Below, in pieces: positions 1 to 64,000 of a stretch of DNA of 64,000 nucleotides. Location of the stretch: contig OZ025887.1 of the NCBI GenBank assembly GCA_964019415.1, positions 1,327,616 to 1,391,615 of the forward strand. The letters run 5' to 3'. Each line of letters starts with the position of its first letter. Within the stretch, counting starts at the first letter, position 1. The notes under the pieces are model-generated. The model worked only from the letters and a program-made list of their open reading frames with translations, had not been told where the DNA came from and searched no databases. A program made the position numbers and the translations under genes. This DNA comes from Ianthella basta. Its lineage: Eukaryota > Porifera > Demospongiae > Verongiida > Ianthellidae.

Positions 1-338
1 TCCTAAGGGCATGCCATTGAATTTCTGCCCATACCCTCAATTCAATGGCATGCCCTTAGGCAAGTTACAAGTGCTTGCTGCAGTATGCACTCCAATGGCG
101 GCCGTGCAGGTTCTGACCGGCTGTAACTTGCACTGGTGGTCTTTTTCTTCGACCATTGGGTACATTTTCTTACTGGCAAATGAGCATGGTGGTGCAAAAG
201 GTGTGTGTGCTGCCCCGGGCCCACTGTAACTTGCTCTGGACCAGGTGGTCTTTTTCTATGACCAAGATACTCTACTGGCACAGGTGGTGGTCGCTGTGAT
301 ATTGTAACTTGCACTGTGTGGTGGTGGTGGTGGTGGTA
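1..338. repeat. Half of long palindromic repeat (copy 1)
   Basis: Begins with a ~60-bp hairpin whose arms carry CCTAAGGGCATGCCATTG and its complement. It continues with repeated TGTAACTTGCACT motifs and ends in a (GGT)n run. It corresponds to the centre plus right arm of the complete palindrome at 36371-37172; the left arm is missing. A 46-bp direct repeat containing ACAGGATAAGGACAACG follows at 340-440. Confidence 0.8.
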
Positions 339-462
339 ATACAGGATAAGGACAACGTAAAATCTCATCACATTATAATATTGCATACAGGATAAGGACA
401 ACGTAAAATCTTATCACGTGCACATGTAGTACAGGATAAGTATAGCTACGTTTTGCAACTGT

Positions 463-1380
463 CTAAGAAACCATGCACCGCCCTGGAGTTTTTAGGGCCG
501 TCCCTTCAAAGCGTTGGCTCAAACCACGTGCAGGAGGAGTAGCTGTACCACGTAAGTAATTGGAGAAGATAGGCAGAACTGCATGAACCCCACATTCACT
601 GAACAGGTTGGGCAATGTATTAGCACTGCGGAGCATACCAATGTGCTCAAATATTGCCTTACGAGCCCGCATGGTACATTCAACTTCATGCTCTACCTCC
701 ATCATAGGTAATGAGTCAATGCAAAAGTACTTTGGTGCACATGGCAGTTCTCCAGCTTGTACAATCTCTTCAACTGCATTGCGTTCATATGCCTCTCTTA
801 AATAGCCTGATTTCTCACGTTTGCGCACTGCATATGGGTTCATCGAGAAATCTGTGAAGACGACTATCACGTTGTCTTTCCCTTGAAACAACCTTGGCAG
901 TAATTCCTTATATTGGCGAACTGTCTCCCTGTACTGGGTGTCTATCGGGGAGCCGAACTTGACACAGAGTATGCAGGCTGTTATATCCTCTGCTTTCTGC
1001 ACAGCCTTAATCTCACACTTGTACAATTGGTCTACTTCTGCATCCTCGTTTAGGCCTGGAGTGTCAATGATTTTCAGCTGTATAGGCGGCTTTCCTGCTC
1101 CTGGGCTGAAGTGGCCAGCTGCAAACTGTACAAATTGCGTTTCAGGCTTATTGTCACGACTACTGTAGAACACCTGCATGCAGGTATTAGGATAAAGGAG
1201 ACAGTTCCCAAGCGTGCTCTTGCCGCTTCCAGTGGTACCGATGAGCAAGACCGTTTTGCGCTGCTGTGAAGTTCTTCGAGGGGGACCAGTACGGACAACG
1301 TCTCGGGTAAGCCGGGGCACGAGTGTGCGATAAAAGTCAGAAGTGATTCCGGACTCTCCATAAGAGCCACTAGTAGCCAT
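463..1380 (-). CDS. AIG1/GIMAP-like GTPase A, copy 1
   Basis: A 305-aa single-exon ORF with an ATG start. It has a P-loop GTTGSGKST at residues 48-56 and a G3 motif DTPGLNE at 106-112. The usual G4 position carries VFTDFS (174-179) instead of a canonical (T/N)KxD, as in divergent AIG1/GIMAP-type GTPases. This family binds GTP, often oligomerizes, and in plants and vertebrates is linked to immunity and cell survival. The G domain ends near residue 250. The last ~55 residues are proline- and serine-containing without an obvious domain, and lack the coiled-coil tail of GTPase B, so the C-terminus is shorter than in that paralogue. Undetected downstream exons cannot be excluded. A CRE-like palindrome lies 47 bp upstream. 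Family assignment is confident; function is not known. Confidence 0.85.
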   Translation of the reverse strand: MATSGSYGESGITSDFYRTLVPRLTRDVVRTGPPRRTSQQRKTVLLIGTTGSGKSTLGNCLLYPNTCMQVFYSSRDNKPETQFVQFAAGHFSPGAGKPPIQLKIIDTPGLNEDAEVDQLYKCEIKAVQKAEDITACILCVKFGSPIDTQYRETVRQYKELLPRLFQGKDNVIVVFTDFSMNPYAVRKREKSGYLREAYERNAVEEIVQAGELPCAPKYFCIDSLPMMEVEHEVECTMRARKAIFEHIGMLRSANTLPNLFSECGVHAVLPIFSNYLRGTATPPARGLSQRFEGTALKTPGRCMVS

Positions 1381-1426
1381 GCAGGAACCTCCGCCAGCCT
1401 CAACCTAAGCAATCTGAAATCGTATC

Positions 1427-1448
1427 AGACGTCACGTTCGTGACGTCT
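1427..1448. promoter_or_regulatory. CRE-like palindrome upstream of GTPase A (copy 1)
   Basis: A 22-bp palindrome with arms AGACGTCACG and CGTGACGTCT separated by nothing but TT, ending 47 bp from the GTPase A ATG. Each arm contains GACGTCAC, a full CREB/ATF-type half-site pair. It is conserved in all three array copies. The motif is visible directly; binding by bZIP factors is inference. Confidence 0.6.
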
Positions 1449-2041
1449 ATTTAGGAATGTGCCCGGTTCAAAATGGCATCTCCTATCTTAATGTATTAGC
1501 GCGCTTCGGCGAAACTAGCCAAACGGCGGTGGCAAAGAACAATTTAAGGCCATGGATAGGCTTCTTTGGATGTATTGAAGTCAGCAGCGCACCCAAAGGT
1601 AACCTGGAGTTCACGTAAGAGAAAAGCGTCATAGGCTGCTCGTACCCCATTTGTTCTTTTCATATTATTCTCCTTCCCACAGAATTTTTGCGCGCTCCTT
1701 GCGCACGACACAGGGCACCTATTGACCCCATTTTCTAAGACGATTTACATGCATACGCGGAGGACTAGGATCTGAGCGCCGGTGGCAATCCGATAAGTAC
1801 AGGACTAGAGCGGGTAGGAAACTTGTCCCCCCGTGTATTAAGATATCCCGATGCCGCCATTTTGTTGCGTTATCGTAACCATAGATCGTCTAAACTACGC
1901 ACGACAGCCGGTACATCTAAAGTGGCATAACTGTGCTCGATCTTCTGCGCAGTCTTCATCTAATTTAAGGAAGGGGTATTACTCAGCTCAAGTACTAATC
2001 TGATGTAGCCATAGTCCATTGGATATGCAAAAACTGTACAA
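1449..2041. other. Intergenic, no gene seen
   Basis: Upstream flank of GTPase A in the tandem unit. It contains short poly-T/GC stretches and no credible ORF on either strand. It is identical in unit 2 apart from small indels, which gives no sign of selection. Confidence 0.6.
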
Positions 2042-2367
2042 ACTAGTGTACAAAAATTCCTTTAGAATTAAAAGGGATTTAGGAATGGCCAGTAGAAGAA
2101 GCATAGAAACAAGCAACAGTACCTCAACACCATGATGAACCACATTTCCGTGAAGTTCACTCTGCATTTCTAATTCCCTTGTGGATGTACGGACCCAAAT
2201 GGCTAGCTAATTAGTCCCATGTAGCTGCAAGGAAAGTAGGAATGCAGAGCGAACTTCACGGAAATGTTGTTCATCATGGTGTTGAGGTACTGTTGCTTGT
2301 TTCTATGCTTTTTCTACCGGCCATTCCTAAATCCCTTTTAATTCTAAAGGAATTTTTGTACACTAGT
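2042..2367. mobile_element. MITE with ~135-bp terminal inverted repeats (copy 1)
   Basis: A 326-bp element. It starts ACTAGTGTACAAAAATTCC and ends with the exact complement. The two arms, about 2042-2181 and 2232-2367, are near-perfect complements around a ~50-bp centre. It has no coding capacity. The long-TIR structure is that of a non-autonomous DNA transposon; the superfamily is not clear because no unambiguous target-site duplication is visible. Confidence 0.8.
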
Positions 2368-2548
2368 AATAATATGATTTGCCGTTACGCCATGACGTGT
2401 ATTTAACGTATTTAACGTGCGTGCGTGATGGAAAATTATGTCTACACCCCTATCTGTATGTTAAAACTAGAAATAAAAAACTCTAACCCATAGAATTTTG
2501 CATCTATCAATCATCCCCACTTTGTCAAGCTGAAACCCTGCACAGTAT

Positions 2549-4096
2549 ATTGTCAGAGCCCCAGGAGTGGGGCATTGGCTAGGGCGGCCTATAGCTGCTG
2601 CCAACAATTATCTCGGTGTTTCCCCATCAGCGTGGAGATTAACACCAAAGTTGTATCCAAGGGTTGGAGGGAAGTGCATCAGAATTGTGACAATGCATGT
2701 CTGACCTGCAGGTACATCCCAAATGCAATTTAAGATGGGGGAAGTGGGGGTAACAATTGATGGGTGCATTAGATCTCTCTCTTATAAGTAAGCATCTTAT
2801 ACATATTATAATAGCAGCAAAGCCTGCAGCTGCCTTCGGTGGGCTTCCCTGCTCCGGCTGGTTGATTCTAGCACATTACATGCCAGAGCATGTACCGATA
2901 CCAGCTGTTGGGCATTGGCATCCTTGCACACCAGTGAATTGTGGCAGTGATTACCTGCAGCTTGCACACCGGCACACAGGTCTAGCGATCTGGAGTTCAA
3001 TTAATACATGGCATGCCCTTGTGTTAATGACATTTGGTTGTGCACAAGACTTCATGTATGTGAATTAACCCTCTAGACTAAGTTAACTCCACAGTGCATA
3101 TATACGTATGATTATGCAATTGGGCACACGTACACAACACAACCACTCTGAGCAATTGCAACTACTGTTTCAAAGCATCAGATGTGAGCTTGCAATGTGC
3201 TAAGAAGAAATCAAGGATGAAATGCACGATATAACCGTTGTTGTGTGTGTTGATTCAGTAGGAGTGCGTAAAAGAAGAATTAAATGCTTGAATCTGAATG
3301 TAAAGTGTTGTCAACTGCCAACTGGTCAGCAGTTCAGAGGTCAGTGTGGTGATGCAGCATGCAATGCTGACTCACCCTGCACTGGACCATCCTCTGTCTC
3401 CTCTGCCCTCTCATTCCCACAGCACAACAAACAGAGTGCACCTGGTATGCTAATTTGAATATACAACGCTCAGGTGACGGCCCCCCCAACAGTGGAATGC
3501 TGACTCATGACACTGCATGGACCACCCCTTGCTGCTCCTCTCATTATTCATTGATCAATAAACCATAATGACTGCCATGGAACTGCCCCCTCATTCCCAC
3601 AGCACAACAAACAGAGTGCACCTGGTCTGCTAATTTGAATAACACTCAGGTGACGTGGAATGCTGACTCGCGCACACTGGACCACTCTGGCTGCTCCTCC
3701 CACTCAGGCGGTGGCAGCTGAACATGGATGGGTGGTTTGGGTGGGATTGCTTGGTGGCAAAGCCAGTCGGGCCACAGCTTTTGGGGGGCTATGTATATAC
3801 AACTCCCTAGTCCCCCTTGTTCCGCCATCCTAGTTCCACTGTTCTGCAAACATAGCAGGAGGGTGCATGCAGGTGGCCATTATTACCAGCATGTGGGACA
3901 TGTCCTATGCAGCCAATTGCATGGCCTCTGTACTTTGTATTGTTTCTCCCGTGCACCATGTGTGTGTATTTGTGTGTGTGTGTGTTGGCTTCTGCATGTG
4001 TGATGTGTGTGTAGAGTATGCCTCCCTATATCTTTTCCTCCCATTCTCTTCCCTCCTCACCCTTCCACCCAAGTATTCCGCCATACAAATCCAATT
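2549..4096. repeat. Repeat R, copy 1
   Basis: A non-coding repeat of ~1.55 kb, found four times in the array (2549, 6892, 11104 and 15400), after both GTPase A and GTPase B. It begins ATTGTCAGAGCCCCAGGAG and ends near a (TG)n tract and a CT-rich stretch. Inside, at 3357-3715, is a degenerate tandem repeat: TCATTCCCACAGCACAAC recurs 180 bp apart, at 3411 and 3591, and GGAATGCTGACTC-like blocks recur at about 3362, 3495 and 3658. Small ORFs in it shift frame between copies and look non-coding. Confidence 0.85.
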
Positions 4097-5084
4097 CAGC
4101 TGTGGTTTAACTTCTATGAAGGTAGACTGTATTTTACTAATATCGCATTAGAATTACTGTGAACATACATTCATATTATAATTTATAGATTAGAGACCCT
4201 ACTATCAACTGAAAGACAATGGTATTAAGTTTGTAATCAAAATGCACACAGCTGATGCCCTCAGATGGAGATGCCCTCATGATCAGGAAGATATGTAAAT
4301 TTCCCCCCCTCCCCTGCATAACACTTAGCTATTAGGAGTGTCTTTGTGTTGCCCATAAACATTAGAGAGTTTGTAAAGCTTCACTTCACTCTGCCTGAAT
4401 CACAAAAGAAAGCACGACAAATGTGTATGCACACACACACGTGTGTGTGTGTGTGTGTGTTGCAATAGCTAATATAAATTGTATTGATAACACAACAGCA
4501 ACCAGATGGAGCAAGTATTTCAAGTTGGAGTGGAAGTTTTTTTAACTCAAAACTGCTTATTTGTGATGATGTAACACATTGCTACCATGGCTACGTAGCG
4601 CTGATATTAAGAATGTAGGCGCCACATAGCACTGTAGCGCTCTTTGGCGGCAATTTTAAAATTCACTGCTTGTTATCACTTACTAGTATAGCTATTAGCA
4701 ATATAAGGTGGTGGGCACTATACATGCACAAGGTGGACTGGGAAGTTGCCATCATGCACTGTTGTACACCTTTTACGGTTTTTCCTAGCTGTGCTAGTTC
4801 TGTTTTGTACCATGCAGTTGAGAAAGTATCCGGATCAATAGTCCTGGACATTGAACAACTCTCTACAATACACATAGCTTCAGTTATAAGCATAAACATC
4901 ATGTTCGTACATAAACTAGACATACAAAGTGGATAAGGATTAACATAGTCTAATTATTAGTTAGCTACACTGAAGCAAACATAGACATGTATTATACATA
5001 GCTACACTGCACGTAAATAATTGTCAGCAAAGAATACACTGTTGGTTACTGTACTAATAAAGCCTGCAGGTCTGAACAAGCACA
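4097..5084. other. Spacer between R and GTPase B, unit 1
   Basis: AT-rich, non-coding and downstream of GTPase B. It includes a self-complementary (CA)n/(GT)n block at about 4430-4460. The overlapping ORFs of 86-88 aa on both strands show no domain and no codon signature. Nothing else is recognised. Confidence 0.6.
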
Positions 5085-6455
5085 TCATTGTGCTTTGCGT
5101 GACTCCATTTCATGCAATCTGCTATAGGCGGTTGCCAGAGTCATCTTGCATTTGAGGCATTCCGTTTTTTCCTCTTCAAAGCTAGCAATGTATTTTTCCA
5201 GGCTTTCAATCTCTTCTTCATGCTGCTTATTCTGTTGAAGCAATGAGCTTGAAGCGACACTTTCCATGTCCAATGAATTTTGAATGTCCTGTATCCTTGC
5301 CTTTGCTGAACGTATTTCCACAGAATACCTCACATTTTTGCGGGTCCGCAGAGTGACATTGGCGTACAAACCACGCATAAATTCACCTTGAACTTTGCCA
5401 GAAACAGACTTTTCTGTCTCTTTCACATCCTTCCACTCCAAGTGGCCATTGTCCCAGTATTTGAATCTATGTACAGGCCAGCCAGAACTAATATCAAAGT
5501 AGGCTGATTGCGACTTCATGAATTTCCACTCTATCTCCAGTGACCATTGTTTTGTAGGAATCAATTCGTTTGTGTCCTTATCTTGTACTTCTGCTCTTGC
5601 ATCACTTTGTTCAGCCAGTAATTGAGTTCGTTTCTTCCCATTTGCCTCCACTTGACTGAGAACAAGTGTCGCTTCGGCCTTAAGCTGCTTTATCTTTGCA
5701 CTGTAGCCAGTAATCTGTCCGTCTAAGTTTTCAATTCGCTTTGCATCTTCCACTTGTAATGCCTGTGTTTTGGCAACAAGCATGCCTTCTGTTTCTACGC
5801 CGTCGAGTGAAGCAATGTAGTTGATTATTGCTTCGCGAGTCTGTGCGGTAGCTTTCTCGTCTTCTTCCTCGAGAGGCAGTGAATCAATAGCAAAGTGCAC
5901 TGGTGAATACGGTAGCCGTCCATTGCGCACTATCTCTTCAATGGCATTCTTTGTCACTACCGCTGGGTCAATACCTGCTCGCTTGCGTTTCTTCACTTCA
6001 TGCGGATTCTGTGAATAGTCTGTGAAGACTATTATAACGTTGGTCTCGAACAGATTTGGCAGCAATTCACTATAGTAGCGCACCGTCGCAGTGTACTGGG
6101 CGTCTATCTGGGAGCCGAACTTGGCACAGAGCACGCAGGCTCTTATCTCCCCCGCTTTCCGCACAACTTTAATGATCTCGATCATGTGGCGCAGGTCTTT
6201 TACTGCAGACTCGTTTAGGCCAGGGGTATCAATCACTTCCAGCGGGATAGATGAGCCTGCTCTACGATTGAAGGAGCAACGCCCACTCTTAACGTCCTGC
6301 GTTTGAGGCTTACCGTCGACACCAATGGCAAACACTTCCTGGGACTTCTCGGTGGAGCCGAGGAGACAGTTGCCAAGTGTGCTCTTGCCGCTTCCGGTGG
6401 AGCCGATGAGCAAGACCGACACCGCCTTGTGTTGCGCAGGGTTTGTTAGGGCCAT
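5085..6455 (-). CDS. AIG1/GIMAP-like GTPase B with coiled-coil tail, copy 1
   Basis: A 456-aa single-exon ORF. The reading frame opens upstream at a TTG, but the first ATG (MALTNPAQHK) at 6455 puts the P-loop GSTGSGKST at residues 18-26, normal for the family. G3 is DTPGLNE at 76-82, and the G4 region reads VFTDYS at 143-148. Residues 225-290 and 375-435 are Glu/Lys/Gln-rich with heptad character, so coiled coils are likely. Between them sits a ~90-residue block with many aromatic residues (WSLEIEWKF, WPVHRFKYWDNGHLEW). It resembles paralogue A only over the G domain. Large AIG1-type GTPases with coiled-coil tails are common in invertebrates and often linked to immune responses; that role is inferred, not shown. 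Confidence 0.85.
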   Translation of the reverse strand: MALTNPAQHKAVSVLLIGSTGSGKSTLGNCLLGSTEKSQEVFAIGVDGKPQTQDVKSGRCSFNRRAGSSIPLEVIDTPGLNESAVKDLRHMIEIIKVVRKAGEIRACVLCAKFGSQIDAQYTATVRYYSELLPNLFETNVIIVFTDYSQNPHEVKKRKRAGIDPAVVTKNAIEEIVRNGRLPYSPVHFAIDSLPLEEEDEKATAQTREAIINYIASLDGVETEGMLVAKTQALQVEDAKRIENLDGQITGYSAKIKQLKAEATLVLSQVEANGKKRTQLLAEQSDARAEVQDKDTNELIPTKQWSLEIEWKFMKSQSAYFDISSGWPVHRFKYWDNGHLEWKDVKETEKSVSGKVQGEFMRGLYANVTLRTRKNVRYSVEIRSAKARIQDIQNSLDMESVASSSLLQQNKQHEEEIESLEKYIASFEEEKTECLKCKMTLATAYSRLHEMESRKAQ

Positions 6456-6891
6456 CCTATATATCAAAGCGTTGGGATCAAACTTCCGTTAGCTATACGA
6501 TGCGTACACCGCATGGAGGAGCTGCAAATGTACCTACAATTGGAAACCTCATTAAATAGTGCAACTTCGGAAGGCGGAGCTACGTGACCACACATTCTAA
6601 GGGAATTCATTAGAGCTAGCTACCTAGGATTAATATTGCTGCTCGCTTTTACATGATGAGAGCGTGCTCGTAGACGACATTATTATACTGATGGCATAGG
6701 GCAAAGGGATCATGGGTTAGGAGCCCTGATTGCTCTAATGCCTGAGCTTGAACCCATGCCTATACTGCTGGCACAATCTGACTTACACTGTAATGGGGCC
6801 GGAGCATGAAAGTTTGCCAGGCAGTGTGTCTAATAGGTGGTAGAGTCAATGGGTAGAGTGTACTTGTTTAGTGAGCATCGGTGCATGGTAC
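6456..6891. other. GTPase B upstream region, unit 1
   Basis: Contains the presumed promoter of GTPase B. Unlike the GTPase A promoter it has no CRE palindrome, and no TATA box is evident. No ORF is supported. Confidence 0.45.
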
Positions 6892-8549
6892 ATTGTCAGA
6901 GCCCCAGGAGTGGAGCATTGGTTAGGCCAGCCAATATATCTGCTGCCAACACCAAACACCAAAGTTAACGTTGTATCCAAGGGATGGGTCGAAGTGCATC
7001 AGAATTATGGCAATGTATGTCTGACCAAATGCAATTATTTAAGATGGGAGAGGTGGGGGTTAACAATTGATAGGTGCATTCTCTTAATCTATAATTCAGT
7101 TTGTTTGTTTGTTTGTCTGTTCGTTAGTGATTCGGGCAAAATCCACTGCACAGGGTGCCACCAAACTCTCAGGGATTATAAAGTGGGGCTCCAGAAGTGT
7201 CCTCCACGGGTTGACATCATGTGCATTAGATCTCTGTCTTAAGTAAGTATAATATTATAATAGCAGCAAAACCTGCAGCTGCCTTCGGTGGGCTTCCCTG
7301 CTCTGGCTGGTTGATGCCAGCATATCACATGCCGAGAGCATGTACCGATACCAGCTGTTGGGCGTTGGCATCCTTGCACACCAGTGAATTGTGGCAATGA
7401 TTACCTGCAGCTTGCACACCGGCACACAGGTCTAGCGATCTGGAGTTCAATTAATACATGGCGTGCCCTTGTGTTAATGACATTTGGTTGTGCACAAGAC
7501 TTCATGTATGTGAATTAGCCCTCTAGACTAAGTTAACTCCACAGTGCATATATACGTATGATTATGCAATTGGGCACACGTACACAACACAACCACTCTG
7601 AGCAATTGCAACTACTGTTTCAAAGCATCAGATGTGAGCTTGCAATGTGCTAAGAAGAAATCAAGGATGAAATGCACGATATAACCGTTGTTGTGTGTGT
7701 TGATTCAGTAGGAGTGCGCAAAAGAAGAATTAAATGCTTGAATCTGAATGTAAAGTGTTGTCAACTGCCAACTGGTCAGCAGTTCAGAGGTCAGTGTGGT
7801 GATGCAGCATGCAATGCTGACTCACCCTGCACTGGACCATCCTCTGTCTCCTCTGCCCCCTCATTCCCACAGCACAACAAACAGAGTGCACCTTGTATGC
7901 TAATTTGAATATACAACGCTCAGGTGACGGGCCCCCCCAACAGTGGAATGCTGACTCATGACACTGCATGGACCACCCCTTGCTGCTCCTCTCATTATTC
8001 ATTGATCAATAAACCATATTGGCTGCCATGGAACTGCCCCCTCATTCCCACAGCACAACAAACAGAGTGCACCTGGTCTGCTAATTTGAATAACACTCAG
8101 GTGACGTGGAATGCTGACTCGCGCACACTGGACCACTCTGGCTGCTCCTCCCACTCAGGCGGCGGCAGCTGAACATGGATGGGTGGTTTGGGTGGGATTG
8201 CTTGGTGGCAAAGCCAGTCGGGCCACAGCTTTTGGGGGGCTATGTATATACAACTCCCTAGTCCCCCTTGTTCCGCCATCCTAGTTCCACTGTTCTGCAA
8301 ACATAGCAGGAGGGTGCATGCAGGTGGCCATTATTACCAGCATGTGGGACATGTCCTATGCAGCCAATTGCATGGCCTCTGTACTTTGTATTGTTTCTCC
8401 CGTGCACCATGTGTGTGTATTTGTGTGTGTGTGTGTGTTGGCTTCTGCATGTGTGATGTGTGTGTAGAGTATGCCTCCCTATATCTTTTCCTCCCATTCT
8501 CTTCCCTCCTCACCCTTCCACCCAAGTATTCCGCCATACAAACCCAATT
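6892..8549. repeat. Repeat R, copy 2
   Basis: Same repeat as 2549-4096, with an extra ~130-bp segment near 7085-7215 that includes a (GTTT)n run. It ends directly against the half-palindrome that starts the next tandem unit. It shares the internal 180-bp tandem structure (7861 and 8041). Confidence 0.85.
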
Positions 8550-8894
8550 GTAACTTTCCTAAGGGCATGCCATTGAATTTCTGCCCATACCCTCAATTCA
8601 ATGGCATGCCCTTAGGCAAGTTACAAGTGCTTGCTGCAGTATGCACTCCAATGGCGGCCGTGCAGGTTCTGACCGGCTGTAACTTGCACTGGTGGTCTTT
8701 TTCTTCGACCATTGGGTACATTTTCTTACTGGCAAATGAGCATGGTGGTGCAAAAGGTGTGTGTGCTGCCCCGGGCCCACTGTAACTTGCTCTGGACCAG
8801 GTGGTCTTTTTCTATGACCAAGATACTCTACTGGCACAGGTGGTGGTCGCTGTGATATTGTAACTTGCACTGTGTGGTGGTGGTGGTGGTGGTA
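8550..8894. repeat. Half of long palindromic repeat (copy 2)
   Basis: Copy of the element at 1-338. Here the left junction is visible: repeat R ends and the element begins at TGTAACTTTCCTAAGGGC, just left of the palindrome centre. Only the centre and one arm are present. Confidence 0.8.
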
Positions 8895-9018
8895 ATACAG
8901 GATAAGGACAACGTAAAATCTCATCACATTATAATATTGCATACAGGATAAGGACAACGTAAAATCTTATCACGTGCACATGTAGTACAGGATAAGTATA
9001 GCTACGTTTTGCAACTGT

Positions 9019-9936
9019 CTAAGAAACCATGCACCGCCCTGGAGTTTTTAGGGCCGTCCCTTCAAAGCGTTGGCTCAAACCACGTGCAGGAGGAGTAGCT
9101 GTACCACGTAAGTAATTGGAGAAGATAGGCAGAACTGCATGAACCCCACATTCACTGAACAGGTTGGGCAATGTATTAGCACTGCGGAGCATACCAATGT
9201 GCTCAAATATTGCCTTACGAGCCCGCATGGTACATTCAACTTCATGCTCTACCTCCATCATAGGTAATGAGTCAATGCAAAAGTACTTTGGTGCACATGG
9301 CAGTTCTCCAGCTTGTACAATCTCTTCAACTGCATTGCGTTCATATGCCTCTCTTAAATAGCCTGATTTCTCACGTTTGCGCACTGCATATGGGTTCATC
9401 GAGAAATCTGTGAAGACGACTATCACGTTGTCTTTCCCTTGAAACAACCTTGGCAGTAATTCCTTATATTGGCGAACTGTCTCCCTGTACTGGGTGTCTA
9501 TCGGGGAGCCGAACTTGACACAGAGTATGCAGGCTGTTATATCCTCTGCTTTCTGCACAGCCTTAATCTCACACTTGTACAATTGGTCTACTTCTGCATC
9601 CTCGTTTAGGCCTGGAGTGTCAATGATTTTCAGCTGTATAGGCGGCTTTCCTGCTCCTGGGCTGAAGTGGCCAGCTGCAAACTGTACAAATTGCGTTTCA
9701 GGCTTATTGTCACGACTACTGTAGAACACCTGCATGCAGGTATTAGGATAAAGGAGACAGTTCCCAAGCGTGCTCTTGCCGCTTCCAGTGGTACCGATGA
9801 GCAAGACCGTTTTGCGCTGCTGTGAAGTTCTTCGAGGGGGACCAGTACGGACAACGTCTCGGGTAAGCCGGGGCACGAGTGTGCGATAAAAGTCAGAAGT
9901 GATTCCGGACTCTCCATAAGAGCCACTAGTAGCCAT
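9019..9936 (-). CDS. AIG1/GIMAP-like GTPase A, copy 2
   Basis: A 305-aa ORF whose protein is identical to the copy at 463-1380: P-loop GTTGSGKST at residues 48-56, G3 DTPGLNE at 106-112 and non-canonical G4 VFTDFS. Complete identity, including upstream DNA, argues for duplication or gene conversion too recent for drift, or for a collapsed or duplicated assembly. Confidence 0.85.
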   Translation of the reverse strand: MATSGSYGESGITSDFYRTLVPRLTRDVVRTGPPRRTSQQRKTVLLIGTTGSGKSTLGNCLLYPNTCMQVFYSSRDNKPETQFVQFAAGHFSPGAGKPPIQLKIIDTPGLNEDAEVDQLYKCEIKAVQKAEDITACILCVKFGSPIDTQYRETVRQYKELLPRLFQGKDNVIVVFTDFSMNPYAVRKREKSGYLREAYERNAVEEIVQAGELPCAPKYFCIDSLPMMEVEHEVECTMRARKAIFEHIGMLRSANTLPNLFSECGVHAVLPIFSNYLRGTATPPARGLSQRFEGTALKTPGRCMVS

Positions 9937-9982
9937 GCAGGAACCTCCGCCAGCCTCAACCTAAGCAATCTGAAATCGTATC

Positions 9983-10004
9983 AGACGTCACGTTCGTGAC
10001 GTCT
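9983..10004. promoter_or_regulatory. CRE-like palindrome upstream of GTPase A (copy 2)
   Basis: Same arms (AGACGTCACG and CGTGACGTCT) and same 47-bp distance to the ATG as in the other two copies. Confidence 0.6.
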
Positions 10005-10596
10005 ATTTAGGAATGTGCCCGGTTCAAAATGGCATCTCCTATCTTAATGTATTAGCGCGCTTCGGCGAAACTAGCCAAACGGCGGTGGCAAAGAACAATT
10101 TAAGGCCATGGATAGGCTTCTTTGGATGTATTGAAGTCAGCAGCGCACCCAAAGGTAACCTGGAGTTCACGTAAGAGAAAAGCGTCATAGGCTGCTCGTA
10201 CCCCATTTGTTCTTTTCATATTATTCTCCTTCCCACAGAATTTTGCGCGCTCCTAGCGCACGACACAGGGCACCTATTGACCCCATTTTCTAAGACGATT
10301 TACATGCATACGCGGAGGACTAGGATCTGAGCGCCGGTGGCAATCCGATAAGTACAGGACTAGAGCGGGTAGGAAACTTGTCCCCCCGTGTATTAAGATA
10401 TCCCGATGCCGCCATTTTGTTGCGTTATCGTAACCATAGATCGTCTAAACTACGCACGACAGCCGGTACATCTAAAGTGGCATAACTGTGCTCGATCTTC
10501 TGCGCAGTCTTCATCTAATTTAAGGAAGGGGTATTACTCAGCTCAAGTACTAATCTGATGTAGCCATAGTCCATTGGATATGCAAAAACTGTACAA

Positions 10597-10922
10597 ACTA
10601 GTGTACAAAAATTCCTTTAGAATTAAAAGGGATTTAGGAATGGCCAGTAGAAGAAGCATAGAAACAAGCAACAGTACCTCAACACCATGATGAACCACAT
10701 TTCCGTGAAGTTCACTCTGCATTTCTAATTCCCTTGTGGGTGTACGGACCCAAATGGCTAGCTAATTAGTCCCATGTAGCTGCAAGGAAAGTAGGAATGC
10801 AGAGCGAACTTCACGGAAATGTTGTTCATCATGGTGTTGAGGTACTGTTGCTTGTTTCTATGCTTTTTCTACCGGCCATTCCTAAATCCCTTTTAATTCT
10901 AAAGGAATTTTTGTACACTAGT
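10597..10922. mobile_element. MITE with long TIRs (copy 2)
   Basis: Copy of the 326-bp long-TIR element at 2042-2367, at the same place in the tandem unit. It therefore came with the unit duplication and not by a separate insertion. Unit 3 ends before it. Confidence 0.8.
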
Positions 10923-11103
10923 AATAATATGATTTGCCGTTACGCCATGACGTGTATTTAACGTATTTAACGTGCGTGCGTGATGGAAAATTATGTCTAC
11001 ACCCCTATCTGTATGTTAAAACTAGAAATAAAAAACTCTAACCCATAGAATTTTGCATCTATCAATCATCCCCACTTTGTCAAGCTGAAACCCTGCACAG
11101 TAT

Positions 11104-12604
11104 ATTGTCAGAGCCCCAGGAGTGGGGCATTGGTTAGGGCGGCCTATAGCTGCTGCCAACAATTATCTCGGTGTTTCCCCATCAGCGTGGGGATTAACAC
11201 CAAAGTTGTATCCAAGGGTTGGAGGGAAGTGCATCAAAATTGTGACAATGCATGTCTGACCTGCAGGTACATCCCAAATGCAATTTAAGATGGGGGAAGT
11301 GGGGGTAACAATTGATGGGTGCATTAGATCTCTCTCTTATAAGTAAGCATCTTATACATATTATAATAGCAGCAAAGCCTACAGCTGCCTTCGGTGGGCT
11401 TCCCTGCTCCGGCTGGTTGATTCTAGCACATTACATGCCAGAGCATGTACCGATACCAGCTGTTGGGCATTGGCATCCTTGCACACCAGTGAATTGTGGC
11501 AGTGATTACCTGCAGCTTGCACACCGGCACACAGGTCTAGCGATCTGGAGTTCAATTAATACATGGCATGCCCTTGTGTTAATGACATTTGGTTGTGCAC
11601 AAGACTTCATGTATGTGAATTAGCCCTCTAGACTAAGTTAACTCCACAGTGCATATATACGTATGATTATGCAATTGGGCACACGTACACAACACAACCA
11701 CTCTGAGCAATTGCAACTACTGTTTCAAGGCATCAGATGTGAGCTTGCAATGTGCTAAGAAGAAATCAAGGATGAAATGCACGATATAACCGTTGTTGTG
11801 TGTGTTGATTCAGTAGGAGTGCGCAAAAGAAGAATTAAATGCTTGAATCTGAATGTAAAGTGTTGTCAACTGCCAACTGGTCAGCAGTTCAGAGGTCAGT
11901 GTGGTGATGCAGCATGCAATGCTGACTCACCCTGCACTGGACCATCCTCTGTCTCCTCTGCCCCCTCATTCCCACAGCACAACAAACAGAGTGCACCTTG
12001 TATGCTAATTTGAATATACAACGCTCAGGTGACGGGCCCCCCCAACAGTGGAATGCTGACTCATGACACTGCATGGACCACCCCTTGCTGCTCCTCTCAT
12101 TATTCATTGGTCAATAAACCATATTGGCTGCCATGGAACTGCCCCCTCATTCCCACAGCACAACAAACAGAGTGCACCTGGTCTGCTAATTTGAATAACA
12201 CTCAGGTGACGTGGAATGCTGACTCGCGCACACTGGACCACTCTGGCTGCTCCTCCCACCTCCTCCCTCCAGTCGGGCCACAGCTTTTGGGGGGCTATGT
12301 ATATACAGCTCCCTAGTCCCCCTTGTTCCGCCATCCTAGTTCCACTGTTCTGCAAACATAGCAGGAGGGTGCATGCAGGTGGCCATTATTACCAGCATGT
12401 GGGACATGTCCTATGCAGCCAATTGCATGGCCTCTGTACTTTGTATTGTTTCTCCCATGCACCATGTGTGTGTATTTGTGTGTGTGTGTGTGTTGGCTTC
12501 TGCATGTGTGATGTGTGTGTAGAGTATGCCTCCCTATATCTTTTCCTCCCATTCTCTTCCCTCCTCACCCTTCCACCCAAGTATTCCGCCATACAAATCC
12601 AATT
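11104..12604. repeat. Repeat R, copy 3
   Basis: Copy of repeat R after GTPase A of unit 2. It carries a ~47-bp deletion near 12258, where the segment with the ACTCAGGCGGTGGCAG motif is replaced by CTCCCTCC. Confidence 0.85.
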
Positions 12605-13592
12605 CAGCTGTGGTTTAACTTCTATGAAGGTAGACTGTATTTTACTAATATCGCATTAGAATTACTGTGAACATACATTCATATTATAATTTATAGATTA
12701 GAGACCCTACTATCAACTGAAAGACAATGGTATTAAGTTTGTAATCAAAATGCACACGGCTGATGCCCTCAGATGGAGATGCCCTCATGATCAGGAAGAC
12801 ATGTAAATTTACCCCCCTCCCCTGCATGACACTTAGCTATTAGGAGTGTCTTTGTGTTGCCCATAAACATTAGAGAGTTTGTGAAGCTTCACTTCACTCT
12901 GCCTGAATCACAAAAGAAAGCACGACAAATGTGTATGCACACACACACGTGTGTGTGTGTGTGTGTGTTGCAATAGCTAATATAAATTGTATTGATAACA
13001 CAACAGCAACCAGATGGAGCAAGTATTTCAAGTTGGAGTGGAAGCTTTTTTAACTCAAAACTGCTTATTTGTGATGATGTAACACATTGCTACCATGGCT
13101 ACGTAGCGCTGATATTAAGAATGTAGGCGCCACATAGCACTGTAGCGCTCTTTGGCGGCAATTTTAAAATTCACTGCTTGTTATCACTTACTAGTATAGC
13201 TATTAGCAATATAAGGTGGTGGGCACTATACATGCACAAGGTGGACTGGGAAGTTGCCATCATGCACTGTTGTACACCTTTTACGGTTTTTCCTAGCTGT
13301 GCTAGTTCTGTTTTGTACCATGCAGTTGAGAAAGTATCCGGATCAATAGTCCTGAACATTGAACAACTCTCTACAATACACATAGCTTCAGTTATAAGCA
13401 TAAACATCATGTTCGTACATAAACTAGACATACAAAGTGGATAAGGATTAATATAGTCTAATTATTAGTTAGCTACACTGAAGCAAACATAGACATGTAT
13501 TATACATAGCTACACTGCACGTAAATAATTGTCAGCAAAGAATACACTGTTGGTTACTGTACTAATAAAGCCTGCAGGTCTGAACAAGCACA
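12605..13592. other. Spacer between R and GTPase B, unit 2
   Basis: Duplicate of 4097-5084 with a handful of substitutions. Non-coding, with the same (CA)n/(GT)n self-complementary block near 12938-12968. Confidence 0.6.
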
Positions 13593-14963
13593 TCATTGTG
13601 CTTTGCGTGACTCCATTTCATGCAATCTGCTATAGGCGGTTGCCAGAGTCATCTTGCATTTGAGGCATTCCGTTTTTTCCTCTTCAAAGCTAGCAATGTA
13701 TTTTTCCAGGCTTTCAATCTCTTCTTCATGCTGCTTATTCTGTTGAAGCAATGAGCTTGAAGCGACACTTTCCATGTCCAATGAATTTTGAATGTCCTGT
13801 ATCCTTGCCTTTGCTGAACGTATTTCCACAGAATACCTCACATTTTTGCGGGTCCGCAGAGTGACATTGGCGTACAAACCACGCATAAATTCACCTTGAA
13901 CTTTGCCAGAAACAGACTTTTCTGTCTCTTTCACATCCTTCCACTCCAAGTGGCCATTGTCCCAGTATTTGAATCTATGTACAGGCCAGCCAGAACTAAT
14001 ATCAAAGTAGGCTGATTGCGACTTCATGAATTTCCACTCTATCTCCAGTGACCATTGTTTTGTAGGAATCAATTCGTTTGTGTCCTTATCTTGTACTTCT
14101 GCTCTTGCATCACTTTGTTCAGCCAGTAATTGAGTTCGTTTCTTCCCATTTGCCTCCACTTGACTGAGAACAAGTGTCGCTTCGGCCTTAAGCTGCTTTA
14201 TCTTTGCACTGTAGCCAGTAATCTGTCCGTCTAAGTTTTCAATTCGCTTTGCATCTTCCACTTGTAATGCCTGTGTTTTGGCAACAAGCATGCCTTCTGT
14301 TTCTACGCCGTCGAGTGAAGCAATGTAGTTGATTATTGCTTCGCGAGTCTGTGCGGTAGCTTTCTCGTCTTCTTCCTCGAGAGGCAGTGAATCAATAGCA
14401 AAGTGCACTGGTGAATACGGTAGCCGTCCATTGCGCACTATCTCTTCAATGGCATTCTTTGTCACTACCGCTGGGTCAATACCTGCTCGCTTGCGTTTCT
14501 TCACTTCATGCGGATTCTGTGAATAGTCTGTGAAGACTATTATAACGTTGGTCTCGAACAGATTTGGCAGCAATTCACTATAGTAGCGCACCGTCGCAGT
14601 GTACTGGGCGTCTATCTGGGAGCCGAACTTGGCACAGAGCACGCAGGCTCTTATCTCCCCCGCTTTCCGCACAACTTTAATGATCTCGATCATGTGGCGC
14701 AGGTCTTTTACTGCAGACTCGTTTAGGCCAGGGGTATCAATCACTTCCAGCGGGATAGATGAGCCTGCTCTACGATTGAAGGAGCAACGCCCACTCTTAA
14801 CGTCCTGCGTTTGAGGCTTACCGTCGACACCAATGGCAAACACTTCCTGGGACTTCTCGGTGGAGCCGAGGAGACAGTTGCCAAGTGTGCTCTTGCCGCT
14901 TCCGGTGGAGCCGATGAGCAAGACCGACACCGCCTTGTGTTGCGCAGGGTTTGCTAGGGCCAT
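13593..14963 (-). CDS. AIG1/GIMAP-like GTPase B with coiled-coil tail, copy 2
   Basis: A 456-aa ORF from the first ATG (MALANPAQHK). It is identical to copy 1 apart from Ala4 in place of Thr4. It has the same P-loop (18-26), G3 (76-82), aromatic middle block and coiled-coil segments. There are only two B copies against three A copies, because the array breaks off after A in unit 3. Confidence 0.85.
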   Translation of the reverse strand: MALANPAQHKAVSVLLIGSTGSGKSTLGNCLLGSTEKSQEVFAIGVDGKPQTQDVKSGRCSFNRRAGSSIPLEVIDTPGLNESAVKDLRHMIEIIKVVRKAGEIRACVLCAKFGSQIDAQYTATVRYYSELLPNLFETNVIIVFTDYSQNPHEVKKRKRAGIDPAVVTKNAIEEIVRNGRLPYSPVHFAIDSLPLEEEDEKATAQTREAIINYIASLDGVETEGMLVAKTQALQVEDAKRIENLDGQITGYSAKIKQLKAEATLVLSQVEANGKKRTQLLAEQSDARAEVQDKDTNELIPTKQWSLEIEWKFMKSQSAYFDISSGWPVHRFKYWDNGHLEWKDVKETEKSVSGKVQGEFMRGLYANVTLRTRKNVRYSVEIRSAKARIQDIQNSLDMESVASSSLLQQNKQHEEEIESLEKYIASFEEEKTECLKCKMTLATAYSRLHEMESRKAQ

Positions 14964-15399
14964 CCTATATATCAAAGCGTTGGGATCAAACTTCCGTTAG
15001 CTATACGATGCGTACACCGCACGGAGGAGCTGCAAATGTACCTACAATTGGAAACCTCATTAAATAGTGCAACTTCGGAAGGCGGAGCTACGTGACCACA
15101 CATTCTAAGGGGATTCATTAGAGCTAGCTACCTAGGATTAATATTGCTGCTCGCTTTTACATGATGAGAGCGTGCTCGTAGACGACATTATTATACTGAT
15201 GGCATAGGGCAAAGGGATCATGGGTTAGGAGCCCTGATTGCTCTAATGCCTGAGCTTGAACCCATGCCTATACTGCTGGCACAATCTGACTTACACTGTA
15301 ATGGGGCCGGAGCATGAAAGTTTGCCAGGCAGTGTGTCTAATAGGAGGTAGAGTCAATGGGTAGAGTGTACTTGTTTAGTGAGCATCGGTGCATGGTAC
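14964..15399. other. GTPase B upstream region, unit 2
   Basis: Duplicate of 6456-6891, including the presumed promoter. No ORF is supported. Confidence 0.45.
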
Positions 15400-17036
15400 A
15401 TTGTCAGAGCCCCAGGAGTGGAGCATTGGTTAGGCCAGCCAATATATCTGCTGCCAACACCAAACACCAAAGTTAACGTTGTATCCAAGGGATGGGTCGA
15501 AGTGCATCAGAATTATGGCAATGTATGTCTGACCAAATGCAATTATTTAAGATGGGAGAGGTGGGGGTTAACAATTGATAGGTGCATTCTCTTAATCTAT
15601 AATTCAGTTTGTTTGTTTGTCTGTTCGTTAGTGATTCGGGCAAAATCTACTGCACAGGGTGCCACCAAACTCTCAGGGATTATAAAGTGGGGCTCCAGAA
15701 GTGTCCTCCACGGGTTGACATCATGTGCATTAGATCTCTGTCTTAAGTAAGTATAATATTATAATAGCAGCAAAGCCTGCAGCTGCCTTCGGTGGGCTTC
15801 CCTGCTCTGGCTGGTTGATGCCAGCATATCACATGCCGAGAGCATGTACCGATACCAGCTGTTGGGCGTTGGCATCCTTGCACACCAGTGAATTGTGGCA
15901 ATGATTACCTGCAGCTTGCACACCGGCACACAGGTCTAGCGATCTGGAGTTCAATTAATACATGGCGTGCCCTTGTGTTAATGACATTTGATTGTGCACA
16001 AGACTTCATGTATGTGAATTAGCCCTCTAGACTAAGTTAACTCCACAGTGCATATATACGTATGATTATGCAATTGGGCACACGTACACAACACAACCAC
16101 TCTGAGCAATTGCAACTACTGTTTCAAAGCATCAGATGTGAGCTTGCAATGTGCTAAGAAGAAATCAAGGATGAAATGCACGATATAACCGTTGTTGTGT
16201 GTGTTGATTCAGTAGGAGTGCGCAAAAGAAGTATTAAATGCTTGAATCTGAATGTAAAGTGTTGTCAACTGCCAACTGGTCAGCAGTTCAGAGGTCAGTG
16301 TGGTGATGCAGCATGCAATGCTGACTCACCCTGCACTGGACCATCCTCTGTCTCCTCTGCCCCCTCATTCCCACAGCACAACAAACAGAGTGCACCTTGT
16401 ATGCTAATTTGAATATACAACGCTCAGGTGACGGGCCCCCCCAACAGTGGAATGCTGACTCATGACACTGCATGGACCACCCCTTGCTGCTCCTCTCATT
16501 ATTCATTGATCAATAAACCATATTGGCTGCCATGGAACTGCCCCCTCATTCCCACAGCACAACAAACAGAGTGCACCTGGTCTGCTAATTTGAATAACAC
16601 TCAGGTGACGTGGAATGCTGACTCGCGCACACTCCTCCCACTCAGGCGGTGGCAGCTGAACATGGATGGGTGGTTTGGGTGGGATTGCTTGGTGGCAAAG
16701 CCAGTCGGGCCACAGCTTTTGGGGGGCTATGTATATACAGCTCCCTAGTCCCCCTTGTTCCGCCATCCTAGTTCCACTGTTCTGCAAACATAGCAGGAGG
16801 GTGCATGCAGGTGGCCATTATTACCAGCATGTGGGACATGTCCTATGCAGCCAATTGCATGGCCTCTGTACTTTGTATTGTTTCTCCCGTGCACCATGTG
16901 TGTGTATTTGTGTGTGTGTGTGTGTTGGCTTCTGCATGTGTGATGTGTGTGTAGAGTATGCCTCCCTATATCTTTTCCTCCCATTCTCTTCCCTCCTCAC
17001 CCTTCCACCCAAGTATTCCGCCATACAAACCCAATT
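15400..17036. repeat. Repeat R, copy 4
   Basis: Copy of repeat R after GTPase B of unit 2. A ~20-bp deletion near 16631 removes the GGACCACTCTGGCTG stretch found in the other copies. Confidence 0.85.
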
Positions 17037-17381
17037 GTAACTTTCCTAAGGGCATGCCATTGAATTTCTGCCCATACCCTCAATTCAATGGCATGCCCTT
17101 AGGCAAGTTACAAGTGCTTGCTGCAGTATGCACTCCAATGGCGGCCGTGCAGGTTCTGACCGGCTGTAACTTGCACTGGTGGTCTTTTTCTTCGACCATT
17201 GGGTACATTTTCTTACTGGCAAATGAGCATGGTGGTGCAAAAGGTGTGTGTGCTGCCCCGGGCCCACTGTAACTTGCTCTGGACCAGGTGGTCTTTTTCT
17301 ATGACCAAGATACTCTACTGGCACAGGTGGTGGTCGCTGTGATATTGTAACTTGCACTGTGTGGTGGTGGTGGTGGTGGTA
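17037..17381. repeat. Half of long palindromic repeat (copy 3)
   Basis: Third copy of the half-palindrome, at the start of truncated unit 3. The junction with repeat R is the same as at 8549/8550. Confidence 0.8.
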
Positions 17382-17505
17382 ATACAGGATAAGGACAACG
17401 TAAAATCTCATCACATTATAATATTGCATACAGGATAAGGACAACGTAAAATCTTATCACGTGCACATGTAGTACAGGATAAGTATAGCTACGTTTTGCA
17501 ACTGT

Positions 17506-18423
17506 CTAAGAAACCATGCACCGCCCTGGAGTTTTTAGGGCCGTCCCTTCAAAGCGTTGGCTCAAACCACGTGCAGGAGGAGTAGCTGTACCACGTAAGT
17601 AATTGGAGAAGATAGGCAGAACTGCATGAACCCCACATTCACTGAACAGGTTGGGCAATGTATTAGCACTGCGGAGCATACCAATGTGCTCAAATATTGC
17701 CTTACGAGCCCGCATGGTACATTCAACTTCATGCTCTACCTCCATCATAGGTAATGAGTCAATGCAAAAGTACTTTGGTGCACATGGCAGTTCTCCAGCT
17801 TGTACAATCTCTTCAACTGCATTGCGTTCATATGCCTCTCTTAAATAGCCTGATTTCTCACGTTTGCGCACTGCATATGGGTTCATCGAGAAATCTGTGA
17901 AGACGACTATCACGTTGTCTTTCCCTTGAAACAACCTTGGCAGTAATTCCTTATATTGGCGAACTGTCTCCCTGTACTGGGTGTCTATCGGGGAGCCGAA
18001 CTTGACACAGAGTATGCAGGCTGTTATATCCTCTGCTTTCTGCACAGCCTTAATCTCACACTTGTACAATTGGTCTACTTCTGCATCCTCGTTTAGGCCT
18101 GGAGTGTCAATGATTTTCAGCTGTATAGGCGGCTTTCCTGCTCCTGGGCTGAAGTGGCCAGCTGCAAACTGTACAAATTGCGTTTCAGGCTTATTGTCAC
18201 GACTACTGTAGAACACCTGCATGCAGGTATTAGGATAAAGGAGACAGTTCCCAAGCGTGCTCTTGCCGCTTCCAGTGGTACCGATGAGCAAGACCGTTTT
18301 GCGCTGCTGTGAAGTTCTTCGAGGGGGACCAGTACGGACAACGTCTCGGGTAAGCCGGGGCACGAGTGTGCGATAAAAGTCAGAAGTGATTCCGGACTCT
18401 CCATAAGAGCCACTAGTAGCCAT
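17506..18423 (-). CDS. AIG1/GIMAP-like GTPase A, copy 3
   Basis: A 305-aa ORF identical in protein to the copies at 463 and 9019 (P-loop 48-56, DTPGLNE 106-112). It keeps its promoter palindrome and about 250 bp of upstream flank, so it may be expressed although the rest of the unit is missing. Confidence 0.85.
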   Translation of the reverse strand: MATSGSYGESGITSDFYRTLVPRLTRDVVRTGPPRRTSQQRKTVLLIGTTGSGKSTLGNCLLYPNTCMQVFYSSRDNKPETQFVQFAAGHFSPGAGKPPIQLKIIDTPGLNEDAEVDQLYKCEIKAVQKAEDITACILCVKFGSPIDTQYRETVRQYKELLPRLFQGKDNVIVVFTDFSMNPYAVRKREKSGYLREAYERNAVEEIVQAGELPCAPKYFCIDSLPMMEVEHEVECTMRARKAIFEHIGMLRSANTLPNLFSECGVHAVLPIFSNYLRGTATPPARGLSQRFEGTALKTPGRCMVS

Positions 18424-18469
18424 GCAGGAACCTCCGCCAGCCTCAACCTAAGCAATCTGAAATCGTATC

Positions 18470-18491
18470 AGACGTCACGTTCGTGACGTCT
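18470..18491. promoter_or_regulatory. CRE-like palindrome upstream of GTPase A (copy 3)
   Basis: Third identical copy of the 22-bp CRE-like palindrome, at the same distance from the ATG. Confidence 0.6.
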
Positions 18492-18735
18492 ATTTAGGAA
18501 TGTGCCCGGTTCAAAATGGCATCTCCTATCTTAATGTATTAGCGCGCTTCGGCGAAACTAGCCAAACGGCGGTGGCAAAGAACAATTTAAGGCCATGGAT
18601 AGGCTTCTTTGGATGTATTGAAGTCAGCAGCGCACCCAAAGGTAACCTGGAGTTCACGTAAGAGAAAAGCGAGCAAAATGGCGGGCACTAACGCCTATAA
18701 AGAGAGTGGAGAATCTGTAGAGAATAACGATTGAG

Positions 18736-19642
18736 ATGGAGCAGAAGGAAGAACCTGGTACCGAAGAAGACGTTATATTGGAGCTTGCTGTTGAGTACGT
18801 GCTGGGTAATGGCTGCCCCTCTGACATAGACAAGGATCGAAAGCGTGCAGTGCGGAAGAGAGCGGCGACGCTAACAGCAGAATAGGGTGAAGTTTTCGTT
18901 CAGAGGAAAGGGAGAAGGGTCAAAGTAGTGACCTCTGTAGAGGAGCAGCGATTTATCCTCAAAGCCTGCCATTCGGACCCAACATCAAGCCACTTTGGCG
19001 TAACGAAGACCTGGCAAAGGGTATCCGAACGCTTCTATTGGAAAGGTCTAGCCAGTGATGTCAGGGAGCTGGTAAGTTTATAGCTATATCCAGTGGCTAG
19101 CTAGCTAGCTATGTACATGCGCATGTGTAACTGATTTCACGTGCATGTAGATGTTTCTGCTAGACACGTAGCTGCATGTATTATCATGGAATCATGGTCT
19201 CATCTTGTTACTCATTTGTCTTTATCACTGCTCTGTAGAATTAAAATCTGCTATTTTGGGGGAACGATGCAACCACGTGGAGCCACAGCTGACAGTCAAA
19301 GTTCCAACTATACCACAACAGGAGGGGAGCAAAGATTGTGGTGTGCATGCCATTGCCTATGCATACCATGCAGCCCGAAAAGATGATATTACGGGCATCT
19401 TTTTTAGACAGGAAAAATGAGAAGTCACTTGGCAAAGTGCTTTCGCAAGGGAAAGATGCTCCCTTTCCCAAGGGATAGGCATAGGCCCAAGTTCTTGCAC
19501 CCACGAAAGCCGAAGAACATCCGTCTGTACTGCAATTGTCTCATGCCAGAGACCTGGAGCGACATGGTCTTGTGTGATTCATGTGATCAATGGTTCCACA
19601 TGCAGTTTAGAGGAACAGTGGATTTGTAATGACTGTGCATGA
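18736..19642 (+). pseudogene. Relic of integrase / Ulp1 protease / PHD-finger transposon gene
   Basis: Three domain fragments occur in order. The first block (18736-19071) starts MEQKEEPGTEEDV, has an in-frame TAG at 18883-18885, and then shows an integrase zinc-binding H2C2 region (ILKACHSDPTSSHFGVTKTW). It ends at a good donor (CTG|GTAAGT). After an intron-like gap, 19240-19420 encodes the end of a C48/Ulp1-type cysteine protease with the catalytic signature PQQEGSKDCGVHAIAYAYH. A one-base loss in an A-run at about 19415 shifts the frame into a PHD finger (CNCLMPETW, LCDSCDQWFH). A second shift near 19605 returns to frame for the terminal WICNDCA. This integrase plus Ulp1 plus PHD order is typical of gypsy-integrase-derived transposon genes of marine invertebrates. 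The integrase core and protease N-terminus are missing, so this is a broken copy. Confidence 0.7.
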
Positions 19643-19839
19643 CATTGTGCTATGTAAGCTACAACTTCATTTTTGCAACATTATAGCTGCATTTGTATTT
19701 ATTCACATTCTGCTTAAATCATGTATTTTTATGAAGTTCAAATCCCCATGCATGTATTGTGTTGATGGTGAAAATGAAATGCATATCAAGTAGCTATTAG
19801 GCCTGGAAAGCCCAGAATCTAAACATAGATGATCATGAG
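19643..19839. other. AT-rich gap, nothing seen
   Basis: Non-coding sequence between the Ulp1/PHD relic and the palindromic block. No ORF or recognizable motif. Confidence 0.4.
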
Positions 19840-19985
19840 GGGGTCCACATATTTCAGGGTAGGTCCAAAGATTTCAGTCCAGCCATTTCTGAAATATTAG
19901 TTCTGGGGGTCCAAATATTTCGAAATATTGGGACCAGGGGTCCAAATATTTCGAAATATTTGGACTGCAGGGAACCTTTTCAGGG
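19840..19985. repeat. Tandem AAATATTTCGAAATATT palindromes
   Basis: Several GGTCCAAATATTTC-type units occur in a row, including a perfect 22-bp palindrome at 19942-19963 with arms CCAAATATTTC and GAAATATTTGG, and a near copy at 19913-19933. The block sits immediately before the truncated 5' end of a reverse-transcriptase element. It may be part of another element's end or of a target site. Confidence 0.55.
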
Positions 19986-19999
19986 GGTCCAATTTTTTC

Positions 20000-22557
20000 A
20001 TGACAGAACCAGTTTCAGAACTACCGGACTCAGAACTAGCCGACTCAGAAGACTCAAGAGCAGACTCAGAAGCGCCAGCTTCAGATGCACTAGCTTCAGA
20101 AAGACCTGGCTTAGAGATGAGGGAATCAGCTTTTGGCTTTTAGCGAAAGCCTTTGCTAAGTTCATGAGACAAGGTAAAGTCGGAGTGGCCATTCGCCTTC
20201 TCTCAAAGCATGAAGCTGGTATTCTCAACCTTAATGAAAAGTATGATGCACAGGACGAGCGGACTGTATTGGAAGAGCTGACTGCGAAACACCCAAACAA
20301 AGCACCAATTGTGAAAGAAGCCATAGCAACAGATTACCCCGGCAAGGAACTGCACCCCGTCATATTTGAATCAATAACGGGGGAAGCCATCCGTGCATGT
20401 GCTTTGAAAACCAATGGCAGTGCCGGACCATCAGGGATCGGTGCTGCAGGATGGAGAAGAATATGCACTTCCTTCAAACGTTCAGCACAACTCTGTTCCA
20501 GCATGGCTTTGGTTGCGAAGAAACTTTGCACTGTGTATGTAGACCCTGATGATCTATCTTCCTTTACTGCATCACAGCTCATTGCCCTGGACAAGCATCC
20601 TGGTGTGCGACCCATTGCCATTGGAGAAGTCTCACGGAGAATAATTAGTAAAGTGATCCTTACTGTTGTTGCTGATGAAGTTCGTGAAATGGCAGGGTGT
20701 GTGCAATTGTGTGCAGGCCAGGAAGCAGGAGGTGAAGCCGGTGTAAGAGCAATGGCAAAAATTTTTGAGGATGCCAACACTGAAGCAGCTATGTTGGTGG
20801 ATGCCACAAATGCGTTCAACCTGCTCAACAGACGAACAGCTCTTATCAATATCCATGTCACCTGTCCATCCATTGCCACGGTTCTTACCAATATGTACAG
20901 AGGAGATGGAAACCTGTACATCCAAGGGCAAGTTTTGAAGTCGAAAGAAGGAGTAATGCAGGGTGACCCACTTGCAATGTCTATGTATGCCTTGGGTATA
21001 CTACCCCTCATTCGCAAGCTGAAAGCCACTAAGCAGGTGTGGTTCGCGGATGATGCTGCGGCAGGAGACTCACTAGTGAATCTACATGAGTGGTGGACTG
21101 CACTGCTGAGACAAGGCCCTTCATTCGGATACCACCCAAATCCTGCCAAAACCTGGCTTATTGTCAAGGAAGGCAATTTAGACCAGGCAACCAACATCTT
21201 TGGTAGCAGTGGAGTTAACATCACATCTAGTGGACAGAAGTACCTTGGAGCTGCACTTGGAAGCACAGAATTTGTCAAGAAATTTGTAAAGATGAAGGTT
21301 GCTGAATGGTGTGAAGAGGTTATCTGTCTGTCTACCAATGCAAAAAGGGAACCACAAGCTGCATACGCTGCCTTCGTACATGGAGTAATCCATCACTGGA
21401 ACTACATCCTAAGGACAATACCAAACATCTCCGAACTCCTGACACCCTTGGAAGAAGCCATTCGATACCAGTTGATTCCTGCGATCACTGGCCGAAGCAC
21501 GTGTCAGATACGGAACGGGATGTCTTGGCATTACCCTGTCGCCTTGGATGAAAGGGGTTTAATAAACCCTGTCAAGTCATCAATGCTCCAGTATGAATGC
21601 TCGGACCTGATTACAGCCCCACTTGTGGAATTGATCACTACTAATGCTGACTTTTCCCAAGACACATGGGATGAAATGACCCAGGCAAAGCTAGAAATGA
21701 AGAAGTGTAGAAACCAACTTGATGATGATGCGGCCAGGATTCAATCTGAGCTGAATGCCCCACTGAAGAGGTCAGTTGACCTAGCTAAAGAGAAAGGGGC
21801 ATCTTCATGGTTGACTGCTCTGCCTCTTGAGAACCAAGGATTTGCCTTGTACAAGAGTGCATTTTGAGATGCATTGGCTCTCCAGTACAACTGGCTGCCA
21901 GATCGAATGCCTACCAAGTGTGAGTGCGGTGAGCCATTCACTGTTGAGCACGCTTTGTCATGTCCCAAAGGAGCCTTTCCTATTCATCACCACAATGAGA
22001 TTCGGGATATCACTTGCAGCCTTCTGTCTGAAGTGTGCCATGATGTAACTGTGGAGCCCACACTACAGCCCCTTGAAGGACACACCCTCAGATATGCATT
22101 CACAATCACTGATGACAGTGCCCGAGCAGACATTCAGGCAAAAGGATTCTGGGGAACCTCTCACCAACGTGCATTTTTTGACGTGAAGGTATTTAACCCA
22201 CACGCACCATCCAACAAGAGGTTTTCCACTCCTACCTGTTATGCCCACCATGAACAGATCAAGCGGCGCTTGTATGAGCAGAGAATCAATGAAGTTGAGC
22301 TGGCTTCCTTCACCCCACTCATTTTCAGTACTACTGGAGGCATGGGCGAGTCTGCTGCAGTGTTCTATGGACGTCTTGCTGACATGATTGCCACCAAGAC
22401 CAAACAGCCATACTCCAGCACCATCACGTGGATCTGCTGCAGGTTGAATTTTTCACTGATCAGATCATCTGTGTCCTGTCTGAGAGGATCGCGCCAAAAT
22501 AGCTGCTCCAGATTGCCTGATTCTACTACACTGGCAGTCTGGGAAGCCAGAATCTGA
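20000..22557 (+). pseudogene. Reverse transcriptase of a non-LTR-type element, one in-frame stop
   Basis: One reading frame runs from about 19960 to 22557, broken only by TGA at 21865-21867 (probably CGA to TGA). The element-derived protein seems to begin near 20140 (KAFAKFMRQGK); codons before that are a repetitive GACTCAGAA-type stretch. RT motifs: MLVDATNAFNLLNR (palm D), EGVMQGDPLAMS and VWFADDAA (FADD catalytic box). The C-terminus has a CxC...H...C knuckle (CECG..HALSC) and a PD-(D/E)xK-like block (ARADIQ..FFDVKV), consistent with a restriction-like endonuclease as in R2-type elements. No integrase or LTR is visible. It is 5'-truncated and carries a nonsense codon, so it is inactive, but only slightly decayed. 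Clade assignment is tentative. Confidence 0.75.
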
Positions 22558-23423
22558 ACTGATCACAACACTCAATTATGTGTGTGCATGATACTGACCT
22601 ATGCCATTTATTATATGCTCCTCATTGTTTAACTGTACTGTGTTACAATTTATGATCATTAATATTTGAGCCGTAGCAGTAACGTGGTTGCTGAGGGCAT
22701 CAGGCGTAGGCGTAGGAACCATATAACCAGGGTGTTGGGCCCCTTGGATTAAAATGGGGGGGGGGGGGGGGGCTCAGCCCCCCTTAGAAAATTAGCTATA
22801 CAATTTTGACTCAATTATTGCAGAACCTAGGCTAACCACTAAGCAGATGCATTTTGGTATCAATGGGTAATTGATTGAACCGGGCTACCCACAGCTTGAT
22901 CGTCGGCCCTTGAAGTTGATTCAGCCCCCCTAACTGGAACCATCTTCTTACACTACTGAGTAACATGGTTGCTGAGGGCATCGGTAGACAGGTGTCGGAT
23001 GCCATATATAGCTCGCCAAAGGCGGGCCACTCTGCTAGTCTAATATATAAAGCTAGATAAAACTAGATTTGTATAGAGATAGATATATAAAACTAGATGG
23101 GTGAGATAATGCAGTGGAAAGTAGTCTGATAAATCTAGAAGAACACACACACACACACACACAGACAGACAATTTCGGCTTTATATATTAGATTATTATT
23201 ATTATTATTATTATTATTTTTTTTTTTTTAGGAAATTAATAATATTCATATAAAACATAATATGGGAAGGGTCACTTTATTATAATAGTAATAATAAATG
23301 ATAATAATGATAATTATTATTATAAGACAAAGGGACACAGATACGCATTACAATAATTGAACAATCATACTGATAAATTAAATTAAATTAAATCAATCAA
23401 ATCAATTCAATTAAATCAATCAA
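22558..23423. other. Non-coding, simple repeats
   Basis: Contains two copies of a TGGTTGCTGAGGGCATC block (22687 and 22967), a run of ~18 G at 22755-22772, (AC)n at 23143-23161, (ATT)n at 23189-23216 and a region of ATTAAAT/ATCA repeats (23376-23430). The last of these forms the 3' tail of the minus-strand element to the right. Confidence 0.6.
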
Positions 23424-25136
23424 TCAATCAATAGACTGGAGTCCTGGCAGCTCCAAAGTGCTCTGCACAGAGGCAGAGTTCCCCATCTGGATAGCCACAG
23501 ATAGTCGCTGGAGCAGGTAGGCGAAAGACTGAGGCTCCCCTGTGGTTGCCTTCAGCCTGCGGCCTAGGTTTCGGAGGAAACTCAATGAATCTGGACCTAT
23601 TGTGCCGCAGGTTTCCACTGCAATAGGCTGGAATACATAGGACCTGTCAAGGTGGGCGTACTTGCTCTGCTTGTTCTTCTCTGCTGCAGCTGCAGCCCCT
23701 CCCGCTTCCCTGGACGACCCCCGAATGCGGGAGTCACAAAAGGAGTCCACGCATGTTGCGTCCCACACGAGGAACTTTCCCTCCGTCCATGGGATGAGGG
23801 TAACACCATCTGGGCGCTTCCCATCAGCTCTGTGAAGGCCAGATGGTTCAAGTCTGCTGGGGATGTTGGCTGAAGCTAACGAGTGGTAGATGGTGTTATT
23901 CAGCATCTGATGGCGAGGGATTCTGCCTTGGCTCATCCTGCAGCTCAGACCATGAAGGCCGAGCTTGTCGACAGGTCCTCCGCAGAAGCTGCAGGAGTGG
24001 GGTAGGCATATGGAGGCGCCCACTCTGAGACCAATGGCAATACGGATAGCCTCGTTGGGCATGCGAAGACCCAGTGAGGAGATAGGTGGTGCGTTCAACC
24101 ATGCCCCAGACTCGAATGAGCCGGCACCAAGCAGCCGTGATGTTGAGATCTCATTGGTGCAGTGCTCCAGAAGGGTGTCGAATGTGTGCTGGACTACAGG
24201 CCCGTCCCAGGATTTCTGGCGATTTACGGCAGAAGGGACCGGTGTGTCTTCAGGCAGTGCCTGTTTCCATTTAGACAGAGCCAGGTCCCTGTCAATGTAT
24301 GGGGTAGACGACAGGTGGTCGGGGAGAAGCTCCTGCATTAGGTCTGAGGCCCCACCAGCAGATGCCAAAAAGGCAGATGGTGCAAGAGTGGAGGCACTTC
24401 GAAACCCAAGGCCACCTGATTTCACAGGGAGGGTTGCCTGGAGCCATGAGTCTCCCTGATCAAAATCAATGTTGGTGATCCTCGAAACAATGGACTCCAG
24501 AAGGTGGTCCCAAGACTCAAGGAGTGGGGACAAAAAGGCTGGTGACGTTCGTAAGATGTGCAAGAGCTTTGGGATGGAAAGGGAGTGTCGCAGGATAGTG
24601 ATGGCATCGTGCATTTGGAGGTGGCAAAGTCGTTCCCCCATCACTTTCAACTGGCGACATTGTTCCTCAATGCAAGCCTGCAGTGCCTCCTTCCCTAGGG
24701 GAGAACCCAACAAGATGGCATGGGAGGCATGAACATACTGCAGACCTGGAAAAGCCGACAGAACAGGGCTGACTGAGGACTCACTGTGAGACAGCACTTC
24801 AGACTTGTCTACATTTAGGAATAGCCCTAATGCCTTCCCCTGATTCTCAATTTTCAATAGGTCTGATTCGATGTCCTCAAAACTCCCGCCAATTGTGCCG
24901 TCATCAAGGTAGAACACTGTGAATTCCGATGACAGGCTGGATACCAGGTTGTGAATACCCAGGCAAAACAGCATTGGGCCCAGGGGGTCCCCCTGCTGTA
25001 TGCCCTCAGCAGACGACACTTGCACATCGTTCCACAAAAGGATGGAAGGAGAACTGTATGCTGAGTGGACGAAAGGCAGCAGATCTGGGATGTGGTCCTT
25101 GACAGCTCTCAGCATTTTGTCCCGACGAAGAGAGTT
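23424..25136 (-). pseudogene. 5'-truncated non-LTR retrotransposon (RT + endonuclease-like end)
   Basis: A ~565-codon open frame on the minus strand that starts inside the RT domain (NSLRRDKMLRAV) at 25136. It has EGIQQGDPLGP and the FYLDD catalytic box. Near the C-terminus a CCHC knuckle (CSFCGGPVDKLGLHGLSC) is followed by RPDG...WDAT, which fits a restriction-like endonuclease fold. The stop codon is formed within the ATTGATTGA 3' tail, giving almost no 3' UTR. Truncation at the conserved NAF|NS motif next to a (TTA)n run is typical of target-primed reverse transcription. The frame is intact, so insertion was recent. It is related to, but clearly different from, the element at 20000. Confidence 0.75.
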
Positions 25137-25139
25137 ATT

Positions 25140-25150
25140 ATTATATAGAC

Positions 25151-25181
<31 letters not shown>

Positions 25182-25630
25182 GCCACATGCCCTCAGGCAC
25201 TAGGGCCAAACTGCCCTGTGAGGCAAAAAGAAGCAGCAAAGTAAACATCATAATATATAAGCAAATAGTCATGTCAGTATTGTCAATTAATCAGTTCAAC
25301 AACAATCAGTCCGGACAGGTACTTGGGAGGGGGCATTAGCTAATAGAATCGGGCAGTCCACATCTTCATAATGGCTTTCAATATTGATGTGTGCTGGCAT
25401 CCCCTGTCCAATACGCAGACCAACTTGTCATCCTCCTCGAGATTATCAAAATCATTGATTACTTGCCTCATGCACTGCAGGAGAGCTTGTCGCCCTGTGC
25501 CCTATGCATGACACTCCAGCAACCAATGGGGCACATCCTCAATCTTCCCTGATTGACACTCCCGACACCTTCTCTCCTCTCTTGGCAGCCCTCGCCATCG
25601 TCCACTTTCAATCATAAGGGGGGCTGTCCC
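25140..25630 (-). pseudogene. 3' end of a decayed LINE with (TAA)n tail
   Basis: On the minus strand, 25630-25370 reads MIESGRWRGLPREERRC..C..HWLLEC, a stop, then QALLQCMRQVINDF. The Cys/Cys/His/Cys spacing with HWLLEC is typical of the C-terminal knuckle of CR1/L2-like LINEs. The element ends in GGGCATGTGGCA followed by the (TAA)n tail at 25150-25181. Only the last part of the ORF survives. The neighbouring element's 5' end abuts this tail. Confidence 0.55.
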
Positions 25631-25848
25631 ACCTCTCAACATCATCATCATCCGTCTCATTATAGATAGAATCCAGGGGTGTATGGTTCATATTTGAAAT
25701 TTCTGCCTCAGTAAAGAAAATCCTGGCTACGCCCCTGCTAATTCTGTTTGCCTGTAGGTGCATGATGAGAGCATGTGCAAGGGCTATATTATTACTAGAC
25801 AGATGATGATTACTGTTGGGGTGAACCAATGGAAACCGGGTGTCGCAG
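25631..25848. other. Junction between LINE relic and NRDE2 relic
   Basis: Non-coding. No upstream NRDE2 exon could be recognized here. The sequence ends with a splice-acceptor-like GTGTCGCAG just before the first NRDE2-like exon. Confidence 0.4.
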
Positions 25849-26815
25849 CTTCATTACGTATACAGGCTGTGTTGCAATCAGTTGTGGCATTACGTGTGCG
25901 CCTCATTCACTTCTCTGCTCTGAATCACCCTGACCCTCCCTCACGGCTGCGCTTAGCCTTGAGTGAAGGCGTCTCTACATTCCCTGAGGATGCCTGCTTC
26001 CTCTGGCAGTTTGCCACTCACAAGACACAGTCCTTTCTGGTCAGACGTGTCCGGAGGCACTTTGACTCACATGTACAGTAGGCACAGACGGCTGTTCCTT
26101 GGCTGGTGGCCATTGCAAGAAGATCCTTCAGAGCCACTCCCCTTCACCTGCAGGCATTGGTGGGGTAGAGCTGGAGGAGTTGCAGACTGGAGTGGTCAAT
26201 CGGATGCGTGCCCTCTACCAGCGTGCCACACAACACCCCAGTGGGAGGAATTGCCCACTGCTTTGGAGGGCCTACATGAAATTTGAGGTGTGTATTCATT
26301 TTACACATCACAGGATGTCTGTTACTCCGGCCATGTGTCCCCAAGGTCTTTTGGCTCAGGGGTGCTCATTTGTATTCATGTGTCTCTATCGTATTGCTTT
26401 TTGGAGACTCTAATGGCTTGCATATGTGGCATAGTGTAAATGTACATGTTCCTCACTGTAGTTGCTGTGTGGCAGTGAGAAGGCTAACTGTAAGACTGAG
26501 GGTGCTTTTTATTAATCTGTGGCTGAAGTGAGGTGTGTGTGTGTGTGAACATCTGTACCACTTTGAGTGCCTCTGGTGCAGGTGCTGTACATGGATGCTG
26601 CACAGTGTCTGACGCACCTTGGTGGAGAAAAAGTGGTAGAGATGATGGAGGAGAAGGAAATTTGGCTGAGGGCACCACTTGAGGAAGTGCAGCTGCTGAA
26701 GGATGCAGCAGAGGCAGCAGAGGACAGCAAGCCAGAGGCACAGACAGAGGAACCTCACCCCCAGGGATGGAGGAAAGGACCCAGAGCATGGACACATAAT
26801 ATGCTCTTTACCTGA
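25849..26815 (+). pseudogene. NRDE2: NRDE2 C-terminal pseudogene
   Basis: Four exon-like blocks match the C-terminal HAT-repeat part of NRDE2, a nuclear RNA-surveillance factor. Block 1 (25849-~26150) contains RLALSEGVSTFPEDACFLWQ and, after an in-frame TAG at 26079-26081, PWLVAIARRSF. Block 2 (26154-26287, another frame) has VVNRMRALYQRA and NCPLLWRAYMKFE. Block 3 (26462-26527) has EGAFY followed by TAA at 26513-26515. Block 4 (26582-26815) has VLYMDAAQCL and the terminal EIWLRAPLEEVQLL. Splice signals around blocks 2-4 and their phases are intact. Two nonsense codons at Gln-type positions, a frame change and the absence of all upstream exons indicate a pseudogene. The intact locus should be elsewhere. 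LINE insertions replace its upstream part. Confidence 0.72.
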
Positions 26816-27122
26816 CCAATCCTTTGAACATAATTGCTCTTTGTATGCAAATGTGTGATCATGGTTGGCAATCTCGGCCTGGATGTCGAATCTTGAACCA
26901 GAGAAACACTATGCATTTTACATAAGGTGTATGGCTGTTTCAGAATTGCCAGTCCATCCAGTTGGCAGATGCTTCGTTACAGTTACTGAGCATTTTCCTA
27001 GAGCCACAAGATACAGTACTAGTGTTATGAAGCATTAGTTTCCGTCTTCTTCACTGCGCTGCATGCACAGCTGCCGCGTATCAGCAACTGGTGCTACCAT
27101 AGAGTATCGTGCATGACGGCCA
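26816..27122. other. Intergenic NRDE2 relic to DRC7
   Basis: Holds the DRC7 promoter side. No ORF seen. The sequence becomes GC-richer toward 27060-27130. Confidence 0.4.
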
Positions 27123-27130
27123 TGACGTCA
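27123..27130. promoter_or_regulatory. CRE (TGACGTCA) in DRC7 promoter
   Basis: A perfect TGACGTCA octamer 41 bp before the DRC7 ATG and 11 bp upstream of the X-box. Motif seen directly; use as a CREB/ATF site is inferred. Confidence 0.5.
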
Positions 27131-27141
27131 TACCTACTTTC

Positions 27142-27154
27142 GTCACCTAGCAAC
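27142..27154 (+). promoter_or_regulatory. RFX X-box upstream of DRC7
   Basis: GTCACC-T-AGCAAC fits the X-box consensus GTNRCC N(0-3) RGYAAC in both half-sites, with a 1-bp spacer. It ends 17 bp upstream of the DRC7 ATG. RFX factors with X-boxes close to the start control ciliary genes in animals, which matches this gene's role in the motile axoneme. Confidence 0.7.
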
Positions 27155-27171
27155 CTGTAAATGTAGAGAAA

Positions 27172-38316
<11,145 letters not shown>

Positions 38317-38964
38317 CAGACAGACAGACAGACAGACAGACACATCAAGAGTGTGGTCTGTACACATACACTGCCTGCATTGTGTGCTGTTGTGAAGCAT
38401 TGTCCATGTTTATATGCAGTGTTGAAATATTGTGCAATCCATCGGCTATATGATGCAACTCAATGCCATACCATGTAAGCTCTCATTTTTGTGGGAGGAA
38501 AATCTTGCGAATCACCGCTTGGAAGAGTATAATTAATGATTTTATTTTCATGAATGGTCACCAGGTCATTTATATTGGTAGTATTTGCAATGTATTTAAA
38601 TACTGGAACTGTAAAAGCAGGAATTATTTGTGCGAATGTATTTTTGTGAATGCCAACAGTCTCGCAAAATTTGTGAAAATAAAGTCCTGCAAAAATTAGA
38701 GCTACATGGTATACAGACTTGCACTAATTAACTATCTCAGTCTAGCTCCATGTCTCACGCATGCTTGTTGACAAACTTGTCAATACAAACAACTTATTCC
38801 AAGTTTAAAAGTTGCTATACATCCAGTTCATTAATGAAGAAATTGCCACATCTCACGAATGCTAATGTTACATACAGGGGTTCCCTCCAGTTGCCATGGC
38901 CACCTGGTTGTCATGGTATTCTTTGATAGCCACGGTTTCTCTCCAAATACCTTGGTTTGAGAGG
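38317..38964. other. DRC7 3' flank / downstream of CEBPZOS-like gene
   Basis: A (CAGA)n run directly follows the DRC7 stop (38317-38341). AATAAA at about 38679 is a plausible polyadenylation signal for DRC7. DRC7 and the CEBPZOS-like gene converge here. Confidence 0.5.
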
Positions 38965-39159
38965 CTAGGAACTGCGACCACTGTCCCCAGCTTCTTCCCA
39001 AGCATGCTTGTCCATCTCCCTGACATAGCCCACCCCAGCCACATCACAAGTCCTGTAAAACACTGCGCAGTAGAGATGGGAGGAGCAGGAGATGACACCA
39101 TACATACATAGATATTATGCTTGTGTATGTATACATGCATGCACATGTATATACAGTGA

Positions 39160-39237
<78 letters not shown>

Positions 39238-39610
39238 GGTGTAGTGGCACTCACATTCAAGCACTTTGGGATGTTTCTGATGCATGGACCTCCTGAAATC
39301 TACATGGACCCGCCAAGAGAAATATGGTGTGCCCGAGGTATTGGCAACACAGAGCCACAGCCAGTAAAGGTACAGCCATGCACACTTACACACAAGCATA
39401 GACCTATGTGTATTATATTGGGGCCGTGCTGAAGTTAATACTGTTGACCATTAGCTGACTATGATGAGATCGCACATGAAGCAGGTGCTTTTGCACACCT
39501 TGACTACTGTTCATTCTGCGCCAGTAGTAGTAGCAGACGCCCCCGGCAGCTACCTCCAAGCCGACGATGCCATACACGACCATCCACTTGCCTAGCCGCG
39601 TCAGAGGCAT
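38965..39610 (-). CDS. CEBPZOS: CEBPZOS-like small mitochondrial membrane protein
   Basis: Three minus-strand exons join in frame: 39610-39499, 39299-39251 and 39052-38965, giving 82 aa (the human protein has 80). The N-terminus MPLTRLGKWMVVYGIVGLEV... contains one membrane-spanning segment (about residues 9-30) ending in YYYWRRMNSSQ. It is followed by DFRRSMHQKHPKVLE and GVGYVREMDKHAW, which parallel the DFRQTMSKKYPFILE and GIRELDQKTW blocks of the vertebrate protein. Phases (1, 2) and acceptor/donor sites agree. The intron between exons 2 and 3 holds a (CA)n run at 39161-39234. It was too short and split to appear as a gene by ORF length. The function of the family is poorly known; the human protein is mitochondrial. 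Confidence 0.68.
39161..39234. repeat. (AC)n microsatellite
   Basis: Uninterrupted (AC)n of ~37 units inside an intron of the CEBPZOS-like gene. Confidence 0.95.
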
Positions 39611-39804
39611 GGCGATACACACCTCCAACTAGCTCCGGTCCTGCAGTGTTCTTGCAATCAGCACATCTCCCGTTCTGCAGGGTCGGCTAGTTAAACTCGC
39701 ACCACTGGCGTGTTGAACGAGACACATGCGTGTTGCCACAAAATGGCGATATTACGTCAACAGCTCAAGTCCGTTCTATCGTAGGCCCCGCACAGTCTAC
39801 GGCA
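39611..39804. promoter_or_regulatory. Shared CEBPZOS-like / ADCK1 divergent promoter
   Basis: Only 194 bp separate the two opposing ATG codons. The interval has no TATA box. It contains an AAAATGGCG YY1-like motif at about 39740. A bidirectional promoter is inferred from geometry. Confidence 0.5.
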
Positions 39805-43843
<4,039 letters not shown>

Positions 43844-44340
43844 CTCCAAATGCCTTCATGCACTCACATTGCTGTAATTATATTATTTATTTCACAATTA
43901 TTATACGAATTATTCATCCATGACCCATACTTTTTATACATATATAATTATAATATGAGTACATTACTGCATTTATTCCATGAGATTATGTATTTGATCT
44001 ATATGCAATATAATACTGTTGACTGTCCTTGCAAGTTATAAAACCATGGCCACTAGTATTGAGGTTTCATCGCATGTACATTCACATATACAATGCATGG
44101 GGCATGCACATACCAATACAAAACAACTGAGTATATAATTATGTATTTGCATGTAAACAGTAAAAACAGTTCAAACAAAGGCTGGATACTGCCGATAAAC
44201 AAATCAAGGTACATGCATGCAAACAATTAAACTACGTAGCCATAGGATGGTACATAAATGTACGAATAGCAGAGTAAATAAGACAGCAACTGTTGGTTGT
44301 ATACTCCAGCATGCATGTACATGCACACTCGCTGACACAC
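43844..44340. other. Intergenic, convergent 3' ends
   Basis: AT-rich region between the ADCK1 stop and the stop of the first DUF4419 gene. Nothing beyond short poly-AT stretches. Confidence 0.5.
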
Positions 44341-45426
44341 TCAAGCTCCTGGTGTGGCATTGGATGCCTCCACCACTGCCCAGCCAAGTTCTGGTCTCAG
44401 AGCAAAGGTTTTAGGGTCCTGCTTCACTGCCATGAACCCTCCAACAAACTGCATCTGGTACTGAGTGCTGTAGTACTGCCACACAAACGGTGCTCTTGAG
44501 AGGCCAGAGGGGAAACTGTCAGTGGTAGCACCACTGAATGGTCCTTCTGCCTCCCTTTCGATCCAAGGGTTACGTCCACGAGTCAAATATGGAAAGAGCT
44601 TCAAGATCCATCCACTAGAGTAGGGACCTCCAGAAGCATGCTTAAGTTTGTAAATGTCTGACCAAAATCTCTGGTCCACGTCTCCAGAGCTGGCAGCCAC
44701 AAATTGGTCCAAAACAGGTAGAAGGGTAGGAATCCACCACTCCAAGTCAAACTGTGCCAGTTGCTCTGCCTTTTCTCGTATCATGCGCCAATCATCAGGG
44801 GAGCCCTCCAGAGTAATCTCAGGGATACCACAACTAGTACAGACACTAAAGCGAAAATATGATTTCATTGCCTCCATGAGGACGATCTCGCTCACTGCCT
44901 TGCTCACAGGGTCAGTGGTGGAGAACTGTGGGAGGATGAGGTCATGTGTCTCAGCACCAATGTGGCCACGGATCTGAGCAGAGAAGTCACTAAACACCTC
45001 CTTCCATGGATTTTGCTGGCCTTTCACAAAGTCATCACGCCTTACCACTATTTCTTTCTTTCCCTCATGAGACACAAACTTGCTTCTGAGCTTCTCAGCG
45101 TTCTCGTTCACATGAATAGAGAGACCTTGCATAATGCACAGCCAGATCATGTCTGGACTCAGCACGAGAGGGTAATGACGGTCGAAAGCAGTGTGGACGG
45201 CTTTAACCAGGGCATTAACCTCACCAGTTGGACCGAAGAATACGACACTCCTCCCAGGATTCGGCCTGCCCTCATGAACCACTGGATCTGATTGGTTGTA
45301 GCACGATTCCACCTTGTACCCCAATCTGGAGTTAATGTGCTCCTTCATCGTTCCTGTCGGGAGGGCCTCCGTGGAGCGCTTAACCTTTGGGTCTACGGTG
45401 AACGTACAGGCTTTGGGTGCAGCCAT
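44341..45426 (-). CDS. DUF4419-family protein, paralogue 1
   Basis: A 361-aa single-exon ORF. The region LSPDMIWLCIMQGLSIHVNE (89-108), the LRSKFVSHEGKKE block, FSTTDPVSKAVSE (168-180), CGIPEITLEGSPDDW (199-213) and LRPELGWAVVEA are diagnostic of DUF4419, a eukaryotic family with no known activity. No signal peptide or membrane segment. Relative to the other copies it differs sharply at four short windows: 51-69 (HEGRPNPGRSVVFF), 192-198 (RFSVCTS), 261-264 and 316-322. The rest is nearly identical. The promoter element lies at 45528-45545. It is transcribed toward ADCK1. Confidence 0.85.
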   Translation of the reverse strand: MAAPKACTFTVDPKVKRSTEALPTGTMKEHINSRLGYKVESCYNQSDPVVHEGRPNPGRSVVFFGPTGEVNALVKAVHTAFDRHYPLVLSPDMIWLCIMQGLSIHVNENAEKLRSKFVSHEGKKEIVVRRDDFVKGQQNPWKEVFSDFSAQIRGHIGAETHDLILPQFSTTDPVSKAVSEIVLMEAMKSYFRFSVCTSCGIPEITLEGSPDDWRMIREKAEQLAQFDLEWWIPTLLPVLDQFVAASSGDVDQRFWSDIYKLKHASGGPYSSGWILKLFPYLTRGRNPWIEREAEGPFSGATTDSFPSGLSRAPFVWQYYSTQYQMQFVGGFMAVKQDPKTFALRPELGWAVVEASNATPGA

Positions 45427-45527
45427 TTTCGCTTCTTATCAAAGCACCTCTCTCGTTCGTCTCTACTCTACCTCGAAATGATCCAACCGAGAACTAGGTG
45501 ACTCAGCAGTACTGCAGTGCAAGGTTG

Positions 45528-45545
45528 ACTTCCGCTAAAATGGCT
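45528..45545 (-). promoter_or_regulatory. Conserved DUF4419 promoter element (paralogue 1)
   Basis: On the minus strand GCCATTTTAGCGGAAGTC combines a YY1-like GCCATTTT with an ETS-like GCGGAAGT, about 100 bp upstream of the ATG. The same arrangement precedes paralogues 2, 4, 6 and relic 7. Confidence 0.55.
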
Positions 45546-46439
45546 ACCATTACCGAAATTTTAGTCGTAGTTTAAAATTCAATTCCGTTCTCCGCGAAAT
45601 TTGGCCAACTGTAAATTTTGATATAGAGAATACTAGAGATTTGCTCCAAAAGTAGTAGTGATGCAGGGATGCCACGAACAGCGCAGACACAAGAGAAGGG
45701 ATGTTACACAGTACGGCATTTGCTGACTATGGGCCATATAGCTAGCGGTACAATCATGCAAGAGTGCCACTCCATAGACATGCAGTCCTACTACAGTTAG
45801 CTAATAATGTGGCAGCCGGGTGAACACCAATCCCCTAACAACATGCCTCCCAGTCCCTGAACTGCATGACATGGCGATTTTCTAGGCGAGCCACCCAGCG
45901 GTACAGATTTGTAGTAAAAAATGAGATTTTGTGCATTACATGATTATGCGTAGTAAAAATCGCAATCTTTGCTGCACTCCTGGCATGTGTACATGTGCTG
46001 CATAACACATAGGTAGCTCTCCATTTGTGGACAGCTGTTCTTCAACTAATATATTGCAGAGCACCATCATAGCTAGCTAGGTGGTTGCAAAGGTTTTGAA
46101 CTTTTGATATTGATCTTCAATCTGTGTACATGCACTAACCTGTGCTTACTGCACTTGCAAATTAGAAGCTAGTCCGTAGTGATGGATGTAACTATGGAGA
46201 TGTGTACACGCTGATACAAATGGAGTAAAATTGAAAGTACACATCAAATACAGCAAAGCACAAACAAACTATTGCCAAAACTAAAGCTGCATCCATGTAA
46301 AGGAGGTAGAGCACAGAACAATAAAGAGTATAAAACTACAAATAAGACTGTTGGATATAATGATACATTGAAACTACATTTAAAACAACACAAAATACTG
46401 ATCTGGATGATCGCTGTGATGAATGTAGTCTTGACACAC
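45546..46439. other. DUF4419 intergenic spacer
   Basis: Shared spacer type, containing GAAGGGATGTTA and GCCAAAACTAAAGCTGCAT blocks that recur between other copies. No ORF is supported. AATAAA-like words exist but none is distinctive. Confidence 0.5.
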
Positions 46440-47525
46440 TCAAGCTCCTGGTGTGGCATTGGATGCCTCCACCACTGCCCAGCCAAGCTCTGGTCTCAGA
46501 GCAAAGGTTTTAGGGTCCTGCTTCACTGCCATGAACCCTCCAACAAACTGCATCTGGTACTGAGTGCTGTAGTACTGCCACACAAACGGAGCTCTTGAGA
46601 GGCCAGAGGGGAAGCTGCCAGTGGTAGCACCACCGAATGGTCCTTCTGCCTCCCTTTCAATCCAAGGGTTACGTCCACGAGTCAAATATGGAAAGAGCTT
46701 CAAGATCCATCCATTGGAGTAGGGACCTCCGGAAGCATTGTTGATTTTGTAAATGTCTGACCAAAATCTCTGGTCCACGTCTCCAGAGCTGGCAGCCACA
46801 AATTGGTCCAAAATGGGCAGAAGGGAGGGAATCCACCACTCCAAGTCAAACTGTGTCAGCTGCTCTGCCTTCTCTCGTATCATGCGCCAATCATCAGGGG
46901 AGCCCTCCAGAGTAATCTCAGGGATGCCACACATTGTATGGCAGCCATACCTAAAATATGATTTCATTGCCTCCATGAGGACGATCTCGCTCACTGCCTT
47001 GCTCACAGGGTCAGTGGTGGAGAACTGTGGGAGGATGAGGTCATGTGTCTCAGCACCAATGTGACCACGGATCTGAGCGGAGAAGTCACTGAACACCTCC
47101 TGCCATGGATTTTGCTGGCCTTTCACAAAGTCATCACGCCTTACCACTATTTCTTCTTTGCCCTCGTGAGACACAAACTTGCTTCTGAGCTTCTCAGCGT
47201 TCTCGTTCACATGAATAGAGAGACCTTGCATAATGCACAGCCAGATCATGTCTGGACTCAGCACGAGAGGGTAGTGACAGGCGAACGCAGTGTGGACGGC
47301 CTTAACCAGGGCATTGATCTCACCAGTTGGACCGAAGAATCTGAAGCCTTCCTTAGGCGTTGGCCTACTCCTGTGAACCACTGGATCAGATTGGTTGTAG
47401 CACGCTTCCACCTCGTACCCCAATCTGGAGTTGATGTGCTCCTTCATCGTTCCTGTCGGGAGGGCCTCCGTGGAGCGCTTAACCTTTGGGAATACGGTGA
47501 ACGTAAAGGATTTGGATTCAGCCAT
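46440..47525 (-). CDS. DUF4419-family protein, paralogue 2
   Basis: A 361-aa ORF from ATG (MAESKSFTFTV). It has the same DUF4419 landmarks as paralogue 1. The variable loop at 192-198 reads RYGCHTM. The N-terminal variable segment reads HRSRPTPKEGFRFF and the 261 region INNA. The distribution of differences is clustered, not random. Start supported by alignment with paralogues 1, 6 and 9. Confidence 0.85.
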   Translation of the reverse strand: MAESKSFTFTVFPKVKRSTEALPTGTMKEHINSRLGYEVEACYNQSDPVVHRSRPTPKEGFRFFGPTGEINALVKAVHTAFACHYPLVLSPDMIWLCIMQGLSIHVNENAEKLRSKFVSHEGKEEIVVRRDDFVKGQQNPWQEVFSDFSAQIRGHIGAETHDLILPQFSTTDPVSKAVSEIVLMEAMKSYFRYGCHTMCGIPEITLEGSPDDWRMIREKAEQLTQFDLEWWIPSLLPILDQFVAASSGDVDQRFWSDIYKINNASGGPYSNGWILKLFPYLTRGRNPWIEREAEGPFGGATTGSFPSGLSRAPFVWQYYSTQYQMQFVGGFMAVKQDPKTFALRPELGWAVVEASNATPGA

Positions 47526-47616
47526 TTCAAGTGGTTATCAAAGCCTCTCTCTCGCGGAGTTCGTGCTTCTGTCTCGAGGTCCAGGGAGATTTACCGAGAT
47601 GAGTCAGAACCGGTTT

Positions 47617-47634
47617 CACATCCGCTAAAATGGC
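47617..47634 (-). promoter_or_regulatory. Conserved DUF4419 promoter element (paralogue 2)
   Basis: On the minus strand GCCATTTTAGCGGATGTG: same position and spacing as upstream of paralogue 1, with one substitution in the ETS-like half. Confidence 0.5.
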
Positions 47635-47764
47635 TTCTACAAGCAGAAATTTCGTAGTCAGGCGTCGCGTGACCCCTCCTCGCGGAAGGGTTAGGTTAAG
47701 TCTAATACATTGATTGTCCACGCGGAATGCAATTATGCTATGGAATGTAATTATTGCCCATCAA

Positions 47765-47960
47765 TCAACCAATCAATTATCATTATTAGAGTGCACCGCA
47801 CCAAAATGGTACACAGAAGGCCCAATGCAGCACTCAAACACAAGAATAGCTACAAAGGATAGTTCAACAGGAGAAAAAAGAACAGGTTGGGAACGTGGAC
47901 AAAAAGCATGTGCTTACACACCAAAGCGGGCACACCACATAGAGCTAAGATGCTTTAGAA
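47765..47960. repeat. Dispersed repeat, likely LINE 3' end (copy 1)
   Basis: Begins ATTATTAGAGTGCACCGCACC and includes GGACAAAAAGCATGTG and ACACACCAAAGCGGGCACAC. A second copy is at 63330-63520. The flanking AATCAATCAACCAATCA suggests the A/T-repeat tail of a minus-strand non-LTR element. Confidence 0.6.
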
Positions 47961-48241
47961 TCCTAGGATCTGTGCATGCTAGAGACAGTACAATGGCAGT
48001 CTGTTCACTATGACTCTGCTCTCAAGCTTTAAACCTGTCCCAATGGTTGGCTTCCTGGGGCGGATTGAGAAACTTCTATGACTGGTTTCCAACACATAAA
48101 GGTATAGCCATAAGGAAGCATAGACATTATAAGAGAAGAGGGTAGTGCAAATACTAGCCAGAGGTGATCTGACCAGTTTCTGGAAACCATGGAAACACCC
48201 CTGGATCCGCCCTTGGCTTCTGTCATCAAAGGCTGCCTGAG

Positions 48242-49262
48242 GTGGTCCCAGGCAGGGCACTGTATCAGCCCTCACATTCAAGGTTTTCTTTCATCATCCT
48301 CAGCTGTATGCTGATCCACTCATCACAGAAGAAAGTTGATGGTAACCTGGAGCTGTTTATTGATGGTCTTCCCATTGAACAGGTTCGAGTGATGAAGTTT
48401 CTTGGCGTGCTCCTAAATGACACCTTGACCTGGGGTGATCACATTGCCCACATCAGCACAAAGGTCTCTCGCAGTTTGAACTTACTTCGGCGTCTATCAT
48501 GGTTTCTTCCTAAAACCCTTCTTCTGCTTTACTTCAAGTCCTATGTCATTCCGACCTTTGAATATTGTGATGTCGTGTGGTCCAACTGTACCTCTTCTGA
48601 AGCTAAACGTCTTGATACTCTTTTCAATTATGGTTGTCGTCTTATCCTTCACAAGCCTCGCCTATACTCTGCCTCATCTGCCAGACAGGAGCTTCAATTT
48701 ACAACCTTAAGTGACAGAAGAAAGTTTCACATGTGTCAAACAATGTACAAGTGTTTGAACTCCCTGTCTCCTCCATACCTGACATGCCTTTTTGACACTC
48801 CATCAACCCACTACACACGTGCATCAACCACGAAGCATCTTAACCTCCCTGTAACTCGTTCCTCCTTTGGACAAAAAGCTTTCAGCTTTGCAGGTGCTTT
48901 GGCGTGGCGATCCCTACCTAGCCATGTTCGGGTGTCCAAAGACTTTTCTACTTTCTGCAAACTGTACAATTTGATGAGCTAATTTTTCTTTGTATAAACA
49001 TTTTGCATGAATTCCCTCACACATTTCTCTGCCTTTTCTGCATGTACCATACAATTATTGACTTTGCTCTTTTTAACCTAATATCTGACAAATGTTTCTA
49101 ACTCAACTCAAATCACAAATTTTTCCCACTTATGCATCTTTTTCATTTACCTCATCCCACCCCTTTTTCTCCTTTTATGTTGTGGGTGCCTTTGGAGTAG
49201 CCTGTGGCTAGTGGCTTTCCCACGTCAAATAAGATTACCTAACCTAACCTAACCTAACCTTT
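48242..49262 (+). pseudogene. 5'-truncated jockey/CR1-like LINE
   Basis: The frame 48305-48982 encodes the region just after the RT catalytic core: VRVMKFLGVLLNDTLTWGDHI, LLRRLSWFLPK, YFKSYVIPTFEYCDVVWSNC, ending FCKLYNLMS. This thumb and C-terminal sequence is typical of jockey/CR1/RTE-like LINEs. A ~280-bp 3' UTR ends in the pentamer tail (CCTAA)n at 49235-49260. The frame is open but everything 5' of the thumb is missing, so it is a dead but young copy. Confidence 0.75.
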
Positions 49263-49860
49263 GGTCTCTCCTCCAGTTCCGCATGCTCCTCGCCCTTCTC
49301 CATGCAGCACAAGACAACATAGCTCCAATCTCTGAATCAGTTAGGTTCGCAATTGCATCTCCTCCCACACTCTGACACTCAAAGTCACCCACGCACTTAG
49401 CCATGTTCATTATCCAGACCTCCTTGCTACACTCCACTGCCTGTCTTGCTATCTTCTTCAGTAACCTCCCCTCATACAACCTAGCTACTAGTCAACACCT
49501 TTAACCAGAATTTCACACAGTGCATGCATCTTTGCCTCACACAACAGGTAGTGAGTTGATTTCTAGCAATAAGGACACCTTGGGGTGAAGTGTGCCCACT
49601 CCAAAAAACATTCTGAGAGCATGCAGCTGGACTTGCTCGATGGATACCAAGTGCCTACTGCAGCCCCATATACCTCTGCTCCATACATCATGGTTGACTC
49701 CACTATAATTATAGAGATGCCATCAGCTTCCTGAAACTCCCAACTGTAACATCACCCATCTCTGCCCAACATCTCTGAAAACAAGCACCCAGAGCTCTTC
49801 TCCCTGCCTCTGCTTTGTCCTTCACCATCTCTTTCAGCCATTTAAAGGCGTATAATCACA
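49249..49860 (-). pseudogene. Decayed LINE C-terminus (second element)
   Basis: On the minus strand, 49855-49500 reads FKWLKEMVKDKAEAGRRALG and CFQRCWAEMGDVTVGSFRKL with frame breaks. It is followed at 49479-49249 by an open 76-codon frame (EGRLLKKIARQAVECSKEVW). These are C-terminal RT/knuckle-less segments of another non-LTR element. It lies tail to tail with the plus-strand LINE that ends at 49262. Confidence 0.5.
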
Positions 49861-50029
49861 CAGCTTGTGTACAATGTCATGCTGTGTACATGCAGTGTGA
49901 ACAATTACATGTATGACTGTGTAGCTACACAATGCACATGTTGTCCAATTTGGTGATTGTGACTGAGGGTTTGGAGATTGATCTGTGTGCATACTGCTTC
50001 CCCATCCATCTCATATGTCATATCACACC

Positions 50030-50396
50030 AAATGGGTAGAAGGGAGGGAATCCACCACTCCAAGTCAAACTGTGCCAGTTGTTCTGCCTTTTCTCGTATC
50101 ATGCGCCAATCTTCAGGGGAGCCCTCCAGAGTAATCTCAGGGATGCCACACATTGTATGGCAGCCATACCTAAAATATGATTTCATTGCCTCCATGAGGA
50201 CGATCTCGCTCACTGCCTTGCTCACAGGGTCAGTGGTGGAGAACTGTGGGAGGATGAGGTCATGTGTCTCAGCACCAATGTGGCCACGGATCTGAGCGGA
50301 GAAGCTACTAAACACCTCCTGCCATGGATTTTGCTGGCCTTTCACAAAGTCATCACGCCTTACCACTATTTCTTCATTCCCCTCGTGAGACACAAA
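50030..50396 (-). pseudogene. DUF4419 middle fragment (relic 3a)
   Basis: Only the central third of the gene remains, from FVSHEGNEEIVV to WWIPSLLPI, with loop RYGCHTM as in paralogue 2. Both ends stop abruptly in unrelated DNA. A small open frame extends into flanking sequence but has no start or downstream domain. Confidence 0.8.
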
Positions 50397-50670
50397 CATT
50401 TCCTAGGATCTGGGCACCACCCTAACCGGATCTCTGGATCCGCCACTGATTGGATACATGGTAAGTGGATTCCCTTTAAATATGTTATGATTTTAGCCAT
50501 GACCCGTAGTGTCTCAGCAATAGTGCATACAATGTCATTTCAAACTCCTATTGTGTAAAACATTTCACATGCAGCTACAATCTCAATTTGTATCTGTTAC
50601 ATGCAATTAACATTATTGTTGTTTTTCAATTATTTCTGTATCAATCTTTCAATTCAAGTACGTATATGCA

Positions 50671-50800
50671 ACACCCTTAGAAAGTGCTCTGGTAGCACAT
50701 TGAAGATGCTCTGGTAGCACATTGAAGGTGCTCCAATAGCACCTGAAAGTGCTCCATTAGCATCCTAAGGGTTCAGTGCATTACACCCCTTAGGGTGTAG
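50671..50800. repeat. 27-bp minisatellite framed by CCTTAG/CTAAGG
   Basis: Four units of GTGCTCTGGTAGCACATTGAAG-like sequence (each unit itself can form a GTGCT...AGCAC hairpin) between ACACCCTTAG at 50670 and CCTAAGGGTT at 50763. It is followed by the near-palindrome ACACCCCTTAGGGTGT at 50783-50798. Confidence 0.65.
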
Positions 50801-51061
50801 CCACTGGCTATTGGTGTGCACAAATGGGTACAAATGGAGTTTCTGTAGCCAAAATGGAACATTTACATCAGAAAATAGCAACACAGACAAAAGGATTTCT
50901 ACTAACCAATTGCCTAAACTAAAGCTGCATGTATATATGTGAGGTAGAACAATAAAGTGGGTAGCAAACACCAAATAAGGCTGTTGGTTATAATGATACA
51001 TTGAACCTATTCTAACACAAACTGCATGATCTTGCTGTGATAAATGTACACACACACTACC

Positions 51062-51413
51062 CAATACACTCAAGCTCCTGGTGTGGCATTGGATGCCTCC
51101 ACCACTGCCCAGCCAAGTTCTGGTCTCAGAGCAAAGGTCTTAGTGTCCTGCTTCACTGCCATGAACCCTCCAACAAACTGCATCTAGTACTGAGTGCTGT
51201 AGTACTCCCACACAAACGGAGCTCTTGAGAGGCCAGAGGGGATGCTGTCAGTGCATGGTAGCACCACTGAATGGTCCTTCTGCCTCCATTTCGATCCAAG
51301 GGTTCCATCCATCAGTCAAATATGGAAAGAGCTTCAAGATCCATCCACTGGAGTAAGGACCTCCGGAAGCATGCTTAAGTTTGTAAATGTCTGACCAAAA
51401 TCTCTGGTCCACT
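51062..51413 (-). pseudogene. DUF4419 C-terminal fragment (relic 3b)
   Basis: Carries the 3' third of the gene (from the QRFWSDIYKLKHASGG region to NATPGA), with a nonsense change at the Gln of YQMQF (TAG on the minus strand near 51186) and a small insertion near 51254 that breaks the frame. On the minus strand it lies upstream of relic 3a, the wrong order for one gene, so a rearrangement has occurred. Confidence 0.8.
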
Positions 51414-52195
51414 TTAATGTTCTGTACTATTATAATACCTCATTTACAAGCATGTATACAGCTTTAGTTTTGGCAATACAGAGTAGTAACCCTTTGGTTT
51501 GTGCTTTGCTGTTTTCTGATGTTAATGTTCCATTTTGGCTACTTTATATTGTTACATGCATGCATTTGTACCAGTTTGTGCACATCAAGTAGTTGCAGCC
51601 TTTAATACTACAACAGGTTCACAACTTGCCAGTGCAGTATGCACACAGAAGATCAATCTCCAAACCTTCAGTCACAATTACCAAATTGAATACAATTTCA
51701 AACATGTGTACACATGTTACATGTAATTCTTTATACCGTATATGCGCAGGTTGGAGGTATGTGCGTAACATATGCAGCATTTACATAATCTATCTGATTA
51801 TACACCACATGGCTAGGTAACTATAAGTATATAGCCAGTAAAGGTTCAGATAGTTGCAAAATCATCCCACTAATTAAAGTATATGGATAGCTGCCTACCA
51901 GTTATGCACCATATATGCCTGGGGTGTAGCGACGGATTGTGAATAATTATAATGTACGTAGTAGGACTAGCATTTGGTGCTGATATAGCTATATCCTTGC
52001 ACGTAGGGCCCATGCATGCATGGTTAATGCTCCATTGTGTAGCTAACATCCCTTCGTTGTGTCTGTAATGATTATGTGTGCGTCATCTGTGCACCATTGC
52101 TATATATTCGCAATTTAATCTTTAGTGTTCTCTAAACTAATAATCATGAACAGGCGGCCAAAAGTTGCGGAAAACGCCAAATGAAAATAAAATGG
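51414..52195. repeat. Inverted copy of a DUF4419 spacer
   Basis: This segment is the reverse complement of the cluster's normal upstream spacer. 51820-52190 matches 58840-59230 in inverse orientation (for example CACCATATATGCCTGGGGTG versus CACCCCAGGCATATATGGTG), and 51580-51730 matches 59280-59400. It abuts relic 3b on the left and the 3' flank of paralogue 4 on the right. The conserved ETS/YY1 promoter element is not included. Confidence 0.75.
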
Positions 52196-52482
52196 CCACT
52201 ACAAGATTGCAACTACTTGATGTGCACAAACTGGCTTAAATGGAGTAGCGAAAATGGAACATGCACATCGATCAGAAAACAGCAACACGGACAAATAAAA
52301 GGGTTCCTACTAGCTACAGATTGCCAAAACTGAAGCTGCATGCATGTAAATGAGGTAGCACAGTGTAGCAAACACCAAATAAGGCTGTTATAGTTATAAT
52401 GATACATTGAACCTATATTAAACAACACAAACTAATCTGGGTGTTCGCTGTGCTAAATGTACACACACACTACCCAATACAC

Positions 52483-53676
52483 TCAAGCTCCTGGTGTGGC
52501 ATTGGATGCCTCCACCACTGCCCAGCCAAGTTCTGGTCTCAGAGCAAAGGTTTTAGGGTCCTGCTTCACTGCCACGAACCCTCCAACAAACTGCATCTGG
52601 TACTGAGTGCTGTAGTACTCCCACACAAACGGAGCTCTTGAGAGGCCAGAGGGGAAACTGTCAGTGGTAGGTCCATCAAATGGTCCTTCTGACTCTCTTT
52701 CAATCCAAGGGTTACGTCCATGAGTCAAATATGGGAAGAGCTTCAAAATCCACCCACTGCAGAAAGGACCTCCAGAGGCACCATCGAGTTTGTAAATGTT
52801 TGACCAAAATCTTTGGTCCACGTCTCCAGAGCTGGCAGCCACAAATTGGTCCAAAACAGGTAGAAGGGAGGGAATCCACCATTCCAAGTCAAACTGCGCC
52901 AGTTGTTCTGCCTTCTCTCGTATCATGCGCCAATCTTCAGGGGAGCCCTCCAGAGTAATCTCAGGGATGCCACATGCTGTACGCACGAGAAATTCAAAAT
53001 ATGATTTCATTGCTTCCATGAGGACTATCTCGCTCACTGCCTTGCTCACAGGGTCAGTGGTGGAGAACTGTGGGACGATGAGGTCATGTGTCTCAGCACC
53101 AATGTGGCCACGGATCTGAGCAGAGAAGCTACTAAACACCTCATGCCATGGATTTTGCTGGCCCTTCACAAAGTCATCACGCCTTACCAGTAATTTTTTC
53201 TTCCCTTCGTGAGATACAAACTTGCTTCTGAGCTTTTCAGCGTTCTCGTTCACATGAATAGAGAGACCTTGCATAATGCACAGCCAGATCATGTCTGGAC
53301 TCAGCACGAGAGGGTAGTGATGGGCGAAGGCAGTGTGGACGGAATCGATCAGTGCGTTGATCTGTTTGGATGGGCTGAAGACGCTCTTCACCACTGGATC
53401 TGATTGGTTGTAGCACGCTTCCACCTTGTACCCCAATCTGGAATCAATGTATTCTTTCATCGTTCCCGTCGGGAGGGCCTCCGTGGAGCGCTCAACGTTT
53501 GGGTTCACGGTGAATGTAACTGCGTTGGGTGCAGCAGCAGCTCTCAACGGATCAAGTGAAAAGAAAGGACCACGCCCATAGAGTGCTACCCCTAACCCTG
53601 ACACTAGTAAGGCTAACCCAAATGTACGATAAGCAGCCCGGGAGAATGCATGGTCCGCTCTTTCCAATTCACCCAT
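52483..53676 (-). CDS. DUF4419-family protein with N-terminal membrane anchor, paralogue 4
   Basis: A 397-aa ORF from ATG (MGELERADHAF). It differs from the other paralogues by ~45 extra N-terminal residues containing a hydrophobic helix (TFGLALLVSGLGVALYG, about residues 18-34) before the shared TFTVNP...STEALPTGTMKE start, and by a shortened first variable segment (DPVVKSVFSPSKQINAL). Loop 2 reads EFLVRTA and loop 3 LDGA. The DUF4419 core is intact. The anchor suggests a membrane-bound version with the DUF4419 domain on the C-terminal side; topology is not determined. Its sister at 59665-60547 is degenerate. Confidence 0.83.
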   Translation of the reverse strand: MGELERADHAFSRAAYRTFGLALLVSGLGVALYGRGPFFSLDPLRAAAAPNAVTFTVNPNVERSTEALPTGTMKEYIDSRLGYKVEACYNQSDPVVKSVFSPSKQINALIDSVHTAFAHHYPLVLSPDMIWLCIMQGLSIHVNENAEKLRSKFVSHEGKKKLLVRRDDFVKGQQNPWHEVFSSFSAQIRGHIGAETHDLIVPQFSTTDPVSKAVSEIVLMEAMKSYFEFLVRTACGIPEITLEGSPEDWRMIREKAEQLAQFDLEWWIPSLLPVLDQFVAASSGDVDQRFWSNIYKLDGASGGPFCSGWILKLFPYLTHGRNPWIERESEGPFDGPTTDSFPSGLSRAPFVWEYYSTQYQMQFVGGFVAVKQDPKTFALRPELGWAVVEASNATPGA

Positions 53677-53755
53677 GTCCTTCTCTCGCCGAGTTAGAGA
53701 CTCTGTCTATCCCTGTCAAGAGCCTGTCTTGGATCTGCCACAAACGAACCAGGTT

Positions 53756-53774
53756 CACTTCTGCTAAAATGGCC
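53756..53774 (-). promoter_or_regulatory. Conserved DUF4419 promoter element (paralogue 4)
   Basis: Minus strand GGCCATTTTAGCAGAAGTG: YY1-like core kept, ETS-like half modified. It precedes the membrane-anchored gene by ~80 bp. Confidence 0.5.
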
Positions 53775-55063
53775 GCCACAAACTGATTTTCTATATTTGC
53801 GCAAATATTTGATTTATTTCGCGTTTACCCGTGAATTATTGGCCGCCTGTTTACGTTACTTTAACGAACAGTATAAAGATTGAGTACGAAAACAGTAGTC
53901 TCACAGGGATGGTAAAAACATTACAGATACAAGGTAGGCCTCTATTCGTAGCTACACAGTGAAGCATTAGCTACGTATGGACCATGCTAGCTATGACCAT
54001 GCCGATGCTCCAGCTTTCATGTGCATTTCTCCTTTTGTATCTGTACATGCTTGTTGCTCATCACATGCTCATGTTATCTACAGCAACGCATGCAGTGAGG
54101 TTAAACTGTTTCTCAGTCAGCCTGGTACTGGCCAGCTTTAGCTATTGCCATGCAGTGTATCCTATTTTCCATTAATGTTTGTATTGGAGAAGTGACTAAG
54201 TTGTTCCTCATTGACTATTCTTGTCGTTGGGATATCCTGCACACCAATATGTTAATCATGTATACATCCAGTAGCTAAATACCCCAGCATTTACCAGCCG
54301 GTTGCCATGGCAATAACCATTGGTACCAACTTACTGTACCAACCATTAACCAACTTATTGTTGCTTCTGTACTGCTATCAAAGTGAGTGCATAGTCTGGT
54401 CTAAACAGCTGTACTTTCAAGCATTACATGCCTAAATCCAATGATGTATACGCATTGGAAAAGGTGACCAATATAGCAGAGCCTCATTACATGTAGCTAC
54501 AGAACTTGAAAGTCAATGTAAACTGTTTCATTCACAATGTAACAGTTGGTCGATGAAGAGTACTTTCTATACTATGTGATTTAGCTGCTCAACAATTCCC
54601 TATTTCTAGTGACCAATTGGTCCCCATCCTAATGGACGTTTCCAGAGTATATCCGTGAATCATTAATCAGGGCAATCATGGGAATATCTGCGCGGACCGG
54701 TATATACTGCAGCATCAGCCATGTTACCATGGCAACGGCATAGCTAGGCTTATTCATACTATTGACACACATGCCCAGTCACACCTAGTCTAGCTCGCTA
54801 GACCTTCCCAGTAAAGACCTGCCAGGCACTTAGCTACTGGAATGGTGTAGCGAGCCAGGCTACTCACACTATAAACAGAACAAACATGCAAACAAACCAA
54901 TGGGTTACAACTATTGCCAAAACCAAACTCCACGCATGTATAGATCAGATGGTATGGGATAAAAAGGTGTAGCGAACAACAAGGCTGTTAGTCAAAATGA
55001 TACATTGAAAGTAGTAACCTATTACACTGCTCTGGCGCGAACATACTCTGATCCCCAATACAC
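53775..55063. other. Long intergenic spacer with X-box-like sites
   Basis: No ORF is supported. Two RFX-like palindromes are present: GTTGCCATGGCAAT at 54301-54314 and GTTACCATGGCAAC at 54723-54736. The right part resembles other DUF4419 3' flanks (AAGGCTGTTAGTC, ATGATACATTGAA). Confidence 0.5.
54723..54736. promoter_or_regulatory. Perfect X-box-like palindrome
   Basis: GTTACC-AT-GGCAAC meets the RFX consensus in both halves. There is no adjacent start codon, so any target gene is uncertain. Confidence 0.45.
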
Positions 55064-55945
55064 TCAAGCTCCTGGTGTGGCATTGGATGCCTCCACCACT
55101 GCCCAGCCAAGTTCTGGTCTCAGAGCAAAGGTTTTAGGGTCCTGCTTCACTGCCATGAACCCTCCAACAAACTGCATCTGGTACTGAGTGCTGTAGTACT
55201 CCCACACAAACCAGAGGGGCCACACAAGGCCAGAGGGGAAGCTGTCAGTGGTAGCACCACTGAATGGTCCTTCTGCCTCCATTTCGATCCAAGGGTTACG
55301 TCCATCAGTCAAATATGGAAAGAGCTTCAAGATCCATCCACTGGAGTAAGGACCTCCGGAAGCATGCTTAAGTTTGTAAATGTCTGACCAAAATCTCTGG
55401 TCCACGTCTCCAGAGCTGGCAGCCACAAATTGGTCCAAAACAGGTAGAAGGGAAGGAATCCACCACTCCAAGTCAAACTGTGCCAGCTGCTCTGCCTTCT
55501 CTCGTATCATGCGCCAATCTTCAGGGGAGTCTTCCCGAGTAATCTCAGGGATGCCACAACGCGTAACCAAGCGATACGCAAAATATGATTTCATTGCCTC
55601 CATGAGGACGATCTCGCTCACTGCCTTGCTCACAGGGTCAGTGGTGGAGAACTGTGGGAGGATGAGGTCATGTGTCTCAGCACCAATGTGGCCACGGATC
55701 TGAGCAGAGAAGCTACTAAACACCTCCTGCCATGGATTTTGCTGGCCTTTCACAAAGTCATCACGCCTTACCACTATTTCTTTCTTTCCCTCATGAGACA
55801 CAAACTTGCTTCTGAGCTTCTCAGCGTTCTCGTTCACATGAATAGAGAGACCTTGCATAATGCACAGCCAGATCATGTCTGGACTCAGCACGAGAGGGTA
55901 ATGACAGGCGAAGGCAGTGTGGATGGCCTTAACCAGGGCATGCAT
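55064..55945 (-). pseudogene. DUF4419 paralogue 5, 5'-truncated
   Basis: The open frame of 293 aa begins MHALVKAIHTAF, equivalent to residue ~72 of the full-length copies. Upstream sequence diverges at 55946 and lacks the first ~70 codons and the promoter element. The core is otherwise intact: loop 2 reads AYRLVTR, shared with paralogue 6. A short insertion changes SGLSRAPFVW to SGLVWPLWFVW. It may still be translated if another promoter is used, but is most likely a truncated pseudogene. Confidence 0.7.
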
Positions 55946-57557
55946 TGATCTGACCAGATGGGATGAGGTTAACTAGCTACAGGAGTCATTCCAAAATGTC
56001 CAAAACTCACCAGAGAGTGAGGGGTCATGTAGCTAGCTAGCTACTGTGCTGAAATCGTGTACACTGTGGGTGAAATCCACTGAAATCTTGAAATCTGAAA
56101 TATCCTAATTTTTGTGCACTGATATAAAAGTCACCATTTAAATCATGAGAAACTCTTAGCTAGTACACCGTGTAGTATCAACTTGCTCAACTTGTTTCTG
56201 CGTTCTCAAAGGCTGTGAAATGGCTGAGTAGTCCAGTTGACTCTTGAACATGCATGATACACTACAGAGTACATTTCTGTGATGTCATGGAGTTATAGCT
56301 TAAGCTATCTCTTAGTAATCTATAAGTGATCTACACTGTGAATATTCTTTTGATTAAACCACTACCATGGCCATCCCGTCCATGCCTGTTAGCTAGCTAG
56401 CTAAACTCCAGGATCATTTGTACAGTGAAACCTGTCTAAGACAGCCACCTATGAGTCAGCTCTAACTGACCTGTACGAAGAGGTGGCCTACTCAGTGACC
56501 ATCTTAGACAGGTTTCACTGTACAAAGTAATATAATATTATGATCATAGTTGTGCAATTAATGTAGAAACGGTAACTGCAACTGCTTTGAATCACAATCA
56601 TGTTCATGCATTATACCACATGCATGCTGAAATTTTGGAGAGTCAGCCAAAGATTTTGATTTCCCAAAAGGGAGTTGGAAAGAAAGTCATGCAAAGTGTA
56701 TACAGTTGCCAGGCAGCCTGCATGGTCTTCATAGTGGACCTGGCTGCACCACCAGATTGATGATGACAGCTAGCGTATTTGGCACAACAACAACAGAAAT
56801 AGAAACTATTAAGTATTCAAAGCATGTCTGTTAGTGTGTGTAACTTTGTTGTTACATGTTTTGATTACTACAAGTTTCTGTTTTTGCTGTTGATGTGTCT
56901 TTTGAATCATTCAGTGCTATATTGCTGTTGCTAATGTCACAAAACAGTCAATTTCAGAATGGTTGGCCAAAACGGCAAATGGTAGAGCAGCCAAATGGTG
57001 TGATGTCACTGTTAGTTTACTGCTTGCCATTATGTCACACCCATTGTCCTGTATTGTCTTTCCTTATGACGTCACACCATTTGCCATTTACCTCTAAATT
57101 TGTACAACTATTCTGAAATAGGCTGCATTACTTTACCTATTATATACATACTGTACAGATTATTGATCACCTCACATGATGCTAAAGAGTCTGTACCATG
57201 TAAGTTACGCGATATTATCATATGGTGCTAGTCCCCCACAGCCATGCAGCTACCCCATTGCAGGCAAAACATGCTGCAAACAGTAGTTTCCCGAGGCCTG
57301 ACCAGCTTTAATAGTTGCTTCCTGTGAGCCTGTGGTGTGGTGGTAATGCTATCAATTACAAGACATGACAAAAGGATTTCTACTAACAGATTGCCTAAAC
57401 TAAAGCTGTATGTATATGTATGAGGTAGAACAATAAAGTGTATAGCAAACACCAAATAAGGCTGTTGGTTATAATGATACATTGAACCTATTTAAACACA
57501 AACTGCATGATCTGGGTGTTTGCTGTGATAAATGTACACACACACTACCCAACACAC
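55946..57557. other. Intergenic with MITE and inverted repeats
   Basis: No gene seen. It contains a pogo-like MITE (56423-56520), an inverted repeat of CAAATGGTGTGATGTCAC and its complement (56990-57085), and, from about 57360, the usual DUF4419 3' flank. Confidence 0.5.
56423..56520. mobile_element. 98-bp pogo/Tigger-like MITE
   Basis: Ends are CAGTGAAACCTGTCTAAGA and its exact complement, flanked on both sides by TA. The CAGTGAAACC terminus and TA target site are characteristic of Tc1/mariner-pogo (Tigger) elements. Too short to code. Confidence 0.75.
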
Positions 57558-58649
57558 TCAAGCTCCTGGTGTGGCATTGGATGCCTCTACCACTGCCCAG
57601 CCAAGTTCTGGTCTCAGAGCAAAGGTTTTAGGGTCCTGCTTCACTGCCATGAACCCTCCAACAAACTGCATCTGGTACTCACTTTCGAAGTACTCCCACA
57701 CAAACGGAGCTCTTGAGAGGCCAGAGGGGAAGCTGTCAGTGGTAGCACCACTGAATGGTCCTTCTGCTTCCATTTCGATCCAAGGGTTACGTCCACGAGT
57801 CAAATATGGAAAGAGCTTCAAGATCCATCCACTGGAGTAGGGACCTCCGGAATCATCGTTGAGTTTGTAAATGTCTGACCAAAATCTCTGGTCTACGTCT
57901 CCAGAGCTGGCAGCCACAAATTGGTCCAAAATGGGTAGAAGGGAAGGAATCCACCACTCCAAGTCAAACTGTGCCAGTTGTTCTGCCTTCTCTCGTATCA
58001 TGCGCCAATCTTCAGGGGAGCCCTCCAGAGTAATCTCAGGGATGCCACAACGCGTAACCAAACGATACGCAAAATACGATTTCATTGCTTCCATGAGGAC
58101 GATCTCGCTCACTGCCTTGCTCACAGGGTCAGTGGTGGAGAACTGTGGGAGGATGAGGTCATGTGTCTCAGCACCAATGTGACCACGGATCTGAGCAGAG
58201 AAGCTACTAAACACCTCATGCCATGGATTTTGCTGGCCCTTCACAAAGTCATCACGCCTTACCACTATTTCTTCCTTCCCCTCGTGAGATATAAACTTGC
58301 TTCTGAGCTTCTCAGCGTTCTCGTTCACATGAATAGAGAGACCTTGCATAATGCACAGCCAGATCATGTCTGGACTCAGCACGAGAGGGTAGTGACGGTC
58401 GAAGGCAGTGTGGACGGCCTTAACCAGGGCATTCATCTCACCAGATGCAGATGGGACGAGGTATTCCAAACCCTTCTTAGGCGTTGGCCTACTCTTGTGC
58501 ACCACCGGATCTGATTGGTTGTAGCACGCTTCCACATTGTACCCCAATCTGGAGTTGATGTGCTCCTTCATCGTTCCTGTCGGGAGGGCCTCCTTGGAGC
58601 GCTTAACCTTTGGGTTCACGGTGAACGTACAGGCTTTGGAGGCAGCCAT
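57558..58649 (-). CDS. DUF4419-family protein, paralogue 6
   Basis: A 363-aa ORF from ATG (MAASKACTFTV). It has the longest first variable segment (HKSRPTPKKGLEYLVPSASGEM). Loop 2 reads AYRLVTR, loop 3 LNDD and loop 4 EYFESEY (QYYSTQY in other copies). The remaining protein matches the other paralogues closely. Shares loop 2 with truncated paralogue 5 but not loops 3 and 4, a mosaic pattern that suggests gene conversion. Confidence 0.85.
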   Translation of the reverse strand: MAASKACTFTVNPKVKRSKEALPTGTMKEHINSRLGYNVEACYNQSDPVVHKSRPTPKKGLEYLVPSASGEMNALVKAVHTAFDRHYPLVLSPDMIWLCIMQGLSIHVNENAEKLRSKFISHEGKEEIVVRRDDFVKGQQNPWHEVFSSFSAQIRGHIGAETHDLILPQFSTTDPVSKAVSEIVLMEAMKSYFAYRLVTRCGIPEITLEGSPEDWRMIREKAEQLAQFDLEWWIPSLLPILDQFVAASSGDVDQRFWSDIYKLNDDSGGPYSSGWILKLFPYLTRGRNPWIEMEAEGPFSGATTDSFPSGLSRAPFVWEYFESEYQMQFVGGFMAVKQDPKTFALRPELGWAVVEASNATPGA

Positions 58650-58775
58650 TTCAACTGGTTCTAGCTATCTAGCTAAGCTTCTCTCGCCGAGTTCGTGCTT
58701 CTGCCTCGAAATCCAGCGAGATCTGCTGAGTCAGGTAGAACTAAGGGGGTCGAGTATCTATGGTCAGTACCTTTT

Positions 58776-58793
58776 CACATCCGCTAAAATGGC
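58776..58793 (-). promoter_or_regulatory. Conserved DUF4419 promoter element (paralogue 6)
   Basis: Minus strand GCCATTTTAGCGGATGTG, ~130 bp upstream of the ATG, identical to the element before paralogue 2. Confidence 0.5.
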
Positions 58794-59664
58794 TACTACT
58801 AGATACAAGCAGAAAATTCGCGGTTGCCGCAAAAGTGGCCGTTTAAATTATTAAATTTCATTTGGCGTTTTCCGAAACTTTTGGCCGGCTGTTCATGATT
58901 ATTAGTTTAGAGAACACTAAAGATTGCGAATATATAGCAATGGTGCACAGATGACGCAAACATAATCATTACAGACACAACGAAGGGATGTTAGCTACAC
59001 AATGGAGCATTAACCATGCATGCATGGGCCCTACGTGCAAGGATATAGCTATATCAGCACCAAACGCTAGTCCTACTACGTACATTATAATTATTCACAA
59101 TCCGTCGCTACACCCCAGGCATATATGGTGCATAACTGGTAGGCAGCTATCCATATACTTTAATTAGTGGGATGATTTTGCAACTATCTGAACCTTTACT
59201 GGCTATATACTTATAGTTACCTAGCCATGTGGCGTAGAATCAGACAGATTATGTACATGCTACATATAGTATAAAGAATTACATGTAACATGATTGTGTA
59301 CACATTTTGGTAATTGTGACTGAGGGTTTGGAGATTGATCTTCTGTGTGCATACTGCACTGGCAAGCCTGTTATAGTATTGAAGGTTACGACTAGCTTTT
59401 TGATGTGCACAACCTGGCTTAAATGGAGTAGTGAAAATGGAACATGCACATCGATCAGAAAACAGCAACACGGACAAATAAAAGGGTTCTACTAGCTACA
59501 GATTGCCAAAACTGAAGCTGCATGCATGTAAATGAGGTAGCACAGTGTAGCAAACACCAAATAAGGCTGTTATAGTTATAATGATACATTGAACCTATAT
59601 TAAACAACACAAACTGATCTGGGTGTTTGCTGTGCTAAATGTATACACACACTACCCAACACAC
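58794..59664. other. DUF4419 intergenic spacer
   Basis: Direct-orientation version of the spacer found inverted at 51414-52195. The right part is nearly the same as 52205-52480 upstream of paralogue 4's stop. No ORF supported. Confidence 0.5.
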
Positions 59665-60547
59665 TCAAGCTCCTGGTGTGGCATTGGATGCCTCCACCAC
59701 TGCCCAGCCAAGTTCTGGTCTCAGAGCAAAGGCTTTAGAGTCCTGCTTCACTGCCATGAACCCTCCAACAAACTGCATCTGGTACTGAGTGCTGTAGTAC
59801 TCCCACACAAACGGAGCTCTTGAGAGGCCAGAGGGGACACTGTCAGTGGTAGGTCCATCAAATGGTCTTTCTGCCTCTCTTTCAATCCAAGGGCTCCATC
59901 CATGAGTCAAATATGGGAAGAGCTTCAAAATCCACCCACTGCAGAAAGGACCTCCAGAGGCACCATCGAGTTTGTAAATGTCTGACCATAATCTTTGGTC
60001 CATGTCTCCAGAGCTGGCAGCCACAAAGTGATCCAAAACACCAGAGTAATCTCAGGGATGCCACACATTGTATGGAAGCCATACCTAAAATACGATTTCA
60101 TTGCTTTCATGAGGACGATCTCACTCATGGCCTTGCTCACAGGGTCTGGATCTGAGCAGAGAAGTCACTAAACACCTCCTGCCATGAATTTTGCTGGCCT
60201 TTCACAAAGTCATCACGCCTTACCACTATTTCTACCTTCCCCTCGTGAGACACAAACTTACTTTTGAGCTTCTCAGCGTTCTTGTTCACATGAATAGAGA
60301 GACCTTGCATAATGCACAGCCAGATCATGTCTGGACTCAGCCCGAGAGGGTAATGACAGGCGAAGACAGTCAGTACATTGATCTGTTTGGATGGGCTGAA
60401 GACGCTATTCACCACTAGATCTGGATCAAGTGAAAAGAAAGGACCATGCCTATAGAATATCCTTAACCCTATCACTAGTAATGCTAAACATAATGTACCA
60501 TAACCAGTCAGGTAGAATGCATGGTCCATCCTTTCCAATTCACTCAT
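59665..60547 (-). pseudogene. DUF4419 relic 7 (sister of membrane-anchored paralogue 4)
   Basis: Starts MSELERMDHAF with a hydrophobic helix like paralogue 4, but has lost ~50 codons after the anchor and a stretch inside the core. It is split into three frames: 60547-60137, a middle piece near 60040-60140 (loop RYGFHTM), and 60036-59665. Deletions at about 60040 and 60147 account for the breaks. The C-terminal part is still open to NATPGA. Not functional as one protein. Confidence 0.85.
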
Positions 60548-61152
60548 CTCAAGTTATTATAGCCTTCTCTCGCTAAGTTAGAGATTCTGTCTATTCCTGT
60601 CAAGGGCCATCTTGGATCTGCACGAACCAGGTCACTTCTGCTAAAATGGATGCCATAAAACTTATTTTTAAATATTTGCTCAAATATAAAATTCCAGTAA
60701 ATTATTGTCCGCCTGCTTACGATAACTTAGCCTATAGATGTAGAGAACAGCAAAGATTATGTACAAAATCAGTAGTCGTGCTGGGATGGCAAAATTAGTA
60801 CAGATACAAAGTAGAGTTCTATTTGTAGCTACACAGTGGAACATTAGCTAGACTGTTCTGGCTAACACCTACCAGACACTTACTGGGACGTCTAGTGAGC
60901 CAGACTAACTCACACTATAAACAGAACAAACAAACAAACCAATGGGTTACTACTAATGCTAAAACTAAAACTGCATGCATGTAAATGAGGTGGTATGGGA
61001 CAAAAAGGTGTAGTGAACAACAAGGCTGTTGGTTAATTTAAAAGTGATACATTAGTAACCTATACACATTACATTGCTCTGGCATGAACAAACACTCTGA
61101 TCCCCTAACACATGGGGATCAGAGTTGTAAATGTGTTGTGTATGGTGTGAAA
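60548..61152. other. Upstream region of relic 7 and spacer
   Basis: A degraded promoter element (CTTCTGCTAAAATGG) is at 60634-60650. The rest resembles the spacer before paralogue 5 (ATGGGTTAC, GTGTAGTGAACAACAAGG). No gene seen. Confidence 0.5.
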
Positions 61153-61355
61153 TGGTTTGGCATTGGATGCCTCCACCACTGCCCAGCTAAGTTCTGATCT
61201 CAGAGCAAAGATTTTAGGGTCCTGCTTCACTGCCATGAACCCTCCAACAAACTGCACTTAGTACTCCTAACTACTCAGTTTCAAAATACTGCCACACAAG
61301 CAGAGCTCCATCTTGAGAGGCCAGAGGGTAAGCTGTCAGTGGTAGCACCACTGAA
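61153..61355 (-). pseudogene. DUF4419 C-terminal fragment (relic 8)
   Basis: About 200 bp of the gene's 3' end with several indels and stops. It reads from the GGATTDS region to GWAVVEASNAK. The oldest-looking copy in the cluster. Confidence 0.75.
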
Positions 61356-61867
61356 TTTATGATCGATCTATCCAAGTATTCCATACAGGATTTTTCAACT
61401 ATATATCTGAACATTTTCTAACATACTAGCTAGCCTATTGAAGGCTTATAATCACATGCACAGCTCTCGTACATGCTGTGTATGGTGTGCACGAACAATT
61501 CTGTAACTGTGTACACATTTCTAAAGCCTATCCACTTTGGTGATTGTGGGGGGTTGCATGGAGATTGATCTTCTGCATGTGTTCATACTGCAATTGCAAT
61601 TTGGAGCCTACTAGCTAACAACTCCATATAATTGAGTATCCATGGTCGTAACTACTGGGCATGCACAAACTGGTACAGATGGAGCAGTACAGAAGATGTG
61701 GATCAAAACAGTAACACAAACACACCAGCTGCATGCATGTGAAGGAGGTAGACAAATAAGGCTGTTGGATATAATGATGCATTTGACCAACATTAAAGCG
61801 ACACAAAATGCTGATCTGGATGTTTGCTGTATATAATAAACATGCATCCATACACAACCCGGCACAC
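61356..61867. other. Spacer between relic 8 and paralogue 9
   Basis: AT-rich. Contains GGAGATTGATCTTCTG and AAGGCTGTTGGATATAATGATGC blocks typical of the cluster's flanks. No gene. Confidence 0.5.
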
Positions 61868-62953
61868 TCAAGCTCCTGGTATGGCATTGGATGCCTCCAC
61901 CACTGCCCAGCCAAGTTCTGGTCTCAGAGCAAAGGTTTTAGGGTCCTGCTTCACTGCCATGAACCCTCCAACAAACTGCATCTGGTACTGAGTGCTGTAG
62001 TACTGCCACACAAACGGTGCTCTTGAGAGGCCAGAGGGGAAGCTGTCAGTGGTAGCACCACTGAATGGTCCTTCTGCCTCCCTTTCGATCCAAGGGTTCC
62101 GTCCATCAGTCAAATATGGAAAGAGCTTCAAGATCCATCCACTGGAGTAGGGACCTCCAGAATCATCGTTGAGTTTGTAAATGTCTGACCAAAATCTCTG
62201 GTCCACGTCTCCAGAGCTGGCAGCCACAAATTGGTCCAAAATGGGCAGAAGGGAGGGAATCCACCACTCCAAGTCAAACTGTGTCAGCTGCTCTGCCTTC
62301 TCTCGTATCATGCGCCAATCTTCAGGGGAGCCCTCCAGAGTAATCTCAGGGATGCCACACATTGTATACACACCAAAGTGAAAATATGATTTCATTGCTT
62401 CCATGAGGACGATCTCGCTCACTGCCTTGCTCACAGGGTCAGTGGTGGAGAACTGTGGGAGGATGAGGTCATGTGTCTCAGCACCAATGTGGCCACGGAT
62501 CTGAGCAGAGAAGTCACTGAACACCTCCTGCCATGGATTTTGCTGGCCTTTCACAAAGTCATCACGCCTTACCACTATCTCTTCCTTCCCCTCGTGAGAC
62601 ACAAACTTGCTTCTAAGCTTCTCAGCGTTCTCGTTCACATGAATAGAGAGACCTTGCATAATGCACAGCCAGATCATGTCTGGACTCAGCACGAGAGGGT
62701 AGTGACGGTCGAAGGCAGTGTGGACGGCCTTAACCAGGGCATTGATCTCACCAGTTGGACAGAAGAATACGAGGCCTTCCTTAGGCGTTGGCCTACTCCT
62801 GTGAACCACCGGATCTGATTGGTTGTAGCACGCTTCCACATTGTACCCCAATCTGGAGTTGATATGCTCCTTCATCGTTCCCGTCGGGAGGGCCTCCGTG
62901 GAGCGCTTAACCTTTGGGTCTACGGTGAACGTAAAGGCTTTGGGTGCAGCCAT
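61868..62953 (-). CDS. DUF4419-family protein, paralogue 9
   Basis: A 361-aa ORF from the ATG at 62953 (MAAPKAFTFTV), chosen because it matches the start of paralogues 1, 2 and 6. The frame stays open upstream only from a GTG and would overlap the divergent acid phosphatase exon. Loop 1 HRSRPTPKEGLVFF, loop 2 HFGVYTM, loop 3 LNDD, loop 4 QYYSTQY. Ends NAIPGA rather than NATPGA. It lacks the ETS/YY1 element of its siblings because its promoter is shared with the phosphatase gene. Confidence 0.85.
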   Translation of the reverse strand: MAAPKAFTFTVDPKVKRSTEALPTGTMKEHINSRLGYNVEACYNQSDPVVHRSRPTPKEGLVFFCPTGEINALVKAVHTAFDRHYPLVLSPDMIWLCIMQGLSIHVNENAEKLRSKFVSHEGKEEIVVRRDDFVKGQQNPWQEVFSDFSAQIRGHIGAETHDLILPQFSTTDPVSKAVSEIVLMEAMKSYFHFGVYTMCGIPEITLEGSPEDWRMIREKAEQLTQFDLEWWIPSLLPILDQFVAASSGDVDQRFWSDIYKLNDDSGGPYSSGWILKLFPYLTDGRNPWIEREAEGPFSGATTDSFPSGLSRAPFVWQYYSTQYQMQFVGGFMAVKQDPKTFALRPELGWAVVEASNAIPGA

Positions 62954-62984
62954 TTTTGCATATGAAGCACGTGACTGGAAGATG
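62954..62984. promoter_or_regulatory. 28-bp divergent promoter core with E-box
   Basis: Between the two opposing ATGs lies GAAGCACGTGACTGG, with a CACGTGAC E-box at 62969-62976, a core resembling the TFEB/USF (CLEAR-type) motif found in lysosomal gene promoters. An AAGATGGCGG YY1-type motif overlaps the phosphatase ATG. Function is inferred. Confidence 0.5.
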
Positions 62985-63769
62985 GCGGTTATTCTCCTGG
63001 CTTCCCGCCGAGTTGTGCTCCCATTGTTTGCTGTCTTTTTGTCACTGATAGCGTGGGGGTCGGGGAAGGAATCAAAGCTAGTGTACACTGCGATTGTGAG
63101 TATAAGGGCGCTTTGTGCTGTGTTCCCACCTTAATCTCTGCACGCGTCTCTAGATCTGCGCGCATCATGTCTTTAATATTGATGACTGTATTTTATTGAG
63201 TCATGGGCAGCATATCTATATAGACACACGTGTGTTTATGTGGGCAGTGACTAGTGCGTGCCTACGTCTGAACATGAATCACAATGTTCAGATGAAGTGG
63301 CCGTATTAATAGTTCTGTATATTCAATTCAATTCAATCATTATTAGAGTGCACCGCACCAAATGGTGCTAGGGCACAAAAGGTCCAATGTAGCACTAACA
63401 TAAGAACACAAGCATAAAGACTAGTTCAACAGAGTAAGAATAGAACATAGCTAGGGATGTGGACCAAAAAGCATGTTACTTTGTAAGCACTTACACACCG
63501 AAACGGGCACACCACATATATCAGTACGACTAAGTGTACACGTCAGTGAGTGAAGGCACAGACGTGGTGGCTTGCCAATGCAATGCATTTGCAAACTTCT
63601 GTTTCTTGTATCGGTCAGGTGTATCGTCATGGTGACCGCTCGCCAGTTTCTGAGTATCCATCTGACAAGGTGCCCATGTCATGGTGGTATGAAGGACTTG
63701 GGCAGCTGAGTAAGGTGGGTGTACACACACACGGATGCACCTATACACATACACACACACACACACACA

Positions 63770-63845
<76 letters not shown>

Positions 63846-64000
63846 TGCTATCTGAGAAGAACATGCTCTCTGTGTGTTGCTCTCAGGTGGGGATGCGGCA
63901 GCACTACTACCTGGGTCAGCTGTTCCACCAGCGCTACTCCACAGAGCTACATGCAGAGTACCTCTTTAACAACTACACCAGGACACAGATCTACGTTAGG
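62982..64000 (+). CDS. Histidine acid phosphatase (lysosomal/prostatic type), 5' part
   Basis: Three exons in frame: 62982-63095, 63619-63714 and 63887-64000 (continues past the window). Exon 1 encodes an ATG and a signal-peptide-like stretch (VVLPLFAVFLSLIAW), then SKLVYTAI. Exon 2 gives VYRHGDRSPVSEYP, the RHGxRxP catalytic signature of histidine acid phosphatases, whose His is the phospho-acceptor. Exon 3 has VGMRQHYYLGQLFHQRY and QIYVR, matching the ACP2/ACP3 order. Likely a secreted or lysosomal phosphomonoesterase. It runs divergently from DUF4419 paralogue 9. Confidence 0.85.
63330..63520. repeat. Dispersed repeat, likely LINE 3' end (copy 2)
   Basis: Second copy of the repeat at 47765-47960, in intron 1 of the acid phosphatase gene. 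The ATTCAATTCAATCATTATTAGAGTGCA boundary again suggests a short-repeat tail; shared words include GTGCACCGCACCAAA and CACACCGAAACGGGCACACC. Confidence 0.6.
63751..63842. repeat. (AC)n microsatellite
   Basis: About 45 AC units with one CTC interruption near 63770, in intron 2 of the acid phosphatase gene. Confidence 0.95.

Follow-up and report, generated by a model that had tools for sequence, protein, structure and literature searches.

A hypervariable seven-residue segment in a cluster of DUF4419 genes of the sponge Ianthella basta

Plant NLRs have established LRR surfaces and an established role in pathogen recognition. Families of this kind, RPP8 among them, are duplicated, exchange sequence between paralogues and reach extreme diversity (PMC6771003). 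In Plasmodium falciparum, population data describe two deep lineages of one domain that DBLMSP and DBLMSP2 have in common through non-allelic gene conversion (PMC10919680). The Sp185/333 genes of the purple sea urchin, each under 2 kb, are tightly clustered, the flanks of all six being similar and bounded by microsatellites; the authors attribute their sequence diversity to duplication and proposed gene conversion, and describe the genes as upregulated on immune challenge (PMC3091723). The domain treated here, DUF4419 (PF14388), is named in PMC7125106 on account of its transfer among bacteria, an amoeba and giant viruses, and Pfam assigns it no function.

Exploring a window of 64,000 nucleotides of the 209 Mb genome of Ianthella basta, we characterized a cluster of DUF4419 genes that resembles each of these systems in part. 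Like Sp185/333, with which no homology is claimed, it is a tight group of invertebrate genes, each below 2 kb, in which duplication and gene conversion may underlie sequence diversity, but its 3' flanks are uneven; like DBLMSP/DBLMSP2 and RPP8 it carries divergent sequence types that have passed between paralogues. Unlike DBLMSP/DBLMSP2, it has five classes of a stretch of only seven codons, seen in one genome, and its proteins differ from the NLRs.

Layout of the cluster

The cluster is made of ten pieces, all on the minus strand: five intact genes, one 5'-truncated copy and four relic pieces. PF14388 is matched by six minus-strand open reading frames at E 5.6e-76 or better, with scores of 256-280 bits against a curated cut-off of 25, and all six carry H86, D94, T172, C201, G202, P204, D214 and W215. 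The intact genes, each with the seven residues that precede the CGIPEIT motif, are d1 (44341..45426; RFSVCTS at 44833-44853), d2 (46440..47525; RYGCHTM at 46932-46952), d4 (52483..53676; EFLVRTA at 52975-52995), whose N-terminal extension contains a hydrophobic stretch, d6 (57558..58649; AYRLVTR at 58050-58070) and d9 (61868..62953; HFGVYTM at 62360-62380). A start at GTG would place the d9 frame at 61868-63088, but the ATG lies at 62953. The truncated copy d5 (55064..55945; AYRLVTR at 55559-55579) is missing ~70 residues at its N-terminus, shows D in place of the family-invariant G210 and carries a replaced stretch, 3 nt longer, at codons 312-316; on these grounds it is probably defunct. The relics are rA (50031..50399; codons ~117-238, with a d2-class RYGCHTM at 50151-50171), rB (50879..51412; codons ~250-361 from the 3' end, with 3' flank attached), rC (59480..60547; d4-like ends around a d2-class RYGFHTM at 60066-60086) and the short 3'-end relic rD (61153..61356). 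A preliminary description of this DNA had counted nine loci on one strand, with three relics of which one was split in two. The strand and the five complete and one truncated copies stand, but rB lies on the 5' side of rA in coding orientation, so that the codon order is reversed; the two are therefore not a simple split gene and the relics are four pieces.

The 3' flanks of d2, d4, d6, d9, rB and rC align at 0.83-0.98, except for two pairs involving d9 at 0.81-0.84, and the flank of d1 aligns weakly. The sole tandem repeat of score at least 150 between 44 and 64 kb is an (AC)n tract at 63745-63842. A genome-wide search of the family returned 15 DUF4419 matches, four of them outside the cluster; the only close one among these is c8, on another chromosome, and another paralogue, c13, is without CGIP. 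In a tree whose sample is without other eukaryotes, the cluster joins three Planctomycetes sequences with a support of 0.865, a grouping from which we draw no horizontal origin of the cluster.

Divergence of the segment and exchange between copies

The six seven-residue strings of the intact and truncated copies, as given in the preliminary description, are exact. In the 21 nt that encode them 50% of sites differ between copies, versus a median of 4%, which places the segment at rank 1 of 260 among the seven-residue windows of the cluster (pN 0.50 versus 0.032 in the rest). The observed maximum was reached in 0 of 10000 column shuffles, indicating variability beyond chance. The edges are sharp: differences at codon positions 1, 2 and 3 amount to 0.51, 0.51 and 0.48 within the segment as against 0.05, 0.03 and 0.095 elsewhere; the third position does not vary in codons 195 and 198. 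The numbers of distinct residues over positions 194-200 in d1, d2, d4, d5, d6, d9 and c8 are 5-2-5-3-5-1-5, with the four equal maxima all at odd positions of the segment (1 of 35 orders by chance), position 195 always aromatic and position 199 always T. The alternation is imperfect: the sites picked out by a site model include 197, an even position, but at 0.9 leave out 196. Divergence of the segment from c8 is 0.57 compared with 0.50 within the cluster, the corresponding medians over 270 windows being 0.127 and 0.041.

Omega is 1.96 in the segment and 0.34 in the rest (local dN/dS 1.7-2.0 versus 0.3-0.5), in the direction that the preliminary description had expected. Synonymous change is also raised about sevenfold in the segment (x6.8, p=0.001), a rise that the preliminary description did not mention, so that site models with constant dS (2dlnL 60.6 and 63.3) overstate selection there. 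When local dS was free to vary, omega was 1.74 for the whole segment (LRT p=0.31) and 3.9 for its odd positions (p=0.12), values that with seven codons cannot be told apart from 1. Outside the segment the scaffold is under purifying selection (omega 0.34 with six copies, 0.30 with the five intact ones). A second tree in the dual-rate model was set aside, its fit to the rest being lnL -2941.5 against -2631.8.

Comparison of the segment among the eight copies that hold it showed that 4 of the 28 pairs differ at 1 of 21 sites or fewer, none at 2-6 and 24 at 7 or more. These distances are uncorrelated with those of the flanks (rho 0.05), and the same or nearly the same class occurs in different backgrounds. 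Copies of one class are about as alike in the segment as in their flanks: d5 and d6 are 1/21 apart in the segment and 0.044 in the flanks, d2 and rC 1/21 and 0.067. Moreover, the 3' flank of rC is identical to that of d4 at 195 of 199 sites and its N-terminal extension is d4-like. A d4/d2 chimera of this kind arose in 0 of 300 permutations, with or without the segment. The PHI test gave 2/5000 at k=1, 20/5000 at k=3, 305/5000 at k=5 and 591/5000 at k=10, and Sawyer's silent-site test on the copies was not significant (799/5000). With the segment left out, support from the mosaic tests falls except for rC and for rB, the latter at the replaced stretch of d5. Old divergence with no recombination, an outcome the preliminary description had allowed for, is contradicted by the rC chimera and by the classes common to different backgrounds. 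Its broader picture, focal change amid homogenization, holds for focal change on a constrained scaffold and for exchange, and homogenization relative to the flanks can be seen clearly in just a subset of pairs. All five intact copies belong to different classes, which has a chance of 6/56 given the classes among the eight copies and is thus no more than suggestive.

Explanations for the variable segment

Taken together, the data suggest that the cluster has probably been homogenised in part by gene conversion while selection kept one short segment distinct between copies, and we read the segment types as old specificity classes held apart on this scaffold. Tandem copies would be made partly alike by conversion, which now and then would also carry a segment class from copy to copy. 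The segment itself may form a beta strand, x-[FY]-x-[VLC]-x-T-x, running into the C-G-I-P motif of the family; with such a geometry, predicted from residue patterns, positions 195, 197 and 199 would point toward the core and 194, 196, 198 and 200 toward a ligand or partner, thereby setting specificity. Columns 196 and 198 fall at the 94th and 98th percentiles of entropy within the family, and C201, next to the segment, is invariant. The copies would then offer a small set of specificities built on a common scaffold, with classes presumably preserved by selection for difference.

Neutral survival, in which the segment diverged early and its mismatches halted conversion tracts so that it escaped homogenisation without selection, would account for the raised synonymous change and for a divergence almost as deep as that to c8. 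We consider it unlikely, given that exchange has crossed the segment in the rC chimera, that copies with different backgrounds carry identical or nearly identical classes and that 195 stayed aromatic and 199 stayed T as the odd positions varied. Short tracts from divergent DUF4419 donors might also have brought in ready-made segments with little later selection, and the differences do concern whole segments, are multi-base and include synonymous sites; but c8, the only close one among the four of the 15 genomic matches that lie outside the cluster, has a segment that departs at 10-14 of 21 positions from that of every one of the eight copies, which makes such replacement rather improbable, although the donors may be alleles, very short or since lost. 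A local mutation hotspot or targeted hypermutation of the 21 nt would fit the sharp edges and the nearly equal variation of the three codon positions. The discrete classes and the rC chimera argue against it and for exchange: copies of the same class differ at 1 of 21 sites or fewer, about as little as their flanks, intermediate distances are missing, and codons 195 and 198 keep their third base. Hypermutation is hardly credible. In the 64-kb window, a query with d6 and its flanks finds only DUF4419 copies and matches to the flanks of d6 itself, and no template repeat like that of a diversity-generating retroelement.

Relaxed constraint on a tolerant strand is strongly disfavoured and the least probable of these readings. 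Several of the same columns do vary across the family. With a null in which both rates of the segment equal the synonymous rate of the scaffold, however, freeing the nonsynonymous rate led to rejection at p 6e-25 when six copies were used and at 4e-19 with the five intact ones, and with both rates freed the nonsynonymous rate was 14.7 and 13.8 times, respectively, the synonymous rate of the scaffold. Furthermore, the cluster shares with DUF4419 elsewhere the profile match and the conserved H86, D94, C201 and D214, but not the exceptional segment, which in bacterial pairs ranks 97 and 70 of 260. The ratio of segment to rest is 10.9 in the cluster, and for bacteria the seven bands with distances above 0.1 give 1.06-1.35; in the band of 0.05-0.10, the nearest to the distance of the cluster and made of nine pairs, it is 2.9, and in the band below it is 1.8, so that bacteria may also show some excess at this place.

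The same evolution could serve a role other than immunity, such as enzyme specificity or self or mate recognition, a possible though doubtful alternative that overlaps with selected specificity classes and departs from them in function only. Across 91 bacterial and viral members D94, C201 and D214 never vary, and H86 and T172 hardly do; judged by this conservation, H86, D94, T172, C201 and D214 could be an active site, and the variable segment adjoins C201 just as a further variable pair, residues 84-85, adjoins H86. Against an enzyme, the family profile matches no solved structure up to E 5, and the lack of CGIP in c13 means that some members could not work in this way. Under selected specificity classes, a microbial or viral partner, and with it innate recognition or a neutralising role, is our guess, put forward tentatively; a role of the cluster in recognition or immunity is an inference. 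More speculative still is the reading that DUF4419, known from bacteria, phages, amoebae and giant viruses, here supplies a repertoire of recognition proteins encoded in the germline and either intracellular or anchored in membranes, in which the strand beside the invariant Cys would be a specificity cassette shuffled by conversion. If the proposed explanation is right, the cluster adds a recognition-type gene family on a scaffold of no known function, with the exact residues for testing named. Swapping the seven-residue cassette among these near-identical proteins would be a clean experiment on specificity and would provide a first handle on the binding partners of DUF4419.

Leads to function and other variable sites

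Conserved gene neighbourhood in bacteria gave no clue to function: no family recurred in more than 3 of the 65 neighbouring proteins scanned, out of 113 listed (products of 100-900 residues, 34 of 37 loci picked, the other three having yielded no gene). Domain fusions were likewise inconsistent. Ten long DUF4419 proteins contained serpin matches (2), carboxypeptidase-regulatory-like matches (3, one of them also with serpin), an RHS match (1) and a SUKH match (1) below its cut-off, and among nine more, weak zinc-ribbon matches were confined to one protein. Five proteins searched against an anti-phage library and three against a PHROG library matched no family. The AIG1 genes nearby might hint at immunity but were discounted, as such matches number 119 in the genome and are spread over many contigs. 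Of three further variable windows in the preliminary description, 51-69 and 261-264 are confirmed and 316-322 is weaker: in alignment numbering, d6 alone departs at sites 322-325, and the variation at site 320 is between Q and E.

The DUF4419 cluster and its surroundings

The 64-kb stretch corresponds to C20:1327616-1391615 of the I. basta genome (209 Mb, 96 contigs). A profile search revealed six minus-strand ORFs matching PF14388 at 256-280 bits, all within 44341-62953; five are intact genes (d1, d2, d4, d6 and d9) and d5, truncated at its 5' end, is probably dead. Four relic pieces (rA, rB, rC and rD) are interspersed among these DUF4419 ORFs. A family search of the genome found four further DUF4419 genes outside the cluster (c8, c10, c6 and c13), of which c8 is the closest in sequence and c13 has no CGIP. 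The intact copies start with MAA or MAE, except d4, which like relic rC carries an N-terminal extension containing a hydrophobic stretch.

The ORF at 48242-48982, between DUF4419 copies, gave no Pfam match and is presumably retroelement-like; two reverse-transcriptase ORFs are found at 23424-25115 and at 19960-21867, the latter scoring slightly below the cut-off. An inverted repeat (51770-52191 and 58851-59267; one segment of 345 nt with 98% identity, another of 75 nt with 95%), through which the upstream sequence of d6 recurs in opposite orientation beside rB, is the trace of a local inversion or an inverted duplication. At 463-18423 lies an array of AIG1-type GTPase genes, in which a 305-aa ORF is present in three copies with 100% identity. 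The repeat units measure 8556 and 8487 bp, and the single stretch checked for each agreed at 1000/1000 bases. A second AIG1 ORF adjoins the first and more copies lie just beyond the 64 kb; the array arose either by tandem duplication in the very recent past or as an artefact of the assembly. Elsewhere in the genome, a cluster of Wnt-like matches (G000:C16:1991483-2026924; 34 Wnt matches genome-wide) is apparently a local Wnt expansion. The Wnt matches mark the genome as animal, none having been obtained in 14 control genomes that are prokaryotic judging by their names, and the CTAG-rich spacers would fit a sponge.

Rates and classes of codons 194-200

The codon alignment confirmed the seven-residue strings that the preliminary description had read before CGIPEIT: columns 194-200 are RFSVCTS in d1, RYGCHTM in d2, EFLVRTA in d4, AYRLVTR in both d5 and d6, and HFGVYTM in d9, while columns 191-193 and 201-204 are invariant at the protein level across these six copies. 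Codons 194-200 are the most divergent seven-codon window, equalled in 0 of 10000 shuffles, with differences of 0.51, 0.51 and 0.48 at codon positions 1, 2 and 3 versus 0.05, 0.03 and 0.095 in the rest. Three more variable windows had been described; two were found at 51-72 (second-ranked, pN 0.32) and 263-266 (pN 0.30), whereas the third, 320-325 (pN 0.17), is due mostly to one copy, d6. The pair 84-85, directly before H86, varies as well.

Site models with constant dS rejected neutrality (2dlnL 60.6 and 63.3) and named sites 194, 197, 198, 200 and 285 and, more weakly, 61, 62 and 70; site 196 was absent among them. Since dS itself is elevated in codons 194-200, these models are an incomplete account. 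In a separate-rate model the synonymous rate of these codons was raised 6.8-fold (p=0.001) and the nonsynonymous rate 11.8-fold; at the four odd positions omega was 3.9 (p=0.12). With the synonymous rate of the scaffold (the 325 codons left once the four variable windows are set aside) as reference, nonsynonymous change in codons 194-200 ran 14.7 times as fast with six copies and 13.8 times with the five intact ones, and synonymous change 7.5 and 7.3 times. Both rates exceed that of the scaffold, indicating that, across all three codon positions, codons 194-200 are ancient, rapidly evolving or both. Relaxed constraint was rejected when the nonsynonymous rate alone was freed (p 6e-25 with six copies, 4e-19 with five); omega over the seven codons (1.74) was indistinguishable from 1 (p=0.31).

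Among the eight cluster copies retaining these codons, 4 of 28 pairs differ at <=1 of the 21 window positions, 24 at >=7 and none in between. Window distance bore no relation to flank distance over the 28 pairs (rho 0.05), and copies of one window class differ about as little in these codons as in the flanks. A mutation hotspot would not give discrete classes of this kind; the pattern is as would be expected from discrete old window classes. Divergence of codons 194-200 is nearly equal within the cluster (0.50) and to c8 on another chromosome (0.57), the median elsewhere being 0.041 and 0.127, respectively.

Homogenisation and exchange between copies

The homogenised background previously described is clear for some pairs, which agree better in coding sequence than in flanks, but not for all. 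d1 and d9 align at 94% from 6 nt before the ATG to 5 nt past the stop and nowhere beyond; the d1 3' flank scores only weakly above shuffled sequence and the d5/d9 3' flank alignment is close to shuffled level. Other flanks do align, the 3' ones at about 0.8-0.98 among d2, d4, d5, d6, d9, rB and rC and the 5' ones at 0.83-0.91 among d1, d2 and d6.

Gene conversion, also proposed, fared best in relic rC, whose 3' flank is identical to that of d4 at 195/199 positions and whose ends are d4-type too, while codons 85-200 carry the d4 state at 6/32 sites separating d4 from d2 (43/73 overall) and codons 194-200 are d2-class (chimera permutation test 0/300, the same with codons 194-200 left out). Relic rA equals d2 exactly in codons 161-200 and is closest to d6 in codons 201-240 (7/300; without codons 194-200 199/300, not significant). 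Nine parent pairs were tried with 300 permutations; 6/9 reached <=7/300 with codons 194-200 included. When these codons were left out, only both pairs involving rC, together with rB at the stretch replaced in d5, still did. PHI was low at k=1 and 3 (2 and 20 of 5000) but not at k=5 and 10 (305 and 591), and Sawyer's test on silent sites was not significant (799/5000); on all polymorphic sites it gave 0/5000, a figure inflated by the variable loops.

Codons 194-200 across the family and their putative role

As control we aligned 91 sequences (effective number 48) from the best 80 loci of 100 confirmed bacterial relatives, 4 viral loci and three annotated records, including second copies from six loci; L081 and L087, fragments only, were dropped. 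Columns 196 and 198 lie at the 94th and 98th percentile of family variation, columns 194, 197, 199 and 200 at 58-78 and column 195 at 11; codons 194-200 are thus a place where the DUF4419 family varies. Their strong acceleration is particular to the I. basta cluster, where their pace relative to the rest is 10.9. In the relatives this ratio stays at 1.06-1.35 for all seven distance bands beyond 0.1 and reaches 1.8 and 2.9 in the two bands of least distance (nine pairs each), which include the cluster's own distance. Six Bacteroidales loci (L042, L046, L048, L054, L055 and L078) hold adjoining DUF4419 gene pairs with windows unlike each other.

Across d1, d2, d4, d5, d6, d9 and c8, each odd position of codons 194-200 shows five distinct residues, against two at 195 (aromatic), three at 197 (mostly aliphatic) and Thr alone at 199, suggesting a strand with one variable face. 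The segment leads straight into C201-G202-I203-P204; throughout the 91 sequences C201, D94 and D214 show no variation, and H86 and T172 almost none. Given this alternation and the proximity of variable residues to C201 and H86, we propose that this strand borders a pocket or a surface that meets a partner, and that it sets the specificity there; selection would hold the copies different and conversion would hold the scaffold alike. As a guess, an innate function would suit the pattern best. The AIG1 neighbourhood was discounted as support for it because the genome has 119 AIG1 matches.

A full-text search found no paper on PF14388 and a single one naming DUF4419 (PMC7125106), which describes transfers of the family that connect bacteria with an amoeba and with giant viruses. 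To our knowledge, the DUF4419 scaffold and the focus on a single strand are new. Plant NLR families such as RPP8 reportedly show a comparable evolutionary pattern. Such a pattern is already known in Sp185/333 (PMC3091723) and DBLMSP/DBLMSP2 (PMC10919680). DUF4419-serpin fusions occur in gut Prevotellaceae (L050, 5734-8328; L051, 3087-6119), and other DUF4419 proteins carry carboxypeptidase-regulatory-like domains or, in one protein from L031, a match to SUKH that falls short of the cut-off.
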